DNA from: Lycium barbarum
Taxonomy: Eukaryota > Streptophyta > Magnoliopsida > Solanales > Solanaceae
Direction: 5' to 3'
Assembly: GCF_019175385.1 (NCBI RefSeq)
Contig: NC_083339.1
Coordinates: forward strand, 49,094,282-49,158,281
Length of the DNA: 64,000 bases
The notes under the pieces are model-generated. The model saw only the letters and a list, made by a program, of their open reading frames with translations, was not told where the DNA came from and searched no databases. This document shows, one piece after another, positions 1-64,000 of the stretch. A program made the position numbers and the translations under genes. Within the stretch, counting starts at the first letter, position 1, and each line of letters begins with the position of its first letter.

Positions 1-843
1 CAAACATGTCTTTTATGTATCATTCCATAACTCTTCCTAAAACTAATTTACAAGAATAATAAAAATTTATTACATGCCAGTTAATAATACAATTCAAAGT
101 TAATCCAGGATATCTAATACTTCAACTCCACTAATTCCCTTTGGTTGTCTTCAAACCTCCGGCATTAATTGGATGCTTCACGATAATCCTGCAACAAAAT
201 GTCAGTTTTCCTGAAATATTTATCTATAGAGTAGTAGGTCCACATATTCCGCATATTTTATCCTTCAAATAATGCACATAGATAGTGAATAGTGTCACTT
301 AGAGTCATAGACTTATTTGGACATTTGGTAAGGTTGACTAATGAACTTAATACACCAAGGGTATTAAGCCTCCTAGGTTTAAAATGATGCATGTCCTTAC
401 AAGGTTTTGGTTTTCGCTCTACCTAGGTAGACTAAGAGTGGTTTTCCTATGACACAAGGCTCCCCCAAGCGGACAACTTGGGAGTGGAAAGTATGTGGCC
501 GTCGAATGCACCGCCGATCGACTAAATCCACTAGATCAATCCAACTAAAGGGGTAATTTAGTAGTGCACGGGCGCGAACCACGAAGCCGCTTTAAGTGTG
601 TGAATATGTGTGAGTTTTCCAGGAGTGGAAGAAGTATGAGTGGAATGCCAATTTAAGGAAAGCAATAACATACATATTACATAAAAAATTTACATAACGA
701 ATAAAATAAAAATACCCAAAAACATATAAGGAAAAAGCAATAATAAAGGCAAAAAAGAAAAACAAACAAAATATCCAACAAATTAACTATTAACCTAAGT
801 CTGTTATGGTTAGAGCCTAAATTCCCCAGCGGAATCGCCAAGC
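1..843 (-). other. Tat/Ogre-like element, 5' internal leader (non-coding)
   Basis: Read on the minus strand, this segment follows directly from the end of the LTR at 844 and starts with a primer-binding site. It has no credible coding sequence; the short frames are interrupted and match no retrotransposon domain. Such a long untranslated leader after the LTR fits Tat/Ogre elements, which usually have one. The rest of the element would lie left of the window. Family assignment is by recognition of the LTR and primer site only. Confidence 0.5.
822..840 (-). other. Primer-binding site of the Tat/Ogre-like element
   Basis: On the minus strand the bases begin TGGCGATTCCGCTGGGG, three bases beyond the LTR terminus. 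A TGGCGACTC-CGCTGGGG-type sequence at this position is what I recognise from Tat/Ogre elements. It sets the orientation: 5' LTR to the right, internal region to the left. Confidence 0.6.
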
Positions 844-3800
844 TGTTACACCCCATTTTAAACTGGGTTGAAGCGGAGTACAACATATTGGAGATTCCTA
901 TTGGTTTTATTTAAGGAGTCGTCACCTAATTAATTTAACGGTGAATTAGGACACCCAAATTTTAACTAAGGTATAGTTAAAACTAAACCCCTGTTAATAG
1001 TCTGCTTAACTAATGTGATTCTAGGTAAGGGCTCTATATTATCCTAAAGGGAAGGGGTTAGGCATCCTTTAGAATCCGCTAACTACGGTTATCCGGCCAA
1101 ACTTAGGTTAACTAATGAAGGTGAGAATTTATATAAAAGAGGACTTTGAAAACCATTTTAAATAAAACTTGTAAATATTACTAAGGCTTTAGATAAAGTG
1201 TTGTTTAGAAATAAAACTTATAAAAGATAGTTTGAATAAAAGAGGATTTTAAATGCTATTTAAAGCTAAGACCTTATATGAAATATAGTAAATGCTATTT
1301 AAGATAAAACTTGTAGGAAATATAATGATTTGCCCGTAAATAATAGCTTTTGAGAAGAGATTTAGCAATTTTGAACTTTGAATAAATTATGTTATATGAA
1401 TATAGCAATGTAGAAAAATCTAGACTTATGAATAGGATTCAAGAGGAAGTGAGTTTTCTTTTTCCTTTTTATTATTTATTATTAACTACGTTTAGCTAAA
1501 ATATGCGTGATTGATTTAAACTTGAGGAACCATTTATAAAATATAATTGAATTTATATTTACATATTAGTAATGTTTTGAAATTTCTAGGATAGTAAGAA
1601 TAAAATATGATTCTCTTAACTCGAAATATATAGTCATGCTATTTGCAAATCAACTATTCCAAATAAAATAAAACATGGAAAGGAGAGAATAAAGCTTATG
1701 GAATTAGTTGTTAGTCTTCCTTGAACTAACTACCCATTATTAAAACTAAACCTACTAATTAATTAGGATTTATATAAACTAATAAAATAAAAACAAACAA
1801 AGAGTTAGTTGCATAATACAAATTAAATGCACAAAATAAATAAAGGAGGAGATAATTTAAAATGGGCTCAGCCCATTTTTTAAGAAGGGCTGTTGTTAAA
1901 TGGATCTGGCCCATTTGGGACACTACTGCAATCCTTTTCTGCCTCTGGGCTTCGGCCCAGAAACTTTTAACACAGCCTCAAATGGACTGCAGTTCTGTTT
2001 TTGCTATATGGGCCTCGGCCTAGCATTCTTATTTGCTGCGGATGGATTGAATGAGGGATGACTCGAGAAGATTATCTCGTTGGGCTTTAACCCAACACCA
2101 AATGCGGAGGGAGACGAGTCCTTGGGACTCGTGCGCGATAGTCATGCACAAAACAGAAGAAAAAGATTAGTGTATAATCAATACATAAGGCCATATATAA
2201 TGTAAAATTCAAAACAAGCAAATCAGCGTCTTGTGTACATACTATGTACATTTGAATAAACACCATGTATACATAATCGCACAGATTTTAGCTCACGTTT
2301 TGAAGTATTTTAAATGAGTACACTAAACGTCTGTGATCCTCTACTGGATTTTCATTTCATTACCCGACTCTCAAATGTTTAACAACCAATAATCTTAAGA
2401 AAAGTGGACAGCAATGGCACAGACTGAGCATGATCAAATACATGTAATCACCAGGGCAATATCTTATCGATCTCTGCTTCTTTCCAAATTAATAAAGGCC
2501 TGTTCGTCGTTTAGTTATGCCTTAATGTCTTAAAGAACTTCCCCAAACTTCAACAGACAAGAGAGAGAAAAAACATATACACTTCAAACAGACAAGCGAA
2601 AAACACAAGACTCAAACTTAGTTAAACAATCACCAACTTCCCAAATTTCATCAATCTTGTGCAATGACAAATCTTACCTAAATCGAAACATGTAAGGTCA
2701 TACAAAGAATTTGGATCAGCATTCCTAGAAATAGTATACCTCGGTATACCTTAAATATACAAGTCACATTATACCAAAGGGCACCACAAGACTGTATACT
2801 TCAGGTATATCTGAGTACATCATTCTATAATTAGACATAGAGCACTAAAAGAACAATACAAACAAGTAAATCTCAAATTCAATTATCATACTATACTCTT
2901 ATCTCTCAAAGCAATGCAAGCTACCTTTCATAAGAGGAATATGATATTTCTGGGGAGGAGACGAGTAAGGACATGCACTATGAGACTCATTCTAGACCAC
3001 ATGGCAGTTTCGCAGGTTTAACGACAAAAGGTTCAGGCTTTAAGCGAAAGATAAACAAAGATACCGACACAACATGGGACAAACAGGCACCTCTGACACA
3101 GATGGGACAAGGACCTCATACAGCGACATTTGAAACAGAAGCAAACAACATGTCGAGCAAGTCTGATGATATCCTGAAAACTTAGCTAGGCATACTTCAC
3201 TTTAGTAGCCCAACACAACATTTCCATGGCTGGGCTTAGACCAGCAGATCACGGAGAAGAGCAATTTGGTAAACAAACAACATGGGTATAGGAATAAACA
3301 GGAGCAAACACAAGATCCTCTTTGTACGTTAAACAACCTGACAAAAACTTTACTAGTTAACTTACTAATGTCGAATTCCTAAGGTCATGTTTTGCAACAA
3401 CAACAAAACTAAAATGGTCCTAGCAGTTCGAACTGGTACATAAACTCAACTAAGGGTATAAACAAAATGCAGTGCCTGTATTTAGGCTCAAATATTCACA
3501 ATCTCATTCAGACACATTAAAGTAGAGAAGGTGAAACTCATCTGTAAGCAGCTGATGAACTCATATAACAGCTAAACAAAACAGAGGACCAAAAGACTGT
3601 TTCCATATTTCATACCCACACCATAGCCAATGTAAAGCTTAAATATCTATGAAATTTAATTAACCGATCCCATACTAATTTAAACATTCAACTAGGTATA
3701 TTGATGTGGCTGTTGTCGTGTTTGTTGATACTAATTTTGAACAAACAGAAACAGGAGCTGAAAACTACGCACCAAACATTAAAACATAATGAAACCATAG

Positions 3801-5003
3801 CTAGCTCATTTGATCACATATATCAATTAAACGCGAGTGAGGATCAAACAGCAGGAAAATCAGCCGCAGAAGAAAGAAAAAAAAAACTGAAATGAAACTA
3901 AATCACGTCAAGACATAAGCATACAGACATTGTTAACAACTAAGCAAGATTAAGACATAGGCATTTTATCCAATCCGACCAGCATATAACATTCTTCGCA
4001 AACCCCAAACTGAATTAACCTAATAATGTGCTAAATCATGAAGCCGATAAACTAATGCTAAGACATAACAACTAAGAAGCCAAAAAGTGCAATAGATGAA
4101 AATAAACAGAAGGGGATTAAGACACCTTCTTCGGGTGCAGCGAAGTGGGTATGAAGCCTTCGATATACACTCGAAACACTTCAAATTCGAGGTTGCGAAA
4201 CTCGGATTCACAACAACCACAGAACAGACGAAAAAAATTGTTTGAGTATTTTTTTGATTCGATATTTTGTGATATTGTGACAGCTAAAAAAAATACATTG
4301 CAGGGGATTTCTTGGGGGTTCAAGAACTCGTTTTATTTCTTGTAAGGGGATTCTTGCCTTGCTCCCCTTTTTTTTTTTTTTCTCTAACCGATTCAAGATC
4401 GGATTATTTATAGGGTGGATTAGGGTTTTCGTTCGAAAGGAGGAGAGAGAGGAGCGGGGGGACAAGGTCGAAGTGGGGGTGACAGTGGCGTGGGGAACAG
4501 GAAGGCGTAGGGGTGGCAGTGGCAACGTGGGGGGAGACGAGGGGGAGAGAGAGAGGCGATGGGGGGCGGCGGCGTGGCTGAGGAGAAAATGAAGGAAACC
4601 CTAATGGGGTTCCTTTGTTAAGTGAAAGGGGCGGTCGGGTCGGGTAGTGTATTGGGTTGGACTGGTCCGTTTTGAAATATTGGGCTGGTATTTGAAATGT
4701 GGATTGGGCATTAAAATGGGTTGGGGTGAATTAAAATGGGCTGGTAAATTAAAATGTGGACTGGTTTTGTGAATTGGTCCGAAAATATTATGAGTTGATT
4801 GAGCTACTACATTTAAATAAAAGACCTATTTAAATAACTTGTGTTAAAATATTACTCAATATAAAATATGCAATCATTAGTGCTCAGATAATAAAAAATG
4901 GCGTTGTAATAGCCGTGCGATAAACACTATTATTTAATTATGCAAAGATAAATGCGATGCGTGTGCGTAAGCTGGTAAAATGCCGAAATGATAAAAAAAA
5001 AAA

Positions 5004-5041
<38 letters not shown>

Positions 5042-5219
5042 TGATGATGATGATGATAATGATGGTTAGTAACTGTAATAGAATAATGAAACGCCGGTAT
5101 TGATAAGAGGCTAATAATTATAGTAAAAAATATAAATATATATTTTTAAATTTTCAAAAAATATTAGAAGCGTAAATAGGTATTTCGGAGGAGAGGCGGG
5201 ACAAAATTGGGTGTCAACA
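844..5219 (-). repeat. Tat/Ogre-like LTR, 4376 bp
   Basis: The minus strand runs from TGTTGACACCCAATTTTG to GGGTGTAACA, giving TG...CA ends. The length fits the 4-5 kb LTRs of Ogre-type elements. It is flanked by a primer-binding site on the left (822-840) and by a purine-rich tract on the right (5221-5235). It therefore serves as the 5' LTR of one internal region and the 3' LTR of another. A GC-rich block at 4430-4600 gives short ORFs on both strands, which I regard as non-coding. No second LTR copy is in the window, so age cannot be estimated. Confidence 0.65.
4992..5060. repeat. Compound microsatellite
   Basis: A run of 13 A is followed by about eleven TAA units and then about six TGA units, inside the Tat/Ogre-like LTR. 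Confidence 0.9.
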
Positions 5220-5220
5220 A

Positions 5221-5235
5221 CTTGTCCCTCTTTGC
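5221..5235 (-). other. Polypurine tract of the Tat/Ogre-like element
   Basis: On the minus strand the purine-rich GCAAAGAGGGACAAG lies directly before the LTR start TGTTGACACC. This is the expected plus-strand primer position, so the internal region to the right is the 3' end of an element. Confidence 0.5.
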
Positions 5236-7635
5236 CCGGTAATGATGAAAAGAGTTGTTGGGCAAAGACGTTGACTCAATAGCCTATTTTGTCCCGGCTA
5301 AAGGAAACTTGAGAGGATTATGACCGAACTCCGGTCTCTGAGTTGCCTACATATCTCGGGCTGCACGAGAATCAGGTCGAGTGTAGTTCTGGGATAACTA
5401 TGACACCTTATGACTAACGAATCCCGATTGGTGCGAATCTTTGCAAAATATTGTCCCAGTGTTGAATTATGATGACACTGGGTATTATGATAGAACTTGA
5501 GAATTCTGAAAATTGAATTGCTGGAATGTAGGTAGAATACTTGTGATTAGAGACGAGTGTTCGAGGTAGATCCTTGACTCGTGTCGGGAAGTCTGCTTAT
5601 CCTTCCCAACGCATTGCCCCAATTCGCTGCCGAAGAAATAGTTCCACGAGTTGATGTGTGATGCCAACTTTAATATTGTCAAAAGCCACAAGCTAAAAAC
5701 AATTGTTAGCAATAAAGAAATATATGTGTAAATAAGACAGGGTTGGAGAAGTTTACACTTGTAACCCCTGTTTGAAAGTTGAATCCCCAACATACTTTGG
5801 AGATGAATTAAATTTATGGCTTCCACTTGAAGAGGAATTAAGTTGACATTGATATCCACCTTAACGAGAGCTAAATCCACATCCACGTTTATTTTAAGGA
5901 AATCTAAAAATATAAATCCACATCCACTTCCACTGTACAAAAATATAAATCCACATCCACTTCCACGGTGTAAAATAAATAAATCCACATCCACTCACGG
6001 TAAAAATATAAATCCACGTCCACTTCCACGGTACAAAATATAAATCCACATCCACTTCCACTGTACAAAATATAAATCCACATCCCCTTCGACTGTACAA
6101 AAATATAAATCCACATCCACTTCCAGGGTGTAAAAATATAAATCCACATCCACTTCTACTGTACAAAAATATAAATCCACATCCACTTCCACTGTACAAA
6201 AATATAAATCCACATCCACTTCCACTTCCATGGTACGAAAAATGTAAATCCACGTCCACTTTCGTGGTACAAAATACAAATCCACGTCCACTTCCACTGT
6301 ACAAAATATATAAATCCACATCTACTTCCACGGTACAAAAATGTAAATCCACGTCCACTTTCGTGGTACAAGAATATAAATCCACGTCCACTTCCACTGT
6401 ACAAAAATATAAATCCACATCCACTTCCACTGTACAAAAATATAAATCCACATCCACTTCCACTGTACAAAAATATAAATCCACGTCCACTTTCGTGGTG
6501 CAAAAAAAATATAAATCCACGTCCACTTTCGTGGTGCAAAAATATAAATCCATGTCCACTTTCGTGGTACAAAAATATAAATCCACATCCACTTCCACGG
6601 TACAAAATATAAATCCACGTCCACTTCCACGGTACAAAATGTAAATTCATGTCCACTTTCGTGGTACAAAAATATAAATCCACATCCACTTCCACGGTAC
6701 AAAAATATAAATCCACATCCACTTCCACGGTACAAAAATATAAATCCACATTCACTTCCACAAATTTTGTAATGCAAGAAAGATAAATCCACGTCCACGT
6801 CCACGTCCACAATGTTTATAATGTAAAAAGATAGATCCACTTCCACGTCCACAATATCCACATTGCAAAAAAAATAAATCCACGTCCACTTCCACAAATT
6901 TTATAATGTAAAAAATATAAATCCACTTCCACATCCACATCCACGGTAAAAAATATAAATCCACATCCACTTCTAAAAAATTTATATTGTAGAACTTCTT
7001 GTCCATGTCCACAAGATTCATAGCATGGAAATTTAAGTCCACGTCCACTTTCACAAATTGTATAATGCGAGAAAGATAAATCCACGTCCACGTCCACGTC
7101 CACAACATTTATAATGTAAAAAGATAATTCCACTTCGACGTCCACAATATCCATAATGTTTATAATTGAGATATAAATCCATGTCCGCTCTCACAATTTG
7201 TAATGTAGAAATGTATATCCACATTTCTGTCCACATCCACAAAACTATTCGTGAAGAGATATAATTCCACATCCAAATTCACATCCTGTTGTGATGTAAG
7301 TTAAATCTACAATTGTCCCCACGATTTAACATATGATGCAAGATTTCGATCCTGTCATCTCATTAAATACCACATTCTAAAAAAAGAACTTGTTAGCGAC
7401 TTGAAATAAATAAATATGTATGAAATGATGATAAAGTTAAGGAATTTAAACCGATAATCAGATGACCATGTTCGTATCCACTTCGAAGAAGGTTAAATCC
7501 ACGATTATGCGTCCTTGATCCATCGAGAAATGCCACGAGCTATAACAACTGTTAGTGGTAAGAATATGTAAATAGCTGGGTTTGAAAGAATTACGCCTAC
7601 AGCCCTTGGTTGAGATACTAATATCGCTATCATTC
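5236..7635 (-). other. 3' untranslated region of the Tat/Ogre-like element
   Basis: No pol domain is readable here. The segment is dominated by the tandem array at 5872-7275. Related single-copy flanks lie on either side of the array: 5680-5775 and 7520-7610 share the block reading GCCACAAGCTA / GCCACGAGCTA followed by TGTTAG and similar words. This suggests the array grew inside a duplicated segment. The boundary with the next LTR near 7.63 kb is not sharp. Confidence 0.5.
5872..7275 (-). repeat. Minisatellite, 33-bp core unit, about 1.4 kb
   Basis: The unit is 33 bp, for example TACAAAAATATAAATC followed by CACATCCACTTCCACTG. It is repeated about 30 times from 5.9 to 6.77 kb, with units of 30-36 bp. 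Two unit types alternate, one with TTCCACTG/GG and one with TTTCGTGG. From 6.77 to 7.27 kb the repeats diverge and form a higher-order period of about 290 bp (6762-6880 resembles 7054-7160). Since 33 is divisible by three and the unit has no stop, several reading frames stay open for up to 247 codons; they are artefacts. Confidence 0.9.
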
Positions 7636-9065
7636 AATTTAGGTCAAATCCAACCCTAGAATTTGGGGAAACGGGCCCACAAGGGAAAAATGGAAAATTC
7701 GGGGGTAAATTATCCAATTAAGCACTAGGTGATTAAAACCCATCAACTAATTGCTAAATTGACTCAAGGACTCATCCAATTTTGAAATCCAAGCAAAACT
7801 CCCAATTTTGGGTACAAACCCTAACTCTAAAATTCAAGAATCCAACACTAATAATGGAAGATATATGATTAATAACCTTAGATACATCACATCTAGCATA
7901 ACCCAAACAATTTCATCATTAAAAAGCCTAGAAAGAAGAACTCATAAAAACTCTCTTTTATCCACAAGTTCTTAAAGAAACTAGCACATTTTATAGATTT
8001 TCCTATGGTGATTAATGGAATAAGGAATGATAATGAAGATGGAAGAACTTACCACAATGATTCTCCCCCAAGAAATGCCTTGAAATGTTCCCGAAAGCTC
8101 TATTCCGGAGTGGGTATTGAATGAAAGACTTAGGGCCTTTTAAAAAGAAAATCTAGTCCGTCGGCCGCTTCCGCGGCAGGCCAGCGCTTTACGGCCACCG
8201 CTTCGGCGGTTCGGCCGTGCTTTCGCCCACGCTTCCACGCTGCCGCTTTGGCGCCAAACCAGTCACCAGACACTAGATTTTTCTGGTGTCTTCCAAACCT
8301 GAAATCGACCCTCGGAACCAACCCGGAAGCTCCCGAACACAAACCAAATATGCAGATATACATAAAAACACGCTACGAACGTACTCGTTGCCTCGAAATT
8401 CCCATTGGAGGTCTCGTTGACCGAGTCAACCCCTGATACCTCAAAACTAACTTTGCAACCCATGTCCCAAAATGCACCCGAGTGCATTAGGAATCGAACC
8501 AAATATGCACACAAGTTATAAATGACCTCGGACCTCTCAGAATCAAAGGGTTTTCGAAAAAGGTCCGTTTACCCAAAAGTCAACTTTGAGTCAACTATTT
8601 TTCGCTTTAAGCTCAATTTTCACAAAAAGTCACCCGAATCAAATCTAATGTCACGACCCAAACCGATGGGCCATGATTAGTGTCCGAGTTGGACACTCGT
8701 ATACAAACTTGTTAGATATAATCAGACTGATACTAAGGATAATGTGGAAATATGTAAAACATGTTGTAGACTCATAATGCCATATATCAGAATGAACCTG
8801 TCTCCTGAAGAGTCACAGTTAACCAAACATAACAAAATACACAAGCTGACAAGGCTACCAATATACACGGGAATATCCAAAACGAACTACATCTGTATAG
8901 CTGACCAAACCATATACATAACCCACACATGTCTACAGACCTCTAGGAGTATGACAAAGTCTATATAAGAAGATCTGTACCAAAACAGCTCCAGCTCCGG
9001 GACAATGGAGCCAAACAGTTAGGCAGAAATCCTAAGCCGGAGGGTAGCCAAGCTGAGGGTTTGTA

Positions 9066-9132
9066 CCTGCGGGCATGAAATGCAGCCCCCGAAGAAAGGG
9101 GGTCAGTACGAATAGTGTACTAAGCATGTAAG
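9066..9132 (-). promoter_or_regulatory. LTR hairpin module, copy 1
   Basis: Minus strand: TAGTAC-N7-GTACTG, then CCCCC-N7-GGGGG, then CTGCA-N9-CGCAG. The first stem has one T.G wobble and the last has one mismatch. Found as sequence pattern; RNA folding is inferred. Confidence 0.6.
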
Positions 9133-9247
9133 GCAAGAAATCAATATATACATAAAATCATGGAAAACATTTGAGGCGTGTCAATGAATGGGCAAAATAA
9201 ATGCATCATTATAGCTATATCAAAGAAACACATATATCCATAGAAAT

Positions 9248-9560
9248 ATCACAACAAAGGCCACAGCGTCACCCCCTGTCAACTGTGCCATAAATATACA
9301 CATCACAACAAAGGCCACAACACACCCCCTGTCGACTGTGCCATATATATACACATCACAACAAAGGCCACAACACACCCCCTGTCAACTCTGCCATATA
9401 TATACACATCACAACAAAGGCCACAACATACTCCCTGTCAACTATGCCATACATATACACATCACAACAAAGACCACAACATACCCCCTGTCAACTGTGC
9501 TATATATATACACAACAAAGGCCACAGCACACCCCCTGTCAACTGTGCCTTACATATACA
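9248..9560. repeat. 53-bp minisatellite in solo LTR
   Basis: About six units begin with ATCACAACAAAGGCCACA at 9248, 9302, 9355, 9408 and 9461, with a shortened unit near 9510. The spacing is 53-54 bp. Confidence 0.9.
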
Positions 9561-11150
9561 TGAAAAATGAAAATAAGTGCAGTGCATAATCAAAATGAAA
9601 TAATAGAGCTCTCTGTAATGTCACAAAATAGCCATATGCATATATTATACTCATGGCATGCATAGGAGTTCAAACGAAAACTATCGCTCTATCCCACCTT
9701 GGAGGAACAATTTATAAGGTGAGATCAACAACAATGAAATAAATCAAGAAAATCATGAAATAGCTTAACATTTTCATATCATCGTTGAAATCATATTTGA
9801 GACCTTTAAGCATAAAATCATCCTCAACGTAATCCTCATAAAAAAATTCTCGTTCTTAACATCATAAGAAGCTTTAAGAGTCATAAACTTCTAGCTTTGA
9901 AATCAAGGAGGTTATGAAAACACTTATGGAATCATACCATAGGAATCATGCCTTTGAAAGAAAAGGACGAGCCTTAACATACCTGGTCAACCTCCTAGTA
10001 GCTACGCTTATGTGTCGGAGCTCGCAAGTCTACATTTAAGAGGATTTATACTAACGTTAGCCTCTTCATTGCACACTTGTACCAAGTTTCAAATTATACT
10101 ATTCTATATTCTGCCGAAAATCGAGCAGCACCTCCCCTGTTTATATGCCTAGCCCGAATTCTCAATTCAACAACCAACAACAACAATAATAATACCAACA
10201 TACATAACATCATGTCCAACACCAAAGTATTACATAGAACAGCCCACACGCTATTTTCCAACTTTCATAACTAACCAACTTACTACACAACTATTTAACG
10301 GCTTTATCTCCGAAAATAAGCCTTAAATAATACCAAAAGAGAAAGATTCATACCTTTTTTTCTTGTTAAGACAACAATATCCTCAATATCCACGCTAAAA
10401 TCTCCCGCAAAACAATACTAGAATCATAACCATGCGTTACCCTGACCTAAACCACTACTCCACGACTTAAATATTGCACACTTTTGGTTCCCTCACTTTC
10501 TCTCTTCAATTTTCTGGAATTTTCCAGCGAAATCTTGTGAAAAAAAAGGGGTTCTTACCTTTTTTATAAGGGTCAAATTCGGGTCGGGGTCACTGTAGCA
10601 TTTTACTGTAGCACGCGTCCATAACACGCGTACATACTGTAGCTCTATTAGCTGGACTTGTAACGTCCATAATTCTCTACTCCGATGTCCTATCGATGAA
10701 CAGTTGTTGCGTTGGAAACTAGACTCGATGAATTTCATTTTAGGCTTTTGTTTCACCTTAAAACACTTCATATGCTCAGAAATATTCGTCCCCCAAGTTG
10801 GACCAAAATTTTCACACAAAACATTACCTATCCTTTCTCCAAAGTTATACTACTTCATTTCTTCCACTCATTTCCTTATAAAACCTTTCGGTATACCTTA
10901 TATACATCCTTCACTCATTAAATATACTTAATAATGCTTGCTCCTTATATTCCAAAGTGGTTTTACTTAACTCTAACTCAACGTACATATGTTTCAAATT
11001 TGATAAGTGCTCTTCGAAGATACGGGGTGTAACATCTAAACACCTCAAAAAGCGTGTCAACGGGTCCCCTTGGGTCAAAAGTGAGCTAACCAAGCTCGGG
11101 AAAGGGTCAAAAGTGTCAGAGATGCAATAATGACCAAACGGGTCGTTACA

Positions 11151-11755
11151 ATGTGCCGGATACAGTGTAGCAGAAATATGACCGCTGCGGCGAGTGTCGG
11201 GTAGATTCTCTTATATTTGCTAAGTTAAAAATCCTCAAACATTTCTATCATCACTCTCTAAGCATACTTTGGGCGAATTGAATAGCTCTTGTACTAAATC
11301 CTTCTGTGGTAAGTTTTCTAACCATTAGACTTCATTAATTGTCTTGCAGTTATCTTTCTTAATCTCTAAATCATGGTAGAAACCATTAAAATCAAATAGG
11401 GAAGATGAGTTTTTATGATAAATTCTCGAAATGACTTCTAGACTTCCTAAATAGAAATTGATTGTGAAATTGACTAGTTTAATCATAGAATTTGATTGAT
11501 TCATTGTAAATAGGCTTAAATCTTCCATTGTTAGTGATTAATTTGAGGATTGGAAAGTTAGGGTTCATACCCAAAATTGGGGGATTCACTTTAATTCCAA
11601 ATTTGGCCTAATCTTGGGATAATTTAGCAATTGAATAATGGGTTTTGATCATCTAGAGCGTGCGTTGCATATTTCACTTTCAAAATGACTGTTCTACCCT
11701 TGTGGCCTCGTTTCCCCCTTTCTCCATAGTTGGATTTGACCTAAATGATAAGTAT
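11151..11755 (+). mobile_element. Degenerate LTR fragment, inverted relative to 7636-8648
   Basis: The words from 11560 to 11755 (TTAGGGTT, CCCAAAATTGGG, CAATTTAGCAATT, TTGGATTTGACCTAAAT) occur in the same order in the reverse complement of 7640-7850. It is therefore a diverged copy of the same LTR family in opposite orientation. No coding sequence. Confidence 0.45.
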
Positions 11756-12850
11756 AACCAAAACCTTATTTTTCACTTTTTCCATTTTCTGTTTGGATCT
11801 TTGCTTTTGTTTTTTTTTTTTTTTTTTTCAGTTTTTACCCCAAAAGTTTTTATGTTGCTCTCATATAACTTTTTTCACTGGTCAGATGCCACTTATGTTG
11901 CTCTTCACTCCAACAACATTGAACATCATGTGCTAGAAAACCTCTAAAAGAAAAGAAGAAGTTGAGAATTTTATAACAAAATCATATTTAGAGATGCTAT
12001 ATTTTTTGTGCACACCAGTAAGCCTCCCAGTTGCAGTCTTTCGATGGAAATAAACTATTAGTTTTGAGCACTGCATAAGCTGATCTAAAGTATAATTGTT
12101 ATATTTCTGGCACCGGTTATGTTTATTAATTGCTTTGGGTGGTTTTGCTAGTTTTTAGAAATTAAGGGTATAAATCATATTTCATATTTTTTAGGAAAAG
12201 TACATTTCAACAATCAAATATTATTTGCAAAAACTATGGCCAAAGACAACTCCAACTCCAAAAATTTCAAAAAAAGTGATTTTTTTTTTTTTTTTTTGGT
12301 TTCTATGGAAAACGCCTACTAAGCTTCAAAAGGAATATCTGTACTTGTTTCTCATCTTCTAAAGTAAAAATACTAGTACATACATACTCCGTAATCGTAA
12401 GCAAACAACACCATTAATTCTGTACTTCTATTGTGAAAAGGAAAAAGAAACAAAACATAAAACCTATAGTCACTTCTTGGTGTAGACAATCTTTTCTTAT
12501 AATTAACAAAGAAACCTAAAATCAGGAGCAACGCGCTAGAAATAATTTGTTGTCAAGGGAAACAAAGTTCAAGAGCGACCATTTGAACTATAGAACTCTC
12601 ATATTCAGGGTCTGGATCTATTTTGATTGAAGTATAAAAAGTCGTCAATTTTACGTGAAAACTTAAACATGTGTGTTGAATGTATATTTCATGTTAATTA
12701 TTATAAAATTGTGTCAGATAATGTCACAATTCAAATTCCTATGGATTAGTGATGGATACCCATTTGTCCTGAGTCAAGCGACCATAATATAAGAATATTT
12801 AACCTCATTAGGAAGTCTTTAATTAACAACATCGGAAAGTACAAAAGTAA
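11756..12850. other. AT-rich intergenic stretch, no assigned feature
   Basis: No ORF of interest. Poly-T runs lie at 11808-11829 and 12279-12298. The segment 12210-12330 (ACTATGGCCAAAGACAACTC ... GGTTTCTATGG) resembles a dispersed non-coding repeat I associate with Solanaceae genomes, but I cannot define its ends. I see nothing else in it. Confidence 0.35.
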
Positions 12851-12962
12851 AGAAAAGAAAAGAAAAAAATATGAGTACAAAAGTACTCAGCATGCATCAT
12901 CGACTGGCCCCCAAGTGCTGAGGCTTACGTAGTGAAAATAAAACTGTAATTTGAATATATTG
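12851..12962. repeat. 112-bp dispersed repeat, copy 1
   Basis: Almost identical to 38400-38511. Both contain GTACAAAAGTACTCAG and CATCGACTGGCCCCCAAGTG and end in TTTGAATATATTG. Here it is joined at its right end directly to an LTR fragment. Confidence 0.85.
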
Positions 12963-15195
12963 TTGGACTTTAGGAATCATAGACATGTATCAGGATATAA
13001 TGAAATAGCTTCTGGAAATCAAGAACATTAGTCATTCTAGTATCTCTAAGAATAAGAGCTTCTTTGGAGTTTATACGTTCGTCGTCTGTTTGTTTCATAT
13101 GGACCATGTCAAAAACGAAAGAAGGAATAGCCTTAACATACCTGGTCTTAGCTCAACGGCTCAAGAACTCAACTCGTATTGGCTCCACGGTCTATATGAT
13201 AACAACAATGATACTATCATTAATTATACAAACTATTCTCTTAATCGTTTAATGAAATTTTATTTTATCCTAAAACAAAATGGGCAGCACCTCCCCCGTT
13301 CTTCTCATTTTCCCCAAACTCCATCTATCAACAACAATAATCAGACAATCCAGCAAGTATATATACATCAATAACAAGGTACCATGTAGTAACAGCAAAC
13401 CACAAACATTTCACGACCAACGACGAGCCCGGATACGATTACCAAACACACTTCTCCAATTTTTTTCTTTCCTTCAAAATACATACCAATGACAACAACA
13501 ACAATATACTTAAGTTACTCCAATAATTTCCAGCCACAACACAACCCAAAAATATACCTCGAATCAGCCCACATAACAACAACAATAACTTATCCAATTT
13601 CCCGCAATTAATTTTGTAGTTCTCATCTCACAATTTAGCTATTACCGGGATAAACTTAAATATTACAAGAATAATAGAATTCTTACCTTATATGCCAAGA
13701 ACTACTCTTCCTCAATCTTACTTCACTTCGAAGAAATCTCCAATTTATTATCACTCGGAGGAAAATGACATGGATATAACCTTTATGTCGTCTTTTGAGC
13801 TTACCTCAATCGTATCACTTCATATCTTTCTTTTGTTAAAAGAAACGCAATCTGTCTCCTTAATAAGAAGAGAACAAAATATTGTTGCTTCCTCAAGAGT
13901 AAATCATAAGCTGCTCAATACAAAATAATGTTATACAAAACATATGCTTCAAATGACTTCTTAGTCATATAAGATAATGATTCAAAGTTGATGTATATCT
14001 TGTGTTCTACACGTGGTGCCCTTTGACGCACACACAAAATTCTCATCAATACATGTTGCCACATCACCTCATATGTATGAAGACCACCCACTTGCTGCAA
14101 CTCTCCATTATTTACGTGGAAATATATTTATCCGATTTCCAATATAATTTTCGTATTTCTTTCATCTAGCAATGTAGATACGACTTGGATAAATCAAATA
14201 CATCTTGGAGAGAGGAATTCTTACCTTATATGCAAAGAAGTACTCTTCTTCCACTTTACTTTACTTTGAAGAAAATTCGGATTCAACAACACGACAAAAT
14301 GGAATAACGAGATCGAAGTGATGCGCCAAAATCTGTGTATTATTATTGAGGAAATTTATACCACGCTTTCACAATGTTGGAACTCACGTTGTCATGTATG
14401 AAATGTAAATCACGTTATTGTGATTGTTGGGTACCAATTCTTAATAAGAATTAATATGAAATGTAATGGTAAGAATAAGTGCCAAAGTCTTCTTTTGCTA
14501 TATCCTCTCTTTCACGTGTCATTATGCACTAATAAGTGCATATGACTCATTAAATTCCATTACACCATATAGTGCCACCTCTTTGTTCAACTAAGGCCAA
14601 GTGGCAGCCCACCACGAGTACTTATACACTTTAGTCATAATTAATATCAAAATTAATTCCTTATTCTTCCACGTTATTCCAATATTTAACCAATTACTTA
14701 CATAATTAATTTTTTGATCTCAATTCACTTAAATAGTAGTTATTTTTAACATACTTCGTATACCCATTACCATGACCATATGATATAACACTAGTTCATA
14801 ACCTCATTTGCCACACATAAAATATTATTTTCAATCATCGTCGTCACACTTTTTCGTCTTAAATCATTTTGGGACTTCATTCCTTGTATACACCGAGTTC
14901 TTGATTTTCATGCTTGAATATGACCAAATTCTCCGGGCTCGGGTAAATTTTTTCATATTGGATGGTTCAATTTCCTAATCCAAAAATACGGGATGTTATA
15001 GCTTAGACTGTATTTCATTCAAATAAATTTCGAACCTTGACAAAATTTATTTTCTTCAATTTGTTTAACTTCTAATCCTTATGATACATCTATACTCACT
15101 CTAACCACCTATAAGCTTGGGGGATAACCTCGTTTCCGTTACTAATGTCATTTGACTCGCACGCTTTCCAACACATGAAAACACGGGATGTAACA
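12963..15195 (-). mobile_element. Truncated Tekay-like LTR
   Basis: The minus strand starts at 15195 with TGTTACATCCCGTG, preceded by a polypurine tract (15196-15210). It runs left to about 12963, where it is cut inside sequence matching 36786-36960 of the intact LTR at 35746-38393. The hairpin module and LTR terminus are therefore missing. The U3 part (14760-15195) resembles 20110-20419 and the solo LTR at 15519. Short frames are interrupted. Confidence 0.65.
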
Positions 15196-17465
15196 TTCTT
15201 CCCCCTTTAGAACATTCGTCCTCGAATGTTAAACTAGTCCTGTAAGTATACTGGTTATGGTGATCTCATAATGAATCAGTTGTAACTCAAACTCCTCTAT
15301 CGTGCTGTGCCTTTCTTTACTTATCCTAATGCCATTTTCCACTTGACATCTGTTAATATTGAATTCCAAAGAAAGTGGTCATAATTCAGCTACTTTCGTA
15401 ATTGACTGCAACTTACTATATCCATCTATACTTGAAGCTTACGTCGAGTTTTTCTTGTTTGGAGTTATCCTTCTAATCCTTTGACGTGCATTATCTTAAC
15501 ATTCCCTTTGAGTAGTTGTGTTACATCTCGTATTCTCATGCGTTAGAAAGTGTGCGAGTTAAATGATATTAGTAATGGACACGAGGTTATCCCCCAAGCT
15601 TATAGGTGGTTAAAGTGATGGTACACATGTACCGTAAGGATTTAAAGTTAAACAAATCGAAGAAAATAAGTTTCGTCGAGATTTGAAATTTATTTGAGTG
15701 AAATACGGTCCAAGCTATAATACCCCGTATTTTTGGACTAGTGTTATATCACATGGTCATGATAATGCGTATATGAAGGGCGTAAAAAAAAAAATCTACT
15801 ATTTAAATTTATTGAGATCAAAAAATTAATTATGTGTGTATTTAGTTAAATATTGAATTATAGGCGGAATTAAAGGATTAAATAATCAACTATGGGATAA
15901 TGTTAGGTGCCAAACCTTCATTCCACGTGCCAATCATGGAAATAAGCATCATATGACTATTGCATTATATGTAATTGGTGGCACCTACTGTTGTAGGGAA
16001 CTAATCATTATAATAAGAAGAAGTGGGTCCCATAATCCACTTGCAAGGTTTTTATATGGAGATTACTTTGGCCGGAGAAAGTTTGAAGTAGAATGAAGGT
16101 GTTGTAATTCCTTTTCACGAGGAAAACGTTACATGCAGCAACTTGTTCTAATGGAATTTACAAAAGTGATATGTATGTATTCATTAAATATTGGTGTTAG
16201 ATTATTTTAACCTTGATTAGTGTTTGTCCTTGATATTGTTATCATTGAACAAGTTTCCTTTATGGGAAATTGCAGCACCGCTTATTCTTTTTATATAAAA
16301 GGCATATTCATTCTTTTGCCATTACTTTCCTTGACACGTATGTAAGCACTATGTGCTGGTCATTCTTTTTTCATATCAAATTCACAATGGGCTGCTCATA
16401 CAAGACTATGCTATAATATGATCAATAGCACCAATGTTTTCCCTTCCAATAAAAGAACCATAGCAGCAACGTTTTTGCTAGTGTAGAGACATAAATATAT
16501 GTTCATTCTTGTCAACTTAAATCGTGAAAGTTCACTTCTGAAAGATGAGGGCAGCTGCTAATTTATATAGTTGCATCGTGAATTTAAGGATATGGGCAGA
16601 AACGTACTAGTACATTCAGTGTTTGGAAGTTTAAGCAACGACGCTATTCGATTTTTTTACGGGTTTTGCACGTCGCTTCAATCTCGTTGTTCCGTCTTAT
16701 CGTGTTGTTGAATTCGGGCTTTCTTCGAAGTGAAGTAAGGAGGAAAAAGATTATTTCTTGGCATATAAGGTAATAATTCTCCTCTCCTACGTATATTTAA
16801 ATTCATCCAGGTCATAATTATATTGTGGGACGAGAATTACGAAAACTATATCGGAAATTGGATAAATTGTTACTATTAACATGTGGGCTGTTGGGAAGTG
16901 ATTTAAGAATGGATTTGATTCTATTTGGGCATGTATTTGTTGATATTGATATTAGTACTGGGATTGATATTTTGACTAAATTGGAATCATGAGGATTATT
17001 AAGTTTTTAAGAAAGATGCTACCTGAATATCGTTAGATTTCTAAGTAATTAAGGATTGATTTAAAAGAGTATCCTAATTTGATTATTGGCATAATTGGTA
17101 TTGTTTGTAGATTGGTGAAGCCCGAGACCTAAGTTATGGTTAACTTGAGAAGCGGCAATGGTATGTAAAGTTGTCCCTTCTTTCTTTTGGCATGTCCTAG
17201 ATGTAAGTGATGAATGATATGAACTTTGGGGTAACTATATTCATAGGTTCCGAATGTGATTCATGATCCTTGCGCTATTCATTCTATATATACTCCATAT
17301 GATTTCACTCTTAGACGAGTAAGGTCTAAATGTTTCTTGTGATGGCTTATTGATATTGTACTCCTATTCTGTTCCGATGGGAACACCCATAAGGTGCCAG
17401 TTGAGTTGTGTATATGGTTTTACTAATGATTTCGAGGAAATTAGTTTTATACTAAAGGAAACATA

Positions 17466-17780
17466 AAGTTAGACATTCAAAACCACTCCGAAGGGGGTGT
17501 GAGATTTTACTATTTGGATGTTCAAAACCACTCCGAAGGGGGTGCGAGATTTTACTATTTCATTTCATTTACGATTTATGTTTACATTCCATAGCATCAT
17601 CTCTTTGTATTGATATTTGTGGATTAAGTTTTTGTTGACATGATTGTGATACTAAGCCGGAAGCGGCTGCCCGAAGGGGCCATCATTATTAAGTCGGAAG
17701 CGGCTGCCCGAAGGGGCCATCATTATTATGCCGGAAGCGGCCGTCCGAAGGGACCATTTTGTTAACATGTCGGAAACGGC
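17466..17780. repeat. Two minisatellites in the solo LTR
   Basis: Two copies of a unit of about 51 bp containing CCACTCCGAAGGGGGTG lie at 17466-17565. They are followed at 17655-17780 by three and a half copies of a unit of about 38 bp containing CGGAAGCGGCTGCCCGAAGG. Confidence 0.85.
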
Positions 17781-17958
17781 ATGGGTGTTAGATTGCATCA
17801 TTTACTTAAAGAATGTGTGTTGGATTGCATTATTTACTTAAATATTGTTTTGAGACTTCATGTATACATTGATGTTTCTTCCAGCGAAGGCTGCAGGTAT
17901 TGAGTTAGATTGTGATTTCTTCTCTCCTAAATAAAATTATGATTATGATTTGTTACCA

Positions 17959-18028
17959 CCTTACATACTCAGTACATTGTCCGTACTGACGTTCTTTTGC
18001 CCGGGGATGCTGCGTTCATGCCCGCAGT
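17959..18028 (+). promoter_or_regulatory. LTR hairpin module, copy 2
   Basis: CAGTAC-N7-GTACTG and CTGCG-N8-CGCAG are intact. The middle C/G stem is not recognisable in this copy. Confidence 0.55.
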
Positions 18029-20109
18029 CCCAGATTGTTTGGCAGGTTAAGCTAGGATGCTTAGATGTCAGCTGGGATTGACAAGTTCCACCTCATTCTG
18101 GAGCTGTGTTGAGTCATGTATAGATATGTATGATTACGGGTATGTCAGGGCCCTGTCCTGACTCATAATGGAGTTCACTCCTTAGAGACTTCTGCAGACA
18201 GTGTCCTGTGGAATGTTTATCGAGATGTCGACGAAATGATATCAGTTGAGTCATTTATGGATTTTAAAAGAGTATGTATTTTAGATGATTTAGATGGGTC
18301 TAAAGTACTTATTGATTGAAAGTTTTCATAATCGTTATAGAGATAATGATTTCTATTTGTAAAAGTTTTATATTCTTAAAAGTTTTTGAAATGACAGGTT
18401 TTAATAGAGCGAATGTCTAAGGGTTCGCTCGACTCTGATGAGAGTCGGGTGCCCGTCATGCCCTACCATTGCTAGGGTGTGACAAGTTGAAAACGAGTTT
18501 CCTTCTTAGTAATGAATCTCTGCTGCAATACTTCCTTGACACCTCAGGAATATCCTTTCAAGAGATATAAGTGAGTCCCTCTCCTGATATGATTCTCCTT
18601 GATACTTGAACTCGTCGATCCCCCCCCCCCCCCCTCTTTTTGGCGCAACTAGTCTAGAAACCTTTCGTCCTCATCGTTACTCCTTCCCATAATGTTAATC
18701 GTATAGTCATTACCTATATACCCACATTATTAAATCAACCATGTGAATCATTTGTTACATACGGATACCATGTCATCTCTTGACCTCTCACGATTACATA
18801 CTAATCAGGAACGTTCTTCTTATCGTTAGAATCTTCTTCGGGTGTCTCTTCTCGCTTCACTTATATATGGTCAATGGTTAAAATACATGATGCTTTTAAG
18901 GGGTTTTATCCCATGTTAATCATGTCCCATAATGAATCTCTCAAGAGCACTCTTTTGAGGTAAATACTCGTATCACATCGTGAGTGAACACTTATATAGG
19001 TAGTTCTCCCTATAGCACCCCTATCATCACATTGAGGTAATTCCTCTCTTCTGTCATATGCCCATTTTTCAAATTTGTTTCACATTTTGCATCACATTAC
19101 GAAGTGCTATCTTGAACTTTCCGCCCCTCTTTTGTCCTTTGGTCCATACCTCTTACCTTAATTCTTACGTCTATGCTTGTCGTATCACCTCATAATGTCG
19201 AAGGTCAATTTCCCTTCGTTTTCCAATGTTTATAACTATCTCACCATAGGATAGATGCCTTTGTCATAATGTTCTTTGCCACAAATTCATTGAGACCCAT
19301 AGGTCATCTTACGCACTAGCCCTTTTAAGTGATATAGCTCATAACTAATCCTTCTGTTACAACCCAAACTTAAGGTGCCCGTCCTTTTGTTCGTTCTCTT
19401 TAAATTCACTGTCTTCTAGTAACCAGCTCGTTCTAATCGTTTCGCTTAAACCATTTCACAATTTCCCTTAATCCAACTTATAACACTTTAGGCACATTAT
19501 GTCATGTTGTTTCTTATCATACTCCTTTCCCTTCCTTTATTCACCCTTTGATTTTCTCATATCCTACTGTAGGAGATTTTTCTGTCCCTTCTCCTTTGCT
19601 ACTTGTAATTCACAATATCATTAGCAACCAACTCTATTGCCAACATCTTAGCCTCGAATCCAGTATAGCATTGCTATCCTTTATAATATCTCTTAAGTTA
19701 CTCGTTTCCATTCTCTTGTCGTATTCTTTCTTTTTATAAGCATCCACTTTCTAATGTCATATCATTCAAGACCTTTACAAATGATTCTCAACACTGTCTC
19801 AAATACCATCCTGACTTCTACCCATTTATTGTTGGCTTTCAGATCTTACTAACTTGTTTCAGCAAAGGATCTCAATTGAAATTTAAGCACCTATATCAAA
19901 TATATTTCAGTGTCAATTTTTTCCATCTTACACCTATATTTCTCTCACCCGCTTCCCCCCTTAAAGGTGTACTTATACCATTATCTGTTTATATTCTGCT
20001 CCATGTCCCCATTTCCAATCTCGAATTCATCTGATATAATGTAAATATAATAAGGATGTTATGCGTTGAGCAAGAATGGTGAGGTTATTTCTCCCAATGT
20101 CATGTTGTT

Positions 20110-21315
20110 CAAGGTTATCACGAATGATTTTCATGCTTGAATATGGCCAAATCCTACGGCCTCAGTAAAATTGCTTATGTTGGACGGTTCAATTTCCTAG
20201 TCCAAAAATACGGGATGTTATATCTTGGACCATATTTCATTCAAATAAATTTCGAACCTTTATGAAACTTATTTTCTTCGATTTGCTTAACTTCTGATAT
20301 TTACAACACATATGTACCATCACTCTAACCACCTATAAGTTTGGTGGATAACCTCATTGCCGTTACTAATGTCATTTAACTCGCACGTCTTCCAACGCAT
20401 GAAAACACGAGATCTAACATCCTTCCCCCCTTTAGAACATTAGTCCTTGAATGTTAAATTAGTCCTGCATAAGTATACTGGTTTTGGTGATCTTATAACG
20501 AATCAATTGTAACTCGAACTCATCTATCATGTTGTGCCTTTCTTTACTTAGCCTAATGCCATTCTCCACCTGACATTTGTTAATATTGAATTTCCAAAGA
20601 AAGTAAACATAATTTAGCTACCTCCGTAATTGACTGCAACTTACTATATCCATCTATACTTGAAGCTTAAGTCGAGTTTTTCTTGTTTTGGAGTTATCCT
20701 TTTAATCCTTTGACATGCACTATCTTAACATTCCCTTCGAGTAGGTGGAAACGAGTTTTCTTCTTAGTAATGAATCTTGGTTGCAATACTCCCTTGACAC
20801 CTCAGGAATATCCTTTCAATAGATATAAGTGAGTCACTCTCCTGATATGATTCTCCTTGATACTTGAACTCGTCAATCCTTTTTTTTTTCTTTTTGCCTC
20901 AACTAGTCTAGAAACCTTTCGTCCTTATCGTTACTCCTTCCCATAATCTTAATCGCATAGTCATTACCTCTATACCCACATTATTAAGTAAACCATGTGA
21001 ATCATCTATTACATACTGATACCATGTCATCTCTTAACCTTTCGCGATTACTTAATAATCAGAAACCTTCTTCTTATCTTTAGAATCCTCTTCGGGTGTC
21101 TCTTCTTGCTTAACTTATATCTGAATAAAGGTTAAAATACATGATGATCTTAAGGGGTTTTAAATCTCATGTTTATCATATCCAATAATGAATCTCTTGA
21201 GAGTACTCTTTTGAGGTAAATACTTGTCTCACATCGTGAGTGAACACTTGTATAGGTAGTTTTCCCTATAGCACCCCTATCATCACATTGAGGTAATACC
21301 TCTCTTCTATCATAT
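20110..21315 (-). repeat. Tandem partial duplication of LTR start and internal region
   Basis: 20110-20419 repeats the LTR start 14885-15195, with its own polypurine tract at 20420-20434. 20420-20750 repeats 15196-15513, and 20750-21315 repeats 18490-19060. Removing the solo LTR, the period is about 2.26 kb. Sequence differences scattered through both copies show that the duplication is old. The joint at 20750 corresponds to the uninserted target of the solo LTR. Confidence 0.8.
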
Positions 21316-22142
21316 GTTTAAGGTTATTGTGATTCTCCGGACCCTTCGAGACACGTGTATGGATTGTTATGGATGTATATGAGTATGTATATATATGTAT
21401 AAGAGGTTACATGAGGGTTGGAAGAGGATTAGAAGTTAAACGAAATGAATCGGAACAACTTCAGTAAAATATCAAACCAGATTTTTAGCCCATATTGTTG
21501 GAGGCATATCTCTTAGTATATGAGGAGTTTTGAGGTGTTTAAAAATCCTAAAATGAAGTTCATCGAGTCTAGTTTCCAACTCAACAAACCGCTCATCAAA
21601 TCGGGATAAGGAGTTATGGACGATGCAAGTTGGGCTGGCAGGGCAGCAAGTTGGGACCCGACCCAAACATTTGCATTTCGGCCCATGAGTATATTTCGGC
21701 CCATGAGGCCCATTAACATTAATATATATGGAAAATTCATTTGAGGGCTGGTCATTTGCATCTAGGAACTTCCAAAACATTAGAGAGAGAGGGAGAGAAC
21801 TTCTAGGCTAAGAAAGCCATTTTGATCAAAATCCGAGCCCCGAATCCCAAAGCTCATGAAGAGAAAAGCGTTGTACGTCGCGTTGCCTTCAGTTTGAGCT
21901 AAAAATCAGCCAAAAAGAAGAGTATTGACGTGGTTACTGCATACGTAAGGTAAGATTAAGTTCCCTTTTTCATTGTTAATAAGTTTATTTAGAGTTTTAA
22001 CAGATTAGAATGGAGAAAATAGCGTTATAAGCTCTTTTGTTGTTTTGTTGAGATTTATGGATCGGGGGCTGTTTTAGTTGGATTAAATGGATGGAATCAG
22101 CTGAGTTATGATGTATATTAATGGTTGGTACTATTGTTGATG
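21316..22142 (+). mobile_element. LTR fragment, plus orientation
   Basis: It matches the reverse complement of about 30240-31050 and 37200-38010 in the LTRs at 28726 and 35746. The 102-codon frame on its minus strand also appears in those LTRs (30560-30910, 37526-37876). It is merely an open stretch of conserved LTR sequence with no recognisable domain. Both ends are abrupt. Confidence 0.7.
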
Positions 22143-22282
22143 TAAATATAAAGAGTAAAGCCTAGTGAGGAGGTGACTAAAAGATATGACGTGATCTATG
22201 TGACTAGAGTATAAAGGCAAGTGTGAAACGGAAAAGCGAGCTATAGAACGAATATAAAGACCTATAAAGTTCTGAAATGCCG
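22143..22282. other. Junction segment
   Basis: It joins a plus-strand LTR fragment to a minus-strand LTR fragment. The words AGTAAAGCCTAGTGAGGA recur at 25255. Nothing else is recognised. Confidence 0.35.
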
Positions 22283-22409
22283 TCAAGTAGCACGGACTCT
22301 TACGGGGTGTAACAACATAAATACTTATAACCTCAAAATAAACTTGTCCTCAGAGCTTATGTCGGTTAACTTACGAATAATCCAACGTACAAACATACGG
22401 GATATAACA
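22283..22409 (-). mobile_element. First 127 bp of a Tekay-like LTR with polypurine tract
   Basis: The minus strand starts at 22409 with TGTTATATCCCGTATG, preceded by the pyrimidine-rich tract CCTTCCCCCTTTTGG (plus strand, 22411 onwards). The same start occurs at 31428 and 38393. The rest of this LTR is missing, replaced by the junction at 22143-22282. Confidence 0.75.
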
Positions 22410-22561
22410 TCCTTCCCCCTTTTGGAACATTCGTCCTTGAATGTTAAACTAGTTCTACAGGATCTTATAAATTTTTTGACAAAATCTCCTTTATCGCTAA
22501 ACCTACCAACCTGCATTCAGCAACCCACAGATGCCTCACAGGGCCACAATAACATATAGTC

Positions 22562-23633
22562 TCATCTACTAATCAACATAGTCAAATAAGGAATTAAATT
22601 ACCTGCAGGCATAGGGAACAAGTAAGGATACTTATTCTTCGTATCGCCTTCGGCTTCCCAGGTCACCTCTTCCCTATTATTATTTCGCCACAATACTTTG
22701 ACGGAAGCCACATCCTTAGTACGTAGCCTTCTAACATGGAGATCAAGTATAGTTATAGGGCTCTCCTCATAAGACAACTCCTCTGTTACCTGGACATCGT
22801 CCATAGGGAATACTCTAGAAGGGTCACCAATACATTTACGAAGCATTGATACATGAAAGACTGGATGTACTGCTTCCAAATTAGATGGTAGTCCAACTCA
22901 TAGGCAACCTTGCCTACCCTACGAATAATTTGATAAGGCCCAATGTATCTCGGGCTAAGCTTCCCCTTTTTGCCGAATCTCATCACACCCTTCATGGGTG
23001 ATACCTTCAGGAACACATAATCACCAATCTGAAACTCTAAGTCTCGACGTCAACTATCTGCATATGACTTCTATCGACTCTGGGCCGCCAATAATCTCTC
23101 CTGAATAAGCTTCACCTTATCAACAGCTTGCCGACTCATGTCTGGGCCTATTAACTTAGTCTCGCCAACATCGAACCAACCGATAGGTGACCTGCACTTC
23201 CTCCCATATAAGGCCTCGTATGGTGCCATCTGAATACTAGAATGGTAGCTATTATTATAAGCAAACTCAATAAGTGGAAAATGATCTTCCCAACTACCTC
23301 TGAAGTCAATAATATAGGCTCGCAACATATCTTCTAGTGTCTGAATAGTACGTTCAGCCTGTTCGTCAGTCAGAGGTTGAAATGCTGTGCTAAGACTCAC
23401 CTGTGTCCCCAATCCCTTCAGGAATGATCCCCAGAAGTTAGCTGTAAACTGAGCTCCTCTGTCCGATATAATAGATGTGGGAACCCTATGAAGTCTCACT
23501 ATCTCCCTGATGTATAACCTCGCATAGTCTTCAGCTGAATAAGTAGTCCTGACTAGAAGCAAATGGGTTGATTTTGTCAGCCTATCCACAATAACCCATA
23601 TAGAGTCATACTTCCGCTGAGTGCGAGGTACTT
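22562..23633 (-). pseudogene. Tekay pol remnant: integrase core, C-terminus and chromodomain
   Basis: The frame starts inside the integrase core, with DRLTKSTH as the first catalytic block, SDRGAQFT as the second and TDEQAERT carrying the catalytic glutamate. It then reads ALYGRKCRSPIGW and the C-terminal domain, and ends with a chromodomain (LSYEESP ... VLWRNNNREEVTWEAE). Reading is broken near 23070, where a frameshift follows LLAAQSR, and again near 22880. Everything upstream (gag, protease, reverse transcriptase, RNase H, integrase zinc finger) is missing; homology stops at about 23633 and non-coding sequence follows. The same arrangement, with an even shorter remnant, is found at 31581-32118. 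It is a decayed copy and produces no complete enzyme. Confidence 0.85.
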
Positions 23634-23935
23634 TCTAATCTTAGGTAGCACTGCTGTCTTGCTATTCATAGGCACACTATCTCCCTTTTCTTTGGAGATC
23701 ATTGAACTCCCTATACTTATTCCTATTGCTAAAACTTTCATCTCTTCTAGTGCTAAGATTTCCCTTTTCTTGAGCTTCGAAATATTGTAGCTCATCTTAA
23801 AAATGAATTTGTTCTCCCCCCCCCCCCCCCCCCCCCCCCTTTTTTTTTAAAGGATGTTTTCATATACCGTAACCTCTGAGTGTTAACCGTCTTTGATAGT
23901 CATCTGTCCGACCTTAGCGATCCTTCAAGATTATA
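23634..23935 (-). other. Non-coding segment next to the pol remnant, with long C tract
   Basis: It is shared with 32119-32335, including the words GTAACCTCTGAGTGTTAACC. It holds about 24 C at 23816-23839 followed by T9, against only six C in the other copy. Confidence 0.7.
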
Positions 23936-24180
23936 AAGCGTTCAGCTACAATGGTTGGCTATCAGCTAGGATTGGCAAACTCCATTCGTCCTAGGGGTTG
24001 TCTGCAAAGTCGTGTCTAGTAGAGTCTTGTTTATGATGTGTTGCGTGCCACATTTATAAACAGGAGGCTACAAGACATTCAGGATGGTTACTTTTCTTTT
24101 ATATCTAAGATCGTGCGATAGAGCCTAGAGATAGGAAATGATATCCCTTATATACTAACCTTTTATTTCAGCAGGAGAGT
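23936..24180 (+). other. Fragment of a Tekay 5' leader
   Basis: The order of words matches the leaders at 27742-27860 and 46019-46150: GTGTCTAGTAGAGTCTTG, then the hairpin arms TGTTTAT and ATAAACA, then GATCGTGCGATAGAGC. It has no primer-binding site or LTR next to it. The hairpin is at 24026-24064 with changed loop and stem bases. Confidence 0.65.
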
Positions 24181-25341
24181 GGGGTCGACAAGAAAAGGTA
24201 ATTAATGATACTGGGAGTTACAGAGGTAAGATATTTCATTGAGGTTACGTTATCAGAATTTGTATATACAGAATGGCGAACCGGTCATCATTAAGGTACG
24301 TAAGTTATTGTAAGTATAGCAATAAAATGGATTGAATGTGTATATATATCTTGATGATAAGTTCAGTTATAAGGTGTGAACAAAAGAAGCTGAAGGAATC
24401 AGTAAAAAGGTAAGTAACGGTAAGCAGGGTATAAGTCAGATATGGTATGAATGTTGCAGGTATGATTGAAACAATTAAAGATTAAAAGGGAAAGTAAACA
24501 GGAAGGTATAACAGGTACAGTTTGAGTTGGACATATGAGGTAAGTTCATCATTTTCATACTGTTGTTGATATTGGGAGCCTTGTGTTGCTATGTGTGATA
24601 TATATAGATGTTGGCCCTGTAAGGCAGTGTTGGTATTTCCTGCATACAGGTTTTGGGATAGTAAGAAATACAGAGGAAACTCTGCCAAAATTTTCCTAGA
24701 AATAAAAAGAGAATGAGATATAAGTTCGTAAAATGTCTTGAAAGGTCGTGTCAACAGTAATGATAAGATTTGACTAAGTTATGAGTACGGCTGACTTCGA
24801 GAAATAAGTTAACTGTTGAATTGATAGTAATAGTAATTATGAGGACAAATCGGTATGGTAAAAAGAAATGCTAGGATAATTTGGAAGGGCTTGTCATACT
24901 AAGATATGATTTAGAAAAGGCTGGCAAATCTTAATAGAGTGTTATATTGAGGTCTCGACTGAATTGATAAGCAGGGATAAATTACGACGAGTTTATAGTT
25001 AAAAGACGTAATAGTATTATTAAGACAAGAGTACAGAGGAGGAAGAATTGTGACGAATATGAATGTATTGATAAGACAGCTCGTGAGGTATTAAGGCTAA
25101 GATTGACTAGGAAGGGTAAAGGGATAAGTACGCTTACTCCACAGAGTGTAATTAAACCATAGTAACAATCGTGAATAAGGTTAAGAAGTGTTACACTATA
25201 GGATTGATTACGAACAGGATATAATGTGCATATAATGAGGATTGTTATGAAAATAAGTAAAGCCTAGTGAGGAACTGACAACGTAGAGTTCAGAACAAAT
25301 GAAATTCGTTCAAAATAGAAGGTGATTATGTCTACTTGGCC
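24181..25341 (+). other. Mosaic of degenerate element sequence
   Basis: No coding signal. 24590-24720 resembles the U5 part of the LTR at 54090-54180 (TTGGTATTT-CTGC and GGAAACTCTGCC). Around 25255 it shares words with 22155. Otherwise nothing is recognised. Confidence 0.35.
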
Positions 25342-27711
25342 ATCCAACATAAGAAATTTTACAGAGGCCGAAGGATTTGGCCATATTCAAGCATGAAAAT
25401 CAAGAACTCGGTGTATACGAGGAATGGAGTCCTGAAATGATTTAAGATGGAAAAGTGTGACGACGATGATTGCAAATAATATTTTATGTATGGCAAATGA
25501 GGCTATGGACTAGTGTTATAATACATGGTCATGATAATGAGTATAAAAAGTGTATCAAAAATGATTACTATGTAAGTAAATTGTGACCAAGAAATTAATC
25601 ATGTGAATAATTGGAGCAATGTTGGATTTTGGTGGGAGATTAATGAATTAATTAAGCAATTGTGGATAACTATTTTAGTGGGCTGCCACGTGGAATGGGT
25701 TGCAAGTGACAAATAAAGGTCCACGTGACACCTTTATATGAAACAAGTAATGACTAATGTTCATTAAGTAGTCTATGGGTGACACCTTGATAAAATAGCA
25801 ATAGTGATTAATGTAGAATGATGTGGTTTCACGTGTTTTGTGGGCAGCAACTAGGATGCAATTGTGGCCAAAAAAAAATAAAAATAACGTTTTCATGTTT
25901 AGATATTCATGTATAGTTGTGTAAGTATATGTTAGACTACTATGTACGTGAAGAAGCAAAATCAAATGGCCATGGATGACTAACTTAGAGCTCTCGACCA
26001 ACTTTTCTATTGGAAATAATTCAAGATTTCCAACAAGAGCGTTGATAACACAAGAGTGCAAATTAAGGTTCTCTCTATTTATTGAGGTAAGACTTCCGTT
26101 CTAGTTTGATTCACTGGTTCGGATGAGAGATTTTAGTATGTTTTGGATAAAGGACTCACGAGACGGTGATCGGAAACCGTGAGTTAGAATTATATTAAAC
26201 TTAGTGTTGGTTGCTTAAACTTTTATTGGAGTGCCTAGCTTGTGTTGTTGATGTTTTGAAGTTTGGAAGGGTGAAGGATGTGGAGAACCACCGTATAGTT
26301 GATTATAGCGAGTTTGCCTCTAGTCGTTTAGTTGGTTGTATTTTCTTGTATTTGATAGTGATGTTATTATAATTTTTGTAGATTAGCATGTATTGGACGG
26401 ACTGATTTCATAGTAGTAGTTGAAGGGGCGGCATGTAAGGTATGTAAAGCTATCCCTTCTTTCTTTTTGGCATGGTCTATATGAAACAAACATACGACGA
26501 ACATATAAAACTCCAAAGAAACTCTTATTCCTAGAGATACTAAAATGGCTAATGTTCTTGATTTCCAGAAGCTATTTCATTATGTCCTGATACGTGTCTA
26601 TGATTCCTGAAGTCCTATTTTGATATAATCCATAGTGACAGTCGAGGGTGCTCCCAGGTTATTCAAGGAGTTCAGAAATAAGTTTATGAGTCTCACTTGC
26701 ATTATGACTCCAATGAATTCTAGTTCTCAGTGGTACTTGATGTGACTGTTGTCTTGATTCTCAAGTGTTAGTTCATTCTAATTATGCTATTGAGTCTCAG
26801 ATGATGATTTAGTTTGCATATGGTTGCTCATGATATTATAATCGTTCATAGCATTATTACATCATTTCACCGAGTCCCGAGCCGGGTATGTATTCGTGCA
26901 CAGTTTCATTTCATTGTTCACCGAGTCCCTCACTAGAGGGCCGGGTACGGTATATATATATGATTATTTCACCGAAACCTGCACTAGAGGGCCGGGTATG
27001 GTATATATGTATATGCATTCATTCACCGAGTCCCATATTGGGCCGGGTACGGTATATTATATAGATATGCATGACTCTCATCTCATAAGGCACAGGTGCA
27101 TTGGTATCTTTGATTATCATACTTGTCTCCTGTCATCTTTTAATTAGTCATGATCTTCTTTATTGTATTTCATGCTTTATATACTCAGTACATTTTTCGT
27201 ACTGACCCCTTTTCTTCAGGGGCTGCGTTTCATGCCCGCAGGTTCAGACACTCAGTTTGGTGATCCTTCAGCCTAGGACTTCTGCTCAGCTGTTTGGAGA
27301 GCTCCATTGTTCCGGAGCCTAAGTCATTTTGGTACAGATTCTTTGATATTGACTTAGGCATATCCAGGGGTACGGCGGGGCCCTGTCCCGTCATATTTCA
27401 CTTTTATACCCTTAGAGGTCTATAGACATGTGTGGGTTGTATATGGGTTTTGGTCAGCTACATCGATATGATTCGTTTTGGGTATTTCTGCACATAGTGG
27501 CAGCCTTGTCGGCTTGCATAATATGTTATGTTTTGGTTAGCTGTGACTCCTCAGGAGACAGGTTCATTATGATATATGTCGTTATGAGTCTATAGCTTGC
27601 TTTTACAAATTTCCATATTGTCCTTAGTTTCAGTCTGACTATATCTAACAGGTTCGTATACGAGTGTCCAGCTCGGGCACTAGTCATGGCTCATCGGGTT
27701 GGGTCGTGACA
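25342..27711 (+). mobile_element. Tekay-like LTR (LTR1), start truncated
   Basis: It ends with GGGTTGGGTCGTGACA at 27711, followed by a perfect primer-binding site. The left end, in sequence matching the reverse complement of 14760-14960, lacks the TG terminus and a polypurine tract. The U3 part therefore resembles the 12963-15195 LTR. The part from about 26440 on matches the reverse complement of 28726-29995. The segment 26880-27060 has about four units around CACCGAGTCCC and GGGCCGGGTA. It carries the hairpin module. Confidence 0.75.
27176..27243 (+). promoter_or_regulatory. LTR hairpin module, copy 3
   Basis: CAGTAC-N7-GTACTG, CCCC-N9-GGGG and CTGCG-N9-CGCAG, all complementary. Confidence 0.6.
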
Positions 27712-27716
27712 AAAAG

Positions 27717-27728
27717 TGGTATCAGAGC
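27717..27728 (+). other. Primer-binding site
   Basis: TGGTATCAGAGC, complementary to the 3' end of initiator methionine tRNA as usual in plant gypsy elements. It lies five bases after the LTR end. Confidence 0.9.
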
Positions 27729-27769
27729 AGTTCATCCTCGGAGTGTCTACAGACCGTGTCTAGTAGAGT

Positions 27770-27809
27770 CTTGTTTATCGGTGTGTTGTGCACCATATCT
27801 ATAAACAGG
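27770..27809 (+). promoter_or_regulatory. Leader hairpin with GTGCAC loop, copy 2
   Basis: The lower stem is CTTGTTTAT / ATAAACAGG and the upper stem GGTGTG / CATATC (pairs kept through G.U wobbles). The loop contains the palindrome GTGCAC (27788-27793). It lies about 40 bases after the primer-binding site. Confidence 0.6.
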
Positions 27810-27929
27810 AAGCTACAGGATATTTAGGATGTCATCTTTCCTTCTGTCTTAGATAGTGCGATAGAGCCACAGTCTAGGAAAGATTGCTTCTGACCTCTTT
27901 TCCTGTAGGTAGGTGCAGACTGGCGAGAG

Positions 27930-28378
27930 ATGAAGAGATCAACTTCAGATAGTGGGGGTGATAAGAAGGCCCCTAGAGTAGATTCAGGACCCCAGGCTCC
28001 AGGACCGAGCAGGAGGAGCCTCAGTTATTCCATTGAGACTGACCCCTCGGAGGACCCAGCGACGATTCCTCCAGAGTTTTTGATATCCAGGGAGGAGGAC
28101 CCCCCAAGGGACAATTATGACACAGATCCGTCTGAGTATTGGTCTGGGACACCAGAAGAGGAGGTCCCCGAGGCAGTACTAGTGTTACGGATTACTCCAG
28201 CCCCCTATCCTGGTCGTCGGTAAACCAGGAGTTGCCCGGTTATCTACATTCCTCGGACTCAGATAAGAGAGATGATGAAGGACAGACGAGCAGATGGTGG
28301 GTAGACGATGACGAGGAGCACACTTCACCTTATAGATCACCAGATCAGACTAGAGACCGATCGACTACAGGTATATGA
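27930..28378 (+). pseudogene. Short leader-proximal ORF of unknown function, frameshifted copy
   Basis: The ATG at 27930 opens a frame starting MKRSTSDSGGDKK. It is rich in proline, serine and acidic residues, with the repeated word TDPSE. It matches the minus-strand ORF at 35034-35528 over about 80 residues. A deletion of some 45-50 bases near 28175 shifts the frame; the C-terminal half (DYSSPLSWSS ... DQTRDRSTTGI) continues in another frame to the stop at 28376. It sits where gag starts in the intact element but has no zinc knuckle and no gag similarity that I can see. No signal peptide, membrane segment or known domain. Confidence 0.6.
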
Positions 28379-28725
28379 GACTTTATTGAAATTTCCTATG
28401 TATGTGCATTTGCTATAGATTATTACCTAATAGCGGTGAGCGGAAATGAAAGGGGCCGACAACCAAGTATTTATAAGTAACAGCGACCAAGGTGTTTTCG
28501 TCACCATGGGAATTTTGCAATCTAGGATGGAAAGTAGTCATACATACAGGTGAAAGTTGGATATTGAGGATTGAAAAAGGCCAACGTAGTAATTGTGTAG
28601 TCGGGAAATGAGTTCATTGCATTTCAAAAATAATCATCATGAGGCCAAGGTACCAACACGAGCTCAGCTCTGATACCATTTTTGTCATGACCCAGTATAG
28701 CTTAACTTATATTTGATACCACTTT
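28379..28725. other. Internal sequence ending in a doubled minus-strand primer-binding site
   Basis: 28379-28608 matches the reverse complement of 34810-35033 downstream of the sister ORF. After a sharp change near 28608, two minus-strand copies of an LTR terminus plus primer site follow: one at 28672-28693 (complete TGGTATCAGAGC preceded by GGGTCATGACA) and one directly left of LTR2 at 28712-28725 (GGTATCAA, decayed). Confidence 0.6.
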
Positions 28726-31428
28726 TGTCACGACCCAACCCGATGAGCCATGACTAGTGCTCGAGCTGGACACTCCTATACGAACCTGTTAGATATAGTC
28801 AGACTGAAACTAAGGACAATATGGAAACTTTTAAAAGCAAACTATAGACTCATAACGCCATATATCATAATGAACCTGTCTCCTGAGGAGTCACAGCTAA
28901 CCAAAACATCACATAATATGCAAGCCGACAAGGCTGGCACTATATACGGAAATACCAAAACGAACCATATCGACATAGCTGACCAAAACCCATATACAAC
29001 CCACACATGTCTACAGACCTCTAAGAGTATCATGGTGAAATATGATGGGACAAGGCCCCGCCGTACCCCTGGATATGCATAAGTCTATATCAAACCATCT
29101 GTACCAAAATGACTTAGGCTCCGGAACAATGGAGCTCTCCACACAGCTGAGCAGAAGTCCTAGGCTGGAGGATCACCAAACTGAGTGTCTGTACCTGCGG
29201 ACATGAAACGCAGCCCCCCGAAGAAAAGGGGTCAGTACGAAAAATGTGTTGAGTATATAAAGCATAAAATATAATAAAGAAGATCATAGCTGAATAAAAG
29301 ATATCAGAAGGCAAGTATGATAATCAAGATACCAATTCACCTGTGCCTTACGAGATGAGAATCATGCATATCTATATCATATACCATACCCGGTCCATTC
29401 TGGGACTCGGTGAATGAAGTCATATACATATATACCGTACCTGGTCCTCTAGTGAAGGTCTTGGTGAAATAATCATATATATATATACCGTACCCGTCCC
29501 TCTAATAAAGGTCTCGGTGAACAATGCAATGAAACTGTGCACGAATACATACCTGGCCCGGGACTCGGTGAAATGATGTAATAACACTATGCACGATTAG
29601 AATATCATGAGCAACCATATGCAAACTAAATCATCATCTGAGACTCAATAGAATAATTAGAATGAACTAACACTTGAGAATCAAGACAACAATCACGTCA
29701 AGTACCACAGAGAACTAGAATTCATTGGAGTCATAATGCAAGTGAGACTCATAAAATTATTTCTGAACTCCTTGAATAACCTGGGAGCACCCTCGAATGT
29801 CACTATGGATTATATCAAAATAGGACTTCAGGAATCATGGACACGTATCAGGACATAATGAAATAGCTTCTGGAAATCAAGAACATTAGCTATTCTAGTA
29901 TCTCTAAGAATAGAAGCTCCTTTGGAGTTTATATGTTCGTCGTCTATTTGTTTCATATAGACTATGCCAAAAAGAAAGAAAAAAGGGATAACTTTACATA
30001 CCTGACAATCTACCTAATCACCCAACGTCTACTCCTTGAGTCCGTATGTCTACAATCACGACAATAATATCACGATTATACCATTTACACCACTTACTAT
30101 CTAATTTGTATACGAACGGAACTTATTGAAATTCGGGCAGCATTTCCTCTATAAACTGGACAATCCTGAAAATCCAATTCAATTTAATCATCAACAACAT
30201 CAAAAAAAATACCAACCATTAATATACATCATAACTCAGCTAATCCCATCCATTTAATTCAACTAAAACAGCCCCCGATCCATAAATCTCAACAATACAA
30301 CAAACGAGCTGATAACGCTATTTTCTCCGTTCTAATCCGTTAAAACGCTAAATAAACTTATTAACAATGAAAAAGGGACGTTAATCTTACCTTAAGTATG
30401 CAGCAACCACGTCAATACTCTTCGTTTTGGCTGAGTTTTAGCTCAAACTGAAGGCAACGCGACGTACAACGCTTTTCTCTTCATGAGCTTCGGGATTCGG
30501 GGATCGGATTTTGATCAAAATGGCTTTCTAAGCCTAGAAGTTCTCTCCCTCTCTCTCTAATGTTTTGGAAGTTCCTAGATTCAAATGACCAGCCCTCAAA
30601 TGAATTTTCCATATATATTAATGTTAATGGGCCTCATGGGCCGAAATATACTCATGGGCCGAAATGCAAATGTTTGGGTCGGGTCCCAACTTGGTGCCCC
30701 ACCAGCGCAGCTTGCATCGTCCATAACGCCTTATCCCGATATCATTTTGACGAGCGGTTTATTGAGTTAGAAACTAGACTCGATGAACTTCATTTTAGGC
30801 TTTTGCAACACCTTAAAACTCCTAATATACTAGGAGATATTCCTCCAACAATATGGGATAAAAATCTGGTTCGAGATTTTACTGAAGTTGTTCCGATTCA
30901 TTTCGTTTAACTTCTAATCCTCTTCCAACCCTCATGTAACCTCTTATACATATATATACATACTCATATACATCCATAACAATCCATACACATGTCTCGA
31001 AGGGTCCGGAGAATCACAATAACCTTAAACATAGCTAGAGAACTCACAAAGCTTCGACGAAACTCCAATCGCAAAAGTGTATTCATATCTTTTGTCCATG
31101 TTCTATATCATTAATAATAATCTCAAATACTTTAAAAGGGCTCTCACATTACCTCGTATACATACTCATGACACTATTTCAAATCCTTTAGGTTGCCATG
31201 TCACGTCGGGATACTTAAGGCAACCATATATATATAATGATATTCTTACTAACTCGATTAACTTCCCTTGAACTTTCTTAACTCGTTCATTTTGTCTTAA
31301 GTCAAGTAGCACGGACTCTTACGGGGTGTAACAACATAAATACTTATAACCTCAAAATAATCTTGTCCTCAGAGCTTATGTCGGTTAACTTACGAATAAT
31401 CCAACGTACATACATACGGGAAATTACA
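28726..31428 (-). repeat. LTR2, 2703 bp
   Basis: The minus strand runs from TGTAATTTCCCGT (31428) to GGGTTGGGTCGTGACA. It is flanked by a polypurine tract on the right (31429-31445) and primer-site remnants on the left. It is very similar to LTR3 throughout, with scattered substitutions. Open stretches such as 30560-30910 are conserved LTR sequence, not genes. Confidence 0.85.
29193..29263 (-). promoter_or_regulatory. LTR hairpin module, copy 4 (first stem broken)
   Basis: The first stem reads CAACAC-N7-GTACTG, two substitutions away from pairing. The CCCC/GGGG stem and CTGCG-N9-CGCAG are intact. Confidence 0.55.
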
Positions 31429-31580
31429 TCCTTCCCCCCTTTGGAACATTCATCCTCGAATGTTAAACTAGTTCTACAGGATCTTTTAAAAATTCTGGCA
31501 AAGTCTCCTTTATCGCTATACCTACCAACCTGCATTCTGCAACCCACGGATGCCTCACAGGGAAACAATAACATATAGTC

Positions 31581-32118
31581 TCATCTACTAATCAACATAG
31601 TCAAATAAGGAATTAAATTACCTGCAGGCATAGGGAACAAGTAAGGATACTTATTCTTTATCTCGCCTTCGGCTTCCCAGGTTACCTCTTCCCTATTATT
31701 ATTTTGCCACAATACTTTGACGGAAGACACATCCTTAGTACGTAGCCTTCTAACATGGCGATCAAGTATAGCTATAGGGCTCTCCTCATATGACAACTCC
31801 TCTGTTACCTGGACATCGTCTACAGGGAATACTCTAGAAGGGTCACTAATACATTTACGAAGCATTGATACATGAAAAACTGGATGTACTGCGTCCAAAT
31901 CAGATGTTGGGTCCAACTCATAGGCAACCTTGCCTACCCTACGAATAATTTGATAAGGCCAATGTATCTCGGGCTAAGTTTCCCCTTCTTGCCGAATCGC
32001 ATCACACCCTTCATGGGTGATACCTTTAGGAACACCCAATCACCAATCTGAAACTCTAAGTCTCGACGTCGATTATCTGCATATGACTTATGTCGACTCT
32101 AGGCCGCCAATAATCTCT
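31581..32118 (-). pseudogene. Tekay pol remnant: integrase C-terminus and chromodomain
   Basis: It contains only the end of pol: ERLLAA, an amber codon in place of glutamine, then SRHKSYAD, the GPY-type region and the chromodomain (SYEESPIAILDRHVRR ... VKVLWQNNNREEVTWEAE). A one-base deletion breaks the frame near 31960. The integrase catalytic core and everything upstream is missing; at 32119 the sequence passes into non-coding DNA shared with 23690 onwards. The polypurine tract lies at 31429-31445 (plus strand CTTCCCCCCTTTGG). The start of homology differs from that of 22562-23633, so the two remnants have separate deletions. Confidence 0.85.
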
Positions 32119-35033
32119 CTTGAACTTCCTATACTTATTCCTCTTGCTAAAACTTTCATCTCTTCTAGTGCTAAGATTTCCCTTTTCTTGAGCTTCGGAA
32201 TATTGTAGCTCATTTTAAAACTGAATTTGTTCTTACCTCCCCCCTTTTTTGTTAAAGGTTGTTTTCATATACCGTAACCTCTGAGTGTTAACCGTCTTTG
32301 ATAGTCATCTGTCCGACCTTAGTGATCCTTCAACTCCTCTCTTCTACATGATGCCGGAGTTCTCTTCATCGCATGGTTTAACTTGTTTTTCCTTTTTTTT
32401 TGCTAGTTGAGTTCTTGTGTCAAATCAGAAATGCTTATACATATCGGATATAATCCTAACGGCTTCTTGATTGTCTTATCACTTCTACCTCTCATGACTA
32501 GTAGTCCCCTAGGTTAATGAATTATTGGGGACATTGGAATTCATTAAGCCCCTTAAGGAGTGTCCGACTATACCATGCTCTTTTAGCCCTAGTCTTTCTC
32601 CACGACTACCTTCTTAATATCCTTGAAATTCTCCTTGCTCTAGGTTTTGAATTTCTATTTATGTTTATACTATACCATAGAAAGTTGATATTCAACACCA
32701 TCCATTCCCACGACTCATCCTTCCTTTATCTTAGCTCATTTGTCCCATAATTCTCCTTAACTATTCGTTTGCATCGCAGCTATGCTTCATAGTCCTTCTA
32801 GTGTTCTGTTAGTTTTTGTCCTTAACATGAAATCCTCATAAAGTACACCTTTTCCTTTCTTCTTTTATCGAGTCTTCATCTTTCTTTATGATACTACAAC
32901 TTGTGCACACACATACAATTTCGGTTTCATGATCGCATCATTGCATCTTTTACATAAAGTTTGCCTTATACTTTCAATTTGTTTTCCCTTGGGCAAGCCT
33001 ACTGATTCACTAACCTTCTCCTTCTCGTCGGCGGCCACATAATTCGCTTTAACCATTTCATTGACACCTTCTCCTTCCTTTAGTCCTTATAGTTTCCTTT
33101 ACTTGTACAATGCCTATTTCCATTAGTCATCCTTTACTCCTGGGTTAGGAAGCTTTGGAGTGTTTCGTTACGAGTGCGAGTCCCTTTTACACTGAAAATC
33201 TCTTTTTGTCCTAAGTTCTCCTTCCATCTAGGCCTATACCGTACCGTCCCGTCACTATTCCATGCCCTTCCATCCACTGTTAGTCCTTCTACCCGTTTAA
33301 CTCATTTACTCACAATTCTTCCTGACTATGTGTTCGTGTTGCAATCGTACATCAGGTTTTCCTATTGTCCTACCAATTCTTGCTCTTAGCACAAAATTTT
33401 TATAGTTTACACTCTCTCCATGCTTTATTCATCGAGCCTTTATCCGTCTTTCTGACGCTACAGCCGAATTATCTTCCATACAAGTTCCTTACATTTCATT
33501 CTACTCCCTCTATGACCGAATCTCTCGGCCTTTACCGGAACTCTTGTCCCATGTCATTAATTTTTTTTAATCGCTTGTGTCATCCCATCATTCTCATTCT
33601 TATCTCGACGATTGATCGGTTTCTTACTGCTAAATCGTTAAAGCATTCTGTGTACCCCCGGGGTTAAAGATTTCCAGTTACTTTACTCCTAAATGCCCTT
33701 CTCCTTTCCTTATATTATAACATTGACCTTAAAGTTCATAGAATATCCTTTTTGAGTTGCAGATTCGTTTTACTTCCAAATCATCTTTTAGGAGGGCTTC
33801 CTCCCTTCCCAAGGTGATTATGTCTGCTTAGCTGTGCCTTTAGTTCCTCGATTGCTTCTCAAGAACTGGGAATCCCCTAACATTATTACCGAAACTGTTC
33901 ATATTTCCTCACTTCCCCTTGCTCTTCGTGGTTACTTCTCTTCATCTTACTTCCCAGTATTTGTTCTCCTAATTCTTTACGTTCATTTCCTGTCCGTGCT
34001 ATCATACCCTATTTCTCTCACACCTACTCCCAAATTTTATCCAAATAGTCCCTTGCTTTGCCCGTTATTTCCCTTGGAAGCTTCACTCCCCCTCATTTCT
34101 CACTTCTCTCGCCTTTTCTCAAAACATTCTAATCTCTTCTCTTCCTATATGTACTCACTTTCTTCCTTTCCTCGATGTTATTGCATTAGGACTTTTCAAC
34201 TCTAACCCGCAGTAAGAATAACATTAACTTACCTTGTAACATTTGTACCATTATCGCCACTTGAACTTCGTTACCTTGTTCGATTAATGGCATCCATATG
34301 CTGCAATGTCGGTTGCGGGGATACACATACCCGTTGGTACAACCACATATGAGATATCATACGCACACGCATATATTTTCTAACGCCTTGCTCACAAGTA
34401 CATCCGAATTCTTTTCAAACCTATCCTGATCCTAAAACTGTGATGCACCTTCCTTCTCTTTGCCGATCTAGTCCGCCTAATTCTTCATGATCTTTTAGTG
34501 CTCCTAAGCACTCCGCATACTCCAATTCCCCCTTAGGCTACTCTAATTTCCCATCTGCCTCTTATGTTTGACTTCGTAGGATTTCTAATACACTTCGCAG
34601 GAAGGTCACCCATTCTAGTATTTCTCTTAGCCCAGCACGCTTAACCTTGAAACTCTGATAAAATTCGGTGTGCTAGTGCTGATATAATTGTACCCACCTT
34701 ACTGCATGACCTTCATCACCTAATCTCGAGCAAGTTGACATCCTAACAGATTTCAAAACATTCTCGTAACGCATCTTCGTCCGACTTAGAAAGGATCTCT
34801 TATTCTTCCGACTACACAATTACTACCTTGGCCTTTTTCAATCCTCAATATCCAACATTCACCAGTATGTATGACTACTTTCCATCCTAGATTTCAAAAT
34901 ACCCATGGTGACGAAAACACCTTGGTCGTGGTTACTTATAAATACTTGGTTGTCGGCCCCTTTGATTTCCACTCACTGCTATTAGGTAATAATCTATAGC
35001 AAATGCACATACATAGGAAATTTCAATAAAGTC
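32119..35033 (-). other. Long pyrimidine-rich non-coding internal region
   Basis: The first 215 bases are shared with 23690-23935. The rest is unique in the window. The plus strand is strikingly rich in C and T (CTTTC, TTCCTT words), leaving the minus strand, which is the element's sense strand, purine-rich. Short plus-strand frames at 33174-34205 come from the low complexity and lack domains. It replaces gag, protease, reverse transcriptase and RNase H. Confidence 0.6.
34810..35033 (-). repeat. Segment shared with 28379-28608
   Basis: Immediately downstream of the unknown ORF on the sense strand. It is conserved with the plus-strand copy, including ATCCTCAATATCCAACATTC in one orientation. 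Confidence 0.75.
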
Positions 35034-35528
35034 TCATATACCTGTAGTCGATCGGTCTCTAGTCTGATCTGGTGATCTATAAGGTGAAGTGTGCTCCTCG
35101 TCATCGTCTAGCCACTATTTGCTCATCTGGCCTTCATCAACTCTCTTATCTGAGTCAGAGGAATGTAGATAACCAGGCAACTCCTGGTTTACCGACGACC
35201 AAGATAGGGGGCTGGAGTAATCTGTAACACTTACCGGGGTAGCTGGTCTAACGTAGTGCTCTGCCATAGGAGCAACTGGTACGGCCTCGGGGACCTCCTC
35301 TTTTGGTGTCCCAGACGAATACTCAGACGGATCTGTGTCATAACTGTCCCTTGGGGGGTCTTCCTCCCAGGATATCAAAAACTCTGGAGGAATCGTCGCT
35401 GGGTCCTCTGAGGGGTCAGTCTCAATGGTATAACTGAGGCTCCTCCTGCTCGGTCGTGGAGCCTGGGGTCCTGAATCCACTCTAGGGGCCTTCTTAGCAC
35501 CCCCACTATCTGAAGCTGATCTCTTCAT
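35034..35528 (-). pseudogene. Short leader-proximal ORF of unknown function, with an amber codon
   Basis: The ATG at 35526-35528 opens MKRSASDSGGAKKAPRV and reads 137 codons to an amber stop at 35115. The same frame continues to TGA at 35034-35036 for a total of 164 codons. The plus-strand copy has a tryptophan codon where this amber lies (RWW against K-stop-W). The protein is hydrophilic, rich in proline, serine, aspartate and glutamate with a basic start, and looks disordered. I recognise no family. It lies about 200 bases after the primer-binding site, at the place of gag. A nucleic-acid-binding or packaging role is possible but is only inferred from position. Confidence 0.6.
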
Positions 35529-35648
35529 CTCTTGCCAGTCTGCACCTACCTATAGGAAAAGAGGTCAGAAATGATCTTTCCTAGACTCTGGTTCTATCGC
35601 ACGATCTAAGACAGAAGGAAAGATGACATCCTAAATGTCCTGTAGCTT

Positions 35649-35688
35649 CCTGTTTATAGACGTGGTGCACAACACACCGATAAACAAG
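35649..35688 (-). promoter_or_regulatory. Leader hairpin with GTGCAC loop, copy 3
   Basis: On the minus strand the stems are CTTGTTTAT / ATAAACAGG and GGTGTG / CACGTC (two wobbles). The loop palindrome GTGCAC is at 35665-35670. Confidence 0.6.
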
Positions 35689-35729
35689 ACTCTACTAGAC
35701 ACGGTCTGTAGACACTCCGAGGATGAACT

Positions 35730-35741
35730 GCTCTGATACCA
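35730..35741 (-). other. Primer-binding site
   Basis: The minus strand reads TGGTATCAGAGC, four bases after the end of LTR3. Confidence 0.9.
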
Positions 35742-35745
35742 CTTT

Positions 35746-38393
35746 TGTCACAACCCAACTAGATAAGCCATGACTAGTGCCCGAGCTAGACACCCGTATA
35801 CGAACCTGTTAGATATAGTCAGACTGAAACTAAGGACAGTATGGAGACTTGTAAAAGCAAAATATAGACTCATAACGCCATATATCATAATGAACCTGTC
35901 TCCTGAGGAGTCAAAGCTGACCAAAACATAACATAATATGCAAGCCGACAAGGCTGCCACTATATACGGAAATACCAAAACGAACCATATCGACATAGCT
36001 GACCAAAACCCATATACAACCCACACATATCTACAGACCTCTAAGAGTATCATAGTGAAATATTACGGGACAGGGCCCTGCCATGCCCCTGGATATGCAC
36101 AAGTCTATATCAAAGCATCTATACCAAAATGACTTAGGCTCCGGAACAATGGAGCTCTCCAAACAGCTGAGCAAAAGTCCTAGGCTGGAGGATCACCAAA
36201 CTGAGTGTCTGTACCTGCGGGCATGAAACGCAGCTCCCGAAGAAAGGGGGTCAGTACGAGAAATGTACTGAGTATATAAAGCATGAAATACCATAAAGAA
36301 GATCAAGACTGAATAAAAGATAACAGAAGGCAAATATGATAATCAAAGATACCAATGCACCTGTGCCTTACGAGATGAGAATCATGTATATCTATATCAT
36401 ATACCATACTCGGCCCATTCTGGGACTCGGTGAATGAAGTCTTATACATAAATACCGTACCCGGCCCTCTAGTGAGGGACTCGGTGAACAATGCATTGAA
36501 ACTGTGCACGAATACATACCCGGCCCGGGACTGGGTGAATGATATATTAACGGTATGCACGAGCAGAATATCATGACCAACCATATGCAACTAAGTCATC
36601 ATCTGAGACTCAATAGAATAATTAGAATGAACTAACACTTGAGAATCAAGACAACAGTCACGTCAAGTACCACTGAGAACTAGAATTTATTGGAGTCATA
36701 ATGCAAGTGAGACTCATAAAATTATTTCTGAACTCCTTGAATAACCTGGGAGCACCCTCGAATGTCCCTATGGATTATATCAAAATAGGACTTCAGGAAT
36801 CATAGACATGTATCAGGACATAATGAAATAGCTTCTGGAAATCAAGAGCATTAGCCATTCTAGTATCTCTAAGAATAGGAGCTTCTTTGGAATTTATAGG
36901 TTCGTCGTCTGTTTGTCTCATATAGACCATGCCAAAAAAAAGAAAGAAGGGATAGCTTTACATACCTGACAATCTACCTAATCACCCAACGTCTACTCCT
37001 CGAGTCCGTATGTCTACAATCACAACGATAATATCACGATTAGACCATTTACACCACTTGCTATCTAATTTGTATACGAACGGAACTTAATGAAATTCGG
37101 CAGCATTTCCTCTATAAACTGGGCAATCCCGAAAATCCAATTCAATTGAATTATCAACAACATCAACAACAATACCAACCATTAATATACGTCATAACTC
37201 AGCTAATCCCATCCATTTAATTCAACTAAAACAGCCCCCGATCCATAAATCTCAACAAAACAACGAACGGGCTTATAACGCTATTTTCTCCGTTCTAATC
37301 CGTTAAAACTCTAAATAAACTTATTAACAATGAAAAAAGGGCCCTTAATATTACCTTAAGTATGCAGTAAACACGTCAATACTCTTCTTTTTGGATGATT
37401 TTTAGCTCAAACTGAAGGCAACGCGACGTACAACGCTTTTCTCTTCATGAGCTTCGGGATTCGGGGCTCGGATTTTGATCAAAATGGCTTTCTTAGCCTA
37501 GAAGTTCTCTCCCTCTCTCTCTCTATTGTTTTGGAAGTTCCTAGATGCAAATGACCAGCCTTCAAATCAATTTTTCATATATATAAATGTTAATGGGCCT
37601 CATGGGCCGAAATATACTCATGGGCCGAAATGCGAATGTTTGGGTCGGGTCTCAACTTGCTGCCCCGCCAGCCCAACTTGCATCGACCAGAACTCGTTAT
37701 CCCGATATCATTTTGACGATCGGTTTGTTCCGTTGGAAACTAGACTCGATGAAATTCATTTTAGGCTTTTGAAACACCTTAAAACTGCTCATATACTAGG
37801 AGATATGCCTCCAACGATATGGCTTAAAAATCTGGTTCGAGATTTTACTGAAGTTGTTCCGATTCATTTCGTTTAACTTCTAATCCTCTTCCAACCCTCA
37901 TGTAACCTCTTATACATATATATAAATACTCATATACATCCATAACAATCCATACACGTGTCTCGAAGGGCCCGGAGAATCACAATAACCTTAAACATAG
38001 CTAGAGAACTCACAAAGCTTCGACGAAACTCCAATCGCAAAAGTGTATTCATATCTTTTGTCCATCTTCTATATCATTACTCATAATCTCAAATACTTTA
38101 AAAGGGCACTCACATTACCTCGTATACGTACTCATAACACTATTTCAAATCTTTTAGGTTGCCATGTCACCTCAGGATACTTAAGGCAACCATACATATA
38201 TAACGATATTCTTACTAACTCGATTAACTTCCCTTGAACTTTCTTAACTCGTTCATTTTGTCTTAAGTCAAGTAGCACAGACTCTTACGGGTGTAACAAC
38301 ATAAATACTTATAACCTCAAAATAATCTTGTCCTCTGATCTTATGTCGGTTAACTTACGAATAATCCAACGTACAGAAGTACGGGATGTAACA
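35746..38393 (-). repeat. LTR3, 2648 bp
   Basis: The minus strand runs from TGTTACATCCCGTAC (38393) to GGTTGTGACA (35746). It is the 5' LTR of the pol-depleted element. The right flank continues directly into the dispersed repeat at 38400. Confidence 0.85.
36213..36283 (-). promoter_or_regulatory. LTR hairpin module, copy 5
   Basis: CAGTAC-N7-GTACTG, CCCCC-N7-GGGAG (one mismatch) and CTGCG-N9-CGCAG. Confidence 0.6.
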
Positions 38394-38559
38394 TCAGCAG
38401 TAAAGAAAAGAAAAAAATATGAGTACAAAAGTACTCAGTATGCATCATCGACTGGCCCCCAAGTGCTGAGGCTTACGTAGTGAAAATAAAACTGTAATTT
38501 GAATATATTGGTCATAAACATTAAGCAAAAATAGTAGGTTTATAAACAATTTTACATAT

Positions 38560-38610
<51 letters not shown>

Positions 38611-38747
38611 AATAAGTAAAAAATATGATATCTTAAGCAAGTGAATGCAAGTAAAGCTCAATATCTTTTATGAGTCTTACGCATCTGGTGTGTACATTGA
38701 TAAGCCGCTGGCTCTAGCTACCGCCTATGAACGATCCATACTAGATC
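38394..38747. repeat. Dispersed repeat copy 2 and AT microsatellite
   Basis: 38400-38511 repeats 12851-12962. An (AT) tract of about 45 bases follows at 38562-38607. The rest, up to the solo LTR, has no recognised content. The target duplication AGATC of the next solo LTR is at 38743-38747. Confidence 0.75.
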
Positions 38748-39154
38748 TGTCATGATCCAACTAGTGGGCCATAACGGGTACCTAGAGCTGGCTACCGAGA
38801 ACCACTCATCATGATATCTATCCTACTTAACCTGGACATATATCATTTCAACATAAAGCTTGTCATAAACCAATTCTAAATCTCCCGAAACATGTATATA
38901 TGCTTAAGCCCACGAGGCTACAAAATGACGTACAAAATAAACCCTGAAGAAGTCTCATAACACTTATAACCCACACATATGTATCTACGAGCCTCTAACT
39001 GAAGTACTGAAATCATAAGGACGGGACCGGACCCCGCCATGCCCCCAATATGTACATAAAAGAGTATACTAATAAGTAGCACCTCCAGAGTAGTGGAGTG
39101 CTCATGCAAGTCCGCTAAGAAGGCTCCTAAGCGTCTGCGCCGTCTCCCTCTCTA

Positions 39155-39225
39155 CTTATGGGCATGAACACAACGTCCATAAAAGAGAGGACGTCAGTAC
39201 GAATAATGTACTGAGTATGTAAGGC
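39155..39225 (-). promoter_or_regulatory. LTR hairpin module, copy 6 (compensated stems)
   Basis: CAGTAC-N7-GTACTG is kept. The second stem is ACGTCC-N10-GGACGT instead of C/G runs. The third is TTGTG-N8-CATAA instead of CTGCG/CGCAG. Both arms changed together. Confidence 0.65.
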
Positions 39226-40700
39226 ATGTACAATAACATAATAAAGAAATAAATGAGCATAAGATGAAGGGAAAACCTGAACTGATCGCCTTTTAAGGCG
39301 GAGTCATGCATGCTAAATTTGATAATAAAAATAATATCATATCATACATATATAAGCTGCCCGACCATATAGGTACGGTGTGATCATCATTAGCTCGCGT
39401 CCAGGCCTCCCTCATCTGGGGCGTAAGCTGCCCACTAGTGGTGTGTCTGCCCGACTGCCTATGGGGCGGCGCGGTGTTATACTGCCCGGCCATGTAGGCA
39501 CGGTGTAATTATACATAAAAAATAACATAAGCATGCATGAGAGGCCAAGTGAAAGCTACAACTCTATCGGAGTGACGTAAGGTCGATAACCTCCGATTAT
39601 GTTATGGATCAAACATCATCACTAGGTCTCACCTTGGAGGAATTAATATCATGAGGTGAGACAACAATACGAAATAATATCAATGAAGTCATAAAGATAG
39701 GATCATCAAGCTCATGAAAGAATCATTATCATCACCATTATCATAGAACATGTCTTATCTCTATCCCATAAGAAGCTCTTCCAGATCATGAACTTTCAAC
39801 TCTTAAGATGTAAGAAGATCATGGAATATAGGAAAGAAGTCATAGCATAAGAGTCATGCCTTTGAAAGAAGGGGACTAGCCTTACATACCTTTACGTCGC
39901 TCTAGCTTTATCGACTAAATGTTTCCCTCCAATATTCACAATTCTACATTCAAGAGAATTCGTACTAAGGTTAGATAACCGGAAACATACTTTAGGTCTC
40001 AATTAACAATCTAAGAGCTAATGAAAATTGGACAACATCTCCTTTGTTTCAATGACTTCCTCCACATAATAAACAACTCCACAAACATCAATAACAACAC
40101 CCATAATCATAATCAATAATTTCATCAAGCTAGACATTATTCAATTCTCAACATTCCCTATCAAAATCATTCATAACCATAACTATGGCACAATACTGTA
40201 TCCATTCTCATATAATACTTCTTTAACACTATTTTCATCATTCACAACAATATTTTACTCATGGCATGTCAAGATTCATAATTCATGTCAAGCTACTATT
40301 CAAGAATACCATTATTTCTACATTTGAGCTTCATTTTCCATTTCCTTCCCCAATCCAAGTTATTCAACCATTCAATACTCTTAATAACATGAAATGAATA
40401 TAAACCTCACCTTTAATGATGTAGGAATGAGCTTTGGATTGGAATACTTTACTTGGAGAGAAACCCAACTTCAATTCCAAAGAGATTCTTGGCTTCTAGA
40501 AACCCTAATGAACATCCAAACACTTGATTTCCAAGACTATTGGTGTTTGATCTTTGATTCACCTTGAGTTTATGTTGGTATGGTGTATGGAATATTCTAG
40601 AGCTCTTGAGAGGTGTGGAGAAGATGGCAAACGAAAAATATGAACTTGGGACTTATATTTATAAAAAGTACAAAGCTGCCCGTCAAGAATTACACAGACA

Positions 40701-40828
40701 CTTATATGGTCTGTATAATTGTATACAGTCCGTATAAGTGACCGTTTAAGTCATCTAGTGATGAACCTTCACTGTGACTATTATACGGACCATATAAAGC
40801 TATACGGACCATATAAATGGTCGTATAA
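40701..40828. promoter_or_regulatory. Cluster of TATACGGACCATATAA-like words
   Basis: Direct copies lie at 40781-40797 and 40801-40816, inverted or degenerate copies at 40701-40718, 40722-40737 and 40817-40828. Position about 350-470 bases from the LTR start suggests U3 control sequence; function is inferred. Confidence 0.45.
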
Positions 40829-41176
40829 CCCTCTTTTTTCCAAAGTTGTTTTCGTCGATTCGTTTGATATCTAATCCTTATGGAACATTCTTAGCACTTG
40901 TTTAACACTTCATTAAAAATATAAAGAACCTTATAACTCATCCTCAAGATCTTAGTAACTAACTGTTAACTCGACAAATTTCAGAACCTCTTCCCCAACA
41001 CGATTTATACCTCACTTTCCTTTGACGAACTTTCTTCCCTTGCCTCAAATGTCTTTGGAATTTTAGTTAGAATTATTAAATATCCCTTCTTGCTTATAGG
41101 GTCTTCATGTACACCTTAACTTGCGCTAGTTTAATCACTGCACGACGGCGCAAAATGTCCGAGGTGTAACAAGATC

Positions 41177-41588
41177 TAACCAACTGCCCGTCCTACCTCC
41201 TTTACGTTCTTGACAACCCATATTTTTCTCAGTAGAGTCTTTCGGTGGCACGTTTTGGTCCTCTTTCCCATTACTTTTCAAGACGAAACATAGGTGTGTG
41301 ACTCATGAGGAATGATCGATCCATACGCAATAGATGAGAGTCATAAACTTATCATATCTCTTTAACTGTTTTGTTCTACTCAATAAAGGACAATTAAATC
41401 ATTACAACATTTAAATAGGTTGAATACTTATGCAACAGCTTATTATCAATTTGTTGGATAATGTACAACAATTATAACAGTTGTTGCAACAAATCTAGAG
41501 GTTGTTGTAGCATAATTACAATCTCTGATTTTTCATAATAGATTTCCATAAATATAAGGATTGGTTGCAATAACTTCAGCAGTTGGGC
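41177..41588. other. Spacer between two LTRs, unassigned
   Basis: AT-rich. It contains interspersed words of the type GTTGTTGCAACAA / ACAACAATTATAACAG. I see no gene or element boundary in it. Confidence 0.35.
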
Positions 41589-41927
41589 TGTCACACCCCA
41601 AGCCAGAGGTGTTAGTTCGGCACCGACCTTACTGGCTGGGTACCAGTGTACCTTACATATTACTCAACTCGAACGAGTCGTGGGCCGACAAGGCTGTCAT
41701 ATAATAGTAAAATAAAAGAAGGACTCATTGTAAACAACAAAAATCAGAGAAACATTCATATGTATAATGTCTATATAAGGTCGACGAGGCCACTATGAAA
41801 GTCTGCATATCAGAACACAAGGCCAATAAGGCCGCACACATGACTAACCATAGGACACATGTCTATAAGCCTCTAACAGTAGCATGACTGTAAGAAGGTC
41901 GGGACAGGACCCCACCATACCCGTAAT

Positions 41928-41991
<64 letters not shown>

Positions 41992-42105
41992 TCAAGAGTC
42001 ACCTAGCATACTGACTTCTATAACAACTCCGAGAAGAACGGAGTGTGACCATCAATACTGAGCTGGAGCCGCCTCCTAAAAAGATCCTCCTGCCTGGCTA
42101 TCTAG

Positions 42106-42175
42106 ACCTGCGGGCATGAAACGCATCGTCCAAGAAAGGGACATCAGTACGGATAAATGTACCGAGTATGTAAGG
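42106..42175 (-). promoter_or_regulatory. LTR hairpin module, copy 7 (compensated second stem)
   Basis: CGGTAC-N7-GTACTG (one wobble), GTCC-N7-GGAC in place of C/G runs, and TGCG-N9-CGCA. Confidence 0.6.
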
Positions 42176-42286
42176 CAAGAACATATCAGTAAAAGCAGTG
42201 AAGTAAGGGAGGGACTACCTGAAACTCTGCATGCCGCTGAGGGCGTATGATATGCATGATTTCGTAAAAAAAAGCATATACATATG

Positions 42287-42356
<70 letters not shown>

Positions 42357-42502
42357 TATATGTAAGACACGAGGAGAATATAATCTGCGACCATCGGAGT
42401 GACGTAAGGTCGGTAGCCTCCTAATTCATTATGTAATTATCGTCATCAACACATACTCAATAGAAATATAAAGATCTAGTGAATCATGAATCATATAACA
42501 TA

Positions 42503-42763
42503 CTCCCTCTGTTTCAATTTATGTGAACCTATTACTATTTAGGGAGTCTTCGAGGTGGTTCTTTGACCACGTTTTCCTTATATTTTTTTATAAATTATTT
42601 GAATCATAAATTATCATGACTTATAGTACATTTTATGTAGTTTCTAAATATATAAATTTTTATTTGTACAAACTTGAAAAATTTATGTCAAAATTTAAGG
42701 TCAAAGTTATAAAGTTTGACTCTCGTACTTCGAAAAGGTTCACATAAATTGAAATGGAGAGAG
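42503..42763. mobile_element. Stowaway-like MITE, 261 bp
   Basis: Terminal inverted repeats of 27 bp start CTCCCTCTGTTTC on the left and CTCTCTCCATTTC on the right (three mismatches), both ending TATGTGAACC. A TA target duplication lies at 42501-42502 and 42764-42765. AT-rich interior, no ORF. This fits the Tc1/mariner-derived Stowaway group. Confidence 0.85.
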
Positions 42764-43171
42764 TATTAGGAAATGATTAACAAGGGCTTCATGTCTAGTA
42801 TAATAGATTTCCTTCTTATTAGGAGACACATTACACTAGTTTCGTTAGGTTCGTGCCAAAAGAACGGAGAGAAGCAACCTTACATAACTGGTTTGCTTTT
42901 GAGTCAATCCAGCCAACCGTAGCTCGTCTCGTGCATTATCCTATAATAATGATAACTCTTATTGTTAGGCTAATGATGTACTTGGTATATCATGTATATC
43001 AAAGACAAGACGATTCTACAATGAATCGAACAATACCTCCCCTATTTCTTCTACTTCCCCTCAAGCTCATAACACTAAGAACAACAATAGTCATATTTCC
43101 TTCACCATAACAACCTCCATACAGCCAATACGATACCACCAATTATACAGATGTCAATTAACGAAACTAGT

Positions 43172-45997
43172 TGTTATATCCCGTGTTTTAACACGTTAGA
43201 AAAATTTGGAAATATTCTTGGCTTGTAAGAAATAAGGTTATAATTAATTTTTATTTGACATAGGAGTTGTGTATGAAAGGATATTAATGTGGAAGTGTCG
43301 AATAAGGCCAAGGGCAAATTTGGAATTTTGGGAATTAGTTTCGGAAATTACAAAATGTGACTTATAAGTCATTGGGCCAAAATAATTCAATGAAAAATTA
43401 AGGCCCAATGCTAAGGGGTGGCCGGCCAACATAGTGGCCAAGCCCATGATTTTATTAATTTTCCCATGTGTTTAATTAATAAGGGGACCATGTTATATAT
43501 ATATATCATCTTATCCCTTAGATTGTTCAAGAAGCATAGAACAAACAAAAAAACAAAACAAGAGAGAGCAAGAAGAAGAGGGCTCGGGTTTGGCTTGGAA
43601 AAATCACCCCCTAAAATATTGCTCCTAAAATTTTTCTCTTGGTGAATTTCTACTAAGTTGAGGTCCCTTTATAACTTGGTGTAGTTGCTTTGGAAGAAAG
43701 AACACTTGGTGCCTCAATTTGATCACTTATTCAAGTGAAGAAGACTAGAAAATAAGGTAAGAATTTATCTCTTTTTATTGTGTTATGATGTTTTGTTTGT
43801 GTTGTAGTATGTGGGAATGAGTTGATTGTATGGAAAATTGGAAGATTTCAAAGTGGGATTGGAATATGGTGTGTAGCCGTGAGGGTATATGTGTTGTATA
43901 CCTATAATGTGTTGAACTATGTTATATTTTAGTTGTGAATGTGATGGAATTCATATTGTGAATGAAATTTGAATAAATTTGGTTGAATTGATAAATAGAG
44001 CAATTGGCCGTGTGGTATATTGGAGTAGGAATAGAAATGGATTAAGTTGTTTTTGTGTTAGTGTGTTATTGTAATTCTTGCAATGTGAACGAAAGTAAAA
44101 CAATATGAGTTTGCTTTGAAATGGAATGTAGAAACTTATATCGCTTTAGTATGATCTTACGACATTATGAAAGTGAAGTTATTAGGTTGCTAATTAGGAC
44201 AAGTATTGATGAACTTGGAAGTTGGAATCATGTTATGAATATGTACGCCAAAGATTAGAAGTTTTGAATAAGTTATGACTTCGGCGGAAAGTTTGTATAT
44301 TATGTATATCGTGTGTATAACTTGAGGAAACGATATGAAATATTTCTAAAACCATATTGTGATGATCTTGATTGATAATGAATGTGAAATCATTGATATT
44401 AGTTTGAAGATTTGGGTGGGAGTGAAGGTTATGTCACTTTGTCAGAATGATGGCTAGTTGAAGGATATTGTGTCTCTAGTGTTTGTTGTTGATGTTGATG
44501 TTGTTGTTTGGGTTGTTGTTGATGGTTTTGAGCCGAGTTGAATTCTCGGGGGTGCTATATGTATAGGGGAAGTGCTGCCGAAATTTCAGTAGGCAAGTAT
44601 GCATTAAGTTGAATTTATGGCATCCATAACTCACAATGGGTAAATGTGACCATTTGCAGATTTTCGACGAAACGGAGAGTGAGCTTGGATAGGCTTAAAA
44701 ATCTCAAGAGGTATGTAAAGCTACCCCGATCCTTTTTTTGGCATGCCTAAGGGTATTAGAATCGGATTCGGGCCTCGAAAGACTTTCTGCCCCTCGGAAT
44801 CCGCAAGTGCAAATATCACTTTTTCTTTCAATAAGATTAAACTCTTTTGGTACGCTTTCTTGGAAATTATGCAAACTTTCTCTAAACTACTTGGAAAGCT
44901 ATAGAGCGTCCGTAGAACCTTTGTAGGCGACCCCATAAGTTTAAAATATGTAATTTGAGCCCACCGCCTTGCTTGTCCCGAGGTGGGCCCACTATTCCCG
45001 GTTTTGCCCTTATTGTACTTAAGTCCTATTTTCGAACGGTTTTTGAAAGAAATGTTTTGACTACCATCGTCATTACCTGACAAACATGGTTTTAAATACT
45101 CCATTAAGTCTGATAAATTGTTTTGACACTCGAAACTCATTTACTATGATCCCTTCCGACTTCATTGGATCGGTTTGTCTTTGATATGCTTCATCGAGTC
45201 TATGGAAACATTTATGATATTTTAATTGCATTAGTCTCTAACTACTCCGTTCGTGGATGCCCCAATGTTTCCCACACTGAGCCCGGGCCAGGATATGTTG
45301 TCAAGCGTGATCCTTTGCATTGTTCGCCGTGCCTCGATGTGAGGGGGCAGGTATACGCGTACATGGGTTTGTGGAGTATGTTGTGCCATGTATGCTTGTT
45401 CTGATATGATTTGCTATGGCCATTTGATATGACATATTATGATACGGGGTTATGCCCCTTTTCTGATTCTTCTGTGTTGTGGCACCAGCGTCGGGTACCG
45501 ACGACAGGTTTGCCGATCCGTCTGTCTAGGATATCTTTTCTGCCATTTGGAGCGCTATTTTATTCAGAGCCATCTTTTGGTACAGTCTGTCACTTCTATA
45601 TATGTATATTCTCGCTCATGGGTACGGCGGGGCCCTGTCCCGCCATATGATTCTGTTGGTCTGTTTAGAGGTCTGTAGACATATTTGTGGGTTGGGGATT
45701 TTCTGTACAGATGTGTGCTTATGTTTTGTTTGGGCGATCCCATTCGCCGCGGCGGCCGGTCCGCATATCTTTAACTGTTGCTTAGTTGGTTGCTTTGTTG
45801 GCCTGTGTGGTCTTTGTTGGTATTTTCTGCGTGCAGGGTATATGGTATAGTCCGTAAAACAAAGGAAACTCTGCCGAAATTTTTCTGGAAATTATCCAAA
45901 TTTGAAATAAAGCCTTGTCGGCTTCTGCCATGTACTAGAATGCATTTCAGTGCCCAGATCGGGCGCTAGTCACGGCCTACGGGGTTGGGTCGTGACA
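43172..45997 (+). repeat. 5' LTR, 2826 bp, with a 239-bp deletion
   Basis: It runs from TGTTATATCCCGTG to GGGTCGTGACA. Compared with the 3' LTR it lacks the equivalent of about 53536-53774, joined at 45496 with a GGT microhomology. The missing part includes the complete three-hairpin module. The fourth hairpin (GGCGGG-N7-CCCGCC, 45626-45644) is retained. Confidence 0.95.
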
Positions 45998-46001
45998 AAA
46001 G

Positions 46002-46013
46002 TGGTATCATAGC
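46002..46013 (+). other. Primer-binding site
   Basis: TGGTATCATAGC, one mismatch from the TGGTATCAGAGC found at the other complete sites. Confidence 0.85.
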
Positions 46014-46054
46014 GGTTCGTCCTCGGAATGTCTACAGACCGTGTCTAGTAGAGT

Positions 46055-46094
46055 CTTGTTTATCGGTGTGTTGTGCACCACACCTATAAACAGG
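46055..46094 (+). promoter_or_regulatory. Leader hairpin with GTGCAC loop, copy 1
   Basis: The lower stem is CTTGTTTAT / ATAAACAGG (one wobble), then one C-T mismatch, then GGTGTG / CACACC, with an 8-base loop TTGTGCAC. The palindrome is at 46073-46078. The hairpin begins about 40 bases after the primer-binding site. Confidence 0.65.
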
Positions 46095-46200
46095 AGGCTA
46101 CAGGGCATTTAGGATGCTACCCTTCTTTCTGTCTTAGATCGTGCGATAGAGCTGTGTTATCAGGATGACTCCTCCCTAACGAATTTTTACATTTGCAGTT

Positions 46201-49200
46201 ATGCCTCCAAAAAAGGCGACAGCGGCCCAGAAGGCCAAGGCAGCGGCCGCGGGAGAGACTAGTCGGGCCCAGAGGGTTACCAGGGCCCATGCACATATTG
46301 CTCCTGATATTTTGCCCCCGGCAGAGGGCTCTTCCACACCGCCACACGTAGAGGAGATTGGAGCAGCAGCAGCTGCAGGTCGAGGGGCGGCTCCACCGCC
46401 AGCTCCCGAGATTCCAGTACCTGAGCCTCCAGCTCCACGGCCAGGGACTGAGGATCAGACTATGAGAGAGGCAGTCCAGCTATTGACCAGACTTGTGGCA
46501 GGACAGGTTCAGGGGCACGGACTGGGAGGTGACCGGGCTTACAGGCGTGACAGTTCGAGAGCCCGTGAGTTCTTGACTTGTGGCCCTTCATAGTTCTTTG
46601 GGACAAAGCCCGAGGAGGATCCTGAGGAGTTTATCAGGAAGATGCGGCGCACCTTATAGTTGATTAATGCTTCCGCGACAGAGTCAGTCACGTTGGCTTC
46701 GTACCGGTTGTATGATGTAGCGGCTAATTGGTACGAGTCATGGGAGTTATCCAGAGGTGACGGTGCTCCCCCAGCAGTTTGGGATGATTTTTCTCAGGCT
46801 TTTCTTAGCCATTTTCTGCCTCCGGAGTTACGGCGGGCCAAGGCTGACAGATGTTTATTGCTGAGACAGAGGGGTCGCAGTGTTCGAGAGTACAGTATGG
46901 AGTTTGACTCATTGGCCCGATACGCACCTGCTGTGGTAGCTACTATGGCTGACAGGATGCACAGGTACATTATGGGGATGGACCGTTATTTTGTCGACAG
47001 CTGTTTGGTATTGGCTGCTCAGCCCGGCATGGATATTGCCCGGATTCAGGCGCACGCCCAGGGCATGGAGGACCGGCATAGGGAGCGTCAGCCTGATAGG
47101 AGCCAGGATCGGAGGCAGCCCAAGAGGGCCAGATCATCCGGGTATTCGGGAGTGTTTTGGGGCAGACAGCCTCAGCAGCAGCAGCAGCCTAGCAGATATC
47201 CATCCCAGCCGGCACAGAGTGCACCTCCACAGCCTACAGGTAGCAGATTTGATAGCCCAGGGTATTCAGGAGCAGGTCAGAGCTCCAGGGCTTCAGGTTC
47301 GCGGACAGATAGGGGTTCTGGTCAGACGAGGCCACCTAGGCCTCAGTGTTCTTATTGTGGCAGATACCATCCTGGGGAGTGCTACAGAGCCACCGGTGCA
47401 TGTTTTTCTTGTGGCCGTCAGGGCCATTCTGTGAGAGATTGCCCGTATAAGGGTAGTTCGGGTGGTGCAGCGCAGCCTACCGGATCAGCTGCCGGGTCAT
47501 CATCTTCATCAGTGGCTATGCGCCCTACGGGGCCAGGTACTTCAGCACCAGCGGGTCGCGGCAGAGGCCGTGGTGGAGCTTCTGGTACTAGCGGTCCTTC
47601 GAACCGTATTTATGCTTTGTCCAGCCGCCAGGACCAGGAGGCATCGCCTAATGTCGTTACAGGTACATTATTGGTCTTCTCTCGGTCTGTGTATGCATTG
47701 ATTGATCCAGGTTCGACTTTGTCATATATTTCGCCCCTTGTTGCTAGTAAAATTGGTATAACGTCCGAGCCTATAGAGTCATTTGAGGTAGCTACACCGA
47801 TCGGGGACTTTATTATAGCAAGACAGGTTTATAAAGACTGTTCTGTAATTATATGTGGCCGAGATACTAAGGCAGATCTGGTGGAGTTAGATATGATCGA
47901 GTTCGATGTTATTATGGGTATGGACTGGCTAGCTTCCTGTTATGCCAATGTTGACTGCCAAAATAAGGTAGTTCGTTTCCAGTTTCCCGGGGAGCTAGTT
48001 ATAGAATAGGCAGGTAATACTGCATCGCCGAAAGGTAAGTTTATTTCATACCTTAAGGCGAAGAAAATGATCAGAAAGGGTTATTTTTATCATCTGGTTC
48101 GGGTACAAGACTTGACAGCAGAAACGCCGACTCTTCAGTCAGTTCCCGTGGTTAATGAATTTCCAGATGTATTCCCAGATGAGCTTCCAGGCCTTCCTCC
48201 AGAGCGGGAGATAGATTTTACTATTGATTTGCTTCCAGATACTCAGCCGATATCTATTCCCCCGTACAGAATGGCTCCGGCAGAATTGAAAGAACTGAAA
48301 GAGTAGCTGAAAGATCTGTTAGAAAAGGGTTTTATCAGACCCAGTACTTCGCCTTGGGGAGCTCCGGTATTATTTGTGCGGAAGAAAGACGGGTCGCTGC
48401 GTATGTGTATTGATTATCGGCAGCTGAATAAGGTAACCATAAAGAATAAATACCCCCTCCCCAGAATTGATGACTTGTTTGATCAGTTGCAGGGCGCCAA
48501 ATATTTTTCGAAGATAGATCTTCGGTCTGGCTATCATCAGGTACGAGTACGAGAGGCCGATATTCCTAAGACGGCATTCCGGACCAGATATGGGCATTAT
48601 GAATTCAGAGTTATGTCATTTGGGTTAACTAATGCTCCTGCGGTATTCATGGATCTAATGAACCGAGTATTCAGGCCGTTCTTGGATATGTTCGTAATTG
48701 TATTTATCGATGACATTCTGGTCTATTCTCAGTCCGAGGCAGAGCACGTAGATCATCTGAGAGCGGTATTAGGGGTACTTCGGCATCAGAAATTATATGC
48801 AAAATTTTCTAAATGTGAATTCTGGCTGGCTTCAGTGGCATTCTTGGGACATATTATTGCAGCTGATGGTGTCCGGGTGGATACACAGAAGATTGAGGCC
48901 GTGAAGAATTGGCCCAGACCCACGACGCCCACGGAGGTACGTAGTTTTCTGGGGTTAGCAGGCTATTACAGGAGATTTGTGGAAAAGTTTGCTTCGATTT
49001 CAGCGCCTTTGACAAGGCTAACTCAGAAGGGAGCTAAGTTCCAGTGGACCGATGCATGTGAACGAAGCTTCCAGTTGCTGAAAGAGAAGTTGACTTCAGC
49101 TCCAGTTCTGACTCTTCCAGAGGGACCCGATGGATATGTTATTTATTGTGACGCTTCTGGCATGGGATTGGGCTGTGTATTGATGCAGCATGGCAGAGTT

Positions 49201-51120
49201 ATAGCTTATGCTTCCCGACAGCTCAAAAAGCATGAAAAGAATTATCCTACCCACGATCTGGAGCTTGCAGCGGTGATTCATGCTCTGAAGATATGGAGAC
49301 ATTATTTATATGGCGTTCATGTGGATATCTATACAGATCATAAGAGTCTCCAGTATATTTTTAAGCAGAAAGAGCTTAATTTGCGACAGCGGAGGTGGCT
49401 GGAGCTCCTGAAAGACTATGATATGGATATTCTGTATCATCCGGGTAAGGCTAATGTCGTTGCAGATGCACACAGCCGGAAATCTATGGGCAATTTAGCA
49501 GATTTACAGCCAGACAGGAAAGAGATAGTACGTGACATTCATTAGTTGGCTAATCTTGGGGTTCGTCTGGCCGATTCTGGCGGTACACGGATTTCTGTCC
49601 GAGGGACTTCTAAATCATCTATTAAGGAAGATATCAGGCGACATCAATATGAAGATCCTGTTTTAGCTCGATACAGAGACACAGCCTATGATAAGGAGAA
49701 GACTCCGTTCGAGTTTACACCAGACGGAACCTTACTATACAGAGGCAGGTTGTGTGTACCTGATATTGCAGGGCTGCGGCAGCAGGTTATGGGCGAGGCA
49801 CACTATGCTCGCTATTCTGTTCATCCTGGGTCTACGAAGATGTACCATGATCTTAGATGCCTATACTGGTGGGATGGCATGAAACGGGATATCGCAGAGT
49901 TCGTCGCCCAGTGTCGAAATTGTCAGCAGGTCAAAATTGAACATCAGAAACCGGGTGGACTATTGCAAGAAATGGAAATTCCGACGTGGAAGTGGGAGAT
50001 CATTAATATGGACTTCATTACAGGTTTGCCTCGCACTCCACGGAAGTATGATTCCATCTGGGTTATTGTTGATAGGCTGACAAAATCAACCCATTTTCTC
50101 CCCGTCAGAACTACTTACTCCGCTGAGGATTATGCCAGGCTTTATATTAAAGAAATTTTGCGACTTCATGGAGTTCCTATATCTATTATCACTGACAGAG
50201 GTGCTCAGTTCACAGCGAACTTCTGGAGATCTTTTCAGGAAGGATTAGGGACTCAGCTGAGCCTGAGCACAGCTTTCCATCCTCAGAGTGACGGACAGGC
50301 CGAGCGCACTATCCAGACGCTTGAAGATATGTTGCGGGCCTGTGTTATTGATTTCAGAGGTAGCTGGGAGGATCACTTGCCATTGATTGAATTTTCTTAT
50401 AATAACAGCTACCATTCCAGCATCCAGATGGCTCCGTACGAGGCTTTATATGGTAGGAAATGCAGGTCACCTATTGGCTGGTTTGATATTGGCGAGACAG
50501 AGCTAATTGGCCCAGATATGATCCATCAGGCCGTTGATAAGGTGAAACTTATCCGAGGGCGACTATTGGCAGCCCAGAGTCGACAGAAATCATACGCTGA
50601 TAAACGGCGTCGTCCTTTGGAATTCCAGGTTGGTGATTGGGTATTTCTGAAGGTATCGCCTATGAAAGGCGTAATGTGGATCGGCAGAAAGGGCAAACTT
50701 AGTCCGCGTTATATTAGGCCTTATCTGATTGTGCGGAAAATTGGAAATGTCGCCTATGAGTTAGATCTGCCATCTTATTTGGAAGCGGTACATCCGGTAT
50801 TCCATGTCTCTATGCTCCGCAAATGCATTGGCGATCCCTCCAAAATATTTACTACGGATGATATTCAGGTGACGGAGCAGTTATCGTACGAGGAGCAGCC
50901 CGTATCCATTTTGGACCGTCAGGTAAGGAGGCTCCGGAACAAAGATGTAGCCTCTGTTAAGGTGTTGTGGCGGAATGATAATAGGGAGGAAATGACCTGG
51001 GAGGCCGAAGAGGAGATGAAGAAGAAATATCCTCATTTGTTCCATACGGCCACAGGTAATCCTGAATCCTTACTTAATTCTGTTTCACTAATGAATGTGC
51101 GTCATATGTGCTGTCTATAA
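46201..51120 (+). pseudogene. Tekay gag-pol polyprotein with five amber codons
   Basis: The ATG at 46201 follows a TTTGCAG that could be a splice acceptor. The frame is continuous to TAA at 51118, 1639 codons without a frameshift. Domains in order: gag; a half zinc motif (CSYCGRYHPGEC) and a CCHC knuckle (CFSCGRQGHSVRDC, residues 401-414); aspartic protease (IDPGSTLSY, catalytic Asp 502); reverse transcriptase with FIDD at 835-838; RNase H (CDASG, Asp 984); integrase zinc finger (His 1201 to Cys 1238); catalytic Asp 1291, Asp 1332 and Glu 1368, the last two with D(35)E spacing; chromodomain from about 1561. Ambers lie at 46591, 46657, 48007, 48304 and 49543. The length is usual for Tekay. All catalytic residues that I can see are present; only the stops disable it. 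Confidence 0.95.
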
Positions 51121-51187
51121 ATATAAACTCCCCCGAAGTATTCTCAGACCCTATAGGATTAATTTAACATTCGAGGACGAATGTTCT

Positions 51188-51212
51188 AAAGGGGGGGGGG
51201 GGGGGGGGAGGA
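51188..51212 (+). other. Polypurine tract with a run of 18 G
   Basis: AAA, then G18 (51191-51208), then AGGA, ending directly at the 3' LTR start. The conserved word CATTCGAGGACGAATGTTC precedes it. Related tracts in the window have five to seven G. Confidence 0.9.
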
Positions 51213-53703
51213 TGTTATATCCCGTGTTTTAACACGTTGGAAAAATTTGAAAATATTCTTGGCTTGTAAGAAATAAGGTTATAATTAATTTTTATTTGAC
51301 ATAGGAGTTGTGTATGAAAGCATATTAATGTGGAAGTGTCGAATAAGGCCAAGGGCAAATTTGGAATTTTGGGAATTAGTTTCGGAAATTACAAAATGTG
51401 ACATATAAGTCATTGAGCCAAAATAATTCAATGAAAAATTAAGGCCCAATGCTAAGGGGTGGCCGGCCAACATAGTGGCCAAGCCCATGATTTTATTAAT
51501 TTTCCCATGTGTTTAATTAATAAGGGGACCATGTTATATATATATCATCTTATCCCTTAGATTGTTCAAGAAGCATAGAACAAACAAAAAACAAAACAAG
51601 AGAGAGCAAGAAGAAGAGGGCTCGGGTTTGGCTTGGAAAAATCACCCCCAAACATATTGCTCCTAAAATTTTTCTCTTGGTGAATTTCTACTAAGTTGAG
51701 GTCCCTTTATAACTTGGTGTAGTTGCTTTGGAAGAAAGAACACTTGGTGCCTCAATTTGATCACTTATTCAAGTGAAGAAGACTAGAAAATAAGGTAAGA
51801 ATTTATCTCTTTTTATTGTGTTATGATGTTTTTTTTGTGTTGTAGTATGTGGGAATGAGTTGATTGTATGGAAAATTGGAAGATTTCAAAGTGGGATTGG
51901 AATATGGTGTGTAGCCGTGAGGGTATATGTGTTGTATACCTATAATGTGTTGAACTATGTTATATTTTAGTTGTGAATGTGATGGAATTCATATTGTGAA
52001 TGAAAGTTGAATAAATTTGGTTGAATTGATAAATAGAGCAATTGGCCGTGTGGTATATTGGAGTAGGAATAGAAATGGATTAAGTTGTTTAGTGTGTTAG
52101 TGTGTTATTGTGATTCTTGCAATGTGAACGAAAGTAAAACAATATGAGTTTGCTTTGAAATGGAATGTAGAAACTTATATCGCTTTAGTATGATCTTACG
52201 ACATTATGAAAGTGAAGTTATTAGGTTGCTAATTAGGACAAGTATTGATGAACTTGGAAGTTGGAATCATGTTATGAATATGTACGCCAAAGATTAGAAG
52301 TTTTGAATAAGTTATGACTTCGGCGGAAAGTTTGTATATTATGTATATCGTGTGTATAACTTGAGGAAACGATATGAAATGTTTCTAAAACCATATTGTG
52401 ATGATCTTGATTGATAATGAATGTGAAATCATTGATATTAGTTTGAAGATTTGGGTGGGAGTGAAGGTTATGTCACTTTGTTAGAATGATGGCTAGTTGA
52501 AGGATATTGTGTCTCTAGTGTTTGTTGTTGATGTTGATGTTGTTGTTTGGGTTGTTGTTGATGGTTTTGAGCCGAGTTGAATTCTCGGGGGTGCTATATG
52601 TATAGGGGAAGTGCTGCCGAAATTTCGGTAGGCAAGTATGCATTAAGTTGAATTTATGGCATCCATAACTCACAATGGGTAAATGTGACCATTTGCAGAT
52701 TTTCGACGAAACGGAGAGTGAGCTTGGATAGGCTTAAAAAGCTCAAGAGGTATGTAAAGCTACCCCGATCCTTCTTTTGGCATGCCTAAGGGTATTAGAA
52801 TCGGATTCGGGCCTTGAAAGACTTTCTGCCCCTCGGAATCCGCAAGTGAAAATATCACTTTTTCTTTCAATAAGATTAAACTCTTTTGGTACGCTTTCTT
52901 GGAAATTATGCAAACTTTCTCTAAACTACTTGGAAAGCTATAGAGCGTCCGTAGAACCTTTGTAGGCGACCCCAAAAGTTTAAAATATGTAATTTGAGCC
53001 CACCGCCTTGCTTATCCCGAGGTGGGCCCACTATTCCCGGTTTTGCCCTTATTGTACTTAAGTCCTATTTTCGAACGGTTTTTGAAAGAAATGTTTTGAC
53101 TACCATCCTCATTACCTGACAAACATGGTTTTAAATACTCCATTAATTCTGATAAATTGTTTTGACACTCGAAACTCATTTACTATGATCCCTTCCGACT
53201 TCATTGGATCGGTTTGTCTTTGATATGCTTCATCGAGTCTATGGAAACATTTATGATATTTTAATTGCATTAGTCTCTCACTACTCCATTCGTGGATGCC
53301 CCAATGTTTCCCACACTAAGCCCGGGCCAGGATATGTTGTCAAGCGTGATCCTTTGCATTGTTCGCCGTGCCTCGATGTGAGGGGGCAGGTATACGCGTA
53401 CATGGGTTTGTGGAGTATGTTGTGCCATGTACGCTTGTTCTGATATGATTTGCTATGGCCATTTGATATGACATATTATGATACGGGGTTATGCCCCTTT
53501 TCTGATTCTTCTGTGTTGTGGCACCAGCGTCGGGTGGGTGGCCACGTTCTGTCTGCCGAGTCCCTTGGCAGGGGCCGGATTTGATATGACATATGTTTCT
53601 GTACCCACTCTGCATGTTTGAAAATATATATCTGATACTTTGGATATTCTGTTTACTTTCTACACGTCCTGTACCAGTTATGAGTTTGTTTATGTAATTC
53701 AGG

Positions 53704-53774
53704 CTTTACATATTCAGTACATATTTCGTACTGACCCCCTTTCCTCGGGGGCTGCGTTTTCATGCCGCGCAGGT
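53704..53774 (+). promoter_or_regulatory. LTR hairpin module, copy 8
   Basis: CAGTAC-N7-GTACTG, CCCCC-N7-GGGGG and CTGCG-N11-CGCAG, all complementary. Absent from the 5' LTR of the same element through deletion. Confidence 0.6.
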
Positions 53775-53903
53775 ACCGACGACAGGTTTGCCGATCCGTC
53801 TGTCTAGGATATCTTTTCTGCCATTTGGAGCGCTCTTTTATTCAGAGCCATCTTTTGGTACAGTCTGTCACTTCTATATATGTATATTCTCGCTCATGGG
53901 TAC

Positions 53904-53922
53904 GGCGGGGCCCTGTCCCGCC
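53904..53922 (+). promoter_or_regulatory. LTR fourth hairpin
   Basis: GGCGGG, loop GCCCTGT, CCCGCC. Counterparts with the same or nearly the same loop lie at 18144-18162 (GTCAGG/CCTGAC), 27374-27392, 45626-45644 and, on the minus strand, near 56589-56607 (GACGGG/CCCGTC). Confidence 0.6.
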
Positions 53923-54281
53923 ATATGATTCTGTTGGTCTGTTTAGAGGTCTGTAGACATGTTTGTGGGTTGGGGCTTTTCTGTACAGATGTGTGCTTAT
54001 GTTGTGTTTGGGTGATCCTATTCGCCGCGGCGGCTGGTCCGCATATCTTTAACTGTTGCTTTGTTGGTTGCTTTGTTGGCCCTGTGTGGTCTTTGTTGGT
54101 ATTTTCTGCGTGCAGGGTATATGGGATAGTCCGTAAAACAAAGGAAACTCTGCCGAAATTTTTCTGGAAATTATCCAAATTTGAAATAAAGCCTTGTCGG
54201 CTTCTGCCATGTACTAGAATGCATTTGAGTGCCCAGATCGGGCGCTAGTCACGGCCTACGGGGTTGGGTCGTGACACTAGT

Positions 54282-54786
54282 ACCTAACACGACGAGCGGT
54301 AAGCACGGTTTGCAACCCATAACCACCCCTTCCCCCTATTTTTTTTGCTAATTTTAACACAACAATAACAATAACATGGCCAACATATATAACATATTTA
54401 CATGATTCCTAGCCTTATACTCATCACAAGAACCACACCAAACTGCCCACACGACGACAACAACAACAGCTTATACGATTCCCCGCGATTAATTCTGTAT
54501 TTCTCATCTCACAATTTAGCTATGATATGGAAGAACTTAAATATATCTAAGGAGAGGAGAATTATTACCTTATAAGCCAAGAACTACTCTTCTTCAACCT
54601 TACTTTACTTCGAAGAAAGCCCAGACTCAACAACACGATAAAGACAGAACAACGAGATCAAAGCGGCGTGTAAAACCTGTATGTTGTTCTTGACGAGAAC
54701 TATACTTTGATCTCTTGAAAATTTTCATGTTACTGCATAGAGGGAGTATCATGTTGTTGTTCCACATAATTTGTGCTATGCATAAT
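54282..54786 (-). mobile_element. Tekay-like LTR, right part after the insertion
   Basis: Continuation of 41589-43171 beyond the target duplication. It resembles 13560-14310 of another LTR (CCGCGATTAATTCTGT, AAGAACTACTCTTC). Its true start is not seen; it is cut by the LTR at 54787. Confidence 0.55.
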
Positions 54787-56257
54787 TGTAATGACCCGTT
54801 AGGTCATTTTGGTTGCTTTCGTTGTTCTGCCTATTTTGCCCTTCTAAAACAGCCCTTTTGCTCCTTTTGGGATTTTGATAAGTTAAGTAACCTTTAATTG
54901 TTAAGTTGACTTTAGGCATCTTTGGGGGTAATTGTGCCTTTTGGGATTTTTGTTGGTCCCGTTAGCTTCGGGATGTCAATTATAAGCCGTTGAATTGTTT
55001 GGTTCAGTTTCTGAGGGTCTTGGGGGGGGGGGGGGGGGGGGAGAAGGGGTCATTTTGTTGGAAAGTTGGTTTTTTCTCGTTCGGGGTTGACTTGGTCAAC
55101 GCGACCCCTTTTGGAAATTTTGAGTGCGCGAGTGAGTTCGTAGCTCATTTTTATATGTTTCTGCATATTTGATTTGTCTCGGGGAGGTTCCGGGAGAGTC
55201 TCGAGATTTCGGGTGTTGAGAGTTAAAAATTAGATTTTTCTGGTTCTGGTGTTCGTGCAGGCGCGAACGGGGTCCCGCCCCTGCGGACGCACTCCGACAA
55301 GAGGAGGACCACAGGAGCGAAGGACTACTGGGTTGACCTTGATCCGCCCCTACTAAGGATTTATCGCAGTTGCGAATACGCAGCCGTGAACTGGGCTCCG
55401 CCGCTGCGAGCTTGTGGTTCTTTGGAGAAATACACCGTGGCAAAGTCTCTTCCGCTGGTGCGTGTTCGCCGATGCGAACCTAGGTGCGCAGATCGTTGAA
55501 CGGAATATGGTTCTTTTAGTATCTTTTCCCTTTGTCTTTTCATTCAAAACCCTTAAGCCTTGAGAGCGAATTTGGAGGTGAGGGAAGGAGTTCCAATAAG
55601 AAGACCTTTGGGTAAGTGTTCTAATGGGATATTTTTGTTATTCCATCTATTAAGATCATAATCCATGCTTCGAATATTGATTTTTAAGAGTAATAATAAA
55701 GGGTTTTGGAACCCAACTTGGAAATTTGGGGTTTTAGAAATTGAGCATGAATTAGTGATTATTTTTGGATGATTTTCAATTTATGGGTTATATTGAGTAT
55801 GAGGATCATGATTCTAGTTTCAATTTACTATTTTTCCCTTTTGGGTTCGGAATCCTAATTTTAGGGCTAAATTTGGAGGTGTTGGATTATGTAGCAATAG
55901 GGGTATTGATAGACTCATATTCTAATGAATAACCTTTATTTGACTAGACTTTGTTAGTTTGGAGATTATTCGGAGTGGTAAGAGGGTGTCGTGTTACGAG
56001 ATTCAGCATTCTAGGCATGTTGAGACCTTGAACTCTATGTTGAGACCTTGAACAATTTCTTGAATGTGTTTATTGGCTAAAATGAACCTAATAAGAGGGA
56101 ATCGGGGTGAATTAAGGGGGTTCCGATACTTTTAAGGTGACGAGCACTAGTATTGGATACTGGTCATCATGGTATGGGTATTTGTGCAATTTCAATTGTA
56201 TAGTTTGATTTGAATGCCATGCTTTAGGAACTAGTTGATAGAATAGTATGATCCCTT
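54787..56257 (+). mobile_element. TGTAATGACCC-type LTR, interrupted at its right side
   Basis: It starts TGTAATGACCCGTTAGG, related to the inverted start at 11150. It contains about 20 G at 55022-55041 and a GC-rich patch at 55260-55470. It is cut at 56258 by the minus-strand Tekay element. Short frames on both strands in the GC-rich patch have no domain. Confidence 0.55.
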
Positions 56258-56747
56258 TGTCACGACCCAACCCCGTAAGCCGTGACTGGTGCCCGACATG
56301 GACACCCGTATACATACACTTTAGCTATATGTTCATTTCACATCAAACTCAATATGGATCTTATAACGACCAAACCATGGTCTCAAAACTGTCACATAAA
56401 TATTCATATAAATGCAAGCCGACAAGGCTGCCATCATATAATAATATCATATGCAAGCCGACAAGGCCGCCATCATATACGAACATCATACCATAACACA
56501 TCGTATAGACACAGCTGAACATAACCCATACACAACCCACACATATGTCCACAGACCTCTAAGAGTAGCAACAGTAATGTAATATATGACGGGACAGGGC
56601 CCCGTCGTACCCTTAGTCCACATAAGCATATAAATATATATCCGAGAAGGATTTGTACCAAAGTCTGGACTCCGGAACAATGGAGCTCTCCAAAATAGCA
56701 GAAGGGGAAAATCCTAAGCTGTCGGATCACCAAAGCGAATGTCTGCA

Positions 56748-56818
56748 CCTGCGGGCATGAAACGCAGCCCCCCCCGAAGAAAGGGGGTCAGTACGGAATA
56801 TGTACCGAGCATGTAAAG
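56748..56818 (-). promoter_or_regulatory. LTR hairpin module, copy 9
   Basis: CGGTAC-N7-GTACTG (one wobble), CCCCC-N7-GGGGG and CTGCG-N9-CGCAG. Confidence 0.6.
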
Positions 56819-57030
56819 CATGAAATATAGTAAACGGGATCATGATTTAAATAAGAAGTACAGAAAATGAGTACAATAACCAGAATACCAAATACTTGCT
56901 TTCGAAACATAAATCATGTATGTCAAAATCATATATCATATCCGGCCCCATTATGGGACTCGGTGAACATGGTCGCCACCCAGTCTCTGGCGCCATAACA
57001 CAACATAACTTTAGAATCTAATATATATCT

Positions 57031-57102
57031 CCGTAACACAGCATATCTCCGTAACACAGCATAACTTCATATCACAGCATAACTTCATAACACAGCATAA
57101 CT
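57031..57102. repeat. 18-bp tandem repeat
   Basis: Four units of 18 bp, for example CCGTAACACAGCATATCT, with few substitutions. Confidence 0.85.
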
Positions 57103-59883
57103 TCAGAATATACATATATATATATTGTACCCGACCCTTTAATGAGGGACTCGGCGAACAATACAGTGTGCACGATAACATACCCAGCCCGGGACTCGGT
57201 GAAAGATATATTGAGATTTGCACGAGCAGAGTAGTGAGAAACTATATGCAATTCAAAACATTTTTAAGGACTCAATGGAATAGTCAACACGAACCATCGT
57301 TCGCAATTTCAAATAATAATCATCTCATATACCTTTCGGATGTCCCTGTGGATTATATCAAATGGAACTTTGAAATCATGTGTACACATTAATATATATG
57401 AATCAAAGCATAAGTTTATGGGAATCAAAAATCAATAGCCATCCTAGTGGCTCTAGGAATAGGAGTTTCCTTTGGATTCGTATATATATCGTATATTCAT
57501 TTCACAACGATCATGCCAAAAAGAAAGAAGGGTTAGATTCACATACCTTTAGCGTTTATTCGTCACACAATATGTATACGCCTCCCAATAATACTTCAAC
57601 CTATATTAAGATGCCAACAACTACGTTTAAGTTACGGGGAGATTCAAATCGTATTCTAACGTTAGTAACTCCTTTCTAGATGTTTAGGCGACGTTTACTC
57701 TTGTATCCAAACCAAGTACATATAACCAGCCCAACATCAATAATTATATGTTCAATATCAATCCGGAAAGCCCACACAATATTCCAAACAGCCCACATTC
57801 ACAACATGCAATAACGATTCACATACGGCTACTACATTCTCAAGTTACTTCTAATAGTTCGTAGCCTTAACGTTTGCATGTAGAAACTTATAACAGCCCA
57901 TCCAACATACAATACAAAGAATAATCTTAATTATGATTAATCTTCCAAGTTCAATAACAACAACGTATCAAAACAGCCCGCACCTTACAACGCTAGATAA
58001 TAGTGTACATGCGATTATGACACATCCAATTTATTCTTGTTAATCTATAGTCATATTATTTCGTCGAAACGATTCTATAACAGCCCAACCACTATGACAA
58101 CATGATGTATACTCTTAACTATAATTATTTTTTCCAACTTGATGAAAACAACAAGTCCAAAACAGTCCATTACCACAACATATCCAAAACAGTCCAACAA
58201 CATGTCCAAAACAGTCCTTAAACAATGTTCGGAATTCTTGCAAACGTTTACGAACATACTAAGAAAACCACATATGATTCTTACACATTATTTCATGTCT
58301 TATTTTCATATAATTTCAGTAGGTTATGACCAGCTATCCACACGACAAGTACAACATCAATTCATACGCAACTAAGCTACATCGTCATTTCTACAATTCT
58401 TACAACAACTCACAAACGACTTTAGTTTCAACTCCAACCATTAAACACCTTCATTCCATCATAAAATTCATGATAATAACAATCAAAATATCATGTAAAA
58501 CAGTTCACTAACTTCCTCACAAAACAGTCCACAAACGGTTTCAACATGCTTCAACATCACTTCACATAAAATCATAGATTCAATCATTTTCATACTAACA
58601 TAACTTCACCTTTAACCTTCCAATTATTTTCAGTCTTTTTAGCATGAGATCTATGATATTAACAACCATATTTATTAAAGAAAATAAGTCCATTAATTCC
58701 ACCAAAACAGTCCCTATGGCCAACTAACATTCCAACACCAACTTTCATGATTTTATGCATGCGATTCATGTTCATCAAGTTACAACCATACTTCAACATC
58801 AACACATATAACCCCCTAAATACTATCATGTTCCAACATCAACACACATCATTTCATGTATACAACTTATATTTACTCATCTACATCACCCTTAATACAA
58901 GCAAAAGAAGTTAGATCTTACCTGGACAACTTGACTTCTCTACTTGGCTAGAGTTTGTGATTTGAGATGAAAATGGTTCTTGTTGCTCCAAAGACTATCT
59001 TCAAGTTCTAGGGACCTTCTAAAGGGTTGAAAAATCTTGGAAAATAATTTATGGATCAAGACTCAAAGGGCTCAAAAATCAGTCCCTTGGCCGAGACTTT
59101 CTCTCTCTAGAATTAGGTTTTTCTTTCATTGCGTTGTGTAGTAGGAATGAATTGTGATGGCTGATATCTTGGTCATTATTTGGTTCAAATCTGATGCTTA
59201 CAAGTTGGTCCCATGCTCCACTTATGGAATGAGTCATTCCATTCTTAAATATTTTCTAATTCTTTCCCTTCAATTTCGGCTAGCCTACTTCCCTTATCTC
59301 TCCTTTCTTCATTGTTTTCAATTGTTTACAAGACAATTGTAAGTGTGGTGAATTATTCATACATCACCCTTTGTCTATTGTAATCATGCCAAGATGGATG
59401 AGCAATATTTAATGTAAAGTGATCCCTCCACCATGTGATGTCTTCCTAAAATAATGTATACTTTCATAAAGTAGTAGATGCTCAAATATTCAATTGTATG
59501 CTCCAACTTTTCTCCTCCAAATTTCAGTTTGATGGCCGAATATAACTTGTATTTTCCTTCCAATTTAATTGTCCACAATATATTGAAAATGTAGTGGATG
59601 AATCAACATTTAATTGCACATTTGTATGTCTTCCATTAGCCTTATTTTAGATGACTTTGAGTCATCCTTTTTACCTTGGACGTTTGATACTCTTGTTGGC
59701 TCATTATTGTCACAAATATTTACTTAACACCACAATTATGTAGTTCCTAATCTCCAATAACATTTTTACACTAAGTAAAATTTATAACCGATTAGGTCTA
59801 GTTCAGAAATTAAAAATCCGAGGTTTCTACCTCACGTCGATTCCTTCGTGAATAACTTGACGTATAAAATACGAGGTCTAACA

Positions 59884-59905
59884 TTCTCCCCCCCTTTAGA
59901 ACATT
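59884..59905 (-). other. Polypurine tract of the second Tekay element
   Basis: The minus strand reads AAAGGGGGGGAGAA directly before the LTR start, preceded by the conserved CGAATGTTC word. Confidence 0.85.
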
Positions 59906-59972
59906 CGTCCTCGAATGTTGAATTTGGTCCCGTACGGTCCTATAAGAATTTTTGGAATCGTTTCCCTTATCA

Positions 59973-62900
59973 TCATAACATACAGTTCATCAGGCAATTA
60001 ATATAGTCAAGTGAGGAGTTGAAGTTACCTATAGGCATAGAGAACAAGTAGGGATACTTGTCTTTCATCTCCTCCTCGGCTTCCCAAGTCATCTCTTCCC
60101 TGTTGTTGTTTCTCCATAATACTTTGACGGAAGCCACGTCCTTAGTTCGCAACCTCCTAACCTGCCAATCAAGTATGGCTATAGGCTGCTCCTCGTAGGA
60201 TAATTGTTCTGTCACTTGGACATCATCTACGGGGAATACTCTGGAAGGATCGCCTATACATTTGCGAAGCATTGACACATGGAAGACTGGATGCACTGTT
60301 TCTAAATCAGCCGGTAGGTCTAACTCGTAGGCAACCTGGCCCACTCAGCCGACAATCTGATAAGGTCCAATATATCTTGGACTTAGCTTCCCTTTCTTGC
60401 CAAACCTCATAACACCTTTCATGGGCGACACTTTCAGGAATACCCAGTCACCAACCTGAAATTCTAAGTGTCGACGCCGATTATCTGCATATGATTTCTG
60501 CCGACTCTGGGCTGCCAGTAATCTTTCCTGGATAAGCTTCACTTTATCAACAGCCTGCTGAATCATATCTGGGCCTATCAACTTGGTCTCGCCAACATCA
60601 AACCAGCCAATAGGTGATCTGCACTTCCTCCCGTACAAGGCCTTATACGGTGCCATCTGGAAACTCGAATGGTAGCTGTTATTATAGGCGAACTCAATAA
60701 GTGGCAAATGATCATCCCAGCTACCCCGAAAATCCATAACACAGGCCCGTAACATGTCCTGGAGTGTCTGAATGGTACGCTCGGCCTGTCCGTCAGTCTG
60801 AGGGTGAAACGCCGTGCTGAGACTCACTTGTGTCCCCAATCCCTCCTGGAAGGATCTCCAGAAGTTAGCTGTGAACTAGGCTCCTCTATCATAAATAATA
60901 GTTGTGGGAACCCCGTGAAGTCTCACTATCTCCTTAAGGTACAACCTGGCATAATCCTCAGCTGATTATGTAGTCCTGACTGGAAGGAAATGGGCTGACT
61001 TTGTCAACCTATCAACGAAGACCCAAACAGAGTCATATTTTCACAGAGTGCGAGGTAAACCTATGAAGAAGTCCATATTAATCACCTCCCACTTCCAGGT
61101 CGGAATCTCCATCTCCTGTAATAGTCCTCCAGGCTTTTGGTGCTCGACCTTAACCTGCTGGCAATTTGGACACTGAGCAACAAACTCTGCTATATCCTTC
61201 TTCATGCCATCCCACCAATACAAGCATCTGAGGTCATGATACATCTTCGTTGACCCTGGATGAATAGAATAGCGGGCACAGTGTGCCTCTCCCATCACTT
61301 GTTGTCGTAATCCTGCAACCCTAGGTACACATAATCTATCGTTGTATCGCAGTACCCCGTCAGGTGCAACCTTAAATGGGGTCTCTTCCTTCTGAAGAGC
61401 TGCATCCCTATAATGTACAAGAATAGGGTCCTCGTACTGGTGTCTCTTTATCTCTTCTATGATAGAGGACTCAGCAACTCCCCGAACAGAAACCCTACCA
61501 TTTTCAGAATAAGCCAAACAGACTCCCAAATTAGCTAACTGGCGAATTTCACGGACTATCTCCTTCTGCTCTGTTTGTACGTCCGCCAAACTACCCATGG
61601 ATCTTCGACTGAGTGCATCTGCTACAACATTTGCTTTCCCTGGGTGGTATAGAATGTCAACATCATAGTCCTTCAGCAACTCTAGCCACCGCCTCTGCCG
61701 CAGATTCAGCTCCTTCTGCTTAAAGATGTACTGAAGACTCTTATGATCTGTATAAATGTCCAGATGCACACCATATAAATAATGTCTCCATATTTTTAGA
61801 GCATGAATCACCGCTGCTAATTCCAGGTCATGGGTGGGATAATTTCTTTCGTGCTTTTTGAGCTGTCGGGAGGCATAGGCTATAACTTTGCCATGCTGCA
61901 TCAGCACACAACCTATTCCAACACCGGAAGCATCACAATAAATGACATAGCCATCCGGTCCCTCAGGAAGATTTAGAACTGGGGTCGTAGTCAATTTATC
62001 TTTCAACAATTGGAAACTCCGCTCACAAGAATCGGTCCACTGGAACTTAGCTGCCTTCTGGGTTAGCCTCGTTAAAGGCGCTGATATTGAGGCAAACTTC
62101 TCTATGAACCTTCTGTAATACCCTGCTAGCCCCAGAAAGCTGCGTACTTCAGTAGGTGTCGTAGGTCTAGGCCAAGTCTTCACCGCCTCAATCTTCTGCG
62201 TATCTACCCGAACGCCGTCAGCTGCAATAATATGCCCCAAGAATGCTACTGAGGTCAACCAGAATTCACATTTAGAGAACTTAGCATACAATTTCTGGTG
62301 CTGGAGCACCCTAAGTACCGTTCTCAAATAATCTGCATGCTCCTCTTCTGATCGTGAATAGACCAGAATATCATCAATGAATACAATCACGAACAGGTCA
62401 AGAAATGGCTTGAACACTCTGTTCATCAGATCCATAAATACTGCCGGAGCATTGGTCAACCCAAAGGACATCCCGTATCGGGTCCTGAACGCCGTCTTTG
62501 GAATGTCTGCCTCCTTTACCCGCACTTGGTGATAACCTGACCGCAGGTCTATCTTCGAGAAACACTTAGCACCCTGCAACTGGTCAAATAGATCATCGAT
62601 CCTGGGGAGAGGATACCTGTTCTTTATGGTTACTTTATTCAGCTGCCTATAATCAATACACATCCGCAGCGACCCATCCTTCTTCTTTACAAATAATACC
62701 GGTGCTCCCTAAGGTGGTGTACTGGGTCTGATGAAGCCCTTTTCTAGTAGGTCTTTCAGTTGCTCCTTCAGTTCCTTCAGTTCTGCAGGTGCCATTCTGT
62801 AAGGAGGAATAGATATGGGCTGAGTGTCTGGTAATACATCTATAGCGAATTCTATCTCCCGCTCAGGAGGAAGGCCTGGGAGTTCATCTGGGAATACATC

Positions 62901-64000
62901 GGGAAACTCGCTAACCACCGGCATTGACTGAATAGTCGGCGCCTCTGCCTTTAGGTCGTGTACCCGTACCAGATGATAAATATAGCCCTTTCTGATCATC
63001 TTCCTTGCCTTGAGGTATGAAATAAACTTACCCTTCGGCGATGCTGTATTTCCCATCCACTCTATATCTGGCTCTCCTGGGAACTGAAATCGGACTATCT
63101 TGCCTCGACAGTCAACGTTAGCGTAACAAGAAGCTAACCAATCCATGCCCATAATAACATCAAACTCAGTCATATCTAGCTCTATCAGGTCTGCCTTACT
63201 GCAACGACTATATATGTTTACTGTACAATCTCTATATACTTGTCTTGCTATAACAGAATCTCCTACTGGTGTAGCTACTTCAAATGGTTCTATCGATTCA
63301 GGTTTTATCCTAATTCTACTAGCAACGAGTGGGGAAATATACGATAATGTGGAGCCTGGGTCTATCAATGCATACACCTCTCGAGAGAAAATCGATAGCA
63401 TACCTGTAACCACATTAGGTGACGCCTCCTGATCCTGCCTGGTAGCTAAGGCATATAGGCGGTTCGAAGGACCGCTGGAACTAGAAGCTCCGCCACGACC
63501 TCTACCACGGCCTGCCGGTGCCTGGAAACCCTGCCCCATAGGGCGCACAGCCGTAGAAGAAGATGAACCAGCAACTGATCCAGTAGGCTGAGCCGCACCG
63601 CCTGGACTGGCCCCTTGTGGACAATCCCTCATAATATGGCCCTGACGGCCGCAAGAAAAACAAGCACCTGTAGCACGATAACACTCGCCAGAATGCTGTT
63701 TCCCACATCGAGAACACCGAGGTAAGGGTGGCCTCGACTGACTGGGACCTTTGTTCACTTGCGAACCCGAAGCCCTGGAGCTCTAGCCGGCTCCTGAATA
63801 CCCGACACTATCAAATCTCTTGCCAGCGAACTGTGGGGGTGCACTCCGTGCTAGCTGAGAGGGATATCTACCGTGCTGCTGCTGAGGCTGCCTGCCTCGA
63901 AATTCGCCTGAATGACCAGCTGACCTAGCTCTCTTATGATGGCCACTGTCATAGTCTCTCTCGGGCTGACGCCCCTTGTGTTGATCCTCCATCCCCTGGG
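59973..64000 (-). pseudogene. Tekay gag-pol polyprotein, decayed, N-terminus outside the window
   Basis: Reading from the right edge: end of gag with CCHC knuckle (CFSCGRQGHIMRDC, about 63620-63664), protease (IDPGSTLSY near 63360), reverse transcriptase with FIDD near 62371-62383, RNase H, integrase zinc finger and core, chromodomain ending at 59973. Stops interrupt the frame at 63783 (TAG), 62709 (TAG), 61041 (TGA), 60966 (TAA), 60876 (TAG) and 60345 (TGA). An 18-bp in-frame deletion near 62471 removes six residues between RTRYG and MSFGLTNAP. The frame is otherwise not shifted. More decayed than the 43172 copy, so probably the older insertion or one longer without selection. Confidence 0.93.

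Follow-up and report, generated by a model that had tools for sequence, protein, structure and literature searches.

A conserved chain of three hairpins in the long LTRs of Tekay-like retrotransposons of Lycium barbarum

Retrotransposon LTRs of the window

The window (i.e., the whole 64-kb stretch of Lycium barbarum DNA analysed) contains a complete Tekay-like element on the plus strand (43172..54276, target site duplication (TSD) CTAGT) with a 5' LTR at 43172-45997 and a 3' LTR at 51213-54276. Its gag/protease, RT-RNase H, and integrase/chromodomain reading frames lie within 46660-51120 and give the domain order of Tekay chromoviruses (Pfam Retrotrans_gag, RVP_2, RVT_1, RT_RNaseH, Integrase_H2C2, rve, and Chromo), although rve, at 30.5 bits, and Chromo, at 23.0, are slightly below their curated cut-offs (32.6 and 25.1, respectively), and the named matches of gag are mainly Lycium, Nicotiana, and Solanum proteins. 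Two solo LTRs (8649-11034, minus strand, TSD TCTAA; 15519-18484, plus strand, TSD AGTTG) are accompanied by a plus-strand LTR ending at 27711, with a PBS-like TGGTATCAGAGC at 27717, and by minus-strand LTRs at 28726-31428, at 35746-38393 (PBS at 35741), with ends at 38748 and 41589, and at 56258-59883, the last with gag-pol reading frames upstream on the minus strand. A TSD was sought for 28726-38393 and not found. The LTR lengths of 2.4-3.6 kb and the 5-bp TSDs agree with the features of Tekay elements, and Bongo families are described in an excerpt of PMC3605345 with LTRs of mostly 2.6-3.0 kb and a 5-bp TSD.

Nine LTRs carry a module of three hairpins (H1, H2, and H3; copies 1 to 9 in order along the window), and all nine places reported in the initial annotation are real: when the window was searched with a covariance model built from the nine copies, these scored 79-101 bits and the next match 13.7 bits. 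H3 stands 408-519 nt before the LTR end in 9/9 cases; the initial annotation gave usually about 400-600 bases. The LTRs do not represent nine families, as four are related (downstream of the module copies 3, 4, and 5 are 92-94% identical to each other and copy 1 is 81-83% identical to those three); the rest are 40-72% identical downstream. The sense of the module agrees with gag-pol (copies 8 and 9), with the PBS (copies 3, 4, and 5), or with the LTR-end word, and in 13 of 63 copies the LTR-end word and a PBS follow 373-509 nt 3' of H3. Tandem arrays are common in U3; here, an array of 32-53-bp units stops 121-126 nt 5' of H1 in four of the nine LTRs, and in the remaining five such an array is missing or its distance is different (110 and 216 nt). 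The 5' LTR of the complete element is without the module, the 236 bp of its 3' LTR at 53536-53771 being absent there (place of loss 45480..45500, plus strand). At least one further, i.e., tenth, LTR of the window has thus lost the module by a 236-bp deletion.

Architecture and abundance of the module

On the sense strand, each copy consists of three abutting hairpins of 7, 5, and 5 bp with 0 spacer bases, in the consensus order H1 (TCAGTAC-N7-GTACTGA), H2 (5 bp), and H3 (CTGCG-loop-CGCAG), with loops of 7-8 (L1), 7-10 (L2), and 8-11 nt (L3). The plus strand bears copy 2 (17969..18027; H1 17969-17989, H2 17990-18009, H3 18010-18027), copy 3 (27185..27241; H1 27185-27205, H2 27206-27222, H3 27223-27241), and copy 8 (53714..53772; H1 53714-53734, H2 53735-53751, H3 53752-53772 with an 11-nt loop). 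Situated on the minus strand are copy 1 (9067..9123; H1 9103-9123, H2 9086-9102, H3 9067-9085), copy 4 (29195..29252; H1 29232-29252, H2 29214-29231, H3 29195-29213), copy 5 (36215..36271; H1 36251-36271, H2 36234-36250 with one broken pair, H3 36215-36233), copy 6 (39156..39214; H1 39194-39214, H2 39174-39193, H3 39156-39173), copy 7 (42108..42165; H1 42144-42165, H2 42127-42143, H3 42108-42126 with the outer pair broken), and copy 9 (56749..56808; H1 56788-56808, H2 56768-56787, H3 56749-56767).

The word CAGTAC-N7-GTACTG, initially given for all nine copies, is exact in five and variant in four, with one G-U pair in copies 1 and 9, a G-U pair plus an 8-nt loop in copy 7, and two broken pairs in copy 4. 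CGTACTGA does not vary among the nine. CATGCC, taken at first for a word following the module, sits instead within the H3 loop, which holds CATG in 9/9 copies and CATGCC in 8/9. The paired changes described earlier were read correctly, i.e., H2 CGTCC/GGACG and H3 TTGTG/CATAA (four Watson-Crick pairs and one G-U) in copy 6 and H2 TGTCC/GGACG in copy 7; copy 2 adds a further H2 double change (CGTTC/GGATG), these three H2 stems being of class B, and in H2 of copy 3 a U-A pair replaces the loop-closing C-G.

No Rfam family reached its gathering score in the 64 kb, none appeared up to E 1 in 53400-54300, and no published description of the three-hairpin module was found in the literature searched. 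A tRNA or tRNA-like cloverleaf was rejected (0 genes by ARAGORN with bacterial settings), as was a conserved upstream reading frame across the module: the loops differ by 1-3 nt between copies, so that their variable lengths break any such frame, and in 21 ENA peptides the frames diverge after H2. A 3-bp UAC/GUA helix directly enclosing the three hairpins is possible in 84% of 63 copies (rival places 76% and 73%), and another 3-bp helix, shifted outward by four bases on its 5' side, has 85.9% of its cells paired and shows no double change. About 130 nt 3' of H3 lies a GC-rich hairpin, H4 (53899..53924, plus strand), with further copies on the plus (18139-18164, 27369-27394, 45621-45646) and minus strands (29042-29067, 36062-36087, 39018-39043, 41896-41921, 56586-56611). 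Over eight copies 93.8% of 64 cells are paired and two pairs are double-changed, values reached by 45 and 56 of 500 shuffles, respectively, and H4 is thus suggestive only.

In the 1.67 Gb genome searched, the H1 pattern occurs at 98,383 places and its reversed form at 5,567, and twenty 10-kb pieces chosen by coordinate gave 22 module matches (ca. 1 per 9 kb). The copy number is of the order of 10^5, and the module is also present in other nucleotide records. With the module copies counted, a loose three-hairpin chain fills 17 bins (30 nt each) on one strand of the window and 15 on the other, vs a mean of 4.5 bins in 12 shuffles of one strand. Such a chain alone is unremarkable; the fixed place, order, and sequence are beyond chance.

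Base pairing, covariation, and predicted folding

Among 66 distinct copies (the alignment, with 68 rows, is one fitted to the covariance model), 96.6% of 1109 pair cells are paired vs 23-47% with slid partners, and both sides are changed in 82 cells vs 27.5 +/- 9.1 in shuffles. The large-alignment covariation test set beforehand was run in this smaller form, and the proposal withstood it, with double changes at 8/17 pairs (7/17 without three weak rows). Within the nine window copies, 96.7% of 153 cells are paired vs 28-53% when slid (H2 in 97.8% of its cells), 5/17 pairs have double changes, and the number of further pair types does not exceed the shuffled level, being attained in 94 of 500 shuffles. 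Pairing is also high in 34 copies selected solely for an exact H1, after exclusion of one place that had nothing but H1 (H2 166/169 cells, H3 163/170), and in 20 model-found copies from the coordinate-chosen pieces (94.3% of 336 cells). Pairwise identity in 20-column stretches is 0.62 for most of H2 vs 0.85 for H1 and 0.81 for H3, and no H1 double change occurs in the 66 rows. Single changes are mainly of the C-to-T and G-to-A kinds seen in methylated repeats.

On a tree of 63 copies built from flanking DNA only, parsimony requires at least 14 Watson-Crick exchanges in total across seven pairs, neighboring pairs partly switching together. H2 classes switched at least three times and class A is not one clade (p-AU 1.5e-5), a pattern of repeated switches that recombination moving the module between families could imitate. 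The earlier claim of selection on folding over sequence is upheld as far as H2 and H3 keep their pairing through changes, and more strongly than the nine window copies would have allowed, but H1 may be a conserved DNA palindrome. Selection on base pairing is well supported for H2 and H3, and the module as such is very probably under selection of this kind.

Given 150 columns from the nine flank alignments, RNAalifold returned exactly the three module hairpins unprompted; from a plain MAFFT alignment of the 22 coordinate-chosen copies it gave six H1 pairs, three H2 pairs, and no H3. In a context of ca. 470 nt, H1 has a computed probability of 0.88-0.98 in eight of nine copies and of 0.01 in the ninth, and H2 reaches 0.5 in only 3/9 copies, as does H3. 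All stems together hold 38 G-U vs 22 A-C (p 0.052, a borderline strand asymmetry), the coordinate-chosen copies 19 vs 14 (p 0.49), and column-shuffle z is -6.2 for the sense and -6.5 for the antisense strand, so that neither strand is clearly favored. We consider it likely that the module acts as RNA.

Possible roles of the module

Our leading reading, to which we give slightly less than even confidence, is that the module works in cis as a structural part of the retrotransposon's own RNA, most likely as a Gag recognition, dimerization, or packaging site in the leader; packaging or dimerization in particular is a tentative proposal. We infer action on the sense strand, a place in R or U5, and binding by Gag. 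The module would follow U3, the promoter part of the LTR, and belong to transcribed R or U5; genomic RNA would thus carry it in its 5' leader, ca. 440-580 nt 5' of the PBS, and also at the 3' end if it belongs to R. Three short head-to-tail hairpins with an exposed CAUG in loop 3 would form a compact RNA surface at which a Gag CCHC zinc knuckle may recognize, dimerize, or package the RNA, as at the hairpin chain of retroviral leaders. The place before the PBS is only compatible with a retroviral packaging signal (psi). The self-complementary stretch of a retroviral dimerization loop is ca. 6 bases, which loop 3 does not attain, its CAUG being only a 4-base palindrome, present in 9/9 copies. 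The module resembles the HIV-1 leader, with its TAR and poly(A) hairpins and SL1-SL4, in having several short tandem hairpins near the RNA start and one palindromic loop, but differs in its place, inside the LTR and ca. 440-580 nt 5' of the PBS, and in having a palindrome of only 4 bases. Excerpts of PMC3902901 describe SL1-SL4 as leader hairpins and G-quadruplex sites of plant LTRs as non-B structures at typical promoter distances; the module is instead built of paired stems, and none of its nine window copies contains four separate G runs. Structured RNA in plant LTR elements is also known from the Sirevirus PPT hairpin and the retrozyme hammerheads, the former placed at the PPT (PMC3601003, in part) and the latter catalytic (PMC4918200, in part).

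Somewhat unlikely is a location of the hairpins in R with a function at the RNA ends, TAR-like or poly(A)-hairpin-like, aiding minus-strand transfer or 3'-only polyadenylation. R fits the position as well as U5 does, conservation climbs within ca. 30 nt 5' of H1 (1.47 bits per position in the last 10 bases), and Benachenhou et al. 2013 tie residual conservation in long R regions, and LTR-internal motifs more generally, to stem-loops (passages of PMC3601003). However, a TATA word at constant distance is absent in the nine copies, and the alignment viewed by eye has no conserved AATAAA near the module.

GTAC is the core of SPL factor sites, and the H1 inverted repeat with its two GTAC cores could be a host regulator site acting as DNA, the module being part of the promoter. 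The invariance of CGTACTGA in the window, the lack of compensatory change in H1, and an antisense strand that folds as well as the sense strand speak for this; we regard it as improbable, given that H2 and H3 shift in sequence with complementarity kept, which a sequence-reading protein would not need. Still less probable is a translation element, e.g., ribosome shunting past structure with short upstream reading frames. Loop 3 offers an AUG in what would be a long leader, and Caulimovirus, with structure before the first long gene of a plant retroelement leader, exemplifies the shunt arrangement of plant pararetroviruses (PMC5902531, in part). The shunt in those passages is, however, one large stem-loop with basal arm sequences neither conserved nor essential, whereas the module has three short hairpins, strongly conserved loops and H1, and loop indels that break frames. 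That the pairing merely reflects common descent and cytosine deamination in methylated repeats, to which plentiful C to T and G to A changes and a p of only 0.02 for the nine copies (under a null moving substitutions to like stem bases) might point, is very improbable, as seven diverged LTRs are 40-82% identical downstream while module stretches stay at 0.62-0.85, the three class-B LTRs are only 45-47% identical to each other downstream, C-G to G-C exchange is a transversion and thus not deamination, and slid controls and tree counts are also contrary.

A large part of the DNA in plants consists of the long LTRs of Ty3 elements. Such LTRs have resisted motif models, length variation having prevented those of plant Metaviridae, the group of the present elements (according to parts of PMC3601003). 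The module, which persists where the remainder hardly aligns, is a positional anchor inside them, a probe for finding and classifying LTR ends, and a place for transcript-start mapping. Returning to the proposed Gag recognition site, it is doubtful, yet conceivable, that with this module an RNA recognition (packaging) signal has been mapped for the first time in plant chromoviruses, one common to many hardly alignable families and perhaps exchanged among them. If so, non-autonomous or diverged elements could use each other's Gag, which could explain the sharing of machinery among diverged families, and the module offers a concrete candidate for RNA recognition in plant chromoviruses.

Layout and setting of the module

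Each of the nine places (copies 9066, 17959, 27176, 29193, 36213, 39155, 42106, 53704 and 56748, named by their start) was read in both strands, and the three-hairpin module that the initial annotation described in nine LTRs was found at all of them, with the order of the hairpins (H1, H2 and H3) constant in element sense, six copies being minus-strand and three plus-strand. The stems measure 7 bp in H1 (loop 7-8), 5 bp in H2 (loop 7-10) and 5 bp in H3 (loop 8-11), with zero spacer bases between them in all nine copies. The H1 hairpin is present in all nine, but the exact form CAGTAC-N7-GTACTG attributed to every copy occurs in only five, and CATGCC, previously taken for a word following the module, sits within the H3 loop (CATGCC in 8/9 copies, CATG in 9/9). 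A covariance model trained on these nine copies recovered all of them in the window (minimum 78.7 bits), the next match reaching 13.7 bits, and the LTR end lies 408-519 nt past H3 in 9/9 LTRs. Loose hairpin chains are common by chance, but chance does not explain the place and sequence of the module.

In a comparison of seven LTRs (the 27176 family represented by one member), mean pairwise identity per 20 columns across the module was 0.85, 0.62 and 0.81, with 0.69 in the 20 bases preceding H1 and 0.24-0.62 in the other columns. Downstream of the module identity ranges from 40 to 82% over the seven LTRs, and the three LTRs carrying class-B H2 stems (CGTTC/GGATG, CGTCC/GGACG and TGTCC/GGACG types, i.e., 17959, 39155 and 42106, class A being the other H2 class) are 45-47% identical to each other. 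The ten bases directly before H1, CTTTACATAC, show strong conservation over 63 copies, at 1.47 bits per position, and may have a core promoter or start-site role.

The window is densely filled with Ty3/gypsy chromovirus LTRs, two of which are solo LTRs with TSDs. The complete element at 43172-54276 (plus strand, LTRs 43172-45997 and 51213-54276) is flanked by a 5-bp TSD and carries gag, protease, RT, RNase H and integrase, together with a weak match to a chromodomain; its closest gag relative is a Lycium barbarum protein (87% identical). Its 5' LTR is without the module, having a 236-bp deletion (at 45496, against 53536-53771 in the 3' LTR). This deletion ends with the module, shows GGT at the joint and has a right edge that coincides with the H3 end, which may be coincidence or may reflect a slip caused by the structure while cDNA was synthesised. 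The 29193 and 36213 LTRs are 92% identical; no TSD proving them to be one element was found, and if they are, as the identity suggests, their stem breaks would be post-insertion changes. Elsewhere, an LTR end at 28726 (minus strand, within 28600-28760) is followed by a PBS-like word and, ~43 nt on, by a second LTR-end-like TGACA and PBS, i.e., a recombined or tandem element, and a minisatellite of ~33-49-bp units with TCCACGTCCAC/TCCACTTCCAC motifs occupies 5906-7145.

Copies in the genome and in other records

The H1 pattern occurs at 98,383 places in the 1.67 Gb genome versus 5,567 for the same pattern read backwards, and a 17-base word (H3 loop and arm) at 9,472 plus 9,329 places versus 0 and 0. 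On one contig we examined 43 of the 50 listed H1 places (those left out being four of one tandem array and three surplus), and the whole module was recognized by eye at 39 of them; of the remaining four, L038 has H1 only, a weak match, and L022, L027 and L029 have nothing. The covariance model was run on 39 of the loci L009-L052, leaving out L010, L026, L041 and L045 (modules identical to others) and L013 (same place as L011), and each of the 35 full modules among them scored at least 61.6 bits. Five H1 places at 1774818-1793778 of this contig (G000:C1) are spaced at 4738-4742 bp (one copy, L020, was fetched) and seem to be tandem repeats of a unit derived from a retrotransposon.

Twenty 10-kb pieces taken at fixed coordinates from ten contigs contained 22 matches of 51-91 bits (one, L066:347, with a damaged H3), with at least one match in 15 pieces, and one further copy cut by a piece end (16 bits). 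This corresponds to about 1 module per 9 kb and extrapolates to a genome total on the scale of 1.8 x 10^5 copies.

Translated-LTR searches returned 1, then 21 ENA peptides (20 with E up to 0.0036, one with E 0.12), and the module was seen in 21 short ENA contigs, i.e., in records beyond this genome, with a definite H1 break in three (P0124, P0135 and P0137). Neither pattern nor integrase searches of IMG/VR found homologues. A wide pattern gave eight matches in GTDB contigs, all in bacteria-titled records and close in number to a roughly estimated chance expectation of about nine, and the best covariance-model match at these loci was 12.1 bits. No Rfam family matched at gathering score in the window, nor did any in one LTR end at E values up to 1, and no tRNA was found. 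A literature search with most subscription papers outside its scope found no description of the module, and Benachenhou et al. 2013 (PMC3601003) report that LTRs of plant Metaviridae could not be modelled.

Pairing and covariation in the stems

In the nine window copies 96.7% of 153 cells are paired (28-53% with slid partners, a mis-registered control), and both sides have changed in 5/17 pairs. Compared with 300 column shuffles, the energy of the consensus fold is lower by 6.2 standard deviations (SCI 0.96), and as the antisense strand scores alike (z -6.5, SCI 0.93), fold energy was rejected as a guide to strand. Further pair types were not above shuffles in these copies (94/500 reach the same count), and a stricter null, which takes the class A/B difference as given and moves each substitution to another same-kind stem base, yields p 0.02 for broken pairs. 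The window alone thus gives good but not overwhelming support for conserved pairing. In folds of ~470-nt contexts just 3/9 copies give H2 a predicted probability of >=0.5, and again just 3/9 do so for H3.

The larger set comprises 68 model-fitted matches (66 distinct) in an alignment fitted to the structure; 63-row analyses omit L038, L024:1131 and L066:347, three rows that match weakly or are misaligned, and two identical ones. In the 66 rows 96.6% of 1109 cells are paired (slid partners 23-47%), and 82 cells have both sides changed versus 27.5 +/- 9.1 in shuffles. These changes fall in 8/17 pairs (seven without the three weak rows, on which one pair depends), which supports, for H2 and H3, the earlier proposal of selection on folding over selection on sequence. 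One H2 pair is C-G in 32 rows, G-C in 24, G-U in three, U-A in one and unpaired in six, and the next is C-G in 32, U-A in 30 and U-G in three; the fourth H3 pair is C-G in 44, U-A in 14, U-G in four and unpaired in three, and the fifth G-C in 51, A-U in four, G-U in two and unpaired in seven. In H1, for which a DNA site is a rival reading, changes are one-sided only, most commonly A-U to G-U. Among 34 copies chosen by exact H1 alone (L038 excluded) 166/169 cells are paired in H2 and 163/170 in H3, and among 20 coordinate-picked copies, themselves found by the covariance model, 94.3% of 336 cells. When the 22 coordinate-picked copies were simply aligned with MAFFT, RNAalifold gave six H1 and three H2 pairs but did not recover H3, since this alignment puts the two H2 classes out of register with each other.

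In a tree built from the downstream flank alone (63 copies), H2 class A does not form a single group (p-AU 1.5e-5, long branches present), with at least three class changes and a minimum of 14 Watson-Crick exchanges summed over seven H2/H3 pairs, adjacent pairs partly switching together. The same scattering of the H2 classes would result if the module recombined between families. Sign tests on independent pairs, with too few contrasts, did not reach significance. G-U outnumbers A-C in stems (38 vs 22, p 0.052); the majority of copies have presumably died and are decaying, so that any strand signal would be diluted.

Five loci (L017, L024, L016, L028 and L021) show a sixth H2 pair (CGTCCG/CGGACG, CGTCCG/TGGACG or CGTCCC/GGGACG), and an extra base before the 3' arm of H3 is a purine opposite U in 14/14 cases of the 63 rows (11 G, 3 A), which is what a sixth pair would need. 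A further hairpin, H4 (GGCGGGGC-CCU-GUCCCGUC type), lies ~130 nt downstream of H3 with 93.8% of 64 cells paired and two double changes; about 10% of shuffles match these values and an H4-like word occurs in 31/63 copies, so its conservation is suggestive only. A closing helix turning the three hairpins into a cloverleaf is likewise a candidate only.

Position in the LTR and proposed role

A protein-coding upstream frame across the module was ruled out, as loop indels break the frame. Given that the module recurs in one LTR end after another, that pairing is kept over letters in two stems, that orientation is fixed and that indels are frame-breaking, it is best read as an RNA structure. In 4/9 window LTRs, which belong to three sequence families, an upstream array of tandem 32-53-bp units (9248-9560, 17781-17842, 26917-27063 and 29379-29521) stops 121-126 nt short of H1, a near-constant spacing; of the other five LTRs, two have arrays, at distances of 110 and 216 nt, and for three none is listed. 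Tandem arrays of such units are common in U3. On the other side, the LTR end and PBS follow H3 by 373-509 nt in the 13/63 copies where the joint word was found. This spacing of array and PBS is what a module located at the transcript start or beyond it would show, and a leader element is accordingly the most likely reading, over a TAR-like or poly(A)-hairpin role in R and over a translational role. As such a leader element, the module would sit at or after the transcript start and, by analogy with retroviral leaders, we infer that Gag may package or dimerise the element RNA through it.
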